Assembly (NCBI GenBank): GCA_007859745.1
Contig: SMLU01000001.1
Span: 930,001-994,000 of the forward strand
Direction of reading: 5' to 3'
DNA length: 64,000 nt
DNA from: Phycisphaerae bacterium RAS1
GTDB taxonomy: Bacteria; Planctomycetota; Phycisphaerae; UBA1845; Fen-1342
The position numbers and the translations under genes are program-made. Positions 1 through 64,000 of this stretch are shown one piece after another. How positions within the stretch are numbered: position 1 is the first letter of the stretch; each line of letters opens with the position of its first letter. The notes beneath the pieces were generated by a model, which worked only from the letters and a program-made list of their open reading frames with translations, had not been told where the DNA came from and ran no database searches.

Positions 1-29
1 TGACAGTTTTGGCGGCGGCCCATTGAGAA

Positions 30-114
30 CCGAGCCCCAAGCGCAAGCGCGTGGGCATTTTCAGGGCTGGGTGGCACTGGTACAAACACCCGCGCGCTCG
101 CGCTTGGGGCTCGG
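30..114. repeat. REP-like inverted repeat upstream of prmC
   Basis: Two 22-base arms at 30-51 and 93-114 are reverse complements with a single mismatch. The core GAGCCCCAAGCGC pairs with GCGCTTGGGGCTC. The 41-base loop contains nothing recognisable. Palindromes of this kind are scattered between genes in many planctomycete genomes, which is general knowledge and was not checked here. It may form a cruciform or a terminator for an upstream gene outside the window, but no T-run follows. Confidence 0.7.
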
Positions 115-206
115 ATTGAAACTCCGCCGAGACCGCCACGCACCCGCGAACGCCGCGACACGCGACGCACAGTCCCCGGAGCGCAGACGCCTGCTATACT
201 GCGGCC

Positions 207-1133
207 ATGGCGGCTCAGAATGCGCAGGATGCGCCTTGGACGGTCGCGCGGCTGCTGGCCTGGACGCGCGAGCATTTCGAACGGCAGCAGATTGAGTCGC
301 CGCGTCTTTGCGCGGAGATCCTGCTGGCGCATGCCCTGGGTTGCCCGCGCATTCAGCTCTTTACACAGTACGAGCGCGTGCCGGACGCGAACGCTCTGGC
401 CGGTTTTCGCGAGCATGTGAAGGCCGCCGCGGGCGGAACGCCGGTCGCCTACCTCGTCGGATCAAAGGAGTTCTTCTCGCTGCCACTCAAGGTGGGTCCG
501 GACGTCCTCATCCCGCGCCCGGAAACCGAGATCCTCGTCGAGCGGGCCATCGCGCTGGTCCGAAAGGGCGAAGCGCCGGCGGCGCCGGCGATCCTGGATG
601 TTGGAACCGGCAGCGGCTGTATCGCGATCGCTCTCGCCCGCCACCTGCGCGAGGCGCGCCTCATCGCGGTGGATATTTCGGCGGCGGCCCTGCGCGTCGC
701 CGCCGAAAACGCCGTCCGGCATGAGGTGAATTCGCGCGTCGAGTTCGTGCTGGGAGACTGTTTTGACCACTGGACTCCCGCCGATCCGCAGCGGCCGACG
801 CGATTCGACATCATCGTCTCCAATCCCCCTTACATCGCCCAGAACATCGCCGCCACGCTGCCCCGGAACGTCCGTGATTTCGAGCCGCACGCGGCCCTTT
901 TCGGCGGCGTCGATGGCCTGGAGGTCATTCGTCGGCTGATCGTCGCCGCGCCGCAGCACCTGCGCTGCGGCGGACACTTGCTTATGGAAGTGGCATACGA
1001 CCAGGCCGAGGCCGTGCGCGGGCTGCTTCCCGCGGCCAGTTGGCACGGCGTTGAGACATTCAAGGATGGCGGCGGGCATCCGCGCGTTGTGCACGCCGTG
1101 CGATGTGCGCTTGAGCAGGCGGAGGTCGCGTAG
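207..1133 (+). CDS. prmC: Peptide chain release factor N5-glutamine methyltransferase PrmC (HemK)
   Basis: This 308-residue protein methylates the Gln of the GGQ motif in release factors RF1 and RF2, using S-adenosylmethionine in the cytoplasm. Residues 1-100 match the helical PrmC N-terminal domain, including the PVAYLVG and PRPETE signatures. The Rossmann core has DVGTGSGC near residue 131 for SAM binding and the catalytic NPPY at about 206-209, which binds the Gln side chain. The length is normal. The ATG at 207 is only about 8 bases downstream of a TATACT box (194-199), so the message may be leaderless. murA follows after 32 bases and the two could be co-transcribed. Confidence 0.95.
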   Translation: MAAQNAQDAPWTVARLLAWTREHFERQQIESPRLCAEILLAHALGCPRIQLFTQYERVPDANALAGFREHVKAAAGGTPVAYLVGSKEFFSLPLKVGPDVLIPRPETEILVERAIALVRKGEAPAAPAILDVGTGSGCIAIALARHLREARLIAVDISAAALRVAAENAVRHEVNSRVEFVLGDCFDHWTPADPQRPTRFDIIVSNPPYIAQNIAATLPRNVRDFEPHAALFGGVDGLEVIRRLIVAAPQHLRCGGHLLMEVAYDQAEAVRGLLPAASWHGVETFKDGGGHPRVVHAVRCALEQAEVA

Positions 1134-1165
1134 CTCGGCCGACGAATCACAAAGGAGTGTGACCC

Positions 1166-2449
1166 ATGAGTTTGCCCTACTTCGAGATCACCGGCGGAAA
1201 CCGGCTGCGCGGCAGCGTGCGCATCGGCGGCGCCAAGAACGCCGCCCTGCCGATCATGGCCGCGGCCATCCTGTGCGAGGGTGAAGTCATCCTGCACGAC
1301 ATCCCGGACGTCGCCGACGTTCGTTCGCTGTGTGAGCTGCTCAGCAAGCTCGGGCTGGAGGCCGGCCGCCGTGGTGACGGCGCCCTGCGGCTGTGCGTTC
1401 GTGACGAGAGCAATTCGCTGGCCGAGTATGACATCGTTCGCAAGATGCGGGCCTCGATCTGCGTGCTGGGGCCGCTGCTCGCCAAGCGCCGGCGGGCGCA
1501 GGTCTCGATGCCCGGGGGCTGCGCCATCGGCGACCGCCCGGTCGATCTGCACCTGCGCGCCGTCAAGGCGCTCGGGGCCGAGATCGAGCTGCGCAGCGGC
1601 GATATCTGCGCATCCACCAAGCAGCTCCATGGAACGGAGCTATTCCTCGGCGGCCCATTCGGATCGACCGTGCTGGGCACCGCCAATGCCATGATGGCCG
1701 CGACCCTGGCCGACGGCGTGACCGTCATCGAAATGGCCGCCTGCGAGCCGGAAGTCGTCGATCTCGCCAATTTCCTCAACAAGTGCGGCGCGGCGATTCA
1801 GGGACAGGGTACGCCGCGAATCGTGGTCGAAGGCGTCAAGCGTCTGCACGGCTGCGAGCACCGCATCATCCCTGACCGGATCGAGTGCGGAACGATGATG
1901 GTGGCCGCGGCTATCACGAATGGCGAACTGCGAATCGAAAACTGCCGCCTGGACCACCTGATGGCCTTCGTCGATCGATTGGCCGCGGTAGGCGTGAACG
2001 TGGAAAAGGGAGGCGACTGCGTCGCGAACGTCTCCTCGGCCCGCCGGCTCGAGCCGATTGACCTGACCACGCAGCCGTTCCCCGGCTTTCCCACCGATCT
2101 TCAGGCGCAGATGATGTCGCTCCTGTGCCTGGCGGACGGCAACAGCATTGTCACCGAAAAAATCTTCCCGGATCGCTACATGCACGTGCCCGAGCTCAGC
2201 CGCATGGGCGCCCGGCTGCGGCGCGAGGGGGCGACCGTGGTGGTGCAGGGCGTGCGGCAGCTCATCGGGGCGCCGGTCATGGCGTCCGACTTGCGCGCGT
2301 CGGCCGCGCTCGTGCTGGCGGGGTTGTCCGCGCAGGGCGTGACGAAAGTCAACCGCATCTATCACCTCGAGCGCGGCTATTACAGGCTCGACGAGAAACT
2401 TCGCGCGGTGGGGGCGGCGATTGAGCGGAAGGACGGCGGCGAGGACTAA
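1166..2449 (+). CDS. murA: UDP-N-acetylglucosamine 1-carboxyvinyltransferase MurA
   Basis: MurA transfers enolpyruvate from PEP to UDP-GlcNAc, the first committed step of peptidoglycan synthesis. The 427-residue length is typical. The N-terminus carries the substrate-binding SVRIGGAKNAALP segment. The catalytic Cys is present at about residue 119 in PGGCAIGDRPVDLH, so this is the fosfomycin-sensitive Cys type and not the Asp variant. AAGGAG at 1150-1155 is well placed before the ATG. The stop codon overlaps that of the convergent GyrI-like gene by four bases. Its presence shows that the organism keeps peptidoglycan precursor synthesis. Confidence 0.96.
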   Translation: MSLPYFEITGGNRLRGSVRIGGAKNAALPIMAAAILCEGEVILHDIPDVADVRSLCELLSKLGLEAGRRGDGALRLCVRDESNSLAEYDIVRKMRASICVLGPLLAKRRRAQVSMPGGCAIGDRPVDLHLRAVKALGAEIELRSGDICASTKQLHGTELFLGGPFGSTVLGTANAMMAATLADGVTVIEMAACEPEVVDLANFLNKCGAAIQGQGTPRIVVEGVKRLHGCEHRIIPDRIECGTMMVAAAITNGELRIENCRLDHLMAFVDRLAAVGVNVEKGGDCVANVSSARRLEPIDLTTQPFPGFPTDLQAQMMSLLCLADGNSIVTEKIFPDRYMHVPELSRMGARLRREGATVVVQGVRQLIGAPVMASDLRASAALVLAGLSAQGVTKVNRIYHLERGYYRLDEKLRAVGAAIERKDGGED

Positions 2450-3063
2450 TCCGACGACCGCACCGGCTGGCGCAGCACCGTCTTCTGCTTCTCCGGCGCC
2501 ACGCGATTCGGATCGGTCAGGTAGATCTCGTGATGGCGCCCGTTCGCGGTCAGCTTGTGCGCCGGCAGGAACTCCCTGTGCAGCCGCGCGATGATCGGGC
2601 CTTCCTCGCTGGGTGGGCCGACGTGCATCACCTGGGCGCTGAGGCCTTCGTGATAGCTTTCGAGTCGCAGCGTGGCGGGCGGCTCCCCCAGGCGCGCCTT
2701 CGCCGCGGAGACGCCGTCAGCAAACATCTCCGCGGTCAGCCAGTCCGGCTCGAAGACGATCATCATCCGCCAGTTCAGCTTGTCCCGGTTTCCGCAGACG
2801 AAATCCTGCATGTCGTCCGCCCACCAGAGGCCTTCGAGCGGCGGCTCGACGAAGTTCTTGCCCATCCGCTCGCGGGCGATGCGCTTGATCGGGTAGATCG
2901 CGGCGAACAGCCACTTGACGGCGTGGTCGAGCGCCGCGCGGTCCGCGGCGCCGCGGCCGTCGATCATGACGTAGCGCATCTCCGGCACGTCCACCAGGAC
3001 GAAGCCGCCGGCCGGAGGCAGGTACAGCTCCTTCAATCTGGCCTTCAGAACTGCATCTTTCAT
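2446..3063 (-). CDS. GyrI-like small-molecule-binding domain protein
   Basis: A 205-residue protein resembling the GyrI-like/AraC effector-binding fold (SOUL/GyrI superfamily), without any DNA-binding domain. The recognisable stretch runs from FVLVDVPEMRYVMIDGRG to IARLHREFLPAHKL and HHEIYLTDPNR near the C-terminus. The longer open frame to 3282 is rejected as a start because its extra residues are Arg/Ser-rich and overlap the PadR gene. The ATG at 3063 follows the PadR stop by 28 bases, so the two genes form an operon. Stand-alone GyrI-like proteins usually bind small hydrophobic molecules; the ligand here is unknown. Confidence 0.85.
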   Translation of the reverse strand: MKDAVLKARLKELYLPPAGGFVLVDVPEMRYVMIDGRGAADRAALDHAVKWLFAAIYPIKRIARERMGKNFVEPPLEGLWWADDMQDFVCGNRDKLNWRMMIVFEPDWLTAEMFADGVSAAKARLGEPPATLRLESYHEGLSAQVMHVGPPSEEGPIIARLHREFLPAHKLTANGRHHEIYLTDPNRVAPEKQKTVLRQPVRSSD

Positions 3064-3091
3064 GGTCGTCGCTCGTTCAAACTTCGTTCGC

Positions 3092-3670
3092 TCAATCAAG
3101 CCAGGGTTTGGTCGACATGTAGTCCCACGTGCGCGAGACCCACTCCGCCTCGGCGCGCAACTGGCCGAGCGAGTAGTCGAATAAGGCCTCGACGTAATCC
3201 GGCAACGGCTGCCGCTCGACCTGAATGGCGCGGAGTCGCGCCACTTCCGCTTCGACCGTCTTACTCCGCGCCTGCAAAGCATCCAGCGCCTGCTCGCGCC
3301 GCAGCGCCGGCCAGTTGATCATCCCGAGCAGGACTGACGCGTAAGCAGGCCGTACATCCCGCAGCGCGGCGATCGTCTGCGCCGCCAACGCCCGCCGGCC
3401 GGCCGGCGTGACGGAGTAGACCTTTCGGGTCTTCGTGCCGGAGCGGGACTTTTCGGCCTGTTTTCCAGCCTTCACCGCCGCCGATTTCTTCGCCGCGACC
3501 AGCCGCAGCTTCTGGAGCTTGCCGAGCACGAAGTAGATGGAGGAAAAGCCGATCTGCGTCCATTCGCGCATCCCGCGCTGCCGGATGACCTGGTCGAGCT
3601 GGTAGCCGTGCCGCGGCATCTCGGCGGCGAGCCCCAGCAGCAGCAGTTCCGCGTCGGTCAGGGCCTTCAT
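3092..3670 (-). CDS. PadR-family transcriptional regulator
   Basis: This 192-residue protein has the PadR winged helix at residues 1-95: a LTDAELLLLGLAAEMPRHGYQL start, then IGFSSIYFVLGKLQKLRLV as the recognition region, then YSVTPAGRRAL in the wing. The C-terminal half (about 100-190) is a predicted dimerising helical domain with repeated Arg/Glu heptads. A Lys/Ala/Ser-rich insert (about 62-80) lies in the wing. It is first in an operon with the GyrI-like gene. A perfect 20-bp palindrome covers its start codon, suggesting autorepression. The ligand cannot be read from the sequence. Confidence 0.9.
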   Translation of the reverse strand: MKALTDAELLLLGLAAEMPRHGYQLDQVIRQRGMREWTQIGFSSIYFVLGKLQKLRLVAAKKSAAVKAGKQAEKSRSGTKTRKVYSVTPAGRRALAAQTIAALRDVRPAYASVLLGMINWPALRREQALDALQARSKTVEAEVARLRAIQVERQPLPDYVEALFDYSLGQLRAEAEWVSRTWDYMSTKPWLD

Positions 3671-3688
3671 ATTCTAGTACTAGAATAT
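3669..3688. promoter_or_regulatory. Perfect 20-bp palindrome over the padR start codon
   Basis: ATATTCTAGTACTAGAATAT is its own reverse complement. Its left end overlaps the first two bases of the minus-strand ATG at 3670. A perfect AT-rich dyad in GC-rich sequence directly at a regulator's start is a strong candidate autoregulatory operator. It would block both polymerase and ribosome access if the message is leaderless or has a very short leader. Confidence 0.75.
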
Positions 3689-3783
3689 CAGGACGAGGCG
3701 GACATGTCAACTCCTCGATAGCAGCGTGGACCGTGCCCACGCCGGTCCCGCGCGATCGACTGACACGGCGCGACAAGCCGAGT

Positions 3784-3839
3784 GGGACGCGCGTCTCGCC
3801 CGTCCCCGCGGTCTCACGAACGGGCGAGACGCCCGTTCC
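3784..3839. repeat. Intergenic inverted repeat downstream of acr3
   Basis: The arms at 3784-3805 and 3818-3839 pair around the core ACGGGCGAGACGCCCGT with three mismatches and a 12-base loop. It sits between the divergently placed PadR promoter and the end of acr3, where it could terminate the arsenic operon. There is no T-run. It looks like a dispersed planctomycete palindrome. Confidence 0.6.
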
Positions 3840-3853
3840 ACCCGAAGATGTTC

Positions 3854-4978
3854 TTACGCGGGATGGGCATCGGAGCGGCCGGTCATGCGGCCAGACGCCG
3901 GACAATCTCCCGCGCCGCCGGCGTCGAACCAGCCGCGAGTGCGGTTGCAGAAGGCACAGACGCTGAGCATCACCGGCACTTCGACCAGGACGCCGACGAC
4001 CGTCGCCAAGGCCGCACCCGACTCCGGTCCGTAGAGCGCGATCGCCGTGGCCACCGCCAGCTCGAAGAAGTTGCTTGCTCCGATGAGGGCGCCCGGCGCG
4101 GCGACGTTGTGCGGCACGCGGAACAGCTTCATCAGGGCGTAAACGAGCGACGAATTGAAGTACACCTGAATCAGAATAGGGACTGCGATCAGGATCACGT
4201 GGAAGTAGCGCTGGGTGATATTGTCCGCTTGGAACGCGAAGATCAGCACCAATGTCGCGAGCAGCGCCAGCACCGCGAGCGGATGAAATCGGGGCAGGAA
4301 CGACCCCTCAAACCACTCGACGCCGCGGCGGCGGATCAACGTGCGGCGCGTGATGGCGCCCGCCGCCAACGGGATTACGATGAAGCAGATGACGGCGTAG
4401 ATCAGCACCATGAACGGCACGGCGAGGGCTGACGCGCCGCTGACCAGAAACGTCACGATCGGCGCGAAGAGCAGCAGCATGAGAAGATCGTTGACCGAGA
4501 CCTGCACCAGTGTGTAGGCCGCGTCGCCGCGCGTCAGGTAGCTCCAGACAAAGACCATCGCCGTGCACGGCGCGGCGGCGAGGATGATGACGCCGGCGAT
4601 GTACTGATCGGCGAGTTCCGCCCCGATCCACGGCAGGAACAGGTGCTTGAAGAACACGGAGCCGATCAGGGCCATGCTGAACGGCTTGACCAGCCAGTTC
4701 ACGAAGCAGGTGATGATGAGGCCCTTGGGCCGCTTCCCGACGTTGAGCACGGAAGCAAAATCCACTTTCAGCATCATCGGGTAGATCATGAGCCAGATAA
4801 GCACGGCAATGGGGATGTTGATCTGGCTGCCGCCGCCGAACTCAAAGCGGCGCAGCGCATCGGTCAGGCCGGGCAGGAGCTTGCCCAGCCCAATGCCGAC
4901 CGCCATACAGAGCGCGACCCACAGCGTCAGGTAGCGCTCGAATACGTTCAGCCGCCGGACGTCGGTTGCCTCAGTCAT
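3854..4978 (-). CDS. acr3: Acr3-family arsenite efflux transporter
   Basis: A 374-residue inner-membrane protein with about ten hydrophobic segments, matching the Acr3 (BART superfamily) arsenite/proton antiporter. Diagnostic stretches are PMMLKVDF, FVNWLVKPFSMA, AAPCTAMVFVWSYLTRGD with the conserved essential Cys at residue 138, and the ASNFFELAVATAIALYG loop near the end. It exports trivalent arsenite and is the last gene of the minus-strand ars operon, 12 bases after the CcdA-like gene. No arsenate reductase ArsC of the classical type is next to it, so reduction of arsenate must be done by another gene or by the thioredoxin-like partners. Confidence 0.94.
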   Translation of the reverse strand: MTEATDVRRLNVFERYLTLWVALCMAVGIGLGKLLPGLTDALRRFEFGGGSQINIPIAVLIWLMIYPMMLKVDFASVLNVGKRPKGLIITCFVNWLVKPFSMALIGSVFFKHLFLPWIGAELADQYIAGVIILAAAPCTAMVFVWSYLTRGDAAYTLVQVSVNDLLMLLLFAPIVTFLVSGASALAVPFMVLIYAVICFIVIPLAAGAITRRTLIRRRGVEWFEGSFLPRFHPLAVLALLATLVLIFAFQADNITQRYFHVILIAVPILIQVYFNSSLVYALMKLFRVPHNVAAPGALIGASNFFELAVATAIALYGPESGAALATVVGVLVEVPVMLSVCAFCNRTRGWFDAGGAGDCPASGRMTGRSDAHPA

Positions 4979-4990
4979 ACCCCGCGCACC

Positions 4991-5689
4991 TCACGTGAAC
5001 AGGAGAAACGCGCCCACGAGCAGAATCAGGACTCCCGCCAGTCGTCGCAGCACGTCGGCGCCGCGATTCCAGCCGCGGGAATCCGCCAGGCGCTGCACCA
5101 GGCCGATCGACGTGCCGCCGACGAGGACCAGCCCGCAATGTCCCAGACTGTAGGCGATCAGCAAGACCGCACCAAAGGCCGCGCCGCTGAGCGGGACGAC
5201 GGCCAGCAGGGCCAGTAGAACCGGTCCCGCGCACGGAAGTGATACGAGTCCGAAGAGGAGTCCGAGAAGGAGCGCGCCGACGACGCCGCTCAAACGTCGG
5301 CCAGGGACGGCCGACGCTACGAAGCCCGCCGGCGCGGGAATGCGGACGTGGAGCACGCCCATCAAATGCAATCCCATGAGCAGGCACACCGCGGCCGCGA
5401 CATACGTCCACCAGCTCGCCTTCAGCACCGAGCTGGCCGCCCAGGTCGCGAGGAAAAGAATCGCGAACATGATCGTCAGGCCGACGCTGAACGTCAGCGA
5501 CAGCAGGAATGAGCGGCCGACGCCGCGCGACTCCTGCCCTGCAACATACCCGACCATCAGCGGCACCATCGCCAGCACGCACGGATTCGCGGCCGTCAGC
5601 AGGCCGCCGACGAAGGCGGCGGCCGGCGCCAGCCACGGATTGCACTGAACGACCTGCGCCAGGTTCTCGCTGAGCTGTTCGAGCATCAT
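4991..5689 (-). CDS. CcdA/DsbD-type thiol:disulfide transporter
   Basis: A 232-residue membrane protein with six predicted transmembrane helices. The two Cys residues expected in this family are present: Cys37 in AANPCVLAMVPL and Cys153 in SLPCAGPVLLA. CcdA-type proteins pass electrons from cytoplasmic thioredoxin across the membrane to periplasmic thiol proteins. The first codons overlap the stop of the thioredoxin-like gene by four bases, so translation is coupled and that protein is the likely redox partner. Two tandem ATGs (5689 and 5686) are possible starts behind GGAG. Confidence 0.9.
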   Translation of the reverse strand: MMLEQLSENLAQVVQCNPWLAPAAAFVGGLLTAANPCVLAMVPLMVGYVAGQESRGVGRSFLLSLTFSVGLTIMFAILFLATWAASSVLKASWWTYVAAAVCLLMGLHLMGVLHVRIPAPAGFVASAVPGRRLSGVVGALLLGLLFGLVSLPCAGPVLLALLAVVPLSGAAFGAVLLIAYSLGHCGLVLVGGTSIGLVQRLADSRGWNRGADVLRRLAGVLILLVGAFLLFT

Positions 5690-6102
5690 CCGGCTCCGAG
5701 TTCTTTCAGCCTGGCGACGATCTCCGCCTTGGGCAGGAAGCCCTCATGCCGCCAGACCTCCTTGCCGCCGCGGTCGAAAAAGATCTGCGTCGGAATGATG
5801 CGCACGCCGTACGGCTCGCCTGCACCCGGGTTCTTCCACACGTCGATGAACTCAATGCTCGCTTTCCCGGCGTATTCGGTCTTCAGTTCGGCGAGAATCG
5901 GCGCCATCTGTTTGCACGGAATGCACTTGTCTGCGCCGAGATCGACCATGCGGGGCAACGCAACGGCCTGGGTGGCCGGCGCAGTGCCCGGCGAGTCCGG
6001 CGAGGGGCGCGGCGATTCCTGTTGGCGATAAACGGCGACCGCCGCGACGAGGACAAGCACCGCTGCGACGGGCAGCGAAGTGCGCACATGGCTGCTGCTC
6101 AT
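5686..6102 (-). CDS. Membrane-anchored thioredoxin-fold protein
   Basis: This 138-residue protein has an N-terminal hydrophobic anchor (about 9-25), a Pro/Ser-rich spacer, then a thioredoxin domain with Cys60-Ile-Pro-Cys63. The cis-Pro region is visible in VRIIPTQIFFDRGGKEV. It faces the periplasm if the anchor is an uncleaved signal. Translation is coupled to the downstream CcdA-like gene, the expected electron donor. In an arsenic operon it could keep periplasmic or transporter thiols reduced or handle thiol-bound arsenic; that role is inferred. AAGGAA precedes the ATG. Confidence 0.88.
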   Translation of the reverse strand: MSSSHVRTSLPVAAVLVLVAAVAVYRQQESPRPSPDSPGTAPATQAVALPRMVDLGADKCIPCKQMAPILAELKTEYAGKASIEFIDVWKNPGAGEPYGVRIIPTQIFFDRGGKEVWRHEGFLPKAEIVARLKELGAG

Positions 6103-6115
6103 GTTTCATTCCTTG

Positions 6116-6373
6116 TTAACGTCCCCCTGCACGCTTCGCGGCGGTCGCCAGCAGGCGTGAGACTTCCGCCTCAGACGGCGACTTGCCGGCGACCAGCACC
6201 TCGCCATCGACAACCAGCGCCGGCGTGAACATCACGCCGCGCCGGGCGAACTCCCGGATGTCGCGGATGTGCTCCAACTGGTACGGGACGCCCAGCTTGT
6301 CCGCCGCCGACCGGGTGGTCTGCTCCAGCAGATTGCACTTGGCGCAGCCGGTTCCCAGGATTTCGATTTTCAT
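6116..6373 (-). CDS. Small thioredoxin-like protein (redox-active disulfide protein 2 type)
   Basis: An 85-residue protein of the short thioredoxin/glutaredoxin-like family, with Cys10-Ala-Lys-Cys13 in GTGCAKC and the FTPALVVDGEV strand-turn typical of the group. It is cytoplasmic, with no signal. Its start overlaps the permease stop by four bases and GGAGG is well placed, so it is made together with the permease. This pair (permease plus small disulfide protein) is common beside arsR in bacteria. It may relay electrons or shuttle thiolated arsenic species to the permease. Confidence 0.88.
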   Translation of the reverse strand: MKIEILGTGCAKCNLLEQTTRSAADKLGVPYQLEHIRDIREFARRGVMFTPALVVDGEVLVAGKSPSEAEVSRLLATAAKRAGGR

Positions 6374-7725
6374 GGGATGCCTCCAACGTGTGCGACGGCG
6401 GCGCCGGCGGCCGCCGGCTGCGTCGCGCCGAAGATCATTCCGACGACCGTCGCGATGACGACGATCAGTGAGCTGAAAGCGACGGTCTTTTTCACACCCA
6501 TCACTTTCGCGAGTACGAGCATGCTCGGGAGTGAGAGCGCCGGCCCGGCCAGCAGAAGCGCCAGGGCCGGCCCCTTCGCCATGCCGTGCTCCATGAGCGC
6601 CTGCGTGATCGGCACCTCGGTCAGCGTCGCGAAATAGAAGAGCGCTCCAACGAGCGACGCGACCAGGTTTGATCGCAGGCTGTTGTCGCCGACGAGGGCC
6701 GCGATGTGTTGATCCGGCAGCAAGGCGGCGATGAAGCCGACCGCGAATACGCCGCCGAACAGCAGCGGGATCAGCAGCTTGGCGAAGTCCCAGGTGTTGT
6801 GCATCCAGAGCTTGAACTCATCGCGCTCCACCCAGCGCCACGTCATAGCCGCGACCGCCAGCCCGCATAGACCGGCGAGCCACCAGCGGATGTGGAAGAT
6901 GTCCATCACCCAGTTCTTCGCCTCGACGATCGCGGCGATTTGAGCCTTCGGCAGCGTGAGTCGCTCGCCCGCCCGCGTCGTGCCGGCGGACTCCTGCACC
7001 TGGATCATGACCTCGTCGCGCATCTCCTGAAGCACGACGCCGCGCACCTGGGTGCCGTCGGTTCTTTTGAGAACCGCGTCGCCGGGGTTGAACCAGTCGC
7101 TGAAGATCAGGAAGCCGATCATCGACGCCAGCAGGAGGGAGCTCTGCCAGCCGCGGCGTTTCGATTCCGGCGGGCCGGCCGCGCGCGTCGCCGCTTCGAT
7201 CTTCGCGCGCTCTTCCTTTCGGAACAGCCATGCCATGCCGAGGCCCACGAAAAACGCGAAGCCGATCGCCCCCAGCGCCCGCCACAAACCGATGTCGAAC
7301 CCGAGCACGCGGGCGGTCAGGAAAATCGCCAGGATGTTGATCGCCGGACCGGAGTAGAGGAACGCCGACGCCGGTCCGAGTCCTGCGCCGAGCTGGTAGA
7401 TGCCTGCGAACATCGGGAGCACGCTGCACGAGCAGACGGCCAGCACGACGCCGGCGACCGACGCGACCGTGTAGGCCCAGAATTTGTTGGATTGGGGTCC
7501 CAGGAAGCGCAGGACGGCGTCCTGCGACAGAAAGGTGATGATGCCGCCGGCGATGAACAGGGCCGGGACCACACAGGCCAGAGTGTGATTTCGCGCATAC
7601 CACTGGAGGAGCTTGAACGCCTCGACGATCGCGGCCGAGACTTTCGGGTCGGCCAGCGGCAGGTAATAGGCGGTCAGGAAGACGCTTGCGAACGCGGCGG
7701 CGATTTTCCACTGCTTTGAGATCAT
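6370..7725 (-). CDS. ArsP-like permease (PF03773 family)
   Basis: A 451-residue polytopic membrane protein of the DUF318/ArsP permease family. Recognisable blocks are LAVCSCSVLPMFAGIYQLGA with adjacent Cys residues, LYSGPAINILAIFLTARVLG, and LVGALFYFATLTEVPITQALMEHGM followed by AGPALSLPSMLVLAKVMG. ArsP members export trivalent organoarsenicals; others are uncharacterised. A soluble stretch of about 75 residues (around 215-290) splits the two membrane halves. It is the first gene after arsR and has an ArsR-like operator 48-63 bases upstream, so it probably has its own arsenite-inducible promoter. Confidence 0.87.
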   Translation of the reverse strand: MISKQWKIAAAFASVFLTAYYLPLADPKVSAAIVEAFKLLQWYARNHTLACVVPALFIAGGIITFLSQDAVLRFLGPQSNKFWAYTVASVAGVVLAVCSCSVLPMFAGIYQLGAGLGPASAFLYSGPAINILAIFLTARVLGFDIGLWRALGAIGFAFFVGLGMAWLFRKEERAKIEAATRAAGPPESKRRGWQSSLLLASMIGFLIFSDWFNPGDAVLKRTDGTQVRGVVLQEMRDEVMIQVQESAGTTRAGERLTLPKAQIAAIVEAKNWVMDIFHIRWWLAGLCGLAVAAMTWRWVERDEFKLWMHNTWDFAKLLIPLLFGGVFAVGFIAALLPDQHIAALVGDNSLRSNLVASLVGALFYFATLTEVPITQALMEHGMAKGPALALLLAGPALSLPSMLVLAKVMGVKKTVAFSSLIVVIATVVGMIFGATQPAAAGAAVAHVGGIP

Positions 7726-7772
7726 GGCCGGCTCATCCTTCGGACGGTCTCACCCGCACACTTAATGCCTAT

Positions 7773-7788
7773 ATGGCCATTGTGCCAT
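7773..7788. promoter_or_regulatory. Probable ArsR operator before the permease operon
   Basis: ATGGCCATTGTGCCAT fits ATGG-N8-CCAT, the same arms and spacing as the site in front of arsR. It lies in the 110-base gap between arsR and the permease gene. ArsR-family repressors bind such short dyads and leave on binding As(III). Confidence 0.65.
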
Positions 7789-7835
7789 GAATAGCAAGAG
7801 AAAAAGGGGCGCCATGCGGCGAGCCCGGGCGCGCG

Positions 7836-8165
7836 TCATCGCAGCACCGCCTGCTGGGCCTTCAGGTTCTGCGACAGCACGGTTTCGATGCAGTCCCAGA
7901 AGCCCTGGAGGCAGCACACCTTCAGCTTGTAGTACACCATCACGCCGTCCTTGCGATCCTCGACCAGCCCGGCCTGCTTGAGCAGCGCCAGGTGCTTTGA
8001 GACGGTCGATTGATCCGCGCCCACGAGCTGCGTCAGATCGCATACGCAGACCTCGCGATCCTCCAGGGCTTCCAGGATCATCAGCCGGCTGGCGTGTGCC
8101 AGCGCCTTGGCGATTCGGGCGCGGGCGTCGTAGCGAAGGCGGGAGTGACGCGGCTTCAGCTTCAT
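7836..8165 (-). CDS. arsR: ArsR/SmtB-family metalloregulator
   Basis: A 109-residue winged-helix repressor. The HTH is in LTQLVGADQSTVSKHLALLKQAGL (about 44-67). The As(III) site motif Cys40-Val-Cys42-Asp-Leu lies at the start of the DNA-recognition helix, as in classical ArsR, and a further Cys pair occurs near residue 83-84 (KVCCLQG). It is the first gene of the arsenic operon and should repress it until arsenite binds. An ATGG-N8-CCAT dyad lies seven bases upstream of its start. Confidence 0.93.
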   Translation of the reverse strand: MKLKPRHSRLRYDARARIAKALAHASRLMILEALEDREVCVCDLTQLVGADQSTVSKHLALLKQAGLVEDRKDGVMVYYKLKVCCLQGFWDCIETVLSQNLKAQQAVLR

Positions 8166-8171
8166 GGCTCT

Positions 8172-8187
8172 ATGGTAATTATGCCAT
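8172..8187. promoter_or_regulatory. Probable ArsR operator before arsR
   Basis: ATGGTAATTATGCCAT fits ATGG-N8-CCAT, directly upstream of the arsR start codon. The centre differs from the 7773 site while arms and spacing are the same, supporting one repressor for both. Confidence 0.65.
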
Positions 8188-8199
8188 TGTTTGGCGAAA

Positions 8200-9080
8200 T
8201 GTCAACGCGGATCGCCGGCCCGCTGGTCGTCTTGCAACGACGTGATGCCGCGTGACAAGAGAGAAGCTGCCCCGTTGGCCGCTTCGCTCGCGCCTGATCC
8301 TTCGAGACGAACTGCCAGACTCGCTTCGGCGTGACGCCGAACCGCTGCACTTCCGTCCGGCTGCTGCGGCGGAGGTCGCAGGCGTCCCTCGTGATTGGTC
8401 GACACGAATCGCCGCCAGGTCGCGAGCACCAAATCCGAGCCCAATGCCGAGCCAAATCAATGTGCGCCCGCCGCGGTCGGGCTCACGCAGCATTCGCACA
8501 ACCTGCTCGCGTTTCGCGACCTGCGACGCCGAGTACCCCCTTCACGACGGCACGGCCGTACGCCTCGGTGTCCTCCATCTTGAGGTCGGCGAGCCTCATC
8601 CTGACCTTCGCGCCTGCCCGTTGCTCGCCGTTGATGAACACGAGGAAGTCCTTCACCTGCTTGTTACTGACACGAAAGACCGGGGCGGCGATGGTGCCAC
8701 GTCGTCGCGGCTCATTGCCTTTTCGCGAGCGAGCTGCTTCGGCATCGAGAAGGCCGCTTGCATTTTCGAGGACGCTGCCCGAGAGTACGCGGTTATCCTG
8801 CTTGGTTTTGGGAGCGGGCGTGACCCTCGTCGGGAGGGCTTTCACGTTCTCGCCTCCAAGGTGCTCAAGCACCCAAGCGTGATCGAGGAGTCGAGCTCAC
8901 GGTTCGCCGCTATGCTCTTTGATGTTGAACCGATGTCGACTGGGTACGCCGTCGTCATCCCGGAAGCTCACCTGCCGGCCGATGCCCTGAAAGTCGGTGA
9001 ACGCGAGCTTCGGAATCCGCCTTCGGCGGTTCGGACCTGCTTCGGCACGGCTCGTCCTCGTCGGCGGTTAGGTTGATTGC
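8200..9080 (-). pseudogene. Decayed coding region of unknown family
   Basis: No intact gene spans this stretch. Protein-like segments appear on the minus strand in different frames: FTDFQGIGRQVSFRDDDG around 8900-9010, then the open frame 8483-8872 with VFRVSNKQVKDFLVFINGEQ and RLADLKMEDTEAYGRAV, then EVQRFGVTPKRVWQFVSKDQ near 8260-8350. These read like one gene broken by several frameshifts. The family was not recognised. The overlapping plus-strand frame 8252-9076 has Arg-rich, shadow-like composition. The region lies beside a broken tRNA, in keeping with a decayed mobile-element edge. Confidence 0.4.
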
Positions 9081-9142
9081 CGGGCTATCCGTACCGAATT
9101 TGTGGTAGAAGCGGCCGAAAAACGTAGTAGCAAACGGCCTTC

Positions 9143-9179
<37 letters not shown>

Positions 9180-9482
9180 AATGCTCAAACACAACTTTTC
9201 TAGACCCGAAAAACAGCTGTAAACTGCTGCAAATAAACACGTTACGAAAGCACGCCGAAAAACGCGCGCCGGACGATTTTTCGCCCTAAGTAGTGCAGGT
9301 TCGTCCCGAAATGTAGTGTGAAAATGGAATGCCAGCCCGCTGCGATGGCATTGCCGGGTCTTGCACTACATTGCGCCGATTCGGCATCGCGACCAACTCA
9401 TGTCAGACTCTGCGTCGCGCACGTTTGCATTGACGAGAGTGCTTCCGGGGCGCGCGGCAGGCAAGTTACGCCCTTACGTCGG
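9180..9482. other. AT-richer non-coding stretch with a short inverted repeat
   Basis: No gene is visible. The base composition is lower in GC than the surroundings between 9180 and 9270. AATGTAGTG at 9310-9318 and CACTACATT at 9364-9372 form a 9-bp inverted repeat with a 45-base spacer. The position right after the broken tRNA suggests an attachment-site flank, which is inference. Confidence 0.4.
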
Positions 9483-10601
9483 TTATGGATCAACCCGACC
9501 ACTGCCACCGCCAACCTGTCGCACTTCGCCGTCAGGCGTAGACCCTGAAACGTCATACTGTTGGCGAATCACCAGGCCGGCGGATGTTGATGACCGCAGA
9601 AAGCTCTCCCACCCGGCTCCCTCGAGGTTTTCAGATGGGATGCTCACGTCGTAACTGATCGTCACAAGCTCACCACCATTTCTGCTGTTCACGCTCGTCA
9701 CTCTGAAGTGCATCCCGCTGCTAACCCAAGACGTCGAGGTGGTTACGACCTGCCCATTCTTGAGAGGCTGCCCCGAGCTATTGAAGGAGATGTTTGCCGG
9801 AACAGTGAAAGTCTCGGTATCGAATACAGTTCCGCCAAGATAGGCCCGCACTTCCAGTTCCATGCTGCCGGAATATGAACCTTGACCGATATTGGAAAAC
9901 CGGGTCCCACCCCCCGAGTCACCGCCGGAGCCACCGCTACCACTACCGCTGGACGATCCGCCGCCCGAGCCGCCACCGGACGAGCTGCCGCTGCCGGAAC
10001 CACCAGACGCGTTGCCCGAACCAGACGATTCCGTCGTGAACGACCAGATCGGCCCCTGAACGCTCCGCGTCCGATCCGCGTTGTACGCCGTGACCCGCCA
10101 GTAGTACGTCGTCGAATACCGATACGATGCCGACGTGATGATGAACGTATAGTCGCTCGCGCTGGTTCCGCCCGTCTCGTTGCCCGGTCGTGCAGACCAA
10201 TCTTCATCGACTGCATCCGACGGGATTGATGGACTGCGCGAAATGTTCACGACATACCGCGATGCACCGTTGACTGGCGCCCAGTCGAGCTCAACGATCG
10301 ACCGACCGCCCAGCGCATCCGGTTCGAGGCGCACGCCGCGGGCCCCGTTTGTCGGGGATGGAGACGAGGGAGCAGCTAGCGACGAGTTGCTCGATGATGC
10401 GCCGCCCGACGATCCGCCGGCGCTGTTGCCGCCCCCGCCCCCGCTTCCGGATGAGCCACCGCTCCCGCCGCTGGTCGAGCTGCCCGACGATGAACTTCCG
10501 CCGCCGCTGTTGCCGTCGTCGTCTGGCACTTGGGGACAGCCTGCCATCAGGATTGCGAGTGAGAACATGATCGACCCGACACAAATTCGCTTCGGTAACA
10601 T
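9483..10601 (-). CDS. Lipoprotein with fibronectin-III-like domain and Ser/Gly linkers
   Basis: A 372-residue exported protein. The start at 10601 is chosen because AGAAAGG precedes it and it begins a clean lipoprotein signal, FSLAILMAGC, with lipid attachment at Cys22. A Ser/Gly linker (about 25-75) follows, then a domain with WAPVNGASRYVVNIS and TTYYWRVTAYNADRTRS, typical of fibronectin type III or bacterial Ig-like folds (about 80-190). A second Gly/Ser linker and a C-terminal beta-rich domain ending near DGEVRQVGGG complete it. It is probably surface exposed; the function is unknown. A short motif at 10681-10702 resembles the leaders of the two downstream minus-strand genes. Confidence 0.8.
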   Translation of the reverse strand: MLPKRICVGSIMFSLAILMAGCPQVPDDDGNSGGGSSSSGSSTSGGSGGSSGSGGGGGNSAGGSSGGASSSNSSLAAPSSPSPTNGARGVRLEPDALGGRSIVELDWAPVNGASRYVVNISRSPSIPSDAVDEDWSARPGNETGGTSASDYTFIITSASYRYSTTYYWRVTAYNADRTRSVQGPIWSFTTESSGSGNASGGSGSGSSSGGGSGGGSSSGSGSGGSGGDSGGGTRFSNIGQGSYSGSMELEVRAYLGGTVFDTETFTVPANISFNSSGQPLKNGQVVTTSTSWVSSGMHFRVTSVNSRNGGELVTISYDVSIPSENLEGAGWESFLRSSTSAGLVIRQQYDVSGSTPDGEVRQVGGGSGRVDP

Positions 10602-11317
10602 GAGACCTTTCTCCGCTTTGCTGGGCGTTCCTCGGTCCATCGCCGGTCGCGTTACTTCGTGTCCACTCGGCTTACGGGCCCTCACACATTCCATGCGCCG
10701 ATTCCTCTGCGCTGACGCATCGACAAACACTTTTGGGTCTCGGATCTGGCCGGCTGGCCGAAGCAGCAAGCGGCAGGTTTTCGTGGGGTGCCAGGAGGTG
10801 TGTTACGCTGCACATGCCAGCCAGCCCTGGACGGCGGGCGGCATGCGGATCGTCAGCGTCACACCCGCCAAACAAGCCGCGTTTCACGTTTAACAGGCAG
10901 CCAATCAGCTTGCTATCAAGCTGTTCAAACGCAATCCAGATCGACGAGCATGCTGTTGTAGCTGCGTTTGAGCAGCCGAGGGCCCTGACGACGTGCTGAC
11001 TCGACGACGACGACGGGCCGCGAAACGTCGATGACTCGAATGACGCATACCGAGCCCAGGCAAGGAACTTGACGCTTCCGGGTTCCTCAAGGCGAGGCCG
11101 CTCCCGGAATATCGCGCGGCTGCCTCGGCGCCTGCTCGCACCGTCCAGGTTCCAGCACATTCTGGTCCCTCCGGCGGGCCTCTTTGGCGGATCGACGGGC
11201 TACAAGCTCATGCGTCGCCGGGCTAGACTGGACGCGGCGGTTCTTTAGCGCGCCGGCGACTTCTGCCTTCCGCCGCGGCCGAAGTGTGACTTCCAAGCAC
11301 GGCGCAAGGAGAAGGCG
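10602..11317. other. Intergenic region between divergent lipoprotein and CHAT1
   Basis: No convincing gene is seen in 716 bases; the frames present (for example 10672-11160 minus) have no domain-like segments. It must hold divergent promoters. The stretch 10681-10702 on the minus strand contains GGCGCATGGA, shared with the leaders at 16321 and 20807. AAGGAG at 11307-11312 serves CHAT1. Unlike CHAT2 and CHAT3, no ECF or kinase gene stands in front of this paralog. Confidence 0.5.
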
Positions 11318-14300
11318 ATGAACGCGCTCACGTCTTGCGTGTACGGATCGCTGGTCGCGTCGGTCTTCCTCGGCATCGTTCCGGCCACGCAAGCGCAGAC
11401 TCAGTCCGCCCCCGCAACCTCGCAGGCCGCCGAAGAGCGTTTCATGAGCGACGAGGAGTTTCTGAAGATCGGCGTGGACTTTGACCTCGACGCGTACATC
11501 AAGGGTCTCAACCCGCCGACGGTCGAAGAGATCGTCAAGAGCCGCCAGCCGATTCCAACGCTCAAGCACATCCTCGATAGTACGGAGCGATCAGGGCGAC
11601 GGCTCGATCGCGCAGAATCCAAACATTCGGTCGAGGCGACCATTGGCGCATTGTTGGACGAAGGCGAAGGACTCTTGCGGAAAGCCACTGCGGGCAATCA
11701 GGAGGCTGCCAGCAGCGAGCAACTCGAAAACGTCATCGCCAAGGCCGAGCGTGTATTGAACTCGCTCAGCAACGACGGGCAATCACACACTAACCGCGCG
11801 ATCACCCAGGCAAAAGAGCTCCTTGTGACCGCGCACCGCCTACGAGAGCTACCACTTCACCAACGTCGCCTTTGGGGGGAAGCCGACCGCCGCAAAGTTG
11901 ACCTCGATCAGCTCACGTCGCAAGCTGACTTTGCAAGAGCGCTCGGCACTCACCGAAGCCAAGTCACCATCTACGAGACACTATTTGGTAGCGACTATCA
12001 TTATACCGCCGTTGCGCTCAGCAATTGTGGTGATGTGCTGTATCTCATTGGGGACTTAAGCAGCGCAGAGCGGTTGTATCGTACAGCACTTGCGATTGTC
12101 ATGCGCCTGCATGCGACAGATCATCCTCGCGTCGTCGCTAGCCTCAACAACTGTGGAGCGGTACTTCACGCACTCGGCGATTTTGCGAACGCAGACAACT
12201 TGTGCCGGGATGCACTCGCAATGCACTACCGAGTGGGCTCCGCTGTCGCTTCAGACGTGGCGCCTATACTTAACAATGTTGGCACAATGTATGCAGATCG
12301 AGGGGAATTCGCGGAAGCAGAGATGCTTCTCCGCAAAGCGCTTTCGTTGAAGCAGCAGTCGAGCTCGGAAGATAAACTTGACGTTGCCTTGACGATGGGC
12401 AACCTCGCGGGGGTATTGCATCAGCGAGGTGATGCTGATCACGCGGAGACGATGTTCCGTGACTCCCTGGCAATCGCTGAGAAGTTTGGCGGCAGCGATA
12501 GTTTCAACAATGCAAGCAGCCTGAGCGGACTAGCGCAACTTGGGCACGATCGTGGCGATCTAGTGCGGGCCGAAGTACTCGACCGCGAGGCGCTCGCCAT
12601 GTGCCGCCGTCTGGCCCCCGGTGACCATCCAGAAGTCGCAGCTAAAATTGGAAATCTCGCGTCTGTATTAGATGACCGCGGCAACTTCTCGGAGGCCGAG
12701 GCGTTCTGTCGCGAGGCTCTAGCAATGCGTACACGCCTCTATGTGCGCGATCATCCGGAAGTGGCGCTAACTCTGGCGAATTTAGCAATGATATTACTAG
12801 AGGATGGTAACTGTGAGGAGGCCGTGCGGTGCCAGCGAGACGCGCTCTCGATGTGGAAAGGGCTTTTTGCAAGCGACCATCACGACACGGCGAACAGTCT
12901 CGGCAATCTCGCGTCGATTTACCTAGAGTGTGGATCTTTGGAGGACGCCGAGACATGTGCTCGAGACGCTCTGGCAATGAGTCGACGGCTTTATGCCCAA
13001 GAGCATTCGCGCGTGGCACTTAGAATGAACAACTTGGCGGTTGTCCTAAGAGCGCGCGGGAAGCTGGATGAAGCTGAGAGCCTATTTCGCGACGGGTTGG
13101 CGATGTGGCAGCAACTCTTCATCGGAGACCACCCACGGGTTGCCGATGCATTGAACAACATGGCGTCCGTACTGCTGGATCGTGGATTCGCAGACGCGGC
13201 CGAGCCATTTGCGCGCCAGGCATTTGAGATGATCGAGCGGCTTCGACCTCAAATCGTTGGCGGAGAGCGGGAACGTGCCGAGTTTGCACAAAGACTCAAG
13301 TTGCGCGGTCGAGCCCACGCTTACGCCGTGCTGCTCACGCGCATTCATCGGGAGAGTCAAGCGATAGCCGTTTTGGAGCAAGGCCGTGCTCGTGCGGCAC
13401 TGGACGCGTTGGTGCGTTCCGATGCGGATGCGACCACTGGGTCGCGCATGCTAAGTGGCGACGTTCGCACGCGACGCGCGGGACAGGCCAGACAGGTCGA
13501 GCAATCTGCGCGCATCGCATTGAGCGACTCCGAAGCATTGCTGGTCGGTCGGCGAAAAGAGCGGATGGCTTGGGCGAAGTTCACAGACAGGCCCGAACCT
13601 GAGAGAAATCGACGTCTGGCCGCTCTCGACGAGGAGATTGCGGCGCTGTCGGATGCCGTGAAGCAGAAACGTCAAGCACTGACCCGCGCGGGCAGCGAAG
13701 TGCTGGTCGAGCTTCGTGGCTTGTTTCCGATTGCGCAGCCCCGCTCTACGGAAGAGATTTTGAAGGGGTTGGCACCGACGGAAGCTGTCGTCAGCTTCTC
13801 GTGGGGAGACGACAGTGTCCTTGTGGCTGTCGCCGGCGGCGGTCAGACCACCACCGCGATCGTAGCGGAGAACAAGGAGCAAACCAACAAGCTCACGCAG
13901 ATCGCGGCGAATCTTCGAGCCGCGCTCTCGTCACCGGGCACTGCAGGCTCGTCCGACGGGGCCGCCGCGCATGAGTTGCTTTCAGTGCTGTTGCCAGATT
14001 CCATTCGCCGGTATTTGTCGGTCCCCGAGCATGTGCTCATCGTTCCAGATGGTCCGCTCAGCGGAATCCCGTTTGAAGCCCTTGTCGTGCTCGACCCGCA
14101 ATCCCCTCTCGCCGGCAAGCCGATCGTCTACGCGCCGTCGGTCACCGTCTATCTGAACCGCATGGAGCTGCGGCGAGGTGATCAAGCTATCAGCGGGGCC
14201 GTGACAACCGCGTCGCCGCCTGCGGCCGTGGTGCTCGGCGCGCCGGTATTCGACCGCGACTACAAGGACCCCGAGTATCCCACGGACGGTGTGCTGCTTG

Positions 14301-15427
14301 CGAAAGTCGTCGCGAACGGAAACGCCGCCAAAGCCGGATTTCGTCGCGGGGACGTGCTGCTGCGCTACGGCGACCAGAAGCTCGACGACTCGACGCCGAT
14401 TCAGAAGGCAATGGCCGCTGTGACCGACTCGGTGCAGAAAGGCGAACGCCCGGCCGATGCTCCAGTGAAGATCGCGTACTGGCGCAATGGAAGGGAAGCG
14501 CAGGCCGACGTGCCCCTGGGCAAGCTGGGCGTTCAGCCGCAAGAGGGCAATCCCGCCGACGGTCTCCGTTCGATGGCTCTTATGGACACCGTCACCCGTG
14601 GCGGCGGAGAGTTCGAAGCCGGCGTGAGCGCCACCGACCAAGTGCGCCTCTACGGCGGCGTTCTGCCACCGCTGCCCGGCACGCACCGCGAAGCCAAGTC
14701 GATCGCGGCGCTCGTCGGCGCCGCGGGCGGCAAGTCCGCGCTCCTCACGGGTGCCGATGCGTCGATTCCAAAACTCTGGGACGCGGTGACAGCGAACCCG
14801 CCCAAGTACCTGCACCTTGCCACGCACGGCCTGATGGGCAGCGCCGACCGGCCGATGGATGCGAGCCTGGCGCTGACCCAACCAGAGAAGCCGACACCGG
14901 ACGATGTCGGCTTCCTGCGCCTGGACGACCTGATCGGCCGCTGGGGCGGCAAGCTCAAGGGTTGCGAGCTGGTCGTGCTCAGCGCGTGCGACACGCAGCG
15001 CGGCATCCAAAAAGGCGACAGCAGCTTCTCGCTTCCGCTGGGCTTCATGTTCGCCGGCGCCAAGACGGTCGTCGCCAGTCTGTGGAAGGTCGACGACGCG
15101 GCCACGCAGCTTCTGATGACCCGCTTCTACGAGAACCTGCTCGGCAAGTTCGACGCACCAAGGAGCGTTGACGGCGAGGCCTACGCCGCCGGCAAGCCGC
15201 TACCCAAGCTCGCCGCGCTGCGCGAGGCGCAGGCCTGGTTGCGCTCTTTGAGCTGGGAGGACGCTCGCAGGCGAACCGAAATGACCGAGGAGCAGTTCCA
15301 GTCCTACACTGCCTCGCGCGGTATCGGTCAACCCACCACTGCGCCCCGCGGCGAACTCAAGCAAGACGCACCCTTCGCCCACCCCTACTACTGGGCCGCC
15401 TTCATCATGATCGGTGATCCGGAGTAA
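11318..15427 (+). CDS. Exported TPR-PDZ-CHAT protein 1
   Basis: A 1369-residue protein. Residues 1-27 are a signal peptide ending near ATQAQ. A motif shared by all three paralogs follows (AEERFMSDEEFLKIG then FDLDAYI). Ten kinesin-light-chain-type TPRs of 42 residues fill about 222-645, with unit ends such as AEAFCREALAMRTRL. A helical linker leads to the CHAT (caspase HetF associated with TPRs) domain, about 790-1369, with catalytic His1170 in LATHG and Cys1224 in LSACDT. A PDZ-like domain (about 985-1075, GVLLAKVV, AGFRRGDVLLRYG) is inserted within it. CHAT domains are cysteine peptidases; export outside the cytoplasm with a PDZ insert is unusual. AAGGAG precedes the start. Confidence 0.9.
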   Translation: MNALTSCVYGSLVASVFLGIVPATQAQTQSAPATSQAAEERFMSDEEFLKIGVDFDLDAYIKGLNPPTVEEIVKSRQPIPTLKHILDSTERSGRRLDRAESKHSVEATIGALLDEGEGLLRKATAGNQEAASSEQLENVIAKAERVLNSLSNDGQSHTNRAITQAKELLVTAHRLRELPLHQRRLWGEADRRKVDLDQLTSQADFARALGTHRSQVTIYETLFGSDYHYTAVALSNCGDVLYLIGDLSSAERLYRTALAIVMRLHATDHPRVVASLNNCGAVLHALGDFANADNLCRDALAMHYRVGSAVASDVAPILNNVGTMYADRGEFAEAEMLLRKALSLKQQSSSEDKLDVALTMGNLAGVLHQRGDADHAETMFRDSLAIAEKFGGSDSFNNASSLSGLAQLGHDRGDLVRAEVLDREALAMCRRLAPGDHPEVAAKIGNLASVLDDRGNFSEAEAFCREALAMRTRLYVRDHPEVALTLANLAMILLEDGNCEEAVRCQRDALSMWKGLFASDHHDTANSLGNLASIYLECGSLEDAETCARDALAMSRRLYAQEHSRVALRMNNLAVVLRARGKLDEAESLFRDGLAMWQQLFIGDHPRVADALNNMASVLLDRGFADAAEPFARQAFEMIERLRPQIVGGERERAEFAQRLKLRGRAHAYAVLLTRIHRESQAIAVLEQGRARAALDALVRSDADATTGSRMLSGDVRTRRAGQARQVEQSARIALSDSEALLVGRRKERMAWAKFTDRPEPERNRRLAALDEEIAALSDAVKQKRQALTRAGSEVLVELRGLFPIAQPRSTEEILKGLAPTEAVVSFSWGDDSVLVAVAGGGQTTTAIVAENKEQTNKLTQIAANLRAALSSPGTAGSSDGAAAHELLSVLLPDSIRRYLSVPEHVLIVPDGPLSGIPFEALVVLDPQSPLAGKPIVYAPSVTVYLNRMELRRGDQAISGAVTTASPPAAVVLGAPVFDRDYKDPEYPTDGVLLAKVVANGNAAKAGFRRGDVLLRYGDQKLDDSTPIQKAMAAVTDSVQKGERPADAPVKIAYWRNGREAQADVPLGKLGVQPQEGNPADGLRSMALMDTVTRGGGEFEAGVSATDQVRLYGGVLPPLPGTHREAKSIAALVGAAGGKSALLTGADASIPKLWDAVTANPPKYLHLATHGLMGSADRPMDASLALTQPEKPTPDDVGFLRLDDLIGRWGGKLKGCELVVLSACDTQRGIQKGDSSFSLPLGFMFAGAKTVVASLWKVDDAATQLLMTRFYENLLGKFDAPRSVDGEAYAAGKPLPKLAALREAQAWLRSLSWEDARRRTEMTEEQFQSYTASRGIGQPTTAPRGELKQDAPFAHPYYWAAFIMIGDPE

Positions 15428-15438
15428 GCAAAACAGAA

Positions 15439-15471
15439 GCTCCTCGCCGACGCGAAGCATCAGCGAGGAGC
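15439..15471. terminator. Stem-loop between CHAT1 and a convergent gene
   Basis: GCTCCTCGC (15439-15447) pairs perfectly with GCGAGGAGC (15463-15471) around a 15-base loop, 12 bases after the CHAT1 stop. There is no T-run, so it is either a factor-assisted terminator or an mRNA 3' stabiliser serving both converging transcripts. Confidence 0.5.
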
Positions 15472-15503
15472 CTCAGCGGCGATCGGCGGACGCCGATGCC
15501 TTT

Positions 15504-15713
15504 CTAGCTCTTCGGGTTGAACTCCTTGTTGTGCCGGCCGACCGTCGGGCTATTGGCGCCGGTATGAAGCCCGCCGTCGCCCTTGCCCTTCTCGGTGTAT
15601 GCCGAGATGCGGGTGAGATCGTCCTGCTGGTAGCCAGCTTTGATGTCACCCGCGTTCTGGGTGATCTTCACCGGCGGCTGGCCGTTTCCAGGGTCCACAT
15701 TGAAGTTGCTCAT
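15504..15713 (-). CDS. Short hypothetical protein, translationally coupled
   Basis: A 69-residue hydrophilic protein, MSNFNVDPGNGQPPVKI at its start, rich in Gly, Asn and Lys, without a signal peptide or membrane segment. AGGAG lies at a normal distance before the ATG, and the ATG overlaps the stop of the 177-residue gene upstream (ATGA), so the pair is one operon. Family not recognised. It sits between CHAT1 and the repeat lipoprotein, so a role linked to those exported proteins is possible but unproven. Confidence 0.65.
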   Translation of the reverse strand: MSNFNVDPGNGQPPVKITQNAGDIKAGYQQDDLTRISAYTEKGKGDGGLHTGANSPTVGRHNKEFNPKS

Positions 15714-16243
15714 CTGTAGCTCCTCGATAGTTTCCTACTCGCAGCCACTCCCACGCCGGGGCTGCTCGGCTGTCCGGCCGCGCTACGCTCTGGCCAATCA
15801 TGCCCAACATCTGAGCTGTCCTTCGGAGGAGAGTGTTCGCCGTCGCTATTTGACGACGAGCCTTTCCACCGACGGATCTCGTCCTGAATGCGGGCGCGCT
15901 CAAGAAAACGCTCGAAGACCTCCGTCGTGATGATCGGCTCCTTCGGCATGGAAAGCGCGGGCAAACGGAGCTCCGCCTCCAGCTCGGGCGACAACAATGA
16001 ACTGGCCGGAGGCGTCAGAAAGTCGTCGGCCGGCCCCGGGAACCCTTTGAATGGAGGAAGGGGCTCCGGATCGGGAGGAATGTACAACTCGCGCGCCCGA
16101 GCGCGCGCACCGAGTGTGTCGTAGTCGATCGTCGGAAGCGGCGTCGCCCCGCCATGATACGACCAGTATTCGGGTGGAGGCTCGTTTGCGAACGAGTGGC
16201 GTTCGAGGGGTGGTCTGTCGAAATTAATTGGTTCGCGTGACAT
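15710..16243 (-). CDS. Hypothetical Pro/Glu-rich soluble protein
   Basis: A 177-residue protein starting MSREPINFDRPPLERHS behind GGAGA. The ORF extends to 16339, but the extra residues come from the conserved leader repeat shared with the gene ending at 16415, so the internal ATG at 16243 is preferred. The N-terminal half is Pro-rich (YIPPDPEPLPPFKGFPGPAD); the middle LPALSMPKEPIITTEVFERFLERARIQDEIRRWK is probably helical; the tail is Ser-rich and looks disordered. No family recognised. It is the first gene of a two-gene unit with the 69-residue protein. Confidence 0.65.
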   Translation of the reverse strand: MSREPINFDRPPLERHSFANEPPPEYWSYHGGATPLPTIDYDTLGARARARELYIPPDPEPLPPFKGFPGPADDFLTPPASSLLSPELEAELRLPALSMPKEPIITTEVFERFLERARIQDEIRRWKGSSSNSDGEHSPPKDSSDVGHDWPERSAAGQPSSPGVGVAASRKLSRSYR

Positions 16244-16282
16244 CGTTTTTCTCCGTTCGCTGGTTGCGGACCGTGGTCCAGG

Positions 16283-16345
16283 TGCCTGGCTCAACCTCCA
16301 GGTCGGGGCGTACCGCCCGTCACCTAATCCATGCGCCAAATCCAG
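16283..16345 (-). promoter_or_regulatory. Leader repeat B (shared with 20774-20835)
   Basis: About 58 bases here are roughly 85% identical to the leader of the 1452-residue lipoprotein, on the same strand. Shared blocks are TTTGGCGCATGGA, TAGGTG, and a Shine-Dalgarno-like GGAGGT near the end. Both carry a potential GGCGGTACGC stem. Since the two downstream coding sequences are unrelated, conservation of the leader points to common regulation, for example an ECF-type promoter or a structured 5' leader. Confidence 0.55.
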
Positions 16346-16414
16346 CCGCGCGGCGCACCTGTGCGCGAATCGACCACTCTGGACGCAAGCGCCCTCGTTC
16401 TCCTTTGCACCGCC

Positions 16415-19400
16415 TCAGTTGACCGTCACAGCCACCGACCACGATGGCCAGCTATCCGTTCGAACCCAAGTCCCGTTCACTGAAGTCTGCGTTTCGAATA
16501 CGCGGTAATATGTGCCCGCCGTGCCCGTGACTGACGTCGGCACCGTCGTGGAATACACGCGCGTACCGCCGCCTGCACTGACAGACTGCGAACCAGTCGT
16601 GCTCTCGAAGTCATAAGGGCTCGATCGGCTGCGATCGATCCGCAGGTTTGCTATTCGAACCGATCGTGCAACGGGACTGTCATTGCGCACGTACACTTCA
16701 ATTCGCAAAGGCGTGTTGCGCGGCACGGATCCACCGGTGACGTTTTGGTTCGTGTCAGTGCGGATGACTCGGAATTCAAAACTGTACGGCTCGTTGCGCC
16801 GCAGCGTGCGGTTGGTGGTCTGGTTGAGCGTGACCGGCACGTTCACGTCGTTGACCCAGTACTCGCCGTTGTAATAGACCTCCAGGTTGTAGCTGCCGAC
16901 GGGAATACCTGACCAGCTCGCCACGCCGCTGCCGTTCGTCGTACGCTCGTCAAGAGGCTGCCAACTCTGACTGTAGCGCACTACCGTCGCGCCGCTGACC
17001 GAGTTTCCGTTCACGTTCTGTACGGTAATGTTCAAATTGCCCGTGTTTGACGTGAGAGTAACAGCGGGATCCCAGCTCCAGCTGTCGGTTTTAACCCAGT
17101 TGCCGTTCACGAGCGTCTGGGTCTCGAACGAACGGTAGTACGGGCCGGTTGCCGATGGCGAGAAGTTCGTGACGTTGAACGTGCGTGTCCCGCCCCCCGA
17201 GCTAATGGTCTGCGATGCGGTCGTCGTTTCGAAATCCCAGGAGCCAGCGCGGTCACGATCCAATCGCAAGTTCCGGATGCGCGCTTCGCGCGCCACCGGG
17301 CTGCCGTTCCGCACCAGCACCTCAAGTCGTAGCGGCGTTCCCTGCGGCACCGAGCCGCCGGTGACGTTCTGGTTCGTGTCGGTGCGAATCACGCGGAACT
17401 CGTAACTGTACGGCTCGTTGCGGCGGAGCGTGCGGTTCGTGGTCTGGTTGAGCACGACCGGTACGTTCACGTCGTTGACCCAATACTCGCCGTTGTAATA
17501 GACCTCCAAGTTGTAGCTGCCTACGGGAATGCCTGACCAGCTCGCCACACCGCTGCTGTTCGTCGTACGCTCGTCGATGTACTGCCAGTTCTGGTTGTAG
17601 CGCACCACCGATGCGCCGCTCGTCGCACTGCCATCCTGGTTCTGAACCGTAACGCTAAGATTTCCCGTATTCGGCGTGATGGTCACGGCGGGGTCCCAGC
17701 CCCAGCTATCGGTCTTGACCCAGTTGCTGTTCACGAACGTCTGCGTCTCGAACGACCGGTAGTACGTCCCGGTTGCGGAAGGTGCGAAGTTTGTGACGCT
17801 GAATATGCGCGTCCCGCCTCCGGAGCTTATGGTTTGCGATGCGGTCGTCGTTTCGAAATCCCAGGAGCTGGTTCGGTCACGGTCCAATCGCAGGTTGTTA
17901 AGACGTGCGTCGCGTGACACGGGGCTCTCGTTACGAACATACGTCTCGACGCGAAGCGGCGTGCCTTGCGGCACGGATTGGCCGGTGACGTTCTGGTTCG
18001 TGTCGGTACGGATGACGCGGAAGTCGTAGCTGTACGGCTCGTTGCGCCGCAACGTGCGGTTGGTAGTCTGGTTGAGCGTGACCGGCACGTTCACGTCGTT
18101 GACCCAATACTCGCCGTTGTAATAGACCTCCAAGTTGTAGCTGCCAACGGCGATCCCATTCCAGCACGCCGTGCCGGCGCTGTTCGTTGTCAGCTGATCG
18201 ATAAGCTGCCAGTTCGTCGTGTAGCGGAGAACTCCCGCCCCGGCCACGTTCGAACCGTTGGCATTCAGGACGGTCACGCAAAGGTTGCCCGTGTTGGGCG
18301 TGATGATCACGGCGGGATCCCAGGCCCAGGCGTCGGTCTTGATCCAGTTGCCGTTCACGAGCGTCTGCGTCTCGAACGAACGGTAGTACGTACCGGTTGA
18401 CGATGGCGAGAAGTTCGTGACGTTGAACGTGCGCGTCCCGCCCCCCGAAGTAATGGTCTGCGATGCAGTCGTCGTTTCGAAATCCCAGGAGCTAGCACGG
18501 TCGCGGTCCAACCGCAGGTTCCGAATGCGCGCCTCGCGAACCACCGGGCTGCTGTTCCGCACCAGCAACTCAAGTCGCAGCGGCGTTCCCTGCGGCACTG
18601 AACCGCCGGTGACGTTCTGGTTCGTGTCGGTGCGAATCACGCGGAACTCGTAACTGTACGGCTCGTTTCGGCGGAGGGTGCGGTTGGTGGTCTGGTTGAG
18701 CGTGACCGGCACGTTCACGTCGTTGACCCAATACTCGCCGTTGTAATAAACCTCCAAGTTGTAGCTGTCGACGGTGATTCCTGACCAGCTCGCCACGCCG
18801 CTGCCGTTCGCCGTACGCTCGTCGATGTACTGCCAGTTCTGGTTGTAGCGCACCACCGATGCGCCGCTCGTCGCACCGCCATCCTGGTTCTGAACCGTCA
18901 CGCTTAGATTGCCAATCTGCGCACCTTGTGGTTGCACAGTAATCGACACCGTAGCGATTGCGCTATATGCGAGCCCGTCGAACGCCCGAAACGTGAATGC
19001 GTCCGTCCCGCTGTATCCCGAATTCGGTACGTACGTGACCGATGGGGGAGTGCCAGTCAGGATCCCGTGGCTTGGCTGGCCAATGACCGCGTACGTCAGC
19101 CGCTGCGGACCGTTGTCCGGATCTGACGCCGTCAGAGTCACGTTCGTAGCCGTCTCAAACGGCACCGACACGGTTTGATCCGTCGCTACCGCCGGTTGAT
19201 TTTCATGCGGACGTTCCTGCACCGTGATGGTGACGGTTGCGGTGTTGCTCCGAAGATTGCCGTCATATGCGTCGAACGTGAAGCTGTCGGATCCACTGAA
19301 TCCAGGATTGGGCAGGTACGACATCAACGGCGGCGATCCAGAGAGCGCTCCGTGGTTCGGCTGAACCCCGATCGAGTAGGTCAAGGCTTGAGGCAGGTTG

Positions 19401-20773
19401 TCGGGGTCGGAAGCCGAAAGCACGATCGGCGTTGTCGTTTCAAAACCAACCGATACGCTCTGGTTCTCGGCCACCGGGCGCTGGTTCGGCGGCGGGGTCA
19501 CCCCCGAGCCACTCCACGTACGATTCACATCGAACACCCTGAGTCTGGGCGATTCGAGCACCCATCGGTCCAGGATGTCTGCTTTGACCTTGGCGTGTCC
19601 CGCGATGCCCGCAACCGCTTCCCACGAATAAGTCCCGCTGGGGGACTGACCCGGACTCACGCATGCCGTACCACTTGCGATCACGCTGACATAGGGCTCC
19701 AAGTCGAAAGAGGGCCCTAGAACGCTGTAGAGCTGCAGTTCAACAACGGGACGGACGAAGAACCGGCTATCGAGAGTCCCGTCGACGCAGAGCGTCGGCC
19801 CACTAGTCGCGAGGTCAAAGTTCTGCTCCGCGATGGGCGACCACTCGGGATCCGCACCTCGTTCGTACCGGGCTCCGCAATGAATCAGCGACTCGGTCGA
19901 AACCCCCACGCGGATTTGTTCCGACGCGCTCGCGTCGATGGAGAACCCCGCAATCAGATTGGCTGAGACTTCGATAACGACCGGATACGGTCCGATCTGA
20001 CCGTAGAGATAGCGTCGAAGCGGCCGGGCAAGCAGCGGAAACTCGCGCTCGGCATGCCCACTCAGACTCGCGACGAGATCACCGGACAGCTCAATACTCG
20101 CGTTCCCTTCGATTGAGGACGCGAACATCACGAGTCGGTATTCTCGAACCTCCATCTCGATGTTCACTCCGAGATCCATCGCGAAACTACCGGCCATCGA
20201 CGCGATGACTCCGTCGCTGTTGTAAAGCTCGTGATCCAAGTTCTCGTCCAGCGCGAACACGTCGTACAGTCGCGCCCGCGCCCGAGTCTTGGCCGCACCC
20301 TCAGGCTCCTTGAATGAGAACTCCCCATTCTCCACGGCCTGGGCAATCGTCGCCGGCGACGTCGCAAGCGTGACGCTTCCATCCGTTTCCACCGTCACCG
20401 AATCTACCTGCCGGAGCGCGCCGCCATTCACCGTGCTGACGATGATGTCGCCGACATTCGGGAGCGGCGCGCCGGGATTGATTACGAGTTCGCTCGGACG
20501 CTGGACCGCGAGGCTACCCGCCCCGCTTTCAGGAAGAACGACGACGTTGGCAGCCGGCGAGGTGTTATCTGCTACGGACGATCCGGGCATCTGCGTCGTT
20601 CCAGGTTGCGTTCCGCCCCCGCCGGAATTGGTTGGAACTGCGACCGGGTTGTCGGTCTGCGCGTCCTGCAGCGGGCATCCGCCGAAGAGTGCAACCGACG
20701 CTGCAACGACTGCTCCGACGATTCCGCGAGCAAGCGGGCGCGCGTGCGATCGGGTTTGCGGTCCAACGTGCAT
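16415..20773 (-). CDS. Large surface lipoprotein with Ig-like domains and four 208-residue repeats
   Basis: A 1452-residue exported protein. The signal peptide ends in VALFGGC, with lipid attachment at Cys33, then a Gly/Thr-rich spacer. Residues about 60-420 are a beta-rich region of unknown family. Two cadherin-like tandem-95 domains follow (about 425-615), with VTLTASDPDNGP and YSGTDAFTFRAFDG. Residues 621-1452 are four near-identical repeats of 208 residues, each with a carboxypeptidase-regulatory-like segment (GVASWSGIPVGSYNLEVYYN) followed by a beta sandwich (EFRVIRTDTNQNVTGGSVP). The start has GGAGGT seven bases upstream. It is probably an adhesin or matrix protein on the cell surface. 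Confidence 0.85.
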   Translation of the reverse strand: MHVGPQTRSHARPLARGIVGAVVAASVALFGGCPLQDAQTDNPVAVPTNSGGGGTQPGTTQMPGSSVADNTSPAANVVVLPESGAGSLAVQRPSELVINPGAPLPNVGDIIVSTVNGGALRQVDSVTVETDGSVTLATSPATIAQAVENGEFSFKEPEGAAKTRARARLYDVFALDENLDHELYNSDGVIASMAGSFAMDLGVNIEMEVREYRLVMFASSIEGNASIELSGDLVASLSGHAEREFPLLARPLRRYLYGQIGPYPVVIEVSANLIAGFSIDASASEQIRVGVSTESLIHCGARYERGADPEWSPIAEQNFDLATSGPTLCVDGTLDSRFFVRPVVELQLYSVLGPSFDLEPYVSVIASGTACVSPGQSPSGTYSWEAVAGIAGHAKVKADILDRWVLESPRLRVFDVNRTWSGSGVTPPPNQRPVAENQSVSVGFETTTPIVLSASDPDNLPQALTYSIGVQPNHGALSGSPPLMSYLPNPGFSGSDSFTFDAYDGNLRSNTATVTITVQERPHENQPAVATDQTVSVPFETATNVTLTASDPDNGPQRLTYAVIGQPSHGILTGTPPSVTYVPNSGYSGTDAFTFRAFDGLAYSAIATVSITVQPQGAQIGNLSVTVQNQDGGATSGASVVRYNQNWQYIDERTANGSGVASWSGITVDSYNLEVYYNGEYWVNDVNVPVTLNQTTNRTLRRNEPYSYEFRVIRTDTNQNVTGGSVPQGTPLRLELLVRNSSPVVREARIRNLRLDRDRASSWDFETTTASQTITSGGGTRTFNVTNFSPSSTGTYYRSFETQTLVNGNWIKTDAWAWDPAVIITPNTGNLCVTVLNANGSNVAGAGVLRYTTNWQLIDQLTTNSAGTACWNGIAVGSYNLEVYYNGEYWVNDVNVPVTLNQTTNRTLRRNEPYSYDFRVIRTDTNQNVTGQSVPQGTPLRVETYVRNESPVSRDARLNNLRLDRDRTSSWDFETTTASQTISSGGGTRIFSVTNFAPSATGTYYRSFETQTFVNSNWVKTDSWGWDPAVTITPNTGNLSVTVQNQDGSATSGASVVRYNQNWQYIDERTTNSSGVASWSGIPVGSYNLEVYYNGEYWVNDVNVPVVLNQTTNRTLRRNEPYSYEFRVIRTDTNQNVTGGSVPQGTPLRLEVLVRNGSPVAREARIRNLRLDRDRAGSWDFETTTASQTISSGGGTRTFNVTNFSPSATGPYYRSFETQTLVNGNWVKTDSWSWDPAVTLTSNTGNLNITVQNVNGNSVSGATVVRYSQSWQPLDERTTNGSGVASWSGIPVGSYNLEVYYNGEYWVNDVNVPVTLNQTTNRTLRRNEPYSFEFRVIRTDTNQNVTGGSVPRNTPLRIEVYVRNDSPVARSVRIANLRIDRSRSSPYDFESTTGSQSVSAGGGTRVYSTTVPTSVTGTAGTYYRVFETQTSVNGTWVRTDSWPSWSVAVTVN
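16418..18913 (-). repeat. Four tandem 624-bp coding repeats
   Basis: The same word (CGTTGTAATA) recurs at 16867, 17491, 18115 and 18739, exactly 624 bases apart each time, giving four in-frame units of 208 codons. Long stretches, such as that encoding NLEVYYNGEYWVNDVNVP, are almost unchanged at the DNA level. The lack of drift indicates recent amplification or continuing homogenisation, and copy number may vary between strains. Confidence 0.9.
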
Positions 20774-20835
20774 GGCTCGACCTCCAGGGGCGGTGCGTAC
20801 CGCCTACACCTAGTCCATGCGCCAAATTCAGAGTG
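20774..20835 (-). promoter_or_regulatory. Leader repeat A of the large lipoprotein
   Basis: On the minus strand the order is TTTGGCGCATGGA, TAGGTG, a perfect hairpin GGCGGT-ACGC-ACCGCC, and GGAGGT seven bases before the ATG. The whole block is shared with 16283-16345. The hairpin just before the ribosome-binding site could affect translation. Confidence 0.55.
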
Positions 20836-20912
20836 GGGGCGCATCAATCGCCGATTTGTCGAGGAAGCTGCTCCGAAGAACGAAGGACAGAGCCATCGTG
20901 ACGCCAACCCAG

Positions 20913-20943
20913 ACATAACGTCTTTTGGCGGAAGGCGTTATGT
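20913..20943. promoter_or_regulatory. Inverted repeat upstream of the first ECF sigma gene
   Basis: ACATAACG (20913-20920) and CGTTATGT (20936-20943) are perfect complements with a 15-base spacer, 73 bases before the ECF start. TGACAATTCGAGTATCAT nearby could be a vegetative promoter. The dyad may be an operator for the ECF1 transcript. Confidence 0.45.
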
Positions 20944-21015
20944 GACACCGTCAGCCCCGCCTGACAATTCGAGTATCATGGGCGCGAACACGGCAGGTTT
21001 CGTTGAGGAACGTGT

Positions 21016-21666
21016 ATGGCTGGTGGCGACGGCACGGTCACGCAGCTGCTTAAGGCCGCGGCAACAGGAAACCGCGCAGCCGTCGACCGCCTATGGTCGG
21101 TGGTCTATGACGAACTCTGCCGTATTGCACAGGAGCGGCTCAGAGCTGAACGTCGGCGGTGCACTATTGGAACCAACTCGCTCGTCCATGAGGCCTGCGC
21201 GCGGTTAATAGGCAAAAGGCCGGTTCGTTGGGATGGCCGCGCGCACTTCTTCGGTGCGGCACGAACGGCGATGCGCCGCATCTTGGTTGAGCAAGCACGG
21301 CGGCAAAGGCGGATCAAGCGAGGAGAGGGTGCGCAACCCGTGCCGCTGGTTCATGAGGTCGAGACGTTCGACCACGATCCGACCGAGGTGCTGGCCGTCG
21401 ACGAGGCGCTGGAGCGCCTCGCGACGGCTGCGCCCCGACAGGCGGAGATCGTCGAGTACCGCTACTTCGCAGGGTTAGGCGTGGACGAAACAGCGGAAGT
21501 GATGGGCGTTTCTTCCGGCGTGATTGATAAGGACTGGCGCTTCGCTCGGGCGTGGCTTCATCGGGAGTTGAGCAAGGGAGATACTCGAACCCGCGAGACA
21601 CGTCGAACACCTGTTGGAGCACGACCGGCGGTCCGTAAGGGAGGCCCTCGGAAAAGCCGCGCGTGA
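21016..21666 (+). CDS. ECF sigma factor (PF07638/TIGR02999 type), copy 1
   Basis: A 216-residue sigma-70 family ECF factor. Region 2 begins VTQLLKAAATGNRAAVDRLW and includes HFFGAARTAMRRILVEQARR; region 4 carries the HTH in GLGVDETAEVMGVSSGVIDKDWRFARAWL. This ECF class is expanded in planctomycetes and usually lacks a classical anti-sigma gene, instead lying near Ser/Thr kinases. It stands 168 bases before CHAT2 and should direct transcription of some genes of this locus, possibly through the shared leader motif. GAGG precedes the ATG. The C-terminal tail beyond residue 190 is basic and unstructured. Confidence 0.9.
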   Translation: MAGGDGTVTQLLKAAATGNRAAVDRLWSVVYDELCRIAQERLRAERRRCTIGTNSLVHEACARLIGKRPVRWDGRAHFFGAARTAMRRILVEQARRQRRIKRGEGAQPVPLVHEVETFDHDPTEVLAVDEALERLATAAPRQAEIVEYRYFAGLGVDETAEVMGVSSGVIDKDWRFARAWLHRELSKGDTRTRETRRTPVGARPAVRKGGPRKSRA

Positions 21667-21834
21667 CGGGAGGCGGGTTCTACTCGTGGCCGCGCCGACG
21701 ATCGATCCGGAACGCACGCAAGGCCACGTTGTTCGGCCGTGACCGTGCTGGTCCTAGCTCCGAAGCAGCTCCATGAGAATGACTCGAATCACGTTACCGA
21801 CACCCACCGACGTCCCACCCGTACGGAGCGGCCG

Positions 21835-24800
21835 ATGAACTCGCTGGCGAAGCACGTCCTGTGCGTCACCACGCTTGCAGTCGGTGTCTACGAATTCCCC
21901 ATCGCGTACGGGCAGGGCCAGTCTCCCGCCTCGTCCGCGCAAGCAACTTCCCAAGCCGCGGAAGAGCGGTTCATGAGCGATGAGGAGTTTATCAAGATCG
22001 GCGAGGACTTCGACTTCGACGCCTACATCACGAGCCTGACTCCTCCGTCGGTCGCGGAGATCATCAAGAGCCGCCGCCCGATCCCGACGGTTGAGAAGAT
22101 CCGCGACGACCTGAAACAACCGGAGCGGCGACCGAAGCCGCCAACATTGCCTGATTCAGTGGCGGGAGAAGTAAAAGAGCTGGAATCAAGAATCGCGAGG
22201 CTCGAAGCAAATAGCGTACTGTTCGACAGTGCCGCTGAGCAGCGGCGGGCCATCGACGAAGCCATTGACTTGTCCGATCGCGTGCTTCAACTAAGAACCG
22301 AGAGCGGAGCTCCGGCAACCTGGTATCCAGTCATTGTCGCACGTCTTCGTGTTGACACGCTCACGCGGCTGCGCGACAATACTAGCACTGAGCGACGACG
22401 CTGGCTGGCTGCCAAGCGCCGCGACACAAACCACGAGGCCACTCCAAATAACGACCGAGAACTTGCCACAGTAAGGTCGCAACTCGCGATCCGCCGAGGC
22501 CTCTTTCCTTTTGATCACGCGGAGATCGTCACGACTCTGAATGAGGCCGCCTACCTTTTCCAATGTCGAGGCATGCTGGACAAAGCCGAGCCACTCTACT
22601 GCGGTGCGCTGGCAATGTGCTCGCGCCTCTTTCCCGTTGACTCTGATAGCGAAGCTCAACTTCTCAATAACCTTGCGGTCCTGCTTCAAGCACGCGGGGC
22701 ATTGGCCGATGCGGAAGAGCTGTACCGTGAGGCGCTCTCGATGCGACTCCGCATCTCGCCTTCCGACCACCCCGGATTGGCGGAGGCTCTGAGCAATTTG
22801 GCTTCGATCTTGCAGGCTCGTGGTGCACTAAGCGAAGCCGAAGTCCTCTCGCGCGACGCGTTGTCAATGCGACAACGAATCTACCCCGGAGACCATCCAG
22901 ATGTTGCACTGAATCTAAACAGTCTTGCGTTCATACTTCTTGATTGCAGAAAACCCACCGAGGCCGAACCCCTTTGTCGCAACGCGCTTGCAATGTCGAA
23001 GCGTCTTTTTTCTGGTGACCATTCGAGCGTAGCCGTAAGCCTGAACAACCTCGCGTCAGCCCTTGCTGCACGTGGCGATTTCGTCGAATCGGAAGGCCTA
23101 TATCGTGATGCTCTGGAAATGTATAGGCGCCTTTACTCACGCGATCATCCTGATATCGGTTTGGGCCTGAATAACCTCGCCTTCGTTCTTCAATCCCGCG
23201 GAGCGCTGGTTCAAGCCGAGACACTCTACCGAGAGGCGCTCGTCGTGTATCAGCGACTCTTCCCAGGAGATCATCCGGCGGTGGCGCGCGCGCTCAACAA
23301 CCTTGCGAATGTTCTATTGTCCCGCGGGGCATTGCGTGACGCAGAACCGTATTGTCGCAATGCGTTAGCAATGTACCACCGGATGTTTCCTGGTGATCAC
23401 CCCGAAGTGGCGAGAAGTCTCCATAGTATCGCTGTTGTTCTTCGAACGCGCGGCGCGATAAGTGAAGCAGAATCGTCCTGTGTGCACGCCCTGGCGATGT
23501 ACCAGCGACTGTTTCCTGGCGATTATCCGGACAAGGCGCAGTGTGTGAACAACCTCGCTGTGATTCTTCAGACGCGCGGCAACTTTAGTGAAGCTGAGCG
23601 GCTCTATCGAGACGCGTTGGCCATGTACAGACGGCTGTTCCAAGGCGATCACCAAGCGATTGCAAGGGGCGTGAGTAATCTTGCGGATGACCTTCGCGAT
23701 CTTGGGAGATTCGTTGAAGCTGAAGCGCTCTACAGCGATGCGCTTGGTATGTATAACCGCCTCTTTCAAGGAGATCATCCTGACAAAGCACGCACGTTGA
23801 ACAACCTAGGCTTTGTGCAACAGGCCAGGGACGCGCTGGCGGTGGCGGAGCGTTCTTACGTAGACGCGATTGCGATGTATGGCCGCCTGTTTCCAGGCGA
23901 CCACGCCGCAACGGCGACGTGTAAGTATAACCTCGCTCGCGTTCTGGCGATTCAAGGTAGATATCCCGACGCGGAGCCACTAGCGCGCGAGGCGATGGAC
24001 GTAACTGAGCGATTACGTACGCAGATCGTCGGGGAGGGGTTACAGCGAGCCGAGTACGCAAGCGAACTCCGCCTATTCGGGAGGGCCCACGCCTATGCGA
24101 TCGTGCTTGCGAAATTACAGCGCACCGGCGAAGTGCTAGCGACCCTGGAGCGAGGCCGCAGCCGGGCGGCTTTAGATCTTCTCATGCGCTCGCAAACGAA
24201 CCTAATTGTTGAACCGGGTGTCTCCCAGCAGTCGGACCGCGAGCAACGGCTCGAACGAGCGACGCGAGCTGAGCAATCCGCGCGAATTGCGCTGAGCGAC
24301 GCCGAAAGTGCGCTCGCGGAGCGATACAACGAACGCGCCGCATCAAAAATGCTCACGGACAAGCCGGAGGAGGAACGCGCTGAGCGGCTTGCCGAATTTG
24401 ATCACGAGATTGCGTCTCTTCTTGAGGACGTCGAACAGAATCGGCAAGCGTGGACCCGCGCGGGGGGCGATGTGATGGCAGAGACGCGTGGCCTGTTCCC
24501 CATTGCCCAGCCCCGCTCAACAGATGAGATCCTGAAGACGTTGGCGTTTGGGGAGGCCGTGGTCAGTTTCTCCTGGGGCAAAGACAGCGTCCTGGTCGCC
24601 GTTGCTGGCGGCGGCAAGACGACTGCTGCGATTGTTGCCGAAAACAACGAGAGGACAGCAGAGCTCACGCAGGCTGCGGTTGACCTACGGACCGCACTCT
24701 GTACGCTCCGGCCATTCGGCCCGCTCAACGCATCGGCTGCCCGTGAGCTGGCAACCATACTGTTGCCGGAGCCCGTTCACGGTTACCTATCCGCCGCTAA

Positions 24801-26187
24801 ACGCCTGCTGATCGTTGCTGACGGCCCACTGAGCGGCATTCCATTCGAGGCTTTTGCGGCGATCGATCCAGAATCTCCGTTGGCCGGGAAAGCGATCGTC
24901 TACGCACCATCGGTCACCATGTATCTGGACCGCGAAGAGCTGGGAGCTAGAGACCAAACTGACAAGCTGGCATCGACAACAACAGGCGTCGTGCTCGGTT
25001 CTCCGGTCTTCGACCGCAACCGTAAGGAGCCTGAGTATCCCGCGCAGGGTGTATTGCTTGTCAAAGTTGTCGACGGCGGGAACGCCGCAGAGGCCGGACT
25101 GAAGCGCGGCGACGTGCTGCTGCGTTACGGCGACCAACAACTCGACGAATCGACGCCGCTCCAGAAAGCCATCGCCGCTGCAACGGACTCCGCGCAAAAG
25201 GGCGAGCGCCCCGCCGACGCCCCGGTCAAGATCGCGTACTGGCGCGATGGGCGGGAATTCCGTACCGAAGTTCCGTTGGGCAAAATCGGCGTGCTATTTC
25301 ACCCTAGCAATCCCGCCGATGGTCTCCGCTCGATGACTCTCATCGACGCCGTTACCCGTGGCGGCGGCGAGTTCGAAGCCGGCGTGAGCGCAACGGACCA
25401 GGTGCGCCTCTACGGCGGCGTTCTGCCGCCGCTGCCCGGCACGCAGCGCGAAGCGAAGTCGATCGCCGCGCTCGTCGGTGCCGATGGCGGCAAGTCCACA
25501 CTGCTCATCGGCGGCGATGCGTCGATTCCGAAGCTCTGGGAGGCGGTGACATCGAACCCACCGCGGTACCTGCACCTTGCAACCCACGGCCTGATGGGAA
25601 GCGCTGATCGGCCGATGGATGCGAGCCTGGCGCTGACCCAACCAGAGAAGCCGACGCCGGACGATGTCGGCTTCCTGCGCCTGGACGACCTGATCGGCCG
25701 CTGGGGCGGCAAACTCAGGGGTTGCGAACTGGTCGTGCTCAGCGCCTGCGACACGCAGCGCGGCATTCAAAAAGGCGACAGCAGCTTCTCTTTGCCCTTG
25801 GGCTTCTTCTTCGCCGGTGCCAAGACCGTCGTCGCCAGTCTGTGGAAGGTCGATGACACCGCCACGCAGCTTCTGATGACGCGCTTCTACGAGAACCTGC
25901 TTGGCAAGTTCGACGCCCCGCGGAGCGTCGATGGCGAGACCTACGCCGCCGGCAAATGCCTACCGAAGCTCGCTGCACTGCGAGAAGCGCAAGCCTGGCT
26001 GCGCTCGTTGAGCTGGGAGGAAGCCCGCAAGTGCACAGAAATGACTGAAGCGCAGTTTCACTCCTACGCCGCCTCGCGCGGCATCGGACAGCCCACGACC
26101 GCTCCCCGCGGCGAGCTCAAGCAGGACGCGCCCTTCGCTCACCCCTACTACTGGGCGGCGTTCATCATGATCGGAGACCCAGGATAG
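21835..26187 (+). CDS. Exported TPR-PDZ-CHAT protein 2
   Basis: A 1450-residue paralog of CHAT1. The ATG at 21835 is preferred over the upstream in-frame start at 21739 because GGAG precedes it and the product aligns with the CHAT1 N-terminus. Signal peptide to about residue 27; AEERFMSDEEFIKIGEDF and FDAYI follow. Twelve 42-residue TPRs occupy about 220-725, two more than in the other paralogs, with consensus FPGDHPxVAxxLNNLAxVL. The C-terminal CHAT domain keeps His1251 and Cys1305, 54 residues apart as in CHAT1, and the inserted PDZ-like domain (GVLLVKVVDGGNAAEAGLKRGDVLLRYG). The last 350 residues are nearly identical to CHAT1 and CHAT3; the TPRs are not. Confidence 0.9.
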   Translation: MNSLAKHVLCVTTLAVGVYEFPIAYGQGQSPASSAQATSQAAEERFMSDEEFIKIGEDFDFDAYITSLTPPSVAEIIKSRRPIPTVEKIRDDLKQPERRPKPPTLPDSVAGEVKELESRIARLEANSVLFDSAAEQRRAIDEAIDLSDRVLQLRTESGAPATWYPVIVARLRVDTLTRLRDNTSTERRRWLAAKRRDTNHEATPNNDRELATVRSQLAIRRGLFPFDHAEIVTTLNEAAYLFQCRGMLDKAEPLYCGALAMCSRLFPVDSDSEAQLLNNLAVLLQARGALADAEELYREALSMRLRISPSDHPGLAEALSNLASILQARGALSEAEVLSRDALSMRQRIYPGDHPDVALNLNSLAFILLDCRKPTEAEPLCRNALAMSKRLFSGDHSSVAVSLNNLASALAARGDFVESEGLYRDALEMYRRLYSRDHPDIGLGLNNLAFVLQSRGALVQAETLYREALVVYQRLFPGDHPAVARALNNLANVLLSRGALRDAEPYCRNALAMYHRMFPGDHPEVARSLHSIAVVLRTRGAISEAESSCVHALAMYQRLFPGDYPDKAQCVNNLAVILQTRGNFSEAERLYRDALAMYRRLFQGDHQAIARGVSNLADDLRDLGRFVEAEALYSDALGMYNRLFQGDHPDKARTLNNLGFVQQARDALAVAERSYVDAIAMYGRLFPGDHAATATCKYNLARVLAIQGRYPDAEPLAREAMDVTERLRTQIVGEGLQRAEYASELRLFGRAHAYAIVLAKLQRTGEVLATLERGRSRAALDLLMRSQTNLIVEPGVSQQSDREQRLERATRAEQSARIALSDAESALAERYNERAASKMLTDKPEEERAERLAEFDHEIASLLEDVEQNRQAWTRAGGDVMAETRGLFPIAQPRSTDEILKTLAFGEAVVSFSWGKDSVLVAVAGGGKTTAAIVAENNERTAELTQAAVDLRTALCTLRPFGPLNASAARELATILLPEPVHGYLSAAKRLLIVADGPLSGIPFEAFAAIDPESPLAGKAIVYAPSVTMYLDREELGARDQTDKLASTTTGVVLGSPVFDRNRKEPEYPAQGVLLVKVVDGGNAAEAGLKRGDVLLRYGDQQLDESTPLQKAIAAATDSAQKGERPADAPVKIAYWRDGREFRTEVPLGKIGVLFHPSNPADGLRSMTLIDAVTRGGGEFEAGVSATDQVRLYGGVLPPLPGTQREAKSIAALVGADGGKSTLLIGGDASIPKLWEAVTSNPPRYLHLATHGLMGSADRPMDASLALTQPEKPTPDDVGFLRLDDLIGRWGGKLRGCELVVLSACDTQRGIQKGDSSFSLPLGFFFAGAKTVVASLWKVDDTATQLLMTRFYENLLGKFDAPRSVDGETYAAGKCLPKLAALREAQAWLRSLSWEEARKCTEMTEAQFHSYAASRGIGQPTTAPRGELKQDAPFAHPYYWAAFIMIGDPG

Positions 26188-26192
26188 GCCGG

Positions 26193-26218
26193 GGCGGGAC
26201 AGGAAGGCCTGTCCCGCC
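26193..26218. terminator. Perfect 11-bp stem-loop after CHAT2
   Basis: GGCGGGACAGG and CCTGTCCCGCC pair perfectly around AAGG, starting six bases after the CHAT2 stop codon. There is no T-run, but the stability and position suit a terminator that separates CHAT2 from the ECF2 operon. Confidence 0.6.
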
Positions 26219-26222
26219 AGAC

Positions 26223-26414
26223 CTAAATCGGATTCCTGATCACAGTGACGCTGCCCGTCGGAACTTTCGCCAGCGCCACCGGACGAAAATCATCCTGTTC
26301 GCGCGCTTTCCACGCACCGCTCGGCTTCCGCCAAATGCCGATCGAGACCGGGTCATCGAGGCGCTTGCCAGCCGTTTGGCCTTCGAATCGGAAACACCGC
26401 CAACTGCCCGCTGA
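26223..26414 (-). pseudogene. Possible frameshifted remnant downstream of a small lipoprotein
   Basis: A minus-strand frame without a start codon reads SIGIWRKPSGAWKAREQDDF and PVALAKVPTGSVTVIRNPI before a TAG at 26223-26225. Upstream, in the frame of the small lipoprotein, ELSSNPLISGQLAVF looks like its continuation after stop codons. The composition is protein-like, unlike the two other frames. It may be the decayed 3' part of a longer gene that began with the lipoprotein at 26592. Confidence 0.35.
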
Positions 26415-26457
26415 TCAACGGATTCGATGACAGTTCCGGCGCTCAAGCCGGCCTTCA

Positions 26458-26592
26458 TCAGCGGTTGCAGGTGTTGGTGAATGAGAACCCGCCGTTCCCG
26501 GATGGTCCGCATCCTTGTTTGCACTCACATCCGGTTGCCGCAACCAGGACAAGGAACAGAGCGGACATGATCGAGCGTCGGATCGTCAGCAT
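26458..26592 (-). CDS. Small Cys-rich lipoprotein
   Basis: A 44-residue protein with a short lipoprotein signal, ALFLVLVAATGC, lipidated at Cys22, and a mature part of only 23 residues containing three further Cys. AGGAG stands nine bases before the ATG at 26592. No family is recognisable. It may be a genuine small lipoprotein or the surviving 5' end of the frameshifted gene downstream (26223-26414). It is convergent with CHAT2 and divergent from ECF2. Confidence 0.5.
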   Translation of the reverse strand: MLTIRRSIMSALFLVLVAATGCECKQGCGPSGNGGFSFTNTCNR

Positions 26593-26895
26593 GGATCGAT
26601 ACTCCTGTGTTCGGTGCCGGCTCGCCAGCCACTTGTCTTTGCGCCGCGATCGGCTCGCGACTCACAGGGATGCATGCGCGAAGCGCCGACCGAGGACGCA
26701 GCGCGGAGCGAAATCTGTCAGAGGTCCGGACACATCCCGCCGCGCGCGTATCGCCTTCAACGGGGGTGCAACGCTGCAAGACCTTGTCGCGCTTGGAGTT
26801 GCGGAACGGCCCGCCCCGAGGTCGCTTGGTTGTAGGGCGCGCGCAGGTTATCCTAGCTCCTCAAATCGAAGGCTTGCGGCGCATCGGAGACGGTT
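26593..26895. other. Intergenic region before the second ECF gene
   Basis: About 300 bases between the small lipoprotein start and ECF2. No gene is supported; overlapping frames are Arg-rich shadows. It should contain the divergent promoters of both genes. TATCCTAGCTCC at 26849-26860 is a possible -10 area. Confidence 0.4.
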
Positions 26896-27495
26896 ATGTC
26901 AACCGCCGACAACGGCATGATTACGCAGCTCCTTCACGCCGCTGGGCGTGGGGACCGAAGCGCCGCGCAGCGATTGTGGAACGAGGTGTACGAAGAGCTC
27001 CGCCGACTGGCTCGGCGGCAGCTTGCTGGCGAAGGCCCACGCTGCACGATCCAAACGACCTCGCTGGTTCACGAGGCATACATGCGCCTGGTTGGATCCG
27101 AGCAGATCGAATGGGAAAACCATCGCCATTTCTTTGGTGCCGCAGCAAGAGCCATGCGCCAGATTCGCGTTGACGACGCACGTAGAAGAGGGCGAATCAA
27201 GCGCGGCGGAGACCAAGCACCGGCCCCGCTGGTCGATGACGCCCCGATCTTCGACGATGATCCGGCGGAGATTTTGTCCATCGACGAAGCCCTGAAAATC
27301 CTCGAACTGGCCGCGCCGCGACAGGCCGAAATTGTGACGCACCGCTACTACTCCGGGTTGAGCGTGGACGAAACGGCCGCGGCACTCGGCGTTTCGCCGC
27401 GGACCGTTGACACCGAGTGGCGGTTCGCCCGAGCGTGGCTGCACCGGGAGTTGACCAAAGGGGACACGCAGACCCAGCAGGACGCGTCGCCATGA
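26896..27495 (+). CDS. ECF sigma factor (PF07638/TIGR02999 type), copy 2
   Basis: A 199-residue paralog of the first ECF factor. Region 2 spans MITQLLHAAGRGDRSAAQRL to FFGAAARAMRQIRVDDARRR, and the region 4 HTH lies in SVDETAAALGVSPRTVDTEW. The stop TGA overlaps the start of kinase 1 (ATGA), so the sigma factor and kinase are translationally coupled. ECF factors activated by phosphorylation by a partner kinase are known (for example EcfP with PknT in Vibrio), so such control is a reasonable inference here. No anti-sigma gene is present. Confidence 0.92.
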   Translation: MSTADNGMITQLLHAAGRGDRSAAQRLWNEVYEELRRLARRQLAGEGPRCTIQTTSLVHEAYMRLVGSEQIEWENHRHFFGAAARAMRQIRVDDARRRGRIKRGGDQAPAPLVDDAPIFDDDPAEILSIDEALKILELAAPRQAEIVTHRYYSGLSVDETAAALGVSPRTVDTEWRFARAWLHRELTKGDTQTQQDASP

Positions 27496-29213
27496 CAGCC
27501 GACCGGGTTCAGCGAGCTCAGGAGCTATTTCAGCAAGCCCTCTTACGCGCTCCGGCCGAGCGGCAGGCGTTCTTGGAGGGCAGTGGCGCCGATACGGACC
27601 TGCGAGCCGAAGTCGAGTCCCTCCTCGAACACGACGGCATCGCTGGCGAACACTTCATGCGACTCAGATCGGGAGCCGAAGATGATCGCACGCTGACAAA
27701 AAGTGCAAACATGCCGCCCGGCAGCGCCACTGCCGCTGACGCAGATTCCCGGCCCGCCGTACCGGACTACGAAATCGTCACATTCATCGGAAAGGGCGGG
27801 TTTGGTGACGTCTGGCTCGCTCGCCAGTCGCTCACAGACGTGTTCTACGCCGTGAAGACGATTCCGCGCAGCGAGATCGGCGAAATCGAGATGGAGGGTG
27901 TGCGCGAGTGCAAGCAGCGAGCCGGCGGCCATCCGAACCTGCTGACGCTGGAGCACGTCGGACAGACTGACGAGTTCTATTACTACGTGATGGAGCTAGC
28001 GGACGATGCACGGGGATCCGGCGTTCGTACGCCGACCCGATATGAAGCGGCTACGCTGGCAGAACATCTGAAGCGACACGGCGCGCTTCCCGCCGAGGAA
28101 ACCGTGCGGATCATCGGCCAGCTTCTTGACGGGCTCCAGCATCTGCACGATGCGGGGCTGCTCCATCGCGACGTGAAGCCCGCCAACATCTTTCGCAAGG
28201 ACGGCCGTTGGAAACTCGGCGACATGGGGCTGATCACTTCGCATTCCCGCACCGAAATTCGCGCCGGGACGCCGATGTACGCGCCGCCGGAGGGCGTCAG
28301 CGACCGCAGCGGCGAACTGTTCTGCGTAGGCCGACTCTTGCTTGAACTGATCACCGGTGCGGCTCCGGGGGCGAGTGCTACGGCCGATCGCATTCCGCGA
28401 CCGACCGACGCGGCGCTGATTGAACGAATCTGCGGCGTCGCGGCCCGGGCCTGCGACCCAGACGTGGGGAAGCGATTCCAAAACGCGTCCGAAATGCGTG
28501 CCGCGCTGCTTCCGCGCGAACCAGCATTTCGCCGCCGTCGTTTGATCGCATGGACGGGCGTCGTCCTGCTCGCCCTGGTAGGTGCGGCGCTTGCATGGGA
28601 GCTGTACTTCAAGCACCGGCCGACCTCGCTGACGGCCGGGGCCGAACCCACGCTGCAGGTCTACTTCAAGCCGCCCGGCGACGACGCAGGTTATTACCTG
28701 CTCGATGAGCGCCGCGTACCCTTGAAGACGGATACTCGAATCTGGATCCGTGCCGCTCTGCAAACCCCGGGGTTTCCTTACATGTTCCACATCGGTGGGG
28801 GTGAACCGCCGTCATTGCTCTACCCGGACGACGGCAGTCCGGACCGCAAAGTCGGCTCTTTCGACGTCCCGCCGCTCGCAGAGAACCCCGACGATCAGCG
28901 GTGGCTGCCACTGACCCCACCCGAAGGAACCGAGGCGTTCCTGCTGTTGGTCTCCGACCAGCCCGTACCCGATCGAAAGGCGCTGACGGACGCGCTCACA
29001 CATGTGCGCTTTCCGCCGCTCGACGAATCATCGCTTCTTGTCGGCGATGCAGATAACCCCATCCTGCGTTGGAATCCCACGCGCGGGCTGGGTAAGGAAT
29101 CGGTGATCGCACCACGGGGAATCCTCCGCGACCTTCCGCAAACTTGGCGGACGAGATTCCAACACGTCCGCTTGCTCGCCTTCCCCCATGTCGCCGGGGA
29201 AACGCGCCCCTGA
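27492..29213 (+). CDS. Transmembrane Ser/Thr protein kinase 1
   Basis: A 573-residue kinase. The start at 27492 overlaps the ECF2 stop; the ORF extends to 27417 inside ECF2. Residues 1-50 are the short N-terminal module (RAQELFQQALL, EVESLLEHD) shared with kinase 2. The kinase domain has GKGGFG near 100, catalytic HRDVKPAN at 225-232, and DMG in place of DFG. One membrane helix lies at about 350-372. The C-terminal 200 residues would be outside the membrane and resemble DUF4384-type beta domains (FKPPGDDAGYYLLDERRVPL, TPPEGTEAFLLLVSDQPVPD). Next comes CHAT3 after 14 bases. The layout fits a receptor kinase acting on ECF2. Confidence 0.88.
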   Translation: MTADRVQRAQELFQQALLRAPAERQAFLEGSGADTDLRAEVESLLEHDGIAGEHFMRLRSGAEDDRTLTKSANMPPGSATAADADSRPAVPDYEIVTFIGKGGFGDVWLARQSLTDVFYAVKTIPRSEIGEIEMEGVRECKQRAGGHPNLLTLEHVGQTDEFYYYVMELADDARGSGVRTPTRYEAATLAEHLKRHGALPAEETVRIIGQLLDGLQHLHDAGLLHRDVKPANIFRKDGRWKLGDMGLITSHSRTEIRAGTPMYAPPEGVSDRSGELFCVGRLLLELITGAAPGASATADRIPRPTDAALIERICGVAARACDPDVGKRFQNASEMRAALLPREPAFRRRRLIAWTGVVLLALVGAALAWELYFKHRPTSLTAGAEPTLQVYFKPPGDDAGYYLLDERRVPLKTDTRIWIRAALQTPGFPYMFHIGGGEPPSLLYPDDGSPDRKVGSFDVPPLAENPDDQRWLPLTPPEGTEAFLLLVSDQPVPDRKALTDALTHVRFPPLDESSLLVGDADNPILRWNPTRGLGKESVIAPRGILRDLPQTWRTRFQHVRLLAFPHVAGETRP

Positions 29214-29227
29214 TTCGGAGCCGGCTC

Positions 29228-32200
29228 ATGTCTTCGCGATTCGCCTTCGCGGTCCGCCTCGCAGCAACGCTCGTATCCCTGCAGGACGCCGCTACCGCGC
29301 TTTCTCAGACTCAATTCGCTCCGGCAACCTCGCAGACCGCCGAAGAGCGTTTCATGAGCGACGAGGAGTTTCTTCGCGTCGGACGCGAATTTGATCTCGA
29401 CGCATTCATCAACAGCCTGCGTGCGCCAACGGTTCAGGAAGTTATCGCCGCTCGCCCTCCTATTCCGACGCTTGCTCAGGTCATCCAAATGCTAGGAGCC
29501 AATCAAATCGCGCGCAGCAGTGCTTTGTCTAGCACGGCGGCCACACATATAGTGGAACTAGAACACCAGGTTGCCGACCTTACCAAACACCAGGCGCTAA
29601 CAACCAGCGACGATACATACAGCTTAGCCCTCAGCAAGGCGATACAACTAACCGAGCAAATCTCTCGAATACGCCAAGACGCAGGGCAACCACGCACCTG
29701 GCACGAAGTGGCCACCGTCGATCAGCGCATCACAAGCCTCAAACACGCACAGCGACTCGTCGGTCACGACAGGCGCTTGTGGTGCGCGGCACAAGTGCGG
29801 CTGGCCGAGTTCGAGCAGCTCTACTCAACTGGACAGCTTGAGCGCGCGGAGCAAATCGTGCGAAGCCAGTTAGCAACGTATAGTCAGCTAATCTCCGACG
29901 ACGATTCCGATCTCGCAGAGAGTGCAAACAATCTCGCTGCGGTATTGCGAGCTTACGGCAAACCCGCAGACGCTGAACGGCTCTACCGCTACGCTTTGGC
30001 AATGCATCTTCGGCTCTTTTCAACAGACCACCCTGCAATCGCGACAAGCCTGAACAACCTTGCTGACACACTAGCCTATCGCGGCTCACTAACGGAAGCG
30101 CAGCTGCTCGCAATCGACGCACTCGAGATGTTCCAGAGACTCACGGGCAATCGCTCGCCTGCAGCGGCCACATGTGCGAATAACTTATCTGTCATTGTTC
30201 GAGCTCGTGGTTTACTGCCAGAGGCGGAATCCCTTAACCGCGTTGCTTTGGAAATTCGTCGCCGTACCAATCCGGACGGTACGGAGGTAGCGCAGGCGCT
30301 CAATAACCTTGCGCTTGTCGTTGCAGATCGCGGCGACCTCATCGAAGCGGAAACCCTAGCCCGCGAGGCGTTAACGATCTACCAGCGACTCTTCCGAGGC
30401 GACGCTCCTGACCTTGCAATGACGCTCAACAATCTTGGAACCATCCTCGACAGTCGCGGCGCACTGGTGGAATCAGAATCGCTCAAACGGCAGGCGCTTG
30501 CGATGTACATGCGACTATTTCCTGACGATCACGCGTACGTTGCCGCCGCCCTCAACAATTTAGCCGGCGCACTCAAATCACGCGGTGCAGTTGCGGAAGC
30601 CGAACCCTATTACCGCGATTCGTTGGCGATGCAGCGCCGGTTATTTCCGAACGACCATCCTGACATTGCAGCAAGCGTAAGCAACCTTGCAGGTGCCTTA
30701 TCTGCATCCGGAGACTTTTCACGGGCGGAAGTCTATTATCGAGAAGCATTGTCGATACGGCGTCGCCTTTTCCCAGCCGATCATCTAGATGTGGCGATTA
30801 GCTTAGGAAACTTGGCCGCCAACCTCAGAAACACGGGGGAACTGACTGAAGCGGAACGGTTCGGTCGCGATGCGCTGGCAATGCTCCGACGACTGTTTCC
30901 TGACGACCATCCCGATGTGGCTGTAGCCCTTCACAACCTGGCGTCTATCCTACACGCCCGCGGTTCCCTAGCCGAGGCTGAGCAACTCTCCCGCTGCGCC
31001 CTGACTTTGCGTCAACGCTTATTCCCGGGCGACCATCCGGATAAGACAATCAGCTTGGACCAACTGGCGGCGATCCTTGAGACTCGGGAGGCGCTGGCCG
31101 AGGCCGAGCCGCTGGTTCGGGAGGCGTTCGAAATGAGCGAACGGTTGCGCGCGGGCGTAGTCGGCGGCGAGACGCAGCGAGCTGAGTTTGCCCATGAACT
31201 GCGGCTGGGAGGTAGGGCTCGTGACTACTGCATCCTCCTCGCAAAGCTGGGGCGGCGAACGGAGGTGCTATCGGTCACGGAACGTGGCCGCGGTCGTGCA
31301 GCGCTCGACCTGCTGATGCGGTCTGAGACCGATCTCACCGCGGATGCGCATCGGCAAGATGACGAAGGTCGCCCGGTTCGGCTTAAGTCAGCGGGTCAAA
31401 TCGAACAGGCAGCGCGCGTTGCGCTCAGCGATGCCGAGAGCTTGCTCGCGGGCCGGCGAAAAGAACGCACGGCTTGGGAGAATGTCACAGATAAGCCTGA
31501 TGACGAACGCAATTGGAGAATCGCGTCGCTCGATCAAGAGATCGCAACGTTGGTGGAGGATGTGAAACAGAAGCGGCAAGCTTGTACGCGCGCGAGCAGC
31601 GAGGTACTGGTCGAACTGCGCGGCCTTTTTCCAATTGCGCAACCCCGATCAACCGAAGAGATTCTGAAGGTGTTGGCACCAACGGAAGCGGCGGTCAGTT
31701 TTTCGTGGGGTGCGGAGAGCGTTTTGGTCGCCGTGGCTGGCGGCGGTCAGACGACTGCCGCAATCGTCGCGGAGAGCAAGGATCAAACAGCGAAGCTCAC
31801 GCTGACTGCCACGAATCTGCGAGCCGCACTCGCTTCACCGAGCGCCGCCAGCTCCCTCGACGTGGCCACTGTGCACAAGTTGCTGACCACGCTGTTGCCG
31901 GAGTCCATTCAAACCTACTTAACCGCCGCCAAGCGCGTGCTGATTGTTCCAGATGGCCCCCTGAGCGGAGTTCCATTCGAGGCCCTAGCCGCGCTCGACT
32001 CGCAATCCCCCCTGGCCGGCAAGGCGATCGTGTATGCGCCTTCGGTCACGGTGTATTTGGATCGGATGGAGCTGGGGACCGGCGATCAAGCAACCAGCAG
32101 TCCGCTTACAACCATGTCGCCGCCCGCGGCCGTCGTTCTCGGTGCGCCGGTCTTCGATCGCGACCATCAGGAGCTTGTGTATCCCACGCAGGGTGTCCTG

Positions 32201-33331
32201 CTTGCCAAAGTCGTCGAGAACGGAAACGCCGCAAAAGCCGGACTTCGTCGGGGCGACGTTCTACTGCGATACAGCGACCAAAAGCTGGACGAATCGACGC
32301 CGCTCCAGAAGGCAATGACCGCCGTGACGGCCTCGGTGCAGAAAGGCGAGCGCCCGGCCGATGCCCCCGTGAAAATCGCCTATTGGCGCAAAGGGAAGGA
32401 GATCGAAGCTGAAGTCCCGCTCGGCAAGCTGGGTGTTCAGCCACAAGAAGGTAAGCCCGCTGACGGTCTCCGTTCGATGGCTCTCATCGACGCAGTCACC
32501 CGCGGCGGCGGAGAGTTCGAAGCCGGCGTCAGCGCGACCGATCAGGTGCGCCTCTACGGCGGCGTTCTGCCGCCGCTGCCCGGGACGCAGCGTGAAGCCA
32601 AGTCGATCGCAGCGCTTGTCGGCGCCACCGGCAGCAAGTCGATGCTGCTCACCGGCACGGATGCGTCGATTCCAAAACTCTGGGACGCGGTGACAGCGAG
32701 TCCACCCAAGTACCTGCACCTTGCCACGCACGGCCTGATGGGCAGCGCCGACCGGCCGATGGATGCGAGCCTGGCGCTAACCCAACCAGAGAAGCCGACA
32801 CCGGACGATGTCGGCTTCCTGCGCCTGGACGACCTGATCGGCCGCTGGGGCGGCAAGCTCAAAGGCTGCGAGCTGGTCGTGCTCAGCGCGTGCGACACGC
32901 AGCGCGGCATTCAGAAGGGCGACAGCAGCTTCTCTTTGCCGTTGGGCTTCTTCTTCGCCGGAGCGAAGACCGTCGTCGCCAGTCTGTGGAAGGTCGATGA
33001 CACGGCCGCGCAGCTGCTGATGACCCGATTCTATGAGAATCTGCTCGGCAAGTTCGACGCCCTACGTAGCGTCGATGGTGAGAGTTACGCCGCCGGCAAA
33101 CCGCTGCCGAAGCTCGCAGCCCTGCGCGAAGCACAAGCCTGGCTGAGATCGTTAAGCTGCGAAGAAGCCCGCAAGCGAACCGAAATGACCGAGGAGCAGT
33201 TCCAGTTGTACGCCGCCTCGCGCGGCATCGGCCAGCCCACCACCGCACCCCGCCGTGAGCTGAAACAAGACGCGCCCTTCGCTCACCCCTACTACTGGGC
33301 CGCGTTCATCATGATCGGAGATCCGGGTTAG
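29228..33331 (+). CDS. Exported TPR-PDZ-CHAT protein 3
   Basis: A 1367-residue paralog. The ATG at 29228 has GGAG upstream and gives a signal peptide of about 27 residues aligned with the other two; the in-frame start at 29144 would lie inside kinase 1. The shared N-terminal motif AEERFMSDEEFLRVGREF and DLDAFI is present, followed by ten TPRs (about 215-635). The CHAT domain has His1168 and Cys1222, again 54 apart, with the PDZ-like insert (GVLLAKVVENGNAAKAGLRRGDVLLRY). It is the third gene of ECF2-kinase1-CHAT3-kinase2, all within 21 bases of each other, so it is co-expressed with its presumed regulators. Confidence 0.9.
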   Translation: MSSRFAFAVRLAATLVSLQDAATALSQTQFAPATSQTAEERFMSDEEFLRVGREFDLDAFINSLRAPTVQEVIAARPPIPTLAQVIQMLGANQIARSSALSSTAATHIVELEHQVADLTKHQALTTSDDTYSLALSKAIQLTEQISRIRQDAGQPRTWHEVATVDQRITSLKHAQRLVGHDRRLWCAAQVRLAEFEQLYSTGQLERAEQIVRSQLATYSQLISDDDSDLAESANNLAAVLRAYGKPADAERLYRYALAMHLRLFSTDHPAIATSLNNLADTLAYRGSLTEAQLLAIDALEMFQRLTGNRSPAAATCANNLSVIVRARGLLPEAESLNRVALEIRRRTNPDGTEVAQALNNLALVVADRGDLIEAETLAREALTIYQRLFRGDAPDLAMTLNNLGTILDSRGALVESESLKRQALAMYMRLFPDDHAYVAAALNNLAGALKSRGAVAEAEPYYRDSLAMQRRLFPNDHPDIAASVSNLAGALSASGDFSRAEVYYREALSIRRRLFPADHLDVAISLGNLAANLRNTGELTEAERFGRDALAMLRRLFPDDHPDVAVALHNLASILHARGSLAEAEQLSRCALTLRQRLFPGDHPDKTISLDQLAAILETREALAEAEPLVREAFEMSERLRAGVVGGETQRAEFAHELRLGGRARDYCILLAKLGRRTEVLSVTERGRGRAALDLLMRSETDLTADAHRQDDEGRPVRLKSAGQIEQAARVALSDAESLLAGRRKERTAWENVTDKPDDERNWRIASLDQEIATLVEDVKQKRQACTRASSEVLVELRGLFPIAQPRSTEEILKVLAPTEAAVSFSWGAESVLVAVAGGGQTTAAIVAESKDQTAKLTLTATNLRAALASPSAASSLDVATVHKLLTTLLPESIQTYLTAAKRVLIVPDGPLSGVPFEALAALDSQSPLAGKAIVYAPSVTVYLDRMELGTGDQATSSPLTTMSPPAAVVLGAPVFDRDHQELVYPTQGVLLAKVVENGNAAKAGLRRGDVLLRYSDQKLDESTPLQKAMTAVTASVQKGERPADAPVKIAYWRKGKEIEAEVPLGKLGVQPQEGKPADGLRSMALIDAVTRGGGEFEAGVSATDQVRLYGGVLPPLPGTQREAKSIAALVGATGSKSMLLTGTDASIPKLWDAVTASPPKYLHLATHGLMGSADRPMDASLALTQPEKPTPDDVGFLRLDDLIGRWGGKLKGCELVVLSACDTQRGIQKGDSSFSLPLGFFFAGAKTVVASLWKVDDTAAQLLMTRFYENLLGKFDALRSVDGESYAAGKPLPKLAALREAQAWLRSLSCEEARKRTEMTEEQFQLYAASRGIGQPTTAPRRELKQDAPFAHPYYWAAFIMIGDPG

Positions 33332-33351
33332 AGGGTTAGAGGATTCACGCG

Positions 33352-34953
33352 ATGAACGACCGGATGAGCAAGGCGGTCGATCTTTTCGCACAGGCGTTAC
33401 AGTGCCCGCCAAAAGAACGTTCGGAGTTCCTGCTCGAAGCCTGCGCCGGCGATTCCATTCTCCTCAAGGAAGTCGAATCTCTCCTGCGCCACGACCACGA
33501 GGCGCACACGCGCTTTCTGAATCCCGCGTCATCGCCGCTCGAACGCGGCGATGATCCGACGCTCAGTTCCCCAGAGCGGCCCAATTCTCCCCCGGCAGGG
33601 AACGAAACGGTCGACGCTTCCAGCAGTCCCGTGATTGCCCGCCCAATCAGCGCACTGCCAATTGATGGCTACGACGATTTGCGCGAGCTCGGACGCGGTG
33701 GACAAGGTGTCGTGTACGCAGCAATGCAGCGTGGCACGAAGCGCACCGTTGCCATCAAAGTTTTGCTTAACGGGCAATACGCCAGCCCGGCCGACCGGAA
33801 GCGATTCCAGCGTGAGATCGAGGTCGTGGCTCACCTTAAGCACCCGGGTATCGCCACCATTTTTCATTCTGGCGAGACGAGCGACGCACGGCCCTACTAC
33901 GTCATGGACTTTGTTGACGGCGCGCCACTGAATCGGCACGTGCGAAACAACAACCTCCTGATAGCCGATGCTCTCGGGCTCTTCGCGCAGGTCTGCGTGC
34001 CCGTTCAATATGCACATGAACACGGCATCGTGCACCGCGACTTGAAACCTAGCAACATCCTCGTTGACGAGAAGGGCAAACCGAAGATCATGGATTTTGG
34101 GCTGGCGAAGCCCCTTGCCAACCCGCCAACAACGACCATCTCTCAGCCGCATCAGATTGTGGGAACGCTTCCCTACATGTCGCCGGAGCAGGCCCGCGGC
34201 GATGCTGACAAGATCGACATTCGGACGGATGTGTACGCTCTGGGTGTGGTCCTCTACGAGCTTCTAACCGGCCGATACCCCTATCCCATTTCCGGCAATA
34301 CGACGGACGTGCTCAGGCATATCATCGACACGCCGCCCACTCCGCCGAGTCGCGCATGGTCGGCGGATTGCGGCGTCGCAGAATGCACTTCTCGCGCACA
34401 TTCCTCGACACGGTCCCCAATCGATACCCGACTCGAAACGATCGTGTTGCGAGCGCTGAGCAAGGAACGCGAGAGGCGCTACCAGTCGGTGTCCGCTCTG
34501 CGTAACGACGTCCTGGCATATCTGGCTGACGAGCCGATTGCGGCGCGACCGGACAGCTGGCGGTATCGACTTCGGCGATGGGCACGCCGTCACACGATCT
34601 TCATCATAGCCTCCGCGTTGTACTTCGCCGCTTACGCAGCCGGTTCCGCCGATCTTGGTTGGGTCGCGCCGATTGTCGTGGCGACATCGCTCTGGGCGGC
34701 ATGGGATTCGTCAAGAATCGAGCTGACCAAGTACCGATCGAGCCTGCGCTATTCGCCAGTCAAGCTGTTTTTCGCGATGCTCGGGCTTTGGATCGTCGGC
34801 TTCCCATGGTACCTGGTTTTGCGCCGACGCATCCTTGCCGGCACTATGCCCCGCGCAATTGACGACGAAAAGCCCCGCACCAACGTACTTGTGTGTACCA
34901 GCCTCTTGCTTTACGTCGGCGTGACGATCATCGTGGTTTTCGCGATAGCGTGA
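33352..34953 (+). CDS. Membrane Ser/Thr protein kinase 2 (PknB-like)
   Basis: A 533-residue kinase, 20 bases after CHAT3. The N-terminal module (AVDLFAQALQCPPKERSEFL, EVESLLRHDHEA) is shared with kinase 1. The Hanks domain is complete: GRGGQG at 114, Lys136 in VAIKVLL, HRDLKPSN with Asp230, DFG at 248, and the GTLPYMSPEQARG activation segment. The C-terminal part has membrane segments near 415-445, 470-490 and 515-533 with no large outer domain, so it lacks the sensor seen in kinase 1. It is the last gene of the operon and could phosphorylate ECF2, kinase 1 or another host target. Confidence 0.92.
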   Translation: MNDRMSKAVDLFAQALQCPPKERSEFLLEACAGDSILLKEVESLLRHDHEAHTRFLNPASSPLERGDDPTLSSPERPNSPPAGNETVDASSSPVIARPISALPIDGYDDLRELGRGGQGVVYAAMQRGTKRTVAIKVLLNGQYASPADRKRFQREIEVVAHLKHPGIATIFHSGETSDARPYYVMDFVDGAPLNRHVRNNNLLIADALGLFAQVCVPVQYAHEHGIVHRDLKPSNILVDEKGKPKIMDFGLAKPLANPPTTTISQPHQIVGTLPYMSPEQARGDADKIDIRTDVYALGVVLYELLTGRYPYPISGNTTDVLRHIIDTPPTPPSRAWSADCGVAECTSRAHSSTRSPIDTRLETIVLRALSKERERRYQSVSALRNDVLAYLADEPIAARPDSWRYRLRRWARRHTIFIIASALYFAAYAAGSADLGWVAPIVVATSLWAAWDSSRIELTKYRSSLRYSPVKLFFAMLGLWIVGFPWYLVLRRRILAGTMPRAIDDEKPRTNVLVCTSLLLYVGVTIIVVFAIA

Positions 34954-35418
34954 ATATCCCGTGAATTTGTCGGCGCTCACATGTGAGAGGTCGCGCCGCG
35001 GATCGCATCAGGTTCGTAAGCCCGACATCTGCGCTTTGCAAGACCACTGCTTTTCGGCCCACCCAAGATCAGATCACCGCCATACGTCTTTGGGAGTCTT
35101 CGACTCGCATGCACTCCTCAGTTGATACTCAGTGCGTGCAGATCCAGCGGAAGCGTGCATCGTCCTTCCCATGTAGGTTTTACGCGCATGGGAGTGTGCT
35201 TACTGCAGGACAATGGCAGCTTTGCTGATCTTGGGAATCTTGGGCCGTCCTGGCGCCACTGCACAATATCCGCGCACCCTCGGCGAAGACATGCTTCAAG
35301 AACGTCGCTCGGTCAACTTCGACGGCGACATCTTTCCCGTGCTGCGCGGGGCTCATCGGCTACTTGACGAACGAATAGGCTACTTATAAGCTACCGACCT
35401 GAAAGGCGGTCTGGTTTC
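34954..35418. other. Intergenic region between kinase 2 and fic
   Basis: No gene is supported in 465 bases. The only structure noticed is the 10-bp palindrome TCACATGTGA at 34977-34986. AAAGG at 35402-35406 may serve the GTG start of fic. This gap probably separates the CHAT locus from the mobile-element region. Confidence 0.4.
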
Positions 35419-36459
35419 GTGCTTACGCTTCAAACCGAACGAATTCGCAGACTCTTGCTTCCGGTCGGTACTGGTTGGCTGCTCGCCGATTGCATGGAGG
35501 CCCGCGGAAAGCAGGAGCTCTGGATGCGGCAGAAGCCGGAGGTCGTGAAGGCGCTGCGCGAGCTGGCGATCATCCAAAGCGTCGAATCGTCCAACCGCAT
35601 CGAGGGCGTGACCGTCGCAGCCGACCGGCTGAGGCCTCTTGTGATCGGACACGCAAGGCCGCGCGACCGTTCTGAAGAAGAGCTGGCCGGTTATCGCCGC
35701 GGACTCGATTGGATCTTCACGCGCAAGCGCCCCGTCGCGGTCACGCCGGCCGTCATTCAACATTTGCACAAGCTCGCTCAGCAAGGCGCCGGTGATGCCG
35801 GAAAGCTCAAGGCCCGCGACAACGAAATCATTGAGATTCTGCCATCGGGTGGGCGACGGGTTCGTTTCAAACCGACCCCTGCCGCACGCACCGCTGCGGA
35901 ACTTAACGAGCTTTGCACGGCCTATGAGCATATCTGTGAGCAAGAATCGCTCCCGCCGCTGCTGACGATTGCGACCTTCGTGTTCGACCTGCTCTGCATC
36001 CACCCGTTTCGTGACGGCAACGGCCGAGTCTCGCGACTCGCCACCATCCTCTTGCTCCAGCAAAACCGATTTGAAGTGGGCCGATTCATCAGCATCGAAC
36101 GGCTCATCGAGGAACGGAAAGAAGACTATTACGCCGTGTTGGAGCGATGCTCGAAGGGCTGGCACAAAGGCGAGAACGAGATCGTCCCGTGGTGGAATTT
36201 CCTTCTGGGCGTGATGCGAAGTGCGTACCGGGCGTTTGAGGAGCAGGTCGCCTCTGCCCCGGTACGACAAGCCAAGAGCGAACTCATTCGCCGCATCGCG
36301 CTGGGCAGGCCGGACTCGTTTACGCTCGCCGACATTGCTGCCGAGCTTCCTTCAGCGAGCCCCCAACTCATCAAGAAAGTGCTCGGCAGTATGAAACGTG
36401 CCGGCCAGGTAAAGCTCGTTGGCCGTGGTCGCGGCGCCGAGTGGCGGGTCGTTCGGTAG
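35419..36459 (+). CDS. Fic/DOC family protein with N-terminal autoinhibitory motif
   Basis: A 346-residue Fic protein with a GTG start. The catalytic motif HPFRDGNGRVSRL starts at His195. Upstream, SSNRIEG fits the inhibitory (S/T)xxxE(G/N) helix, with Glu62 expected to block ATP binding, so this is class II. A C-terminal winged helix (FTLADIAAELPSASPQLIKKVLG) suggests DNA binding or dimer control. Fic enzymes transfer AMP to target protein hydroxyls. There is no separate antitoxin gene, consistent with built-in inhibition. It stands at the edge of the mobile-element region and may act in stress response or element maintenance. Confidence 0.92.
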   Translation: MLTLQTERIRRLLLPVGTGWLLADCMEARGKQELWMRQKPEVVKALRELAIIQSVESSNRIEGVTVAADRLRPLVIGHARPRDRSEEELAGYRRGLDWIFTRKRPVAVTPAVIQHLHKLAQQGAGDAGKLKARDNEIIEILPSGGRRVRFKPTPAARTAAELNELCTAYEHICEQESLPPLLTIATFVFDLLCIHPFRDGNGRVSRLATILLLQQNRFEVGRFISIERLIEERKEDYYAVLERCSKGWHKGENEIVPWWNFLLGVMRSAYRAFEEQVASAPVRQAKSELIRRIALGRPDSFTLADIAAELPSASPQLIKKVLGSMKRAGQVKLVGRGRGAEWRVVR

Positions 36460-36806
36460 AGACCGGCCACCCGACGCACATTCGCTATCGCCAAGCCTCG
36501 TTGCAACGCATGAAGATCGCATTCCTGGCCTTCTGAAGCACCGTCTAACGCTCAGATCGCACCGTAACGCATGGACAGTTATCGTGCGTTTCATGCGTGA
36601 TCGCTTCGCTGAACGGCCGATCCAACGGGTCATCGTTGGCTCGTCTCCATGCCAGCCGAACCCTCCGGCGAGGAGCCCTCCGGCTCGGGGTCGGCACCGG
36701 CAGATGCGGGCATGCGCGTCCGTCACCATCGGGTCCCAGGGGCCTGCCGGCCTCGCGGGGCGAGGACCCGATGGCGACGGACGGCGTACGGCAGATTTGA
36801 TCAGCT
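36460..36806. repeat. Intergenic region with hairpin repeat (copy at 36715-36794)
   Basis: No gene is seen. Bases 36715-36794 match 54206-54283 closely. CATCGGGTCC (36727-36736) pairs perfectly with GGACCCGATG (36764-36773); in the other copy the stem is CATCGGGGC/GCCCCGATG, so the changes keep pairing. The interior GGCCTGCCGGCCTCGCGGGG is identical in both. Confidence 0.6.
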
Positions 36807-38198
36807 TCACAACGCGTTGCTGCGCGAAACAACCTGCCCGGTCATCGGCGACTCGCTTGTGCCAAACGCTTGTAGCAGGCTCGAAAGGCCCTCCATCGTG
36901 GGGTGTTTCGCCGCCAGCGCGTTCATGAGCACGGTTCCGGCGGCGACCGGCGCGACTGACCGCGATGCCGCGAAGCAGTCCGCTGAGATTGGCGGGGCAT
37001 GCGCTGTCCGAGAACGGCGCGAGCGCGTCTGGCCACCCACAACTCGACGGAGTGTTGTTCGAGCCCGGTCCTCATCCTGAAGCGTCAGGTGATCCCAACG
37101 CTGCTGACGGATGAGCCATACGAACAGGCCGCACGGATTCTTGCGCCCGTGGAACTTGGCGCGCTCGGCTGCCGCGAAGAATCGCAGGCGAGCGGCTTCG
37201 CCGCCGTGAGTCCAACCGCGGCGCAGGGCTTGAAGGAAGAGCGATTCGAGACGGCGTGTGTCTGTGAGATCCGCCATCTTCACGTCCGTTAATCGAGCAT
37301 CCGTTTCCTCTTCGCGATAAGCACCAGTCGAAACCGCTTGGGCGGGTTTCTGGTGGATCATTCTCGAAGAGAGTTTCCGGTTATTTCTTGGGGGTGGTGT
37401 TTGGGGCCGCTTTTTTGAAGCTGGCGGTGGTGATCCGTTTCCAGATTCCCGCTCGTGTTTCCACGCCAGATTGATTCGCACGGCCGCGCCCCAGCGGTTG
37501 AGCGCCGTCTGCGTCGAGGGCTCGAACACAAGCCAGCCGATCTTGCACAAGTGTTGACGCGCTGCCTTCACGTTTCGGACATCAACGGAGAAAGTCTCAG
37601 CAATCCAGGACGCCTTGCAACGGCCGTCCGGCGCGCACATCCCCTGACGGAAATAGAGGCAGCGGAGCAGATGCCCGATCATCGTCGCCATGCCGACCGG
37701 CCTGGTCAGCCCGGCCAGGAATCGCAGAGTTCGCCGTGGGACAGGAACTTTCCGACGCCGATTCACAACCAGGTCAAGCATCCGCTGTAATTCATCATCG
37801 CCGTCAAGTGCGAAGTCTTGGTCGATGGTCGCGAATCGAATCTGGCGTTCGGACCAGTTCACGAGACCGGCGTGTGACAATCGCCGAACCGCTGTGTGAA
37901 CGTTGGCCGGATCGCTGCCTCCGACGAGGCGGTGAACTTCCTCGAACGAGTAGCTCGGAAATCGATTGGGGGCAACGTTGCAGCGCCGCGCCACGAGCTC
38001 GAAACAGGCGAACCATACCCGAAGGTCATACAGCCGGATGATGCGGCGTTTGTAGGCCCACCATGCCCGTATAAGCGCCATTGCCGAAATGAAGCAATAC
38101 CCGCCGTCGGGCTTGATCCGGCTGTATTCGCTTTTACGTCTGTTCCACGAATTGTTCCACGGCTTGTTCCACGGCCTATTCCACTGTTTTGATTCCAT
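36807..38198 (-). CDS. Putative plasmid-type replication initiator
   Basis: A 463-residue protein without a signal peptide. The central part has two winged-helix-like segments: FPSYSFEEVHRLVGGSDPANVHTAVRRLSH (about 83-112) and CKASWIAETFSVDVRNVKAARQHLCKIGWLVFE (about 200-232), an arrangement seen in plasmid and element replication proteins. The C-terminal half is basic and probably disordered. The first 17 residues are a WN-repeat (QWNRPWNKPWNNSWNR) encoded by four 12-bp direct repeats that look like iterons, so the true start may lie downstream, for example the Met near residue 41. It is divergent from parA, as replication genes often are. Confidence 0.55.
   Translation of the reverse strand: MESKQWNRPWNKPWNNSWNRRKSEYSRIKPDGGYCFISAMALIRAWWAYKRRIIRLYDLRVWFACFELVARRCNVAPNRFPSYSFEEVHRLVGGSDPANVHTAVRRLSHAGLVNWSERQIRFATIDQDFALDGDDELQRMLDLVVNRRRKVPVPRRTLRFLAGLTRPVGMATMIGHLLRCLYFRQGMCAPDGRCKASWIAETFSVDVRNVKAARQHLCKIGWLVFEPSTQTALNRWGAAVRINLAWKHERESGNGSPPPASKKRPQTPPPRNNRKLSSRMIHQKPAQAVSTGAYREEETDARLTDVKMADLTDTRRLESLFLQALRRGWTHGGEAARLRFFAAAERAKFHGRKNPCGLFVWLIRQQRWDHLTLQDEDRARTTLRRVVGGQTRSRRSRTAHAPPISADCFAASRSVAPVAAGTVLMNALAAKHPTMEGLSSLLQAFGTSESPMTGQVVSRSNAL
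38141..38188. repeat. Four 12-bp iteron-like direct repeats
   Basis: TGTTCCACGAAT, TGTTCCACGGCT, TGTTCCACGGCC and TATTCCACTGTT lie head to tail without gaps. They overlap the 5' end of the putative replication gene. Tandem short repeats at a rep gene are typical of initiator-binding sites in replication origins. Confidence 0.6.
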
Positions 38199-38770
38199 AA
38201 GCCAACGATGTTTGGTCGAACACTCGACGGGCGTCCGATTTGCCCGGAGCGAAAGAAGCCGACCCGATTTGTGTCGGTCGTTGGGATAGATCTTGGGTTG
38301 ACAGCATGCGCGGAACTGCGCTAGGTTGATTTTGCGAGAATCATCCTGTGCGGCGTTCGACGCCCCGTCGATCAGCAGCCAACGAATGGCGACCCCTCAG
38401 TCGCCATTTTCGTACTAACCGCCTTCGCTCATAGTCCAATTGCGAGATGACGCCTGAACCCGCTGCGGTTCACGCGCCGTCGCTCGCCTCACGCTAACGC
38501 GCCTTGCCCCGTCGGCGCAAGCCGCGATTTCTCCAGAACAGACCGCGTCGCAAGCGGGCGAGCGGTAGGCCCGGCGAATCCGTGGGCCGGTTGGCCGGCT
38601 CGTCCGCCGTGAGGCACGGTGGGGATTTGAACAAGCCTTGCGCCGTTTAGACGCCCGTGCTATGCCTTGAGACAGTGCTGTGTGCGGGCAGGCCCGCTGG
38701 CGCGCATTCCCGATTGCGGGGGGGCGCCCGCGGGCCGTACAACGCCAAACACGCAGCGTTGAGGAGGAGC
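38199..38770. other. Divergent rep-parA intergenic region with hairpin
   Basis: About 570 bases without a supported gene. AATGGCGAC (38386-38394) pairs perfectly with GTCGCCATT (38401-38409) around a 6-base loop and is followed by TT, resembling a terminator or a partition-site hairpin. GAGGAGGAG at 38761-38769 serves parA. With the iterons next to it, this gap is the likely origin and centromere region. Confidence 0.5.
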
Positions 38771-39667
38771 ATGGCTGAATCAAAGGCATTGGGAACCCTG
38801 ATCGCCGTCGGCAATCAGAAAGGCGGAGTCGGCAAAACCACCAACAGCGTCAATATCGCCGCGGCGCTCGGCCAGGGAGGATATCGATGTCTGATCATTG
38901 ACCTCGATCCTGCGGCTGGCGCGACGAAACACCTGGGCGTGCCCCAGAACAGCTTCGCCGGAACGCTCGAACTGCTCACGACGCATGAGAGCCTCGACCA
39001 CCTCGTCGTCTCTGAAAAGATGCCGTGTGGCGTGGACTTGATTCCCGCCCGCTCGCAACTCGCGGAGCTTCCCACGCTCCTTTCCAAGTTTGTGGATCGC
39101 ACGACGATCCTGGACCGGCCGATTGCGGAAGCACGGCAGCGCTACGACTTCACGTTCCTCGACACCGCCCCGGCTCCGGCCGATGTGACCACGGTCGCTG
39201 CCTACGCCACGGCCGAGTGGTTCCTGCTCTCGGCGTTTCCTCACCCGCTATCACTCGCTGGCCTCACCGAGGCGTTCAAGGACATCGCCGATGTGCGACG
39301 TGGCCGTAATCCCAGGCTGGAAGTCCTGGGCGTCATTTTCACGAACGTCGATGGGCGGGCGACGCGATTGCGCGGCGAATTGGAAGCCGTGGTTGCCGCG
39401 GCCTTGCCCAGTCGTCAATTTGAGACCTCGATCTCTCAGGCCGTGCTGCTCCCCGAACTTTCCGGCCGAGGGAAGACGATTTTCCAGGTGCCGGGCTTCA
39501 CCAAGTACAAGGTAGCCCATCAATACCTGCGGCTGGCGGCCGAGATTGAACATCGCGTCCTGCACCGCGATGCGTTTCTTCGCGGCGAACTGGGTCCGAT
39601 CGGCGCCGCCGCCGTTTCAACGCCGCATTCGCCGGAGCCAATTCCCGAGCAGGTGATGAGTCCATAG
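38771..39667 (+). CDS. parA: ParA-family partition ATPase
   Basis: A 298-residue Walker ATPase. The ATG at 38771 follows GAGGAGGAG; the longer frame to 38657 is not needed. The deviant Walker A KGGVGKTT lies at 17-24, Walker A' in LIIDLDPAAG near 45, and a Walker B-like FTFLDTAPAPADVTT near 135. ParA proteins position plasmids or elements by ATP-driven gradients on the nucleoid. There is no N-terminal HTH, so it is the short class, which usually pairs with a small DNA-binding partner; the next gene, nine bases on, is the candidate. Confidence 0.93.
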   Translation: MAESKALGTLIAVGNQKGGVGKTTNSVNIAAALGQGGYRCLIIDLDPAAGATKHLGVPQNSFAGTLELLTTHESLDHLVVSEKMPCGVDLIPARSQLAELPTLLSKFVDRTTILDRPIAEARQRYDFTFLDTAPAPADVTTVAAYATAEWFLLSAFPHPLSLAGLTEAFKDIADVRRGRNPRLEVLGVIFTNVDGRATRLRGELEAVVAAALPSRQFETSISQAVLLPELSGRGKTIFQVPGFTKYKVAHQYLRLAAEIEHRVLHRDAFLRGELGPIGAAAVSTPHSPEPIPEQVMSP

Positions 39668-39675
39668 GCCGTCGG

Positions 39676-40146
39676 ATGCCTCAACCGTTGCGACAACCGC
39701 CTCCGTCCAGCTCCATCGCCGCGCGACTGCTCGACGCCGAGGCAGCAGCACGGGCCATTGGTCCGGCGCTGTTGAACGACAGCGCTCGGAACGAACCGAT
39801 TGAGAAGGGAACACAATCAGCGCCCGCGCAGGTATGCGCTGTCCTGGTTAAACGCGAAATCACGCTCACGCCGGCAGCCGACGAAGCGTTAACACAGTTG
39901 GTGGACGTGTTACGCCGTGCGACTCGTACGCGACTGGGCACCAGCCTTACGGCACGCGCGCTCCTGCGGGCCGTGGCGCATTGCATGGGGTCCATCGAGC
40001 GAGAAGCTCGCCGCACTGGCCCCTGCAAACTGCCCGCCAACGCGCGCGGACGCGATGCGGAGCGCGACCGCTTTGAGTTTCGCGTTGCGCAGGCCATCGC
40101 AAACGGGATGCGGTCGGCTGCGTGCTTGGAATCTGAGGAACCGTAG
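39676..40146 (+). CDS. Small protein downstream of parA, candidate partition partner
   Basis: A 156-residue protein without a recognised family. The middle, VKREITLTPAADEALTQLVDVLRRATRTRLGTSLTARALLRAVAH, resembles a ribbon-helix-helix-like arrangement (a strand followed by two helices), and the flanks are Ala/Arg-rich and flexible. Small partners of short ParA proteins are often of that type. It starts nine bases after the parA stop, so the two are co-translated. The role as centromere-binding protein is inferred from position and this weak pattern. Confidence 0.55.
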   Translation: MPQPLRQPPPSSSIAARLLDAEAAARAIGPALLNDSARNEPIEKGTQSAPAQVCAVLVKREITLTPAADEALTQLVDVLRRATRTRLGTSLTARALLRAVAHCMGSIEREARRTGPCKLPANARGRDAERDRFEFRVAQAIANGMRSAACLESEEP

Positions 40147-40562
40147 GCGAGGCATGCGTTTTTTTGCGTCCATCGGCTTGGATCACCGCGGACGGCGATG
40201 CGCCGACCGCGACGACCACTTCTACGAGCAAACCCGTGGCATCAGCGTGGACCTGAAGAGCCCTCCGACTCGGGACCGATCCGGCAGTATGGGGGAAGAC
40301 TGCGGAATGATGCCTGACCTTCATCGGCCGTCCCCGTCGGGGACCCCCGCTATGAGCCCCAACGACGACGGCCGAATACGGCAGGCAACCCGCGCACCCA
40401 AGGGGCTGCGAGCACGCGGAGCCCACCGGTAACAGCTCCCGCCGCCGTCGGCGGCGCGCAACGTGCGAGCAGGCCGCCCATCCGGCAATGTCACGCCACC
40501 GGTGCAATTCCGCATAACAGCCTCAGCAGGTGGAACAACCGACCTTTGCAAAGGAGATGACC
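40147..40562. other. Intergenic region with partial dispersed repeat
   Basis: No gene is supported in about 415 bases. Bases 40356-40384 resemble the 3' part of the hairpin repeat at 54206-54283 (shared GACGACGGCCG and TACGGCAG). GTCCCCGTCGGGGAC at 40330-40344 is a small perfect hairpin. AAAGGAG at 40550-40556 serves the next gene. Confidence 0.4.
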
Positions 40563-40841
40563 ATGAAAAACGACATGAAAAGCGAGAAGAACAGGCCCGC
40601 ACACGAGATTCGTTACGGCGGCATCAAGGCCGTGATCTGGCGCAACCAGACCAGCAACGGCACGATGTTCAACGTGACGCTCGCGCGGCTCTACAAAGAT
40701 GGCGAAGACTGGAAGGAAAGCTCGGGCTTCAACACCGAGGATCTGCCCATCATCGCCAAGCTGGCGTACGACGTGCATTCCTGGATTCACGCCCACACCG
40801 AGCGCAAGCCGGCGGCGGAGACGGAGTCCACGGCCGCGTAA
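40563..40841 (+). CDS. Conserved small hypothetical protein of mobile elements
   Basis: A 92-residue protein starting MKNDMKSEKNRPAHEIRYGG; the ATG at 40563 has AAAGGAG six bases before it, better than the upstream in-frame start. The core IKAVIWRNQTSNGTMFNVTLARLYKDG and WKESSGFNTEDLPIIAKLAYDV looks like a compact beta-rich fold with a C-terminal helix. Similar short proteins are familiar from plasmids and integrative elements, where they are unannotated or compared with single-strand-binding proteins. No catalytic residues are evident. Confidence 0.75.
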   Translation: MKNDMKSEKNRPAHEIRYGGIKAVIWRNQTSNGTMFNVTLARLYKDGEDWKESSGFNTEDLPIIAKLAYDVHSWIHAHTERKPAAETESTAA

Positions 40842-40959
40842 CTCCATTGCATTCGCATTCAAGTTGACCGAGGTTGCTCAATCCGTGGTTCTAGCCGAAG
40901 GCCGGAACCACCTGCTTCTCAACCACATGACGCCAACCATCACGTCCCGCAGTCGAGAA

Positions 40960-41290
40960 TCGCCGTCGGCTTCGCCGGCTCCACCGTCGCCGCCGCCGCT
41001 TTGGCTCTGGTTGCGGGTCAGCAAGGACCATGCCGGCCGAGGCCGCCGGCTCCGCCGTCCGCTGCGCGGTCACGGTCCTTGCCGGTTGACCCGCTGCCCG
41101 CCGCCAGCACCGGCGGCCGCGGGCTGTCTGAGGAATCGGGCTGGCGCCCGATGCGTTTTCCTGCTTTCCCGCCGGGCCGGGGTTTGTTCACGAAGAACTG
41201 CGAGTGAACAAAACCCCCGGCCCTCCGGGAAAAAGCTGCCTCCGGCAGCCTCGACGGGACAACACTTCGGCGGTTGAGGGCGCGGCCGAG
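40960..41290. repeat. Structured intergenic repeat, copy 1 (before ardA)
   Basis: About 300 bases are shared with 41945-42265. In order: a long-range stem CAAGGACC (41022-41029) with GGTCCTTG (41074-41081), a hairpin ATCGGGC-TGGC-GCCCGAT, a long stem whose arms are 41174-41191 and 41204-41223 (GTGAACAAAACCCCCGGCCC), and a small hairpin AGCTGCC-TCC-GGCAGC. It lies directly before ardA. The matching copy preserves each stem with compensating changes. Confidence 0.75.
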
Positions 41291-41307
41291 ATTTCAAACG
41301 GAACACG

Positions 41308-41877
41308 ATGGAATCGAAATGCCTGGAACACACCGCGAAAGCACCTGAGACGCCGCGCATCTACGTGGCCTCGCTCGCCGACTACAACGCCGGCTATCTG
41401 CATGGCCGCTGGATTGACGCAGATCAGTCCGCGGACGAGATGCGTAATGAGATTGCCGAACTCCTCGCCGAGTCGAAACAGCCGATTGCCGAAGAATGGG
41501 CCATTCACGACTACGACAACTTCGGCAGCCTGCGACTCTCCGAGTTTGAAGACCTGGAACGTGTCGCGGAGGTTGCACGACTCATCGTCGAACACGGCCC
41601 GCTCTTTGCTGAGCTGGTGAACCATCTCGGCGACGCGTCGAACGTAGAGGAGGCCCGCCGCTACATGGAGGAGGCCTACCGGGGAGCGTTCGACAGTCTG
41701 GCCGATTACGCCGCAGACCTCATCGAGGACTGCTATGCCGACATTCTGAAGAGCCTGCCCGATTTCATCCGCTACCACATCGACTATGACGGCATCGGTC
41801 GCGACCTGGAGCTGGGCGACGACGTGTTCACGGTCTGTTGCGACGGTAAAGTCCACGTCTTCGACGCTCAGATTTGA
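41308..41877 (+). CDS. ardA: Antirestriction protein ArdA
   Basis: A 189-residue acidic protein matching ArdA, a DNA mimic that blocks type I restriction enzymes when an element enters a new cell. Characteristic segments are PRIYVASLADYNAGYLHG near the start, IAEEWAIHDYDNFG in the middle and a strongly Asp/Glu-rich second half ending in DVFTVCCDGKVHVFDAQI. The length is usual for the family. It is preceded by a structured intergenic repeat. The presence of an HsdR-like gene at 63410 gives a local target family, though ArdA generally acts on recipient-cell enzymes. Confidence 0.93.
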   Translation: MESKCLEHTAKAPETPRIYVASLADYNAGYLHGRWIDADQSADEMRNEIAELLAESKQPIAEEWAIHDYDNFGSLRLSEFEDLERVAEVARLIVEHGPLFAELVNHLGDASNVEEARRYMEEAYRGAFDSLADYAADLIEDCYADILKSLPDFIRYHIDYDGIGRDLELGDDVFTVCCDGKVHVFDAQI

Positions 41878-41944
41878 AGTTGAACATCTCGCGGCCCCGT
41901 CGCGTGTGGATTTCAAAACGCTCGAAGCGACTCGGGCACGTGGT

Positions 41945-42265
41945 CCGGCTTCGCCGGCCCCAATGTCGCGTTCGCCGGCTCGGCTCCGGTTGCGGGTCAG
42001 CAGCGACCGTGCCGGCCAAGGCCGCCGGCTGACGCCGTCCGCTACGCGGTCACGGTCGCTGCATTTGCCCCGCTGCCCTGCGCCTGCACCGGCAGCCGCG
42101 GGCTGTCTGAGGAATCGGGCTGACGCCCGATGCGTTTTTTGTTTTCCCGCCGGGCCGGGGGTTTTGTTCACGAGGAACTACGAGTGAACAAAACCCCCGG
42201 CCCTCCGGGAAAAAGCTGCCTCTGGCAGCTTCGTTGAACGTAACTCCGGTTGCGAGGGCGCGGCC
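41945..42265. repeat. Structured intergenic repeat, copy 2
   Basis: Second copy of the element at 40960-41290. The long-range stem is CAGCGACCG (42001-42009) with CGGTCGCTG (42053-42061). ATCGGGC-TGAC-GCCCGAT is followed by TTTTTT and resembles a terminator. The perfect 20-bp stem GGGCCGGGGGTTTTGTTCAC (42152-42171) pairs with 42184-42203 around a 12-base loop, and AAGCTGCC-TCT-GGCAGCTT follows. It precedes the operon starting at 42287. Confidence 0.75.
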
Positions 42266-42286
42266 GATTTATTGGAGACAAGCAAG

Positions 42287-42517
42287 ATGACTCTTATTCC
42301 AACACCGATGCCCGTGGACCTGATGCGGGCTCTAACGCTCATTCACGAAACGGTCTGGAGATACGACCTGTACGTTCCTCTGAACGGTCAAATCAGCGAG
42401 GCGTTTCTCGACGCTCTGGAGACCGTGCGGTGTCACCTGGTCGGCATCCGACGGGACGAATGCGACGAGGAAGTCTCGGCTGCACCCCAGGTTCGCGGGG
42501 AGGGCTGGAGCTTATGA
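42287..42517 (+). CDS. Small hypothetical protein
   Basis: A 76-residue protein, MTLIPTPMPVDLMRALTLIH at its start. The ATG at 42287 has TGGAGA at a normal distance; a TTG 15 bases upstream is a less likely start. It appears helical, with no signal or membrane segment. The stop overlaps the next start (ATGA). Family not recognised; similar small genes accompany ardA in mobile elements. Confidence 0.65.
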   Translation: MTLIPTPMPVDLMRALTLIHETVWRYDLYVPLNGQISEAFLDALETVRCHLVGIRRDECDEEVSAAPQVRGEGWSL

Positions 42518-43071
42518 AGATGGAGGAGAATCAGAGAACCCGTGAACAACTGATATTGCGACGCGAGCAAGGGGCCTACCGGGGCTTGTACGGATGCTGC
42601 CCGTATTGCGGATTCAGCGAGGGACCGTTCAACCTGTACAAGGAGAACTGGTTCGTCTGCACCGAGCATCTCATCCGCTGGTGTGCGAGTTACAATGTCT
42701 TTGACCATCTGGACGGCGAGTGGGACGCGGCGGAAGTGATGGAAAGGTTCCTATCAAAATACCGCGAGATTCCACCGTCCGAAGCAGACCTACCCCCGGA
42801 CACGACGCTCAAGCTGGGATTGGGCCGAACCGTCATCACGCCGGCAGCACAGGAAGCACTCAACGCCGACGATGTTCAGACCTCGCTCGGTCGGCACGCG
42901 TCGGGGGATTGGGGAGACACACACCCGCAGGATGCCCTGGCAAATGACGTTGCGATGGTAAGGGGCGACCGATTGCTCTCCGTCTTTCACGACCGGGCAC
43001 GGACGGCGTTCTGGGTGGTGACCGAGGCAAACCGCTCCGTGACCACCGTGCTACTGCCGGAAGATTACTGA
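42514..43071 (+). CDS. Mobile-element protein with Cys-rich zinc-ribbon-like N-terminus
   Basis: A 185-residue protein. The N-terminal third has CCPYCGF and further Cys/His (VCTEHLIRWC), suggesting a zinc ribbon. The C-terminal third, LGRTVITPAAQEAL to SVFHDRARTAFWVVTEANRSVTTVLLPEDY, matches a domain common in plasmid- and ICE-encoded hypothetical proteins. Its start overlaps the preceding stop by four bases. The function is unknown; the domain is a good marker that this region is an integrated element. Confidence 0.75.
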   Translation: MKMEENQRTREQLILRREQGAYRGLYGCCPYCGFSEGPFNLYKENWFVCTEHLIRWCASYNVFDHLDGEWDAAEVMERFLSKYREIPPSEADLPPDTTLKLGLGRTVITPAAQEALNADDVQTSLGRHASGDWGDTHPQDALANDVAMVRGDRLLSVFHDRARTAFWVVTEANRSVTTVLLPEDY

Positions 43072-43127
43072 ACACCCGCACGGCGGCGAAGGGCCGCCGT
43101 GCCAACCAAAAACAATCCAGGAGGCCC

Positions 43128-43814
43128 ATGCTTGAACAGAAATCCCGAACTTCGCTCCCACGCCCCACGGACGGCTCCATCGTCTCCTACCCGACACGCA
43201 GTCCGCTCTGGGGTGACGCCCGCTATCGCGGAAATTGCGATGGCAGGCTCATTCTCGACCTCATTGTTCGTTACCGGCCGCGGAGCGTGGCCGACCCGAT
43301 GGAAGGCTCGGGGACGAGCCGCGACGTTGTGAAATGGCTGAACGAACAACACGCGATGAACATCGGCTACTGGGGCGGGGACCTGCGGAAAGGCTTCAAC
43401 CTGTTGAAGGACGACATCCCCGGCAAATTCGACCTGGTCTGGATTCATCCGCCGTACTGGAACATCATCCGCTACGGCGAGCACGAAGACGACCTGAGCA
43501 GCTTGGCGGACTACGGCCTGTTCCGCGACGCCCTGCGGTTGTGCCTCGTTCGCTGCTATTTGGCCGTTCGCCCCGGTGGGCGGCTCGCCGTGCTGGTCGG
43601 CGATGTCCGCCGGCATGGCCGGTACATCCCCATCGTCCGGGACGTGCTCAGCCTCGAAGGCGAAATCGGCCAACTTCGTTCGGTCATCATCAAGGCCCAG
43701 CACAACTGCCACTCCGACAGCGTGTCCTACTCGGCGATGGAAGACCCGCTCATCCGCCACGAGTTTTGTGTCGTATTCAAACGTGTCTCGTCGCTGAGCC
43801 GCCAGGCTGCCTGA
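43128..43814 (+). CDS. DNA methyltransferase (N4/N6 amino-methylase type)
   Basis: A 228-residue class I methyltransferase. The SAM-binding motif appears as DPMEGSGTSRDV near residue 58 and the catalytic motif as HPPYW at 107-111, an H-for-D/N variant of (D/N)PPY. The order of motifs is that of the beta/gamma amino-methylase classes, and there is no visible target-recognition domain, so specificity is unclear. No restriction partner is adjacent, so it looks like an orphan methylase of a mobile element, perhaps protecting it from host restriction. The His in place of Asp/Asn in the catalytic motif is worth noting. Confidence 0.82.
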   Translation: MLEQKSRTSLPRPTDGSIVSYPTRSPLWGDARYRGNCDGRLILDLIVRYRPRSVADPMEGSGTSRDVVKWLNEQHAMNIGYWGGDLRKGFNLLKDDIPGKFDLVWIHPPYWNIIRYGEHEDDLSSLADYGLFRDALRLCLVRCYLAVRPGGRLAVLVGDVRRHGRYIPIVRDVLSLEGEIGQLRSVIIKAQHNCHSDSVSYSAMEDPLIRHEFCVVFKRVSSLSRQAA

Positions 43815-44003
43815 CCCTCAACCGTGCTCCGGTCGCTGCCGCAAGTTCGATTCCGCCTCCCGGCAGTCGGCCGGTTTCCCCGGCCCGATTCGTCCATCGA
43901 AACGTCCCGATTCGTAGCTGCAAGCGACACCTGATAAAGGAGTTACGAAAGTGGTTGTGCGCAATCTCCTGACCTGCCAAGATTGTGGATCGGCGGACGC
44001 GGC

Positions 44004-44648
44004 ATGAGGCTACCATGGACGAATCTGACCGAGCGGGACCGCGACATCCTGGACACGCTCGCGTTACGCGTGCGCGTTCTGTCGGTCGGCCAGATCGCGG
44101 CGGAGTGGTTCGCCTCCACCGCGGATCCTGTCAAGAACGCTCGCCGGCGCGCCGGCGAGTTGGCGTCGATGGGCTGCGTCGGTTGCTTCCCGGCTCGGGT
44201 TCGACCTCCATTGGAGCTGACTGGTCCCTTGGCGCGTTGGAAGCCCAACGACCCCGCGCCGGATCTGAAGCGGATCTCCGGCCAGCTGGCTCGTCGGTGG
44301 ACCGAACCGGTCGAATCGACGCTCCTGGTCACGGCGACGCTCAGGTCGGGCCGCTGGCTGGATGGAGACGGCGGCCGGCGGCCGAGGCGGAGCGAAGGCA
44401 GCCACGACCTGACGGTCGCCGGCGTCTACTTGCACTGGCGACGCCGGGCGCCCGCCGGCGCGGAGTGGGTTTCCGAGGCACGGCTACGGAGACAGGGATT
44501 TGGCGACGAGAGCCGACTTCCGGACGCGATGGTTGTGATGGACGGCGCCCGGACCGTGATCGAGATCGGCGGCGCGTACTCAACCAGGAAGCTGGAAGAG
44601 TTTCACGAGTTCTGCTGGCACGAGGGACTGCCCTATGAAATCTGGTGA
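44004..44648 (+). CDS. Replic_Relax-like winged-helix protein
   Basis: A 214-residue protein. The N-terminus, LTERDRDILDTLALRVRVLSVGQIAAEWF, followed by ARRRAGELASMGCV, is a winged helix of the kind in replication-relaxation (Replic_Relax, PF13814) proteins of conjugative elements. The C-terminus LPDAMVVMDGARTVIEIGGAYSTRKLEEFHEF resembles the nuclease-fold-like end of that family. A TTG 21 bases upstream is an alternative start. It overlaps the next gene by 14 bases and precedes the coupling ATPase, the usual neighbourhood for such proteins, which help process or melt DNA at oriT. Confidence 0.65.
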   Translation: MRLPWTNLTERDRDILDTLALRVRVLSVGQIAAEWFASTADPVKNARRRAGELASMGCVGCFPARVRPPLELTGPLARWKPNDPAPDLKRISGQLARRWTEPVESTLLVTATLRSGRWLDGDGGRRPRRSEGSHDLTVAGVYLHWRRRAPAGAEWVSEARLRRQGFGDESRLPDAMVVMDGARTVIEIGGAYSTRKLEEFHEFCWHEGLPYEIW

Positions 44649-45372
44649 GCGGCAGGATCTCGGCCGGCAGATTTTGGACCACATCGGCCGCTACCGGCTG
44701 ACGTTCCAGGAGATTTTGGGCGCGCTGTTTTTCGATGGCGGGAACCCGCAGAAGACGCTCAACGAACTCAGGAATGACGGACTGATCGAATCGCAGCCCG
44801 GCTTCGGCGGCAACCGGCGGGCTTACAAACTCACGGGCAAGGGAGTTGCGACGGCAAAGGCGCGTCGTCGGGCGGCGGACCATCTGGGCAGCGAAGCGCT
44901 GGAGACTACCGTGGCGATCCTCTCGTTCTGTTTTCTCAAACAGCGCTCGCGCGTTTTGCTGCTGCCGAAGGAGCGCGACGATTTGTTGGGCACGCCCGAA
45001 AAAGCCAAGATCGGTCGATATCACTGCCTGGAGTGCGGCGTCCACGCGAAGTGCGTCCACCACATATATGCCCCGGAGACGGTAACGTCGGCGGGCGACA
45101 TGCTCACGCAGACGCGCGCCCACCTCAACAGAGCTTTCGCTGTGCCGGAATTGGCGCCATGGCTCCAACACCGGCGCTATGTGCATACGGTCCTGGTTGA
45201 GCAGCCGTCCCTCGAAGCCGATTTCAACGCACTGCTGGACGAGTCGGAATTCGATGAACATGATCGGCGGCCGATTCGCGATGTCGCGCTGATCCGGGTT
45301 GAGCGAGTACCCATGCAATCAGGATTGGAGGAGGCCCTGCGTGTCCTCGCAGAAGAATTCAAAGCCGCTTGA
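44635..45372 (+). CDS. Winged-helix protein of conjugation module
   Basis: A 245-residue protein. The N-terminus LGRQILDHIGRYRLTFQEILGALFFDGGNPQKTLNELRNDGLIES is a clear winged helix similar to that of the previous gene. The rest has a Cys/His cluster (YHCLECGVHAKCVHHIY) that may bind zinc and a C-terminal region of unknown fold. It overlaps both neighbours, so the three genes are one translationally coupled unit ending in the coupling ATPase. A role in DNA processing for transfer is inferred. Confidence 0.65.
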   Translation: MKSGERQDLGRQILDHIGRYRLTFQEILGALFFDGGNPQKTLNELRNDGLIESQPGFGGNRRAYKLTGKGVATAKARRRAADHLGSEALETTVAILSFCFLKQRSRVLLLPKERDDLLGTPEKAKIGRYHCLECGVHAKCVHHIYAPETVTSAGDMLTQTRAHLNRAFAVPELAPWLQHRRYVHTVLVEQPSLEADFNALLDESEFDEHDRRPIRDVALIRVERVPMQSGLEEALRVLAEEFKAA

Positions 45373-47539
45373 CCTGACCGGCATCCAGCTGTTTGTCGAA
45401 CAAACGCCAGGCCCGGCCTTCGGCGCCCTCGCGCCGATCGGTACCACGACCCGGCCGCCAATAGAACTTCTCCGTCCCGTTGAACCCATCACATTCGATC
45501 AGATTTGGCGGGAGATTCCGACTGCGATGTGGTGGGAGATCCTAGAGCGCAAGCGCGTGAGAGAACTTTGCCCCGGCGATGCGACGCCCGAATGGGAGCG
45601 CTATCAGCAGCTGCGCCGTCGCTCGCCGGCGCCGAGGGGCAGCGAAGTGTTCATCGGCCTTGAACGCCGCGTAGAACAGGACAGCGCTCCGACCCAGCGC
45701 CCAATCTTCGCGCCGCGCGAAGTGTTCAAGCACCACGCATACATCCTTGGATTGCCCGGAACCGGAAAGACGGCGCAGGCGCTGGCCACGCTGCTGCTGC
45801 AGTTGGCGGAGGCGTACACCGACAAAGAGGGGCGTTTTGAGCCCCACCCGCCGCTGCTCATCATCGACCTCAAGGAAGGCGGCGACAACTACCTGCGCAC
45901 AATCGCCGCGCAGATCGCCGCATCGCGCGAACAGAAAACGCTGCGGTTCTTTTCCAACGACCCGGACTTCGAGAGCCTGAAGTTCGACCCGCTCTACTGC
46001 CTGCGTTCCATCCGCTACCCGCTCAAGAAGGCGGAGACGATCCTGAAGGCGCTCTCCCTGATCTACAAGGAGGGCTACGGGTCGGATTTCTTCACCGCAG
46101 AGCAGCACACACAGTTGCTCAAGACGCTGTACCAGGATCAGCCGGAGACGCTGGCTGAGATGATTAAATATATCGATGCCGCCACGCGCGGGAACAAGAA
46201 GAACAAGGATGCTCGTGGCCTGTATAGCGCGCTGGCGCCGCTGCAGTATTCCTTCCATCTTGATGAGCGCGACGATCGCTCCGGAAGTGAATTCATCGAT
46301 CTGGAGCGTTTCTACGAAAATGGGGAAGTGCTGTACGTTCACCTGAACTCGCGTTCGCAGTCCATCGACGCGAAGGTGATCGGCAAGCTCATCATCTTCG
46401 CCCTGATGGAGACAGCGGCGGAGCGCAAGAAACAGGGCAACTCGCGTCAGGCGTTTGTCGCGATCGACGAGTTTCAGCGCTTGGCGGCGCAGAACATCGT
46501 CGAAGTGCTCGAAGATTCGCGCTCGCTTGGGGTCGGGTTTGTACTGGCGCACCAGTCACCCGAGTCGCTGCGGACCCGGGAAACCGACCTCTATCGCATG
46601 ATCGCTGACCTGTGCAGCTACAAGCAGTTCCTGTCGCTCACCAGTTCCAATATCGTTGAGCAACTGCAATTGGTGTCCGGACGGCGAATCGAACGCCGGC
46701 AGGGCGAATCCGAGGGGACGACGGAAGGTACGTCGAAGTCCCACGGCTCATCGTTCGGCGAGTCCTCGACCAGCGGAACCTCGAAGGCGAAAACGTATGG
46801 TTGGTTCGTCAATTCTTCGACGACCGATGGGGTGACTCATTCATCCGGCCGGAACAGTTCAAACTCAACCACGAATTCAACCAATGAGGGCAAGTCGAAT
46901 ACGAAGAGTTGGAAGGAAGAGGCCGTTGCCGGGTTGACGCCTGAGGCGATTGCAGCGGTGAACGGAACGCCGCTCTTGTCGTTGATTCACGTTCACTCCA
47001 CGGATGAGCGGTCGGCTACGCCGCTGGGCGGAATTCCGACGCTCGTTCAAGGGCTGTATCCGTTCCACGCCGAGGAAGCACGACGCCGCGGTGAGGCGCG
47101 CTGGGAAATGAAAACCGTGCCGACCGATGACTTCATCGAGAAGGGTCGGGCGCGCCTGCCACGGGGCGCCATCAGTGAAATCCGTGGCAAGCGCCCCAAA
47201 CAGTCCGATGCGGACCGAAAATCGGCGAAAGCGCCGCCGGGTAAAGAGAACGGCGAGGATCAGCGGCTGGACAAGAAACTCCGCGACAGCATCCGCGACG
47301 TAGGCCGCAAACTGAGTGACCAGATCCTGCCGGAGCCGCGGACGGTGCACAGCCTCTCGAAAAACTTCGGCACCGTGCCGGAGATCATCGCTCTGGCGTC
47401 CGAATTCGGTGTGACCGTGAAGGACGACAACGACGTGGTTCCGGCCCGCGTGGTTCGTGAGATTCAGCGCCGTCGGCGCGCGCAGGTGAACGAGCAGACC
47501 GAAAAAGACAACGGGCCCCCACAGGGACCCGTTGTCTGA
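45341..47539 (+). CDS. VirD4/TraG-like type IV coupling ATPase
   Basis: A 732-residue ATPase. The GTG at 45341 is chosen because GGAGGAG lies seven bases upstream; a TTG at 45299 would extend it. Walker A GLPGTGKT is at about 137-144 and Walker B FVAIDEFQRL near 372-381, followed by FVLAHQSPESLR typical of coupling proteins. No N-terminal membrane helix is visible, so it is a soluble, TraG/helicase-HerA-like form. A Ser/Thr/Asn-rich tract (about 450-520) interrupts the C-terminal half. It should link the relaxosome to a secretion channel, but no other type IV secretion genes lie in this window. Confidence 0.8.
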   Translation: MSSQKNSKPLDLTGIQLFVEQTPGPAFGALAPIGTTTRPPIELLRPVEPITFDQIWREIPTAMWWEILERKRVRELCPGDATPEWERYQQLRRRSPAPRGSEVFIGLERRVEQDSAPTQRPIFAPREVFKHHAYILGLPGTGKTAQALATLLLQLAEAYTDKEGRFEPHPPLLIIDLKEGGDNYLRTIAAQIAASREQKTLRFFSNDPDFESLKFDPLYCLRSIRYPLKKAETILKALSLIYKEGYGSDFFTAEQHTQLLKTLYQDQPETLAEMIKYIDAATRGNKKNKDARGLYSALAPLQYSFHLDERDDRSGSEFIDLERFYENGEVLYVHLNSRSQSIDAKVIGKLIIFALMETAAERKKQGNSRQAFVAIDEFQRLAAQNIVEVLEDSRSLGVGFVLAHQSPESLRTRETDLYRMIADLCSYKQFLSLTSSNIVEQLQLVSGRRIERRQGESEGTTEGTSKSHGSSFGESSTSGTSKAKTYGWFVNSSTTDGVTHSSGRNSSNSTTNSTNEGKSNTKSWKEEAVAGLTPEAIAAVNGTPLLSLIHVHSTDERSATPLGGIPTLVQGLYPFHAEEARRRGEARWEMKTVPTDDFIEKGRARLPRGAISEIRGKRPKQSDADRKSAKAPPGKENGEDQRLDKKLRDSIRDVGRKLSDQILPEPRTVHSLSKNFGTVPEIIALASEFGVTVKDDNDVVPARVVREIQRRRRAQVNEQTEKDNGPPQGPVV
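47501..47535 (-). terminator. Intrinsic terminator for minus-strand transcription
   Basis: Read on the minus strand, GACAACGGGTCCC pairs with GGGCCCGTTGTC (one mismatch) around a short loop and is followed by TTTTTC. It overlaps the last codons of the coupling ATPase and would stop transcripts coming from the minus-strand gene at 47948-48256. Confidence 0.65.
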
Positions 47540-47725
47540 TTACGTGCCAAGCCCCGGTGTTTTTCTGATTGTTCCGGGGGCTGGCTCTGGATGTCCGCGT
47601 CTTCCGATCGTCCGGACGGGTCCAGAGGCACGCTTAATTGCTCATTAGCATACACTCGAACAAGGTCGGGTTCAAGGCGATTTTTCGGCTTGCTTGCGTC
47701 TAAGGATTCGTGCTAGCGTCGAGCC

Positions 47726-47887
47726 ATGAGAGTAATTCGACTGACCTCACCCATCGAAAACACGGGACCGCTATCGCGATCGTGGTCCGCCGATGTGAAA
47801 AACTCGGCGGCGCGAATCGTGGCCACCGGCCTGTCGGCCGGCATGCTGTTCGCCACCGCGATGATCTGTCTCGGCCTCTGGCCGTGA
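47726..47887 (+). CDS. 53-residue single-span membrane protein
   Basis: A short frame starting MRVIRLTSPIENTGPLSRSW with one hydrophobic helix at the C-terminus (IVATGLSAGMLFATAMICLG). A TAGCGT box seven bases before the ATG and TTGCTT further up suggest a leaderless transcript. No family is known. It lies between two minus-strand signals and is expressed on its own if real. Confidence 0.45.
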   Translation: MRVIRLTSPIENTGPLSRSWSADVKNSAARIVATGLSAGMLFATAMICLGLWP

Positions 47888-47947
47888 ATTTCAAAGAGGC
47901 GAAGATCGCTTTCGCGATCTTCGCACAGGTTGGCTCGTTGAGCCCGA

Positions 47948-48256
47948 TTAGCGGAGGATGACGAACTCGTAGAAGTTCCTCATCACTGCTGCGCCGAGCC
48001 CGAAGGAAGCGAGAAGGCCAAAGACCTTCCAGAAGCTGCCCAAGGGGTCCCGGTGGAAGCGAATCAAGGCCTTTCGCAAGTCCTGATTCCGTGATTTGAA
48101 AACGGTTAGGGTGTAACCGCCTTTCAGAATCACGGGCTGCTTCCATTTCGGACCGGCGATCACAATCTGACCGACCGTCCTCAACGCGGGCGCCCAACGA
48201 TCTGCTCCATGAATGATGATGCGCGACTTGCGTCGAGCATAAGTTTGCTGTTCCAT
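47948..48256 (-). CDS. Hypothetical protein with C-terminal membrane helix
   Basis: A 102-residue protein, basic at the N-terminus (MEQQTYARRKSRIIIHGADR), with one likely membrane helix near the end (FWKVFGLLASFGLGAAVM). AAGGAG is placed five bases before the ATG. No family recognised. It is followed on its strand by the terminator at 47501-47535. Confidence 0.65.
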   Translation of the reverse strand: MEQQTYARRKSRIIIHGADRWAPALRTVGQIVIAGPKWKQPVILKGGYTLTVFKSRNQDLRKALIRFHRDPLGSFWKVFGLLASFGLGAAVMRNFYEFVILR

Positions 48257-48280
48257 ATGTTTCTCCTTATCGAAGGTGAT

Positions 48281-48586
48281 TCATGCGACCTTTCGGTCGT
48301 TGGAGTACCTTCGTACCTCCACGAAAGTCCGAAACGGAATTTCGTGCAGGCCAGAGCCATAGGCGTCAGCATCATCCAAGAGCAAAGGCTCATTTCTTTC
48401 CGCGATCCAAATGAGCCGCAGGATCGTTGTACGTTCGGGGCTGTGAGCAAGCACGAGGCCCAAACGAACAAGAAAACAGCCTGTCAGGCTACCCAGGGGA
48501 GCCCTTTGCGCCAAGAAAAAAGCCCCCGACCAGCTCGGAGCCGTCCGCCGCTTTCCCGGTCCGGCGGCTGGTGAGCAACGGCCCAC
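48281..48586 (-). CDS. Possible small hypothetical protein
   Basis: An open frame of up to 101 residues from a GTG. Only the C-terminal half looks coding (TTILRLIWIAERNEPLLLDD, then GLHEIPFRTFVEVRRYSN). The start is unclear and no good ribosome site is seen. It ends 24 bases before the next gene on the same strand, so the two might form an operon. It may also be the remains of a longer gene. Confidence 0.35.
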   Translation of the reverse strand: MGRCSPAAGPGKRRTAPSWSGAFFLAQRAPLGSLTGCFLVRLGLVLAHSPERTTILRLIWIAERNEPLLLDDADAYGSGLHEIPFRTFVEVRRYSNDRKVA

Positions 48587-48632
48587 GCGCGCTTATAATC
48601 CCCGCTTTTCTGGCCCGCGGAGCCCTGCGCCC

Positions 48633-49709
48633 ATGCGACGAACGTCGCCCAGCACGTTGTTCGAGATCGCCGAGGTGGCGCTAAACGCCACGTCCGACGA
48701 CGTCGAAGCGCGCTGGCAGGAGGTCGTCCAGGCGGCCGACGGGAATCTGGCGGCGATCGACCCCGCCGTACGCAACGCATTCAGCGTGCTGCGCGTGCCT
48801 GCCAACCTGGAGCTTTACCGCGACCTGCTCCGCTCCTGCGCCGAGGAAACGAACATTCCGATCCGTGATGGCGAGGCCGACACGTTTGTCCGTTTCTGCG
48901 CCATGTGCCTGATCACGCCGTTTCAGCACCCGCAGCAGCGCGAGCTGTTCGCCGTGTGCCTGGCTGGCCAGGCGGTGCCCCGCTGGGTGCGGTACGACCC
49001 ACGCACGATGTCGCACCTGCGCATGCGCTGGGGCCAGCGGCTGGAGCAGTGGATTCAGCGCTACTTGTTCGGTGGAGTCTTCCAGAATCGGTCCGCCGGG
49101 GCGCGGTCCATGATCGCCTTGGCCTACTTGGTTGTGCTCGGGGTGATCACGGTCGGCGGGTGGAACCTGCTGCGGGCTGCGGCACTGAACTCGCTTCACT
49201 CAGACCCCACCACTCAACCCGCGCCGGATGCACGTCAGGGCAAACAGCGCCTAACGGATGCTGAGCTGGCTGCCCGGTGCGAACACACCCGGACCGACCT
49301 CCAACGAGTCGAAGAGCAGGAGGCTCGCGTCTATCGAGAATTCGAAGCCGTAGCCGGTGTGAGCATCGCCGAAGCGCTCGCCCGCCGCGGCCGCCGCTCC
49401 AAGGAACTGGACCTTGCGGTCGTTCGCCATCAGTCCGTAAAGGAGGCGTGGACCGCGATCCTTGCCGAACGGGTCGATGCGCTGGAGATTCAGCGACGCA
49501 TCGCTGCACTGGAAGAGATTGAGAAACGGATCGCCGCCAAGGAAGTGCGGGACGCGGATGCCGATTCCGCAATTGAAGCCGAGGCGTGGGCGAAATCAAT
49601 GCTTGAGCGCACGCAACGCCAGCTGTCCAATATCGACCATATTCGAGTCATGCTGGAAGCGGATCGTTTTGAGCAGCCGCTCGACAAGCCAGACCGGAGC
49701 AAGCCATGA
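48633..49709 (+). CDS. Membrane protein with degenerate J-domain-like N-terminus and coiled coil
   Basis: A 358-residue protein. Residues 10-70 (FEIAEVALNATSDDVEARWQ, AFSVLRVPANLELYRDLL) resemble a DnaJ J-domain in helix pattern, but the HPD signature is missing, so any match is degenerate. One membrane helix lies at about 159-180 (SMIALAYLVVLGVITVGGWN). The C-terminal half (about 205-350) is a Glu/Arg/Ala-rich coiled coil. A TATAAT lies at 48594-48599, but no -35 is obvious. The stop overlaps the next start (ATGA). Function unknown. Confidence 0.7.
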   Translation: MRRTSPSTLFEIAEVALNATSDDVEARWQEVVQAADGNLAAIDPAVRNAFSVLRVPANLELYRDLLRSCAEETNIPIRDGEADTFVRFCAMCLITPFQHPQQRELFAVCLAGQAVPRWVRYDPRTMSHLRMRWGQRLEQWIQRYLFGGVFQNRSAGARSMIALAYLVVLGVITVGGWNLLRAAALNSLHSDPTTQPAPDARQGKQRLTDAELAARCEHTRTDLQRVEEQEARVYREFEAVAGVSIAEALARRGRRSKELDLAVVRHQSVKEAWTAILAERVDALEIQRRIAALEEIEKRIAAKEVRDADADSAIEAEAWAKSMLERTQRQLSNIDHIRVMLEADRFEQPLDKPDRSKP

Positions 49710-51061
49710 ACATTCATCGGGTTGGAGGAATCCACGTCGGCACACTTCCCGTCCTACTCCTGGTGCTGGGTTTCGCGCCGGTCTTCACGCCCGCGGCGCG
49801 CGCCCAAACGACGCAACCCGATGACCTGCAGCAGCGCATCGACGAACGGATGAAGCGCCAGCAGGAGGAAGAGAAGCGCCGAATTGAAAGGCTGCTTCAA
49901 CAGTTCGCCGACCGAACGCGCGAGGTCGTCGGCACCCTTGGCGAGCTCGGAAAAAAGGGCGAGGCCTTGGATACGCGGATGAAGGCCCTGCTCAAGAATG
50001 ATGACGGCAAGCGACTGGCCGCTGACCCCGACGCATTCATGGAATTCATTGAGACGGTTGACAAGCCTCCACTCACAGCGGAGCGAGTGGCGTCGCGAAA
50101 GCGGGCCATCGAGGCGATTCTCACCGGATTGCGCAGCGACACCGACAACGCGAATGTCGGATTCCTTCCAGGGGAGGCGCCGCGGCGGGAAGTCGAGGAC
50201 GCCGATGGATGGGCACGAGAGCGTCTGGTCGCAATTGGCGAGTTGCAGGCCTGGTTCGACACGGCGATCGCCAAGGCCCCGAAGGAACTGGACCTCAGCA
50301 AACGCGTCACGCTGGAGGAAGCGATTCAAGCCTTTCGAGCGGAGCGGCGCGAGGCAGCCAGGCGTGTGATCATGCGGTCGCGCGAAGAGGCGCAACGCGA
50401 AATGGAGAAGGAACTGCGCGACACCGCCAAGAAGGCGCAGGAGGAAGAGGAGCGGGCCAAAATTGAGCGGCTGCTGCGCGAGTCGCGCGCCGAAATGGAG
50501 CGGCAACGAATCGAGTATGAGACTCGGTTGAAGGCGATGCTGGCCGAGCAGAAGCAGCAGGCCGTCGAAGCGGAAATCCGCTACAAGGATCTGATGGCCG
50601 AACTGGAGCGGGCGCGTATTCTGGCGGAGGCCCGTCGGAAGGCCGAGGATCTTTCGGCGGACATCGAGAAAAAGAAGATCGAAGAAGCGGCATTGAAACA
50701 GCAGCGGATCCAGAAGTGCCAGAGTCCCGAGGTCCAGCAACTCCTTGCGCCGTTCCTCACGAAGGGCTATTGGCAGCCCGGCGACAAGGTGGGCGCCAAC
50801 GTCGATCTCAAACCGATCTCGTATTCGAAGCTCTCAGGGTTCGGTGCATTGCAGCCGACCACGGGCGGAATCCAGAAGCTGCTCCAGGTCGCCACCAAGG
50901 ACATCAAGTACGGCATTTTCGACAAGGTGCGGCCCCGCTGGCCCTACACGTCCGACATGCGCAAGATCAAGCCCGAGCAGCTTGAAGAAGCGAAGAAAGC
51001 CCAGGCCCTGCTGATCGAGTTGGGCGAAGTCATGGTCGAGCAGGGCATGCTCAGTCCGTGA
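49706..51061 (+). CDS. Exported long coiled-coil protein
   Basis: A 451-residue protein with a cleavable signal peptide ending near ARAQTT (about residue 33), then a charged coiled coil from about 40 to 340, Glu/Arg/Lys/Ala-rich with repeats such as EEEKRRIERLLQQFADRTRE. The C-terminal 100 residues (LAPFLTKGYWQPGDKVGANV, YGIFDKVRPRWPYTSDMRKI) are globular. Translation is coupled to the preceding membrane coiled-coil gene, so the two may form an envelope-spanning complex. No family recognised. Confidence 0.75.
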   Translation: MNIHRVGGIHVGTLPVLLLVLGFAPVFTPAARAQTTQPDDLQQRIDERMKRQQEEEKRRIERLLQQFADRTREVVGTLGELGKKGEALDTRMKALLKNDDGKRLAADPDAFMEFIETVDKPPLTAERVASRKRAIEAILTGLRSDTDNANVGFLPGEAPRREVEDADGWARERLVAIGELQAWFDTAIAKAPKELDLSKRVTLEEAIQAFRAERREAARRVIMRSREEAQREMEKELRDTAKKAQEEEERAKIERLLRESRAEMERQRIEYETRLKAMLAEQKQQAVEAEIRYKDLMAELERARILAEARRKAEDLSADIEKKKIEEAALKQQRIQKCQSPEVQQLLAPFLTKGYWQPGDKVGANVDLKPISYSKLSGFGALQPTTGGIQKLLQVATKDIKYGIFDKVRPRWPYTSDMRKIKPEQLEEAKKAQALLIELGEVMVEQGMLSP

Positions 51062-51080
51062 ATCGCCGGCTAGCGAGAAA

Positions 51081-51410
51081 CTAGAGAAGCTCCGTCAGTA
51101 CGCGCAGCATCTTGGCTTTGACCTTCTCGTCGGCCGCGCTCCAGAGATCCATGAGCCGCGCATCGGGGAGCGCCAGTTTCCGCCCGGCTTTGACCGGTCC
51201 GAACAGGAACAGGTCCAGCGGTTCGCAGCCGAGGCCGCGGCACAGCGCGCGCACCGTTTGAAGCGTGCAGTTCATGTGCCCGCGTTCGATTTCGCCGACG
51301 CGCTGCATCGCAAATTTGCCGCCACAGCGGTCCGCCAGCTCTTTTTGCGTCACGCCCAGCCGCACCCGCAGGTCGCGGACCCGCTTGCCGAACTCGCGCT
51401 GGATGTCCAT
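51081..51410 (-). CDS. XRE-family HTH regulator
   Basis: A 109-residue protein with a Cro/C1-type HTH at residues 1-65: FGKRVRDLRVRLGVTQKELADRC and MQRVGEIERGHMNCTLQTVRAL. The C-terminal helix may dimerise. It is convergent with the coiled-coil gene and the stops are 20 bases apart. It could control the neighbouring minus-strand membrane gene or the element itself. Confidence 0.88.
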   Translation of the reverse strand: MDIQREFGKRVRDLRVRLGVTQKELADRCGGKFAMQRVGEIERGHMNCTLQTVRALCRGLGCEPLDLFLFGPVKAGRKLALPDARLMDLWSAADEKVKAKMLRVLTELL

Positions 51411-51601
51411 GCGGCGCCTCCTCTGAATTCGCGCACATTATGCGTTGAGAAGATTTCCAGAAACACCTCTTGATCCGCATCAGACTCGCGTTAGCATCTA
51501 TAACGTGTATGAGAACCACTCTGGATCATTATGATGATCGTCTAGCCGAAGTCGCCGGCCACAACGCGCTCGGGCGCGATGAGTGGGCTGCGTGTCCATC
51601 A
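51411..51601. other. Short intergenic region upstream of the XRE gene
   Basis: It contains the XRE promoter. On the plus strand, TAGCATCTATAACGTGT (51493-51509) precedes an ATG that opens a frame (MRTTLDHYDDRLAEVAGHNA) running antisense into the next gene; whether that start is used is not clear. Confidence 0.35.
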
Positions 51602-52240
51602 TCAGCGCCGGCCGACGAACAAGGGGCAGGCGTCAGATGGGGGCTTTTGGTAGCGGTAGCGGCGCAGTCGTGCGACGGAACGAGCGATGTCCGCACCGGT
51701 CGCGGCCAGGAACACCCAGTACGCGATCAGCATGTGAGCCGACAGCCCAATCATTGGGCCGACCAGATAGGCGCAGCTCGCCAGAGCCGTGAAGCAGAAT
51801 GCGAGCACTGCGAACACAATCCCCGAGCCGCTCCGCCCGCCGACCTTCTGGCCCCGATTGGGGTGCCGCGATTGAAAGGCGAGCAGCTCCTCGCCGGCGA
51901 TCTGGTTGACCTGCCGCTCGATTTCGTCGATCCGGCGCAGAACGTCTTCCTTGGAGCGCGAATGGCTGATCGTGGTCCGCATCAGCCAGGTCAGCGCCGG
52001 CGGCATGGCGAGCAGGACAACGAGCTTCGAATCCGCGGGAAGCGCGCTGAAACCGCCCAGAACGGCCCCAAGCGCTCCCCCCGCTACGGGCAGGCGACGA
52101 TCGACCGCGGCCAACCGGAACGACAGCAAACCGTAAAGAGCCCGGTATTCCTCGGTGAGAACGCTGATGCGCTCCGACTCGCTCAGTGTGCCCGGCGGCG
52201 ATGGCACGGCAATGCGTTGCGTAGTTGCGTCCACTGACAT
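51602..52240 (-). CDS. Hypothetical four-helix membrane protein (SLATT-like layout)
   Basis: A 212-residue protein. Two hydrophobic segments lie near 52-90 (LPVAGGALGAVLGGFSALPA, LVVLLAMPPALTWLM) and two near 145-195 (IVFAVLAFCFTALASCAYLV, MLIAYWVFLAATGADIA), separated by a charged helix (EDVLRRIDEIERQVNQI). This pair-helix-pair layout is like SLATT-type membrane effectors of conflict systems, but the match is only architectural. No nucleotide-cyclase or other partner is adjacent. Confidence 0.6.
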   Translation of the reverse strand: MSVDATTQRIAVPSPPGTLSESERISVLTEEYRALYGLLSFRLAAVDRRLPVAGGALGAVLGGFSALPADSKLVVLLAMPPALTWLMRTTISHSRSKEDVLRRIDEIERQVNQIAGEELLAFQSRHPNRGQKVGGRSGSGIVFAVLAFCFTALASCAYLVGPMIGLSAHMLIAYWVFLAATGADIARSVARLRRYRYQKPPSDACPLFVGRR

Positions 52241-52314
52241 TCAGAGGATTCTGATGATGTGCGTCGGCTGAACGGTTCAAGGCCCGTTGTGGCACGTCAA
52301 TAAGGAGGTGCGTG

Positions 52315-52992
52315 ATGTTAGAAGTTGCGATGGATCTTGAAGCTGGATTGCAGGTCTTGGCCGGCGCCGCAAGGACGCCGGCGGTTGGCTGGTCCGGGTC
52401 ACTTTGCGAGTTCTTCGACGTGGGGCGGCGCTTCCTCCGGCGAGCCCATGCCGACATCCGCTCGGGGCGGCTTCGTTCACCCGCGTTCTTGTTTGGCTCG
52501 GCCGGTGAACACGGGTTGGGCGCGACCCTCGAATTTCTGAGCCGACGAATCGACCACGAGTACCCAATCGAGCTGCGCTCGCCGTTCGAAGAGACCGAGT
52601 CGATCGCGGGGGCCTTGTGGTCCGGGAAGGAGCTGCTGGGCGAAGAACGAGAAGACGGCCTCGCCAAACTGCGATTCGCTCGCGGAACGCTCGACCTGCC
52701 CGTCCACGTACACGAGCACTCGGATCGATTTATCGCGGTTCTCCGTGGGGCCGGCCGGTTCTGGTGGTCCGAACAGACGCTCGACCAATTCGACGCGCGA
52801 CAAATCGAGTCAGTCTCCGTAGTGGCGGGTGACGTGCTCGTATTCACACGAAACTTGCTGCACACCTTCAGCGCGCCCGACGAGGAACTCGTCTTGCTGT
52901 CGTATCACAGCCCAGAGATTCCTTTCGACGACCCCCGGCAATACACCATCCCAGCGACCCGCTGGGCGCCCAGGTTTGCTCAGCTCACATGA
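52315..52992 (+). CDS. Cupin-domain protein
   Basis: A 225-residue protein. The C-terminal half is a cupin barrel: LDLPVHVHEHSDRFIAVLRGAGRFWW gives the first motif with candidate metal-ligand His residues, and VVAGDVLVFTRNLLHTFSAP the second. The N-terminal 100 residues are not recognised. The ATG at 52315 has AAGGAGG six bases upstream. Such cupins bind sugars, metals or small acids; the substrate is unknown. It stands alone between two hypothetical genes. Confidence 0.8.
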   Translation: MLEVAMDLEAGLQVLAGAARTPAVGWSGSLCEFFDVGRRFLRRAHADIRSGRLRSPAFLFGSAGEHGLGATLEFLSRRIDHEYPIELRSPFEETESIAGALWSGKELLGEEREDGLAKLRFARGTLDLPVHVHEHSDRFIAVLRGAGRFWWSEQTLDQFDARQIESVSVVAGDVLVFTRNLLHTFSAPDEELVLLSYHSPEIPFDDPRQYTIPATRWAPRFAQLT

Positions 52993-53118
52993 CGCGGAGC
53001 GTTTTCATAGGGCACATCATCGCAGTGAAAGCGCATAACCAGATCAGAACATTTTGGCACCACGTCGACGCGCCGGCTCCACTGCCGGTGCGCGCTGGTG
53101 CTATCCCCTTTGTTGCGC

Positions 53119-54105
53119 ATGAAGGCGGTACAACAGCAATTCCAGTGGCTCGACGCCGGCGATGCGACGAAAAAACCGCCTCCTGCGGCTGAAAATGCCG
53201 AACTCGACGCATCGCTTCCGGAACGTCAACCGACCGGGCAGCCCACCTCTGCGCACGATGAAATCAACCTGATTCAAGCGGAGCGCGCGGACCGACCGGA
53301 CGGTCTGCCCATTCCGGCGCCGTTACCCCAGGCTGTAGATGCAGGAGTGTTCGGCCAAACCGTTAACGGGCCGGTGGAACCGGACGTTGATGAGGTTGCG
53401 GCGCTTACTGAACAACACGCCGATGAAATGATCGTCCTTCTCGCCGACTGCAACGCGATCGAAGATTCGATCCGTGACGGCTGCGATCCGCGCACCGGAC
53501 GTGTGCCAAAGACGCCCGAGGCTCGAACCCGGCTCGCAGAATCCCTGCAAGCGGAGGCGCATCGTCTGAGCACGGCTTACGCAGACGCAGTCGCCGCCTA
53601 CGCGGGAGCGTTCGGCGACGAAGCTGCCCAGGCGCTGGATGTCTGGGTCCGGAAGGCAACCGCCGACGCGTGCGCTGTGTCACCCTCATACGACGCGACG
53701 CATCCGTGGCACTACTTCCACGCCGGCGACAACGCGATTCCGGTCCCCGTAGGCGAAATACCGGCCGACGACCAGGCCGGCCAATTTGTTGAACGCGATC
53801 TCCCCAAGCATCCCGCCAAACGGCTCGCGAGGTTGCGTGAGCTGTTCGCGCGGGAATCGCAACTGTTGGAGGCTGATCGCGCGCGTTACATGGAGATCGT
53901 CGAGCGCGGAGCGGAAGCGCTCAGCCGCTACGACCGCGAGATCGCGCACACCAGTGACGCAATGGCCCGCGCAACCACACTCGCGCTCAAGTACCGGCAT
54001 GTGAGCCTGGGCTTGGGCCGCGTGCAATGGATCCGCGCGGAATTGCGTCGGCTGGGTGCCGTCGATCTGTTCGAGCCAAGCAACAGCATGGACGACTCGA
54101 CCTGA
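53119..54105 (+). CDS. Hypothetical helical protein
   Basis: A 328-residue protein (335 if the GTG at 53098 is used; neither start has a clear ribosome site). The first 90 residues are Pro/Ala/Asp-rich and probably disordered. The remainder is mostly helical and acidic with ALTEQHADEMIVLLADCNAI and RLRELFARESQLLEADRARY, possibly a coiled coil. No domain recognised. It lies in the element region and may be an accessory or structural protein. Confidence 0.55.
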   Translation: MKAVQQQFQWLDAGDATKKPPPAAENAELDASLPERQPTGQPTSAHDEINLIQAERADRPDGLPIPAPLPQAVDAGVFGQTVNGPVEPDVDEVAALTEQHADEMIVLLADCNAIEDSIRDGCDPRTGRVPKTPEARTRLAESLQAEAHRLSTAYADAVAAYAGAFGDEAAQALDVWVRKATADACAVSPSYDATHPWHYFHAGDNAIPVPVGEIPADDQAGQFVERDLPKHPAKRLARLRELFARESQLLEADRARYMEIVERGAEALSRYDREIAHTSDAMARATTLALKYRHVSLGLGRVQWIRAELRRLGAVDLFEPSNSMDDST

Positions 54106-54652
54106 ACGGGGTGGTTGACACGCAAGTCCTCCGCCACGTTGGCGCGGACGAGCGCCCTCCGACTCTGGTCCATACCGGCAGCGGGGCTGCGCCGATGGCT
54201 GCCTGGCACGTCCGCCCTCATCGGGGCGGGGGGCCTGCCGGCCTCGCGGGGCGAGCCCCGATGACGACGGCCGTGTACGGCAGCAGCACCAAACACTGTT
54301 TGATTAGCGGCTACCAGCTGTGGCAGTATGTCGAAGGGAACAGCGTCGTACAGCACGGCCGGTCCACACCTCGATTGTCAGTCGCACGGTGTCACGCCGC
54401 AGCAACGCACGAGATCGTTCAAACTGAACAACCGTCCGGCACGTTGGGCCGTGCGATTCTGTTCCCTCGTACATTGCTGCGGCGACCAGGAACTCCGCTT
54501 TCCTCGTTGGTGCCGCACACCGAGCCGGGTAGACGAACAGACCGACCCTCGATGGACGCGCGGCGTGCGCCGAGAGGCCGGTGGTGCATTTCACGGTTTG
54601 GATACGGTTCATTTCATTTCGCTAACGCGACCAACACAAAGGAGACGTGCAT
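54106..54652. repeat. Intergenic region with hairpin repeat (copy at 54206-54283)
   Basis: No gene is supported in about 550 bases. CATCGGGGC (54219-54227) pairs with GCCCCGATG (54255-54263); the flanks and interior match 36715-36794. TTTCATTTCGCTAACGCG near 54610 precedes AAAGGAG at 54639-54644 for the DUF932 gene. Confidence 0.55.
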
Positions 54653-55678
54653 ATGGAGACCTTGACGAGGGCATCCGATGAGTTGTTCCGGCGCGGGCCG
54701 GACGAACGATTCGATTCGCTGCAATCGCTGTACGACCACTGTTACGCGACGCGAACCAATTCGATCGACCGCTGGCACCCGCCGCAGTCGATTCAGCCGG
54801 CGCCAGGCGGCGGCCGGTTCCGCGTCACCGTCGGCAACGACGGCGAGTTCTCACTGAATGACTGGAGTTTTGGGCAGTTCTGCCGGCTCGCCGGTGTCAG
54901 CAAGGAGACCGTCAACCGCGTTTCGGCCGGAACAGCGGCGCAGATCTTTCGCGAGACCATGCCGAGCGGTGACAAGCCGCTGCAACTACTCACGCAGGAC
55001 GACGCGATTCGTTCGATCCACGGCACGGCTTACACGCGGCTGCACAACGTAGACCTGCTGAACGTCGTCCGCGAGTTCGCGACCGACTTTCAGCCGCCGC
55101 AGACGGCGTGTAACGGCGGCACGGGCCTGTACTGCGGTGAGCAGGACATGTTTGTGTTCCTGATCGACCCGCTCGGTTGGGCCGACATCAACGGTGAAGC
55201 TTTCGCACCGGGGTTCTTCCTGTGGAACTCGGAGGTGGGGAAGCGTTCGGTCGGCATGCAGACGTTCTGGTTCCAGGCGGTCTGCCAGAATCACATCGTT
55301 TGGGACGCCGTCGAGGTCATCGACTTTTCCCGCAAGCACACGGCCAACGTGCACGAGTGCCTGGGAGAAGTGCGGCGCCTGATCGCCAGCCTGGTCGAGA
55401 AACGCGACCAGCGCCGCGACGGGTTCGTGATGACGATCACACGGGCGATGGAAACCACGCTCGGCAGTGATGCCGACGAGGTCATGAAGCTGTTGGCCAA
55501 GCAGGGCATTCCGCGCAGCGTCGCCAAGGACGCTTTGGAGCTGGCCCGAGCGAACGGTCGATTCACGGTCTTCAGCGTTGTCGATGCCCTGACCCGCCTT
55601 GCCGGCAAGATTCGGAACGCCGGTGAGCGGACGGAGGCCGACGAAAGGGCTGGGGCGCTGCTGGCGCTTGTGGCCTGA
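54653..55678 (+). CDS. DUF932 (phage/plasmid-like) protein
   Basis: A 341-residue protein of the DUF932 family found on plasmids, phages and integrative elements. The ATG at 54653 has AAAGGAG eight bases upstream. Family-like segments are FSLNDWSFGQFCRLAGVSKE, RSIHGTAYTRLHNVDLLNVV and FFLWNSEVGKRSVGMQTFWF. No catalytic motif is evident. It stands directly before the recombinase and is another sign of an integrated element. Confidence 0.82.
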   Translation: METLTRASDELFRRGPDERFDSLQSLYDHCYATRTNSIDRWHPPQSIQPAPGGGRFRVTVGNDGEFSLNDWSFGQFCRLAGVSKETVNRVSAGTAAQIFRETMPSGDKPLQLLTQDDAIRSIHGTAYTRLHNVDLLNVVREFATDFQPPQTACNGGTGLYCGEQDMFVFLIDPLGWADINGEAFAPGFFLWNSEVGKRSVGMQTFWFQAVCQNHIVWDAVEVIDFSRKHTANVHECLGEVRRLIASLVEKRDQRRDGFVMTITRAMETTLGSDADEVMKLLAKQGIPRSVAKDALELARANGRFTVFSVVDALTRLAGKIRNAGERTEADERAGALLALVA

Positions 55679-55993
55679 AAGGAGGTTTCGCAGTACGACG
55701 CAATGTACTACGTTTGAAGGTTGAGAGACTCTGCACCACCGGGCCTCTCACCCATCCGAAATCATGGAATACCGAGCATTGAATCGCCATTGCGGGACAC
55801 GCGCTCCACCAGCGCGGTGAGCCTCGCTTCCGTCTATCCAGCCGGCGTCGCTCCGACGACGACGCACGTCCTTGCTCAGCCTCAAATCTCACTCAAACAG
55901 CGTTCTAGTTCCGCATTGCTTCAGGCGAATGTCCTGCTCGACAAGCCGCTGACAAGCGTGATAAAGGATGTTATCAAGCACGTTTTCACGCAC

Positions 55994-56983
55994 ATGAAAG
56001 AGGACAACGCCGCGACATCACACGCCGTTTTGGTGATCGAGCCGATCGAGCCGCCGGCGGCGATTCTGAGCGCAGGGACGAGTGCAAGATTCGCATATCA
56101 GGAGTTCTTCCAGGCCTCCATCGAGAATCCCCACACTCGACGGGCCTACCGGCACGCCGTCGATTGCCTGCTCGATTGGTGCAGGAAGCGTGATGTTGCG
56201 CTCCCGCAGGTCAGCCCGTGGCTCATCGGCGAGTACCTCGGTGGATTGCGGGACAGGTGCGGTGAGCCGCTGTCCAAACCGTCGCGCAAGCTCCATCTGG
56301 CGGCGCTGCGGCATTTCTTCGACCACCTCGTGCTACGGCACGCAGTTTCCCTCAATCCGGCCGCATCCGTCCGCGGACCACGCCATAGCGTCGTCGAAGG
56401 CCGCACGCCAGCTTTGAGCGTGGCCCAGGTCCGGCAATTGCTCGCGAAAATCGACGTGCAGACGCTTGTCGGGCTGCGCGACCGGGCCATCATTGGCGTG
56501 CTGATCTATACCGCTGTCCGCGTCGGCGCGATCGCCAAGCTCCGCCGGCGAGACTTCTTCACCGATGGTCGGCAGTGGCTCTTCCGGTTCGACGAGAAAG
56601 GCGGCAAGGAACGCATCATTCCCGCCCGCCACGATCTGGAGGGATTCGTCCGCGAGTATCTCACAGCGGCCGAGGATGCTCCGCCGGCAACGCCGCTATT
56701 TGTTTCGCTGCGGCGAGGAGGCACCGCGTTGCCACATGCTCCAGTACATCCCGGCGACATTCTGCGAATGGTGAAGCGTCGCCTTCGGCGATGTGGCCTG
56801 CCTGCGGACTCGCTATCGTGCCATTCCTTCCGCGCGACGACGATAACGAACCTGCTGGAGCAAGGTGTGCCGCTCGAAGACGTACAACACCTGGCCGGTC
56901 ACGCTGATCCGCGCACGACGCGGTTGTACGACCGTCGCCGCCGTGAAGTCACGCGAAACATAGTCGAACGAATCGCAATCTGA
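55994..56983 (+). CDS. Tyrosine recombinase/integrase (XerC/D-like)
   Basis: A 329-residue recombinase if the Met at 55994 is used; the frame stays open upstream to a TTG at 55721, and the start is not settled. The N-terminal SAM-like DNA-binding domain covers about 25-110 (ENPHTRRAYRHAVDCLLDWC). The catalytic set is complete: Arg176 in TAVRVG, Lys in KGGKERII, His277 and Arg280 in CHSFRATT, His303 in AGHADPRTT and Tyr312 in RLYDRR. It should integrate or excise the element by strand exchange through Tyr312. It is followed by a convergent helicase gene four bases away. Confidence 0.93.
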   Translation: MKEDNAATSHAVLVIEPIEPPAAILSAGTSARFAYQEFFQASIENPHTRRAYRHAVDCLLDWCRKRDVALPQVSPWLIGEYLGGLRDRCGEPLSKPSRKLHLAALRHFFDHLVLRHAVSLNPAASVRGPRHSVVEGRTPALSVAQVRQLLAKIDVQTLVGLRDRAIIGVLIYTAVRVGAIAKLRRRDFFTDGRQWLFRFDEKGGKERIIPARHDLEGFVREYLTAAEDAPPATPLFVSLRRGGTALPHAPVHPGDILRMVKRRLRRCGLPADSLSCHSFRATTITNLLEQGVPLEDVQHLAGHADPRTTRLYDRRRREVTRNIVERIAI

Positions 56984-56986
56984 CGC

Positions 56987-58657
56987 TTACGGTTCGTCCG
57001 CGTCGCCGACTTCGGATGGCTCGCCCGAGGTAATGTCGCGGATGGGCTGCCGACGCCCGAAGAGCTTGGTAAGCACGATTTCCGCGTCGTCAACCACCAC
57101 GAACCAGCGCCGTTTGAACTGGACGATTTCCTCGACGAAACCATAACGCCGCAATTCGTCGCGGTTGCCGGGAACACCGTTGAGGACCAGTTCAACGATC
57201 TCGTCGCCCGCGAGTCGCGAGCGCATCAGCCGCCAGCCGTTGTCCAGCTCAATGACTCCGCCGCCTTCGAGAATTGCCAGAATCTCGCCAACCGAGGCCT
57301 CGCCCAGTGGTGTACCGATTCCCAGGCGTTGCTTGACGTTCGGCACATCGGACGGACTCAGGTTCAGACCGACGAGCGCGCGCCCGTCCGCGAGAACCGC
57401 CCGGGCGATCTTGACGCTCTGAATGCCGGACGAGCCCATGATCTTGTCGTAGATGGGAAAAATGGCGCCGCTGAGAATGTAAAACCGCTTCGGCTCGGTT
57501 GCCGGCGTATTGTCGTATTCCCGGTCCCACCAGGGTCGTGCAACGTCGCGCTCAACGGGCTCGTATTTTTCAGTCAGTTCGTAGCGCTCCAGTCCGCGCC
57601 GTGCTCCCTTCACCGCCGTCAACAACACCTCGTTGGGTCGTGTTTCGATGTGCTCGCTCACGGCGTAGATTCGACCGCTACGGAGATTGCGGAAGAATCC
57701 CTCGCCCGCATGCATGATCGCGGCGGCGAACGTGTGCCGTTCGACTTCGACCTCGCCTTCCAATTCGTGCAACAGTGTGCGAGCGCCAGAGGCGGGATCG
57801 ACGAAAAGCAACTGCGGTTTGGTAACGGACCGCAGATTCTTCGCCCGGATCTCCTCGACTCCGAAATCGAATGCACCAGCGCGCTTGGCAGCCTCCACGG
57901 CCTCGACGTAACGCGCGTAGAACAACTCAAAGATGTGGTTCTGCTTCTCGACGTGCAGCACCATGATGCGGTTGAGGAACTGCTCGACGTTGCGCGCGTA
58001 GTTGTCGCGGACCGCCGTCTTCTCCTTGTTCAGAACGCCCATCCGCTCCAGGTCGCGCATTCCAAGGCCGGCGTCCACGTGCTCATTTCGCTCCACCTGC
58101 CGATACAGGCGGGTCAGTGCCGCCTTGCCGTATTCGTCTGTCACGTCCTCCGGTCGAAACAGGTCACTCGACAACGAATGCCGCTCACCCTTGGTGAGCG
58201 CTCCGAGCGCCGCAAGCCGCTTGGAAATTGCGTTGACGAGCCGCTTCTGGCCGGCGAGGTCCAGGAGGACGAGCCGAATGATCGGCGCTGAGGTTTGGTT
58301 CGAGCGATGCACGCGACCGAATGCCTGCATCTGCTGGTCAGCGGACCAGGAAAGCTGAAAGGCATAGAACGCCCGGCGCTGCTGATTGTGAGCCATGACA
58401 TCGGCGTGAACGCTGATGCCGGTCGAGCCGGCGCCGGAGATGATGGCGAGCCGCTTGCGACCCGATTGAAAAAGGCGCGTTTCGTACTCGTTAAGCTGGC
58501 GCCGCGGAACGCCATGCAGTTTCCGTCGGACGTACTTGCCGTTCTCCCACCGGTGTGTCCGGCCGCTGATTTCCGCGACGCTCTGCACACCAAAGTGGGA
58601 AACAAGCGCGTCCATCGGATTGTGCGGAAAGTCCAGGTCGGCGACTTTCTCCAGCAA
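56987..58657 (-). CDS. Strawberry-notch-type helicase, C-terminal part (frameshifted from 58491-61544)
   Basis: This 556-residue frame carries the C-terminal part of a strawberry-notch family SF2 helicase: LAIISGAGSTGISVHADVMA, LSWSADQQMQAFGRVHRSNQ and the downstream regulatory region. It has no ribosome site of its own. In the same frame upstream of its first Met, ARYQRRQKELLEKVADLD continues the helicase sequence that breaks off in the larger ORF after GNPEINRE. The two frames therefore belong to one gene with a shift near 58680-58690, in the run CTCGCGG. Either a real inactivating mutation, programmed frameshifting or a sequencing error could explain it. Confidence 0.8.
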   Translation of the reverse strand: MLEKVADLDFPHNPMDALVSHFGVQSVAEISGRTHRWENGKYVRRKLHGVPRRQLNEYETRLFQSGRKRLAIISGAGSTGISVHADVMAHNQQRRAFYAFQLSWSADQQMQAFGRVHRSNQTSAPIIRLVLLDLAGQKRLVNAISKRLAALGALTKGERHSLSSDLFRPEDVTDEYGKAALTRLYRQVERNEHVDAGLGMRDLERMGVLNKEKTAVRDNYARNVEQFLNRIMVLHVEKQNHIFELFYARYVEAVEAAKRAGAFDFGVEEIRAKNLRSVTKPQLLFVDPASGARTLLHELEGEVEVERHTFAAAIMHAGEGFFRNLRSGRIYAVSEHIETRPNEVLLTAVKGARRGLERYELTEKYEPVERDVARPWWDREYDNTPATEPKRFYILSGAIFPIYDKIMGSSGIQSVKIARAVLADGRALVGLNLSPSDVPNVKQRLGIGTPLGEASVGEILAILEGGGVIELDNGWRLMRSRLAGDEIVELVLNGVPGNRDELRRYGFVEEIVQFKRRWFVVVDDAEIVLTKLFGRRQPIRDITSGEPSEVGDADEP

Positions 58658-61544
58658 TTCCTTCTGACGACGCTGGTATCTCGCGGTTGATCTCAGGATT
58701 GCCAGCGGCGTCCAGGACCCGAACGCTGACGACGTTCCCCGTGAGCGGGTCGGTCTGCTCGCGATACTGGAACAAAGGAAACTGGGTTTCTATGAGCTGA
58801 ACGATCATCTCGCGCGGAGTGGCGTCCAGCTCGCTCAACTCCACGCCCTGGGCGCGTGCGTCACGCACCTTGCGGTCTGCCTGGGCCTCGCCCGTGTTGA
58901 ACAAGCTGAGCACTACCGACCGACCGGCATTCAGGTCCGCCCGAATCGCCGGAATCACATCCGGCAGCGAATACGCCAGCATGAGTTGCAGAAAGAAACG
59001 CTGCTGCGCGGCGTAGAACTGAGCGTAACGGTGCGCGTTGCGCTTCTGATGCGCGTGTTGTTCCGCTGACTCGAACGCGACGAGCAGCTCGGACCACAGG
59101 TCGGCGATCACGTCATACTGCCGCCGCTCGTCATCGGTCATCTTGTGCAGGAGCGGCTCGTACTCAACTGCGCTGTCCGGAACGATCGTGCCATCCGTCC
59201 GGCGCGTCGGACCGTAGCTGATCGTGCGCGATAAGTAAGTGCCGACGGATTTCAGGTCGCGGCAGAGCATCTCCATCGCGGCCACACCGCCGCGTTCCAT
59301 CGCCACCAGGAATGCCGAAAAATCGGGAAACGGCGCGCCGTCGCCCCACAGCCCTAGTCGCTCATACGGGGCCATGTGCCGCGCCTCGGTGGCGCCGGTG
59401 GCGCTGAAGTAGCGCACCCGTGCCTGGGGGAACATCCGCTGCAATGCGATGCCCATGTTCCCCCGCAGTGTCCCTTCATCAACCGTGGCCTTGCCCCCAT
59501 GCGGCGTCGCCGCAGCGTTCTTCATCAGGTGAGCTTCATCGAAGGCAATCACGCCGTCGAATTCCGGCCCGAGCCAATCGACGAGCTGTTTGAATCGAGG
59601 ACGCTCGCCATCGAAGTCGATCGACAGGAGCGTGTACGTCGTGAAGAGAACGCCGGAATCGGCTTGAATCACGTCCGAGTGCTTCGAGCGGGCTTGATGG
59701 ATGATGCGAAGCGGCAACCCGACGGCGTCGCGGTCGCGCTCGGCGTCAGCGACCAGTTGATGCGATGCTGAAATGTGAACGTGCCTGCTCCGACCTCGTT
59801 GAAGCTGATCGTAGATGAATGCGTAGATTTCGCGGCCCTTGCCGATTCCCGTGCCATCGCCATTCCAGTGCCCGCGTCGAGAACCATCGGGAAGCAGTGA
59901 TTCGGTTGCCTGGCCGGCGTAGATCACGTCTTCAAGTTGTATGTCCGAAACCCAGCCTTCACGCACGACATCGCCTGGCAGTGCATGCCGATACTGCACA
60001 TCAGGCGGCTCAACCGAGGCCATCGCCGTAGATTCGACGACGTTGGCGGGATGCGACTCCGTGCCATGAACGCGGGCTTTCTGAACGCGGTAGGCCGCGT
60101 AGACCGACCCCTCTTCGATCCGTAGGAGATGCGACTGCTGCGGCTCGCCAGGCGATGCTACGCAATGTTCAGGCGCGCCAGCGTGCTGACCACCAGACGC
60201 GCTGCCCAACTCCGCATCATTCCTTCGCTCTTCGGGAGCGGCGGTTTCTCCCATTCGAGCGTCGCATTCATGGCGGCTCGCGCCGCTCGCGGTCGTTCCG
60301 CTAGCAGGCGATTCCAGGTGATCCAGATTTCGGACATCTCGAAGCTCGCCGCATTCACCGGTGAGTCCCACGCGTCCAGAAGGTGTGCAATCAGCTCCAC
60401 CAACGGATCCGCTCCGTGCGGGCACTCCTGCCTGGTCAGGAATTGAAGTGCGCCCGCCGCCTGAACTCGAATCGAATCTGCGAATTCGCCCATAAACATC
60501 CTCCTGTGAAATCTCTTCAAGCTGCACCCATGCTTGGTGTAGCGTGAGTCTTGTGCCGGTGACGATTGTCGAGGGATCAGTGGTCGAGCCGTCGTGGTCG
60601 ATGACGATGATCTGGTTGTCAAAAGTCGTGCCGAACTTCGAGTAGGCGTTGCCGTCGATGCCGATGTTGGCCCGCACGCGAAAGCGATCTTTGATGTCAG
60701 CCCACCAAGCTTGGAACTTGGGGCGGTCCAGCGCCATACCCCGTCCGACGACCGCGACCAATCGGCCACCCGGCTTCAGCCTCAATAGGGCCTGTTCCAC
60801 ATGACGTGCCCCGAACTCGACGTTGTGACCGTTCACGCGACCCCCGGTCGCCGAAAATGGCGGGTTCATCACGATGGCGTCGTACAGCCGGTCCGGTGGG
60901 AGCAGGTTGTCGAGCCGCTCAGCGTCGAACGCAGTCGGCCTGAAGCCTTGCAGCTCCAACAGGCCCCGGCGGCGCGGGTCGATCTCGTTTGTATCGACGG
61001 TCGCGCCAGCGAGTCTCGCCAGAACGGCGAGACTCCCCGTCCCCGCACTCGGCTCAAGGACGTTCATGCCCGTGCAAATAGCCGCCGCGCTCACGACCAG
61101 CAGCGCCTCGGCGGGCGGCGTGCTGAATTGCTGAAGTTCGACCTGCGTAACGTCTCGCCGAGTTTGCCGTGGCATGCGGTCCTGTAGCGCGAGCAGCACC
61201 TCGGCTGACCCGGGCACGTCTACCAAGTCGAGAGCCGCGCGGGCTATGCAGATGTTCATTCCGGCTTCGGCCGCGTCGTACAGGTCGCGTGCGTGACCAG
61301 CCGAGCTTCCGAAGGACTCTCCGGCAAGCTGGTTCAGCGTGTGATTGTTGAACACCGATTTGGATTGAGCTTCCAGCAGCGACGCAACCCGCCGCGCGAG
61401 TAGGGCGACGGGGAGCGCCAGCCCATCGCCGTTTGGCTTCGCCACCAACTCGCTTCCGACTCTTTCGGCACCAGCTAGCGTCCCTTCCGTTTCGCGGGGA
61501 GGAGCCACGGACCAATCGAACTGGAACTGCGTAAACTTCGCCAT
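58491..61544 (-). CDS. DNA methyltransferase / strawberry-notch helicase fusion, N-terminal part
   Basis: An ORF of 1017 residues from the ATG at 61544 (MAKFTQFQFDWSVAPPRETE); the frame extends further up without support. Residues about 130-340 form a class I methyltransferase with NVLEPSAGTGSLAV and the catalytic NPPFSATGGRVNGHNVEFGA. After a linker (about 350-480) comes the SF2 ATPase core, with P-loop-like GNGTGIGKGREIYAF and a literal DEAH box in VIAFDEAHLMKN. The frame breaks off near 58685; the last 65 or so residues are out of frame. Such proteins are carried by plasmids and ICEs, probably in DNA modification or anti-defence. The linker overlaps a separate small gene (60158-60493). Confidence 0.78.
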   Translation of the reverse strand: MAKFTQFQFDWSVAPPRETEGTLAGAERVGSELVAKPNGDGLALPVALLARRVASLLEAQSKSVFNNHTLNQLAGESFGSSAGHARDLYDAAEAGMNICIARAALDLVDVPGSAEVLLALQDRMPRQTRRDVTQVELQQFSTPPAEALLVVSAAAICTGMNVLEPSAGTGSLAVLARLAGATVDTNEIDPRRRGLLELQGFRPTAFDAERLDNLLPPDRLYDAIVMNPPFSATGGRVNGHNVEFGARHVEQALLRLKPGGRLVAVVGRGMALDRPKFQAWWADIKDRFRVRANIGIDGNAYSKFGTTFDNQIIVIDHDGSTTDPSTIVTGTRLTLHQAWVQLEEISQEDVYGRIRRFDSSSGGGRTSIPDQAGVPARSGSVGGADCTPSGRVGLTGECGELRDVRNLDHLESPASGTTASGASRHECDARMGETAAPEERRNDAELGSASGGQHAGAPEHCVASPGEPQQSHLLRIEEGSVYAAYRVQKARVHGTESHPANVVESTAMASVEPPDVQYRHALPGDVVREGWVSDIQLEDVIYAGQATESLLPDGSRRGHWNGDGTGIGKGREIYAFIYDQLQRGRSRHVHISASHQLVADAERDRDAVGLPLRIIHQARSKHSDVIQADSGVLFTTYTLLSIDFDGERPRFKQLVDWLGPEFDGVIAFDEAHLMKNAAATPHGGKATVDEGTLRGNMGIALQRMFPQARVRYFSATGATEARHMAPYERLGLWGDGAPFPDFSAFLVAMERGGVAAMEMLCRDLKSVGTYLSRTISYGPTRRTDGTIVPDSAVEYEPLLHKMTDDERRQYDVIADLWSELLVAFESAEQHAHQKRNAHRYAQFYAAQQRFFLQLMLAYSLPDVIPAIRADLNAGRSVVLSLFNTGEAQADRKVRDARAQGVELSELDATPREMIVQLIETQFPLFQYREQTDPLTGNVVSVRVLDAAGNPEINREIPASSEGIAGESRRPGLSAQSDGRACFPLWCAERRGNQRPDTPVGERQVRPTETAWRSAAPA
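60158..60493 (-). CDS. Nested small gene inside the methyltransferase-helicase ORF
   Basis: A 111-residue protein in a different frame of the same strand, starting MGEFADSIRVQAAGALQFL. AGGAGG lies six bases before the ATG. It looks more protein-like (IAHLLDAWDSPVNAASFEMS, WITWNRLLAERPRAARAA) than the overlapping frame of the large ORF, whose linker here is Gly/Ser/Arg-rich. Either the large ORF reads through a real small gene by chance, meaning the methyltransferase and helicase were once separate genes flanking it, or both frames are translated. No family recognised. Confidence 0.6.
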   Translation of the reverse strand: MGEFADSIRVQAAGALQFLTRQECPHGADPLVELIAHLLDAWDSPVNAASFEMSEIWITWNRLLAERPRAARAAMNATLEWEKPPLPKSEGMMRSWAARLVVSTLARLNIA

Positions 61545-61676
61545 GAGCCTCTTCAAAAACACCGGCAGAACGGTCATTAGCGTTATGGTCGACCGGGAGA
61601 GCAACGTCGCATGGCGTTGACGACCGCCCGACTCTCGGTACAATTCGGGTTGTGTCTGGCACAAGGATTTTGGTGG

Positions 61677-63260
61677 ATGGTTCGACGCGTACTCGCTTCG
61701 TGGATTGGCCATGCGGACCTCCGGGCCTTCGCAGCATCGCTGCCCGAAGAAGACCGGACCAATCTGCTGAAAGTGCTCGGCCAAGGCAGGGCCGACGCCC
61801 CTGGCCCCCTCAAAACCTTGCTCGATGCTGAGCGCTTCGACGAGGTGAATCTGCTCGCAAACTACGAGAAGCGCTGGATCAGGGGGTATTGCGGTTGGCT
61901 AGGACAGAAAGTCAAGCTTCATCCCGTGTCTCTCAAAGATCCAACCCATTACGGTGAGATTTTCGAGGCGGCGGATACCGCTCTACGAACTATCGTGGAC
62001 GGCAGAGCGGGCAACATCCAGTTGAACTTGCATCTGAGTCCCGGCACGCCCGCGATGGCGGCGATCTGGATTCTGTTGGGCAAGACGCGATACCCGGCTA
62101 CGTTCTACCAGACTCACCAGGGGCGCGCGTGGAAGACGGACATCCCGTTCGACATCACACTGGATTTCGTTCCGGAACTTCTCAAGGCGCCTGACGCGCA
62201 CCTGCAGCATCTTGCAGCGCAGAGTCCCGGACAAGTCGAGGGATTTCGAACGATCATCGGCGATAGCACCGCCATCCGACTTGCAGTTGGCCGTGCTCAA
62301 CGCGCCGCGGTCCGACATGTCCCGGTCCTAGTTTTGGGCGAGAGCGGTACGGGCAAGGAAGTGTTTGCGCGGGCGATTCACGCCGCCAGCCCGCGACGCA
62401 ACGGACCCTTCGTAGCGATTAACTGTGCCGCCATCCCGCGCGAATTGCTCGAATCCGAGCTGTTCGGCTACGCGAAAGGAGCGTTCACCGGAGCGGCCCG
62501 CGACAAGCCGGGCGCCTTCGACCAGGCAGACGGTGGTACGCTATTCCTCGACGAGATTGGCGAATGCGACCCGGCGATGCAAGTCAAACTCCTCCGCGTG
62601 CTTGAACCACCGACCGGGTCAGGTCCGTGTGCGCGCGTCTTTCGGGCGGTTGGTGCGATCGTGGACACAGCGCGCGACGTGCGTATCGTCGCGGCGACGA
62701 ATCGCGACCTGCTTTCAGAAGTTGCGATGGGAAGATTTCGCGAGGACCTCTACTACCGACTCGCGGTCGTATCCGTTCGGCTTCCGCCCCTTCGCGACCG
62801 CCGCCAGGACATTCCGCTGATCGCCAGCCACTTGCTTGCGAAAATCAATGATGAGTTTCGAGCGCACGAGCCCGGCTTTCGGGACAAAGGGATTTCTGCC
62901 AGTGCAATGGGATTTGTGCGTCGTCAGGATTGGCCCGGAAACGTTCGCCAGCTCAACAACGTGCTGGTCCAGGCGGTTACGCTCGCAAGCGGGGACGCGA
63001 TCGATCGTGCCGAAATCGCTGCGGCGCTAGCCGACTCACCGCGCAAGCAGACCGATGGGTTGCCCGAGACGATCGACGATAACTTCGTTCTTGAAAAGCA
63101 CTTAGAGGAGATTCAACGGCGATTTTTGACGCTCGCGATGGAGCAGGCTGGCGGCGTCAAGACCCGCGCCGCCGCGCTTCTCGGGATGCAGAACTATCAA
63201 ACGCTTGACGCCCAGCTTAAGCGGCTGAAAGTGGCGTGGTCGAAGGATGGTCGTGGTTGA
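61677..63260 (+). CDS. RtcR-like sigma-54 activator with CARF-type N-terminus
   Basis: A 527-residue bacterial enhancer-binding protein. The N-terminal domain (about 1-185) resembles the CARF-type sensor of RtcR, with the fold's nucleotide-binding strand-turn LNLHLSPGTPAMAAIWILLG near 116-135. The AAA+ domain has Walker A GESGTGKE (221-228), the sigma-54-contacting GAFTGA (268-273), Walker B GGTLFLDEIGE, and arginine-finger region MGRFREDLYYRL. The C-terminal Fis-type HTH is KTRAAALLGMQNYQTLDAQL. RtcR senses RNA damage signals; CARF domains bind cyclic oligonucleotides or RNA ends. The ATG at 61677 has AAGGA about ten bases upstream. The target promoter is probably that at 63281. Confidence 0.88.
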   Translation: MVRRVLASWIGHADLRAFAASLPEEDRTNLLKVLGQGRADAPGPLKTLLDAERFDEVNLLANYEKRWIRGYCGWLGQKVKLHPVSLKDPTHYGEIFEAADTALRTIVDGRAGNIQLNLHLSPGTPAMAAIWILLGKTRYPATFYQTHQGRAWKTDIPFDITLDFVPELLKAPDAHLQHLAAQSPGQVEGFRTIIGDSTAIRLAVGRAQRAAVRHVPVLVLGESGTGKEVFARAIHAASPRRNGPFVAINCAAIPRELLESELFGYAKGAFTGAARDKPGAFDQADGGTLFLDEIGECDPAMQVKLLRVLEPPTGSGPCARVFRAVGAIVDTARDVRIVAATNRDLLSEVAMGRFREDLYYRLAVVSVRLPPLRDRRQDIPLIASHLLAKINDEFRAHEPGFRDKGISASAMGFVRRQDWPGNVRQLNNVLVQAVTLASGDAIDRAEIAAALADSPRKQTDGLPETIDDNFVLEKHLEEIQRRFLTLAMEQAGGVKTRAAALLGMQNYQTLDAQLKRLKVAWSKDGRG

Positions 63261-63280
63261 TTGAGTCGCCCGCGCGCGAG

Positions 63281-63296
63281 TGGCACGGCCGTTGCT
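63281..63296 (+). promoter_or_regulatory. Sigma-54 promoter
   Basis: TGGCACGGCCGTTGCT fits the sigma-54 consensus TGGCACG-N4-TTGCW at every defined position, with the conserved GG and GC separated by ten bases. It lies 20 bases after the activator's stop and 114 bases before the HsdR-like start. Transcription would begin near 63307. Confidence 0.85.
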
Positions 63297-63409
63297 AAGT
63301 GCAGACCGTGAGGACACCGCCGGGCCAAATTGTGACCGCGCCGTGGTTGCTCGACCGGCGCCGGTCGATCGCTACAAAGGAACCGCGCGTTTCGCGCGGA
63401 TTGGAGGCC

Positions 63410-64000
63410 ATGAAGTCGCTGAACTTCGAGTTCCTGCGGCCCAAATGGAAGGAGCTGGCTCTGCTTGGCGGTTTCGCTGAGCAGTACGTGGGACCTGACC
63501 CCGCCAGCGCCGCGGTGAAACTGCGCGCATTCGCCGAGCAGGTCGTAGAGTTGGTGTGGTCAGCCGCGCGACTTCCCCGACCAGCATTTCAGGCCCATTT
63601 CAATGAGAAGCTGAACGACGCGTCGTTTCAAGCCAGCGTTCCGCGCGTCGTAGTCTCCAAGCTCCACGCCCTACGCATCCATGGAAACAAAGCCGCGCAT
63701 GGCGAGGTCACCTCTGGTCAATCCGCTCGCTGGTTGCTCCGGGAAGCATTCGAGCTCGGCCGCTGGTTGCTCGTCGCGTTCGGAGGCGGCCGACAAGAGG
63801 ACTGTCCCCAGTTCGCTGAACCGACGACGGCGGCCGATGATTCGAAATCGAAATTGCAACGCGAGAAGCGTGCTGTCCTGGAAAAGCTCGCCGCGCAAGA
63901 AGTCGAGATGCAACGACTTCTCGCAGAGTTAGAAGCCGCTCGGACCATTGCACAAACAGCGCAAGCGACGACGGCCGAACTTCAGGAGGCATTCGCTCGG
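63410..64000 (+). CDS. Type I restriction enzyme HsdR-like subunit, N-terminal part (cut by window end)
   Basis: A frame open from the ATG at 63410 to the last base (197 codons, no stop). GGAGG precedes the ATG. The N-terminal 140 residues match the DUF4145-type domain at the start of many HsdR proteins (FLRPKWKELALLGGFAEQYV, SAAVKLRAFAEQVVELVW, LHALRIHGNKAAHGE). A coiled coil (about 165-197) follows, as in type I R subunits before the nuclease and helicase domains, which would lie outside the window. The gene is placed under the sigma-54 promoter at 63281, so it would be inducible by the upstream RtcR-like activator. Confidence 0.82.
   Translation, partial: MKSLNFEFLRPKWKELALLGGFAEQYVGPDPASAAVKLRAFAEQVVELVWSAARLPRPAFQAHFNEKLNDASFQASVPRVVVSKLHALRIHGNKAAHGEVTSGQSARWLLREAFELGRWLLVAFGGGRQEDCPQFAEPTTAADDSKSKLQREKRAVLEKLAAQEVEMQRLLAELEAARTIAQTAQATTAELQEAFAR

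Follow-up and report, generated by a model that had tools for sequence, protein, structure and literature searches.

Three genes encoding TPR-PDZ-CHAT proteins, two ECF sigma factor genes and two Ser/Thr kinase genes were located at positions 11318–34953 of the window (the whole 64,000-nucleotide stretch of DNA analyzed here, from Phycisphaerae bacterium RAS1), with open reading frames and Pfam matches in agreement (Table 1). The locus is read here, at about even confidence, as a transmembrane module in which an exported TPR-PDZ-CHAT protein is the outside partner of the single-pass kinase K1 (DUF4384-like domain outside, kinase domain inside), which in turn controls the cognate sigma factor ECF2. 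Because the partners are kept together in relatives and also occur as a one-protein fusion, an undescribed envelope-to-gene-expression signaling system is suggested. The first-pass annotation had proposed an envelope signaling system, and this proposal is well supported by gene context.

Organization of the locus

ECF2, K1, CHAT3 and K2 form one tight operon: ECF2 and K1 overlap by 4 bp (ATGA), K1 and CHAT3 are 14 bp apart and CHAT3 and K2 20 bp apart, as expected from the earlier description of these four genes as contiguous. That description also had the ECF and kinase genes interleaved with the CHAT genes; two of each are present, but CHAT1 is split from ECF1 by an opposite-strand Big_9 repeat gene and adjoins no ECF or kinase gene. 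CHAT2 and ECF2 are separated by 708 bp. An Rfam search of positions 8000–38000 gave no match, and a tRNA-Ala predicted within CHAT2 was taken as false. The region next to the locus contains genes for a Fic protein and for ParA-like and TraG/TrwB-like proteins.

Table 1. Genes and domains of the locus, in coordinates of the window
Feature	Position	Strand	Description
CHAT1	11318–15427	+	Signal peptide, ~10 TPRs, CHAT with PDZ insert, H1170/C1224; 1369 aa
Big_9/carboxypeptidase-regulatory repeat gene	16415–20773	opposite	1452 aa, unrelated to the module
ECF1	21016–21666	+	PF07638/TIGR02999 ECF sigma factor; GTNS replacing DAED in sigma-2.2
CHAT2	21835–26187	+	N-terminal signal-like segment, ~11 TPRs, CHAT with PDZ insert, H1251/C1305; 1450 aa from ATG
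ECF2	26896–27495	+	PF07638/TIGR02999; Q53-T54-T55-S56 replacing DAED in sigma-2.2; Thr55, predicted phosphosite
K1	27492–29213	+	N-terminal helical region, Ser/Thr kinase (HRD, DMG), one TM (residues 349–374), extracytoplasmic DUF4384-like domain
K1 extracytoplasmic DUF4384-like domain	28617–29210	+	Homologous to ectodomains of TPR-CHAT-adjacent membrane proteins elsewhere; fused to TPR-CHAT in L042, L121
CHAT3	29228–33331	+	Signal-like segment, ~10 TPRs, CHAT with PDZ insert, H1168/C1222; 1367 aa from ATG
K2	33352–34953	+	Canonical Ser/Thr kinase (HRD/DFG), C-terminal membrane segments

TPR-PDZ-CHAT proteins

The C-terminal halves of CHAT1–3 are 75–80% identical, and the three paralogs appear to have arisen by local duplication. 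Each matched the Pfam CHAT family (PF12770) with E values of 9e-52 to 6e-53 (177–181 bits, above the cut-off of 24) and contained 10–11 TPR_10 stretches, while the PDZ match (E ~1e-4, under Pfam's cut-off) is positioned inside the CHAT span. The catalytic His/Cys pairs are intact in all three proteins, with Cys1222 of CHAT3 correctly assigned beforehand, and both residues are invariant across a 16-sequence alignment that includes relatives; by Pfam match and His/Cys pair, CHAT1–3 are predicted to be CHAT-family caspase-like peptidases. For the C-terminal half of CHAT3, structure prediction from four sequences gave a pLDDT of 34.

Signal peptides had been assigned to all three proteins; judged without SignalP, the one in CHAT1 is convincing and those in CHAT2 and CHAT3 are weaker. 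Export of CHAT1–3 is predicted, resting partly on relatives, in which hydrophobic N-termini, a lipobox-like LAAGC (L157) and, in both fusions described below, a TM-then-CHAT topology were found. The N-terminal SDEEF motif, previously taken as conserved, was confirmed in CHAT1–3 but is absent from relatives; in these, the signal peptide is followed by a shared stretch resembling D.DA.I..L.PPT...II.S..PIPT.

K1 ectodomain and DUF4384 transducers

The K1 ectodomain matched DUF4384 (PF14326) with E 0.015 and 15.8 bits, under the Pfam cut-off of 27, and is therefore named only DUF4384-like; the equivalent kinases L069, L071 and L075 pass the cut-off. Structure prediction of the K1 ectodomain from a single sequence gave a pLDDT of 38. 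In relatives, the gene between CHAT and ECF usually encodes a single-pass membrane protein with an ectodomain homologous to the DUF4384-like C-terminus of K1, joined to an inner part that is either a kinase or an anti-sigma-like N-terminus. A zinc finger was found in four of the proteins with an anti-sigma-like N-terminus, either as zf-HC2 over the Pfam cut-off (L048, L051) or as an HxxxCxxC motif (L039, L047). The two ectodomain groups were aligned by hhalign with a probability of 93% and E 2.7e-7 (11 and 10 sequences); an earlier profile comparison, made on a smaller set of sequences, had a probability short of significance. With a profile of the small membrane proteins, the first outside matches among 3232 ORFs were DUF4384 kinases.

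ECF sigma factors and predicted phosphosite

ECF1 and ECF2 matched PF07638 (4e-55) and TIGR02999, and K1 and K2 matched PF00069. ECFs under Ser/Thr kinase control include EcfP-PknT and EcfK-PknS (ECF43), and the planctomycete groups ECF59, ECF61, ECF62 and ECF217 are predicted to be so controlled (PMC8999054). As in EcfP-PknT and EcfK-PknS, ECF2 adjoins a Ser/Thr kinase gene (K1) and lacks the acidic DAED in sigma region 2.2, with Thr55 at the position phosphorylated in EcfP; the earlier suggestion that a kinase activates the ECF is accordingly plausible from sequence. Here, however, the sigma factors belong to the PF07638/TIGR02999 family, phosphorylation of ECF2 is predicted, and an exported TPR-CHAT partner is absent from the described systems. 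ECF1 has a phosphorylatable residue in place of DAED only in part, because the phosphosite position is occupied by Asn, not Thr. More generally, kinase-adjacent ECFs (window, L046, L121) carry T or N at a position that is acidic in ECFs next to anti-sigma-like proteins; the exceptions are L070 and L077, in which the ECF paired with a kinase has the acidic motif.

Conservation in relatives

Close relatives of the exported TPR-CHAT type are encoded at 14 loci whose 3′ flank extends for 2 kb or more. At 11 of these, an ECF gene lies no further than 1.3 kb from the CHAT 3′ end, whereas ~0.56 would be expected from how densely ECF genes occur on those contigs at a distance from CHAT genes (binomial P 1e-13). 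ECF neighbors of relatives were found using iterated ECF queries, which covered ECF families beyond the type in the window. One locus (L038) had no ECF nearby though its flanks are long, and a scan of genome contigs for relatives returned only two weak ones. The first-pass annotation had counted a lack of ECF and kinase neighbors in related genomes among the findings that would speak against it; the linkage proved to be conserved, as operons, convergent pairs and fusions. An ECF-kinase(DUF4384)-CHAT operon was found again in L152 and a kinase-CHAT pair in L156 and L157, in other families of the phylum, and the module recurs outside the order of the source. Two fusions join the same parts: a 1729-aa kinase-TM-DUF4384-TPR-PDZ-CHAT protein encoded directly after a PF07638 ECF (L121), in which the catalytic His is missing, and a TM-DUF4384-like-TPR-CHAT protein (L042) that shares 44% identity with the ectodomain of K1 across 182 aa. 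The parts and their order in the locus, the linkage kept in relatives and the joining of these parts in fusions are thus shown by sequence.

Chance placement of ECF and kinase genes beside CHAT genes might be considered, since both are abundant in planctomycetes: the RAS1 genome has 25 PF07638 matches and ~45–50 kinase genes (56 match stretches), many adjoin each other, and ECF-kinase pairing alone is ordinary there. The counts make this explanation extremely improbable. The locus holds 2 of the 9 strong PF07638 ECFs of the whole genome within 23.6 kb (P ~7e-4), as well as three out of the genome's four CHAT genes, and the enrichment in relatives, the recurrence outside the order and the fusions contradict chance.

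The direction of signaling was weighed from the same loci. The earlier proposal had the exported CHAT proteins act on surface or periplasmic targets; as an output of this kind they would be peptidases switched on by ECF and kinases that sense envelope stress, and would process such targets. This is possible but rather unlikely: CHAT3 shares an operon with ECF2 and K1, the catalytic pair is intact in most relatives, and three locally duplicated paralogs suggest dosage or different targets, whereas the fusions to a receptor kinase (L121) and to TM-DUF4384 (L042) put TPR-CHAT in the receptor rather than downstream, and loss of the catalytic His in the former fits an input better. Moreover, the CHAT gene of most relatives lies outside the ECF operon and is oriented convergently to it, and the regions upstream of CHAT1, ECF1, CHAT2 and ECF2, searched for a common promoter motif, yielded only chance-like 8–10-mers. 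Since L121 lacks the His, not all versions of the module require cleavage. TPR and PDZ being binding modules, TPR-PDZ-CHAT could even serve the DUF4384 transducer without catalysis, binding peptides as a co-receptor or scaffold; we consider this improbable, as the stand-alone relatives that were aligned retain His and Cys, and a protein that is only a scaffold would not be expected to do so.

Exported TPR-CHAT is probably the extracytoplasmic partner of an ECF-controlling DUF4384 transducer, acting as input protease or sensor. In the proposed mechanism, an envelope cue or misfolded protein would be recognized by TPR/PDZ, CHAT would then cleave or conformationally trigger the DUF4384 ectodomain, and K1 would phosphorylate ECF2 at predicted Thr55, the phosphate supplying the negative charge that the sigma-2.2 region of ECF2 lacks. 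Where a relative has an anti-sigma-like transducer, this input would instead free an ECF that retains its acidic residues. Such logic would resemble DegS/RseA or Csx29/Csx30, with a kinase replacing, or beside, the anti-sigma factor. At somewhat less than even confidence, the scheme may be widespread among planctomycetes: the input to ECF control would be an exported TPR-CHAT protease of caspase-like type, and a common DUF4384 ectodomain, attached in different cases to a kinase, to a zinc-finger anti-sigma factor or to the protease itself, would be the one outer sensor behind which the inner halves, acting by phosphorylation or by anti-sigma release, could be exchanged.

Comparison with known systems

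In type III-E CRISPR, Csx29-Csx30-CASP-sigma ties a TPR-CHAT protease genetically and functionally to an ECF via an intermediate inhibitor protein (PMC10028731). The locus resembles it in linking a TPR-CHAT protein to an ECF sigma factor, but the Csx29 system is cytoplasmic, is RNA-activated through Cas7-11 and has no kinase, DUF4384 transducer or PDZ, whereas CHAT here is predicted to be exported. Cas-like families, Cas7-11 included, were absent from what the scanned genes in the window matched in Pfam and NCBIfam. A role in phage defense or self/non-self conflict, in which the kinase and CHAT proteins would be the death effectors, would accord with the work of CHAT proteases in CRISPR defense (Csx29, SAVED-CHAT; PMC10028731, PMC11229360) and with the neighboring Fic, ParA-like and TraG/TrwB-like genes. 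It is nevertheless quite improbable, as PADLOC gave generic kinase and TPR matches only, module-bearing relatives occur in varied contexts and an exported peptidase cannot reach cytoplasmic phage parts.

In ECF54, whose model member is actinobacterial (Geodermatophilus), CHAT and subtilase genes occur in the gene context and proteolytic control has been proposed (PMC8999054). The likeness is one of gene context, CHAT genes being conserved beside the ECF gene, and a DUF4384 transmembrane kinase or anti-sigma is unmentioned in that review. A literature search on CHAT with ECF in planctomycetes did not find the combination of exported CHAT, DUF4384 transducer and ECF described. The first-pass statement that no system of this composition was known holds for the combination, in which the novelty lies, because ECF-kinase pairs are ordinary in this genome, CHAT near ECF54 was noted before (PMC8999054) and Csx29-Csx30-sigma is known. 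If the proposed reading is true, caspase-like CHAT proteases would work outside the cytoplasm within a receptor that serves ECF sigma factors, a function would be assigned to DUF4384 (a domain of unknown function), and the way in which some planctomycete ECF-kinase pairs may get signals would be explained. Csx29-Csx30-sigma would then belong to a wider group of CRISPR-independent CHAT-ECF partnerships.

The DegS/RseA/sigma-E system consists of an envelope serine protease with a PDZ domain (DegS), a single-pass transducer and an ECF output. The proposed module has the same layout of envelope protease with PDZ, single-pass transducer and ECF output; unlike DegS, the predicted protease bears TPRs and is a cysteine peptidase of the caspase-like type, and the transducer is of kinase type. 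The parallel with DegS/RseA/sigma-E is drawn also in PMC10028731.

Gene arrangement at the locus

The seven genes listed in the first-pass annotation (CHAT1-3, ECF1-2 and the kinases K1 and K2) were all present where it had placed them (see table); its observation was right, and its interpretation partly right. CHAT1, CHAT2 and CHAT3 each contain 10–11 TPRs and a CHAT domain (Pfam, E 9e-52 to 6e-53), the two halves of which are separated by a PDZ-like insert (E about 1e-4, under the Pfam cut-off), and each begins with a predicted export signal or a signal-like sequence. Because their aligned C-terminal halves are 75–80% identical, they are local duplicates. The SDEEF N-terminal motif described for them was found in all three but is restricted to these proteins. 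ECF2, K1, CHAT3 and K2, noted earlier as contiguous, form one operon with a 4-bp overlap, then a 14-bp gap, then a 20-bp gap. CHAT1 is set apart from the other locus genes by an opposite-strand surface-repeat gene absent from that annotation; in the divergent promoter region of this gene and ECF1 lies an inverted repeat, ACATAACG...CGTTATGT, possibly an operator. Genes downstream of the locus possibly belong to an adjoining integrated conjugative element.

Features of the locus and its surroundings (window coordinates)
Feature	Position	Strand	Description
CHAT1	11318-15427	+	TPR-PDZ-CHAT protein
Secreted repeat protein, 1452 aa	16415-20773	-	Big_9 and carboxypeptidase-regulatory-like repeats; divergent neighbour of ECF1, with CHAT1 on its other side
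Inverted repeat	about 20900-20950		possible operator
ECF1	21016-21666		ECF sigma factor (PF07638)
CHAT2	21835-26187	+	TPR-PDZ-CHAT protein
tRNA-Ala	25402-25501		ARAGORN call within CHAT2 reading frame; probably false
ECF2	26896-27495		ECF sigma factor (PF07638)
K1	27492-29213		Ser/Thr kinase
CHAT3	29228-33331	+	TPR-PDZ-CHAT protein
K2	33352-34953		Ser/Thr kinase
Possible conjugative element	35419-61784		Fic protein, ParA-like ATPase, TrwB/TraG-like coupling protein, AAA_34 helicase-like gene

Linkage of CHAT and ECF genes

An ECF gene beside a kinase gene is by itself not a finding, since this genome gives 25 matches to PF07638 and 56 stretches matching kinases, many of them adjacent to one another, and planctomycete ECF groups adjoining kinases are already known (ECF59, 61, 62, 217; PMC8999054). 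CHAT genes in this genome number only four, three of them at this locus. CHAT genes of the order (73 matches in 114 genomes) were fetched with flanks; linkage was counted at 14 loci, those of close window-type relatives for which the 3′ flank reached 2 kb or more. An ECF gene lay ≤1.3 kb from the CHAT 3′ end in 11/14 loci, with about 0.56/14 expected from how densely ECF genes lie elsewhere on those contigs, away from CHAT genes (binomial P 1e-13 for genomes as sampled, uncorrected for shared ancestry; many genera are represented, and the ECFs are of several different families). The case for linkage is stronger than the first-pass annotation could show. The intervening gene in relatives encodes a single-pass membrane protein, with zf-HC2 above the Pfam cut-off at L048 and L051 and an HxxxCxxC motif at L039 and L047. 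Outside the order, ECF-kinase(DUF4384)-CHAT recurs with overlapping genes at L152, and the kinase-CHAT pair at L156 and L157. In a phylum sample, a CHAT gene lay within the fetched stretch in 8 of about 40 DUF4384 loci; <1 would be expected even at tenfold the order's CHAT density.

Ectodomains and fusions

K1 has a single membrane segment (residues 349-374) followed by an outside domain, about 190 aa long, with a weak DUF4384 match (Pfam, E 0.015); kinases laid out like K1 at L069, L071 and L075 match DUF4384 above cut-off. The ectodomain of the small membrane proteins is probably a remote homolog of the K1-type ectodomain: hhalign gave a probability of 93% (E 2.7e-7; 11 vs 10 sequences), and the first outside matches of the small-protein profile among 3232 ORFs were DUF4384 kinases. 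This grading reflects an earlier comparison of the same groups (7 vs 7 sequences; probability 6%, E 0.006). A DUF4384-like ectodomain also ends ~680-aa proteins lacking a kinase match (L076:8425-10476, L078:2607-4634, L079:9349-11400); the L076 protein matches BrxC/BrxD ATPase (E 2e-107): the ectodomain is joined to BREX-type ATPases too.

Parts fused in one protein usually work together. In L121, which comes from a different genus within the order, a single 1729-aa protein comprises kinase, membrane segment, DUF4384, TPR, PDZ and CHAT. Its gene lies directly behind that of a PF07638 ECF 40% identical to ECF2; this is the window order ECF2-K1-CHAT3 joined in one chain. At L042, a membrane segment and an ectodomain of the K1 type (44% identical over 182 aa) are joined to TPR-CHAT without a kinase. 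At L050, a K1-like kinase starting with a zinc-finger motif adjoins CHAT, and L102 carries, in this order and all in one direction, genes for an ECF, a small membrane protein and an exported TPR-CHAT protein. The two different fusions of this ectodomain to TPR-CHAT suggest that CHAT acts on the input side of signalling, as does the cleavage of Csx30, an ECF inhibitor, by the TPR-CHAT protease Csx29 (PMC10028731). CHAT proteins might instead be the output, or CHAT may be a non-catalytic co-receptor, a role favoured by L121, where the Cys is kept and the catalytic His lost (HVASPV for HLATHG). Export is predicted clearly for CHAT1 and less so for CHAT2 and CHAT3, and gains support from strong signal sequences in relatives, the lipobox-like LAAGC of L157, and the membrane segment preceding CHAT in both fusions.

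Proposed control of the ECF sigma factors

Region 2.2 of ECF2 has QTTS (residues 53-56) in place of the acidic DAED. EcfP carries STTA, the second Thr of which is phosphorylated by PknT (PMC8999054); this position is Thr55 of ECF2. Thr occupies it in ECFs of the kinase loci L046 (QPTA), L121 (QATA) and L148 (QPTA), whereas ECFs adjoining anti-sigma-like membrane proteins mostly keep the acidic residues. From this difference we infer one outer sensor with two inner mechanisms: with a kinase-type transducer the ECF would be phosphorylated (ECF2 at Thr55), and with an anti-sigma-type transducer it would be released from its anti-sigma factor. Exceptions to the motif pattern are ECF1, with Asn at the phosphosite position, and L070 and L077, which pair a kinase with an acidic-motif ECF; in L070, a small zinc-finger ORF lies between the two genes.

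Cassettes with cytoplasmic TPR-CHAT

A second kind of cassette in this genome (L052:6267-10470; G000:C4:262266-266469) encodes an ECF, a ~200-aa anti-sigma-like protein (zf-HC2 match only E 0.029) and a cytoplasmic ~950-aa TPR-CHAT protein, whose gene overlaps the anti-sigma-like gene by 4 bp. It resembles CASP-sigma/Csx30/Csx29 but without CRISPR, and its type recurs at some ten loci within the order (L084, L085, L087, L089, L090, L092, L099, L101, L104).

Follow-up and report, generated by a model that had tools for sequence, protein, structure and literature searches.

Repeated structured elements before ardA and a neighboring operon of a planctomycete integrative element: candidate single-stranded DNA regulators of establishment genes

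Introduction

Single-strand promoters have been demonstrated for enterobacterial plasmids, in the Frpo/ssi regions of F and ColIb-P9 (PMC9849209, PMC11541004). How the establishment genes of mobile elements elsewhere are turned on is an open matter, as exemplified by EGeRS1 in Bacillus, whose repeats precede ardC and four other establishment operons of pLS20, immediately upstream of the ribosome binding site in each case. The mechanism is left open by the authors, who state that there is no evidence for ssDNA or RNA, and one copy, EGeRS1-B, stops read-through in its native orientation (PMC8708921). A motif termed 'Rhodopirellula-1', found in Proteobacteria and Planctomycetes and absent as an entry from Rfam, is listed in a further study (PMC2864571); PMC7213743 was also considered. 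A search of the literature outside most subscription journals yielded no description of such elements in planctomycetes.

The locus examined here lies in Phycisphaerae bacterium RAS1, within a 64,000-nucleotide stretch of DNA (the window; positions 930001-994000 of contig 1 of a 5.5 Mb genome), and resembles these systems in that structured repeats precede an antirestriction gene and an adjoining operon. A sequence-only reading had proposed that the repeats form a conserved RNA or single-stranded DNA structure, such as a leader controlling antirestriction genes after transfer in the manner of the single-stranded promoters of conjugative plasmids, an attenuator or a non-coding RNA. We consider that they act as ssDNA regulatory elements by which an integrative mobile element controls its establishment (early) genes, a reading that we place at about an even chance of being right.

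Results

Two repeats with a common fold precede ardA and the next operon

The two repeats announced by the sequence-only reading are present at ~40967-41289 (copy 1) and ~41945-42267 (copy 2); they are 85% identical over 326 aligned columns, and each is ~280 nt in size. Copy 1 is separated by ~20 nt from the start of ardA (41308..41877, plus strand), an antirestriction gene of 189 aa (PF07275 E 2.8e-38), and copy 2 by a similar gap of ~20 nt from a small ORF (42287..42517, plus strand) that heads the downstream operon and is kept in relatives. The second gene of this operon (42514..43071, plus strand) carries in its C-terminal half the motif LGxxVxTPxA...RHxxGDWG...VYH...TTVLLPEDY, and its relatives are found right behind the element in loci L107, L121, L138 and L065.

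Each copy follows the same four-part plan. P1 is the long-range stem; P2 and P4 are a short and a small hairpin, respectively, and between them lies P3, a long hairpin with a 12-nt loop. We assign all four to the minus strand, the strand inferred to fold and complementary to the downstream genes. P1 spans 41013..41094 in copy 1 and 41992..42073 in copy 2, with an apical core GYGCCRG..GTCAYG in the former. Its long-range stem is formed by GCAAGGACC (41021-41029) and GGTCCTTGC (41074-41082) in copy 1, where these make up the inner part of P1, and by GCAGCGACC (42000-42008) and GGTCGCTGC (42054-42062) in copy 2, and the two pairs said to have changed on both sides with pairing kept are indeed found in the sequence. 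The two further hairpins of the earlier description correspond to P2 (ATCGGGC/GCCCGAT at 41135..41152 in copy 1, with a short T run after it on the plus strand; 42114..42131 in copy 2) and P4 (GCTGCC/GGCAGC at 41235..41249 in copy 1; 42215..42229 in copy 2). That description also names a 20-bp stem with a 12-base loop, which is without flaw only in P3 of copy 2 (42142..42213), where an outer helix of 8 bp, a 2x2 internal loop and an inner helix of 20 bp lead to the loop at 42172-42183; P3 of copy 1 (41165..41232; loop 41192-41203, with GCGA at the loop end on the plus strand) has two one-base bulges. Folding of either copy surpasses all of its dinucleotide shuffles (z -4.5 with 100 shuffles, z -7.3 with 200 shuffles).

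Upstream of copy 1 lies a small conserved gene of 92 aa (40563..40841, plus strand; NRPxHEIRYG...NGxMxNVTxxRLYKDG), without a Pfam or NCBIfam match, which serves as a marker of the module. It is itself preceded by a hairpin on the minus strand (40301..40398, loop 40343-40356) that belongs to a different sequence family, termed family B, and shows a like strand bias.

Additional copies reside on a second integrative element

Two more copies, overlooked in the sequence-only reading, occur in the same genome on the minus strand (G000:C1 1108351-1108654 and 1109365-1109668), in the order element-ardA-element-operon that is seen in the window. They sit on a second, diverged integrative element (G000:C1:1086000-1114000; loci L067 and L024) that is syntenic with 36.7-61.3 kb of the window, the larger blocks being roughly 66-76% identical in DNA sequence. 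Genes for ParA, a coupling-protein-like ATPase (PF10412 E 5.6e-8), a DUF932 protein and a tyrosine recombinase are found on this integrative element. The host thus carries two related elements of this kind. By the same synteny, genes for strawberry-notch-type helicases (PF13871, PF13872) and a methyltransferase-like stretch at 56987-61784 of the window are element-borne. A Fic/DOC family gene (PF02661, E 3.2e-16; window 35419-36459) adjoins the left end of the element.

The fold is conserved with covariation, and in the genomes sampled the full model hardly extends beyond one order

Across 11 sequences, 83.4% of the cells in the named P2-P4 structure pair, and in the same alignment (A2) 13 pairs, and likewise 28 cells, are changed on both sides. 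The covariation score of A2 is 0.211 as compared with 0.122 for shuffled alignments, and none of 500 shuffles attains the observed score or the above figures for paired cells, doubly changed pairs and doubly changed cells; sliding of A2 lowered the score to 0.045-0.099 and the proportion of paired cells to 44-58%. For the full element, RNAalifold gives 59 pairs, 17 of them with double changes. The outer helix of P1 differs in sequence among lineages and from copy 1 with pairing present in each (GCGGTGC/GCACCGC in L025 and L030, GCGTTCG/CGAACGC in L031, GCGGCAT/ATGCCGC in L029), and the P1 core, GYGCCRG..CYGTCAYG, is kept. The 3′ end of the P3 loop on the coding strand is nearly always GYGA (TCRC on the minus strand), and the minus-strand loops of P2 and P1 often read cGNNAg or cGNAg. 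Loops of these two types are favored by DNA.

None of 4227 Rfam families reached its gathering score in the window, and relaxing the threshold to E 1 brought up no more than two models, both of animal microRNAs and far below their cut-offs; a known Rfam family was rejected on this basis. Cassette ends of the attC type were also considered, and inspection of the sequence by eye showed no R-box-like ends.

The sequence-only reading made its proposal depend on the existence of further homologs with covariation, and a covariance-model search recovered them. Within the order, a model of the 3′ half of the element (R1) matches 8 of 114 genomes, namely that of the window and seven others (G056 weakly), and in a class sample it matches 11 of 397 genomes, where the new matches (G240, G315 and G382) are all weak; G315 and G240, without P3 and without the gene context, were dropped. 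A phylum sample of 392 genomes gave a single match, the window's own, so that within the genomes sampled the full model hardly extends beyond the order. A plasmid relative was sought by blastn, and its sole match (Shinella) covers query positions 394-466, which are ardA coding sequence outside the element. The marker-gene pattern matched 35 times among viral contigs, and none of these matches was confirmed.

In most R1-positive genomes the element lies between the homolog of the small conserved gene (40563-40841) and the operon, without ardA. The ancestral site therefore seems to be the one before the operon, and this distribution suggests that ardA arrived together with a second copy of the element.

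Related elements precede several kinds of early-type genes

A scan of genome contigs with the small marker protein gave 104 confirmed loci, of which 80 were kept, from Planctomycetota, Verrucomicrobiota and others as their records are titled, and R1 together with a hairpin scan across 1.34 Mb added further members. Complete or nearly complete members stand directly before ardA in the window, in the second element (L024) and in another family of the class (L070), where the ardA reading frame is broken and was used as context only. Elsewhere they directly precede the gene with the LGxxVxTPxA..RHxxGDWG motif (L065, L107, L121, L138) or a DUF2958 gene (L066; PF11171 E 2.5e-20), and relatives bearing P1 and P3 occur before ardC-type genes (L027, L029, L076, L089, L107; in L076, PF08401 E 9.6e-13) or, in L133, L134 and L135, before the small gene itself. 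Six of the eight ArdA loci found in related genomes have no element. The link to ardA drawn in the earlier reading is thus not specific to this gene.

Hairpins of family B, which that reading had missed, precede the small-gene homolog in L024, L027, L075, L076, L078 and L089; their loop differs from that of family A, and they are flanked by CGACTCGGGACCGATCCGGCAG. Family B also occurs before a DUF932-type gene in L094 (L094:9290), with a further site at L109:2672. One of these contigs, L078 (WIAH01000031.1), is titled Nitrospira sp. CR1.3 MAG, and its small gene and family B hairpin reflect either a recent transfer or a mis-binned contig.

Stem mismatches suggest that the template strand folds

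A stem of RNA or ssDNA tolerates G.T (G.U) but not A.C, and the opposite strand shows the reverse at the same site. In the P3 segments of 19 elements, read on the coding strand and with a score that treats both mismatches alike, we counted 4 G.T and 28 A.C. Scan-defined hairpins, counted after 11 P1-type hairpins had been set aside, gave 3 G.T versus 26 A.C for family A (17 hairpins), 1 versus 25 for family B (9 hairpins) and 0 versus 6 for the ardC group (5 hairpins); the three hairpins from outside the order (L133, L134, L135) had 3 of each. The other 169 hairpins of the same loci, taken as a control, are balanced (310 G.T versus 334 A.C), and resampling gave 0.006 for family A, 0.0006 for family B, 0.13 for the ardC group and 0.55 for L133/L134/L135. 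P1 alone has no clear bias (14 G.T, 18 A.C). The starts of the P1 and P3 segments were picked by eye from the folds; these named segments and the scan-defined hairpins replaced a whole-element hairpin count (198 G.T, 210 A.C), which was uninformative owing to indiscriminate pairing.

The excess of A.C over G.T on the coding strand places the conserved P3 fold on the minus strand. The same pattern might alternatively arise from C-to-T change on an exposed minus strand, which would also imply that this strand is often single.

Folding energies favor the same strand

The minimum energy of the minus strand is lower than that of the plus strand in all 19 elements with DNA parameters and in 18 with RNA parameters. 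When z values were calculated against 100 dinucleotide shuffles, the minus strand was favored in 17 of 19 elements (DNA; slightly negative in L029 and L031) and in 19 of 19 (RNA). Grouping the elements by hand into 12 lineages, among them L076b and L135 of the ardC group and the small-gene group, leaves the minus strand favored in 11 (DNA) and in all 12 (RNA). For 52 ordinary upstream regions of the window and plasmid pPSMK1, the means are -0.07 (DNA) and -0.20 (RNA), with values above 2 in one region and none, respectively; the lineages lie above these regions (Mann-Whitney p 1.8e-6 for DNA, 1.9e-5 for RNA).

Frpo1 and Frpo2 of F, used as positive controls, point in the same direction as the elements (DNA z 2.64 and 1.80; RNA z 3.80 and 2.51), and 6S, rnpB and the btuB leader of E. 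coli have the opposite sign (DNA -3.16, -0.39 and -0.99; RNA -1.96, -2.39 and -0.47). The template strand is likewise favored in all five EGeRS1 copies of pLS20 (L164; record coordinates 44008-44427, 45760-46374, 48993-49499, 51909-52523 and 53848-54445), with DNA z of 4.8-7.1 and RNA z of 0.7-1.75, these copies being 93-98% identical to each other and hence hardly independent. Among the 12 lineage means of the planctomycete elements, 8 have a higher DNA z than RNA z, which leans toward DNA and falls short of proof.

Marker-gene plasmids of cultured relatives

The relaxase family PF03432 was not found above its cut-off in any of nine genomes searched, and no oriT was found near the window element. 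The small marker gene also occurs on six planctomycete plasmids, five of which were tested, with Pla133 left out as a record near-identical to Pla86. The DNA z upstream of the small gene is 2.42 in pPSMK1, 1.80 in pSINAC03, 3.51 in PALBO2, 1.17 in pK2D and -0.30 in pPla86. Plasmid pPSMK1 (NC_017081; Phycisphaera mikurensis, typed as conjugative) has four related structured repeats, all on one strand (~11.6-11.9, 10.0-10.35, 8.2-8.5 and 54.0-54.2 kb), three of which precede the small gene, ardC and radC. The copies before the latter two genes are without clear bias (DNA z 0.68 and -0.65, respectively).

On pPSMK1, a relaxase gene (DUF3363) and transfer genes at 60-75 kb are directed away from a gap at 75-78 kb, toward which the ardC group heads from the opposite side, and on pPla86 the small gene is directed toward mobC and the relaxase gene. 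On both plasmids the marker gene points toward the relaxase/MobC genes from the side on which a leading region would be expected. The relaxase gene usually enters last in transfer, and the template strand of these genes would therefore be the transferred strand. This layout, which is not proof, applies to pPSMK1 and pPla86 and not to the element in the window.

Discussion

A proposed single-stranded DNA switch for establishment genes

The elements are repeated and conserved, covary, exhibit a fold bias toward the template strand and stand right before genes of an early type. Among the options of the sequence-only reading, these results favor ssDNA, and they speak against a sense mRNA leader or attenuator, since the fold is kept on the complementary strand. 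We infer the following course of events. The mobile element would arrive in a new host cell as a single strand of DNA, the folded strand being the one transferred, and at each repeat this strand, complementary to the genes, would fold into P1, P2, P3 and P4. The fold would recruit the transcription (or priming) machinery, presumably RNA polymerase, and allow expression of the antirestriction gene and the adjoining operon ahead of second-strand synthesis. Once the DNA is double-stranded, the fold would be lost and the genes would fall silent, with the P2 and P3 hairpins perhaps helping to silence them by acting against upstream read-through. In L135 and the ardC group (L027, L029, L076, L089), the outer P3 stem pairs with the Shine-Dalgarno stretch GGAGGAC (GTCC..TCC/GGAGGAC), and one idea is that read-through messages would thereby be shut and messages begun within the fold would be open. 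Linear scans of the 19 elements gave no -35/-10 boxes above shuffles, with only single scores in L030 and L066 at the upper end of the shuffles; such a scan is blind to promoters of the Frpo kind, Frpo1 and Frpo2 likewise scoring no higher than shuffles. Counting against the ssDNA reading are the negative searches for a PF03432 relaxase and an oriT, the lack of clear bias in P1, in L133, L134 and L135, in two copies on pPSMK1 and on pPla86, the slightly negative DNA z of L029 and L031, and the ArdA loci that have no element.

Alternative readings

If the elements acted through an antisense RNA, a transcript of the minus strand would fold and, in place of folded DNA, target the sense leader of both ardA and the operon. 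The wobble pattern and energy bias would then be the same, and RNA z does exceed DNA z for L025, L026-L029 and L066. However, a pattern scan of 40500-42700 revealed no sigma-70-like or other promoter-like site on either strand. The more distant members L107, L121, L138, L070, L076b and L135 have DNA z above RNA z, as does EGeRS1, and the DNA-favored loops of minus-strand P1 and P2 also argue against an RNA. We regard this reading as unlikely.

We assign a similarly low probability, ranked just behind, to a function in the duplex only, by which a terminator or insulator block, or protein-binding palindromes, would shield the early genes from upstream promoters. It fits the eight terminator-like sites found, as compared with 1.9 expected in shuffles, the T run that follows P2 in both window copies, and the arrest of read-through by EGeRS1-B (PMC8708921). 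Yet it leaves the excess of A.C over G.T unexplained, the T run after P2 is absent in L028 and L031, and a terminator has no need of P1.

The strand logic would be identical for a single-strand origin or priming site (sso/ssi), where synthesis of the second strand would begin from the folded one and gene expression would be a by-product. Large imperfect hairpins whose loops share a conserved end (minus-strand TCRC) would suit such a site. Gene control is a better fit to several copies per element, each right before a gene start, and we judge this alternative to be improbable.

Finally, a sense riboswitch or attenuator was rejected on the strand evidence. In favor of a leader or attenuator in the sense mRNA of ardA and the operon, one might cite the position just upstream of start codons and the pairing of outer P3 with GGAGGAC in L135 and the ardC group. 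This reading is highly improbable given that the sense-strand mismatches are A.C and not G.U, that in 18 of 19 elements the sense strand folds worse by RNA energies than its antisense counterpart, and that 6S, rnpB and the btuB leader have the opposite sign.

Implications and comparison with known systems

If ssDNA regulation is correct, planctomycetes would also use single-strand switches for establishment genes, and the balance of A.C and G.T in stems, combined with two-strand energies against shuffles, would separate folding of a DNA strand from that of a sense RNA. The strand test bears on EGeRS1 as well, where each of the five copies favors the template strand, above all with DNA energies, and it offers a route to early and anti-defence genes in mobile elements of unknown regulation. 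A broader proposal, which we advance tentatively and hold to be less likely than not, is that one kind of switch before anti-defence genes, a template strand that folds only while entering as ssDNA, arose convergently in, or is common to, unrelated mobile elements of Pseudomonadota (Frpo), Bacillota (EGeRS1) and Planctomycetota/Verrucomicrobiota, that most of these start transcription on folded DNA by some means other than a rebuilt sigma-70 promoter, and that they can be found by template-strand fold bias alone, with no need of similarity in sequence.

No sequence match to EGeRS1 or Frpo/ssi was better than E 0.03, and an identity above 60% to pLS20 EGeRS1 was not reached; as judged by sequence comparison, the planctomycete element would be an establishment-gene ssDNA element without sequence kinship to the known ones. 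STAXI (RF01728) resembles it in consisting of structured repeats near ssb and antirestriction genes that its authors discuss as possible ssDNA (PMC2864571). It differs in being composed of tandem pseudoknots and in its occurrence in Enterobacteriales (PMC2864571), and the window has no Rfam match.

The likeness to EGeRS1 lies in several hairpin-rich repeats per mobile element, each directly before establishment operons that include antirestriction genes, and in the apparent lack of a constitutive sigma-70-type promoter, which on the planctomycete side is judged from pattern scans; the minus-strand fold bias in the same energy test is also shared. EGeRS1 differs in belonging to Bacillota and in its length of 400-750 bp, whereas the elements described here are ~280 nt, follow the P1-P4 plan and reside on integrative elements in which no relaxase was found.

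Frpo/ssi is a single long hairpin, imperfectly paired, for which -35/-10 boxes have been reported and promoter activity demonstrated, whereas such activity is predicted for the planctomycete element. The published accounts (PMC9849209, PMC11541004) place repeated structured regions before leading genes, among them antirestriction genes, with the fold on the template strand of these genes, as in the planctomycete elements. The leading region of F encodes a DNA methylase, antirestriction proteins and a DUF932 protein, the last of which is likewise encoded in the window, and Frpo shares with the planctomycete elements the sign of the strand test.
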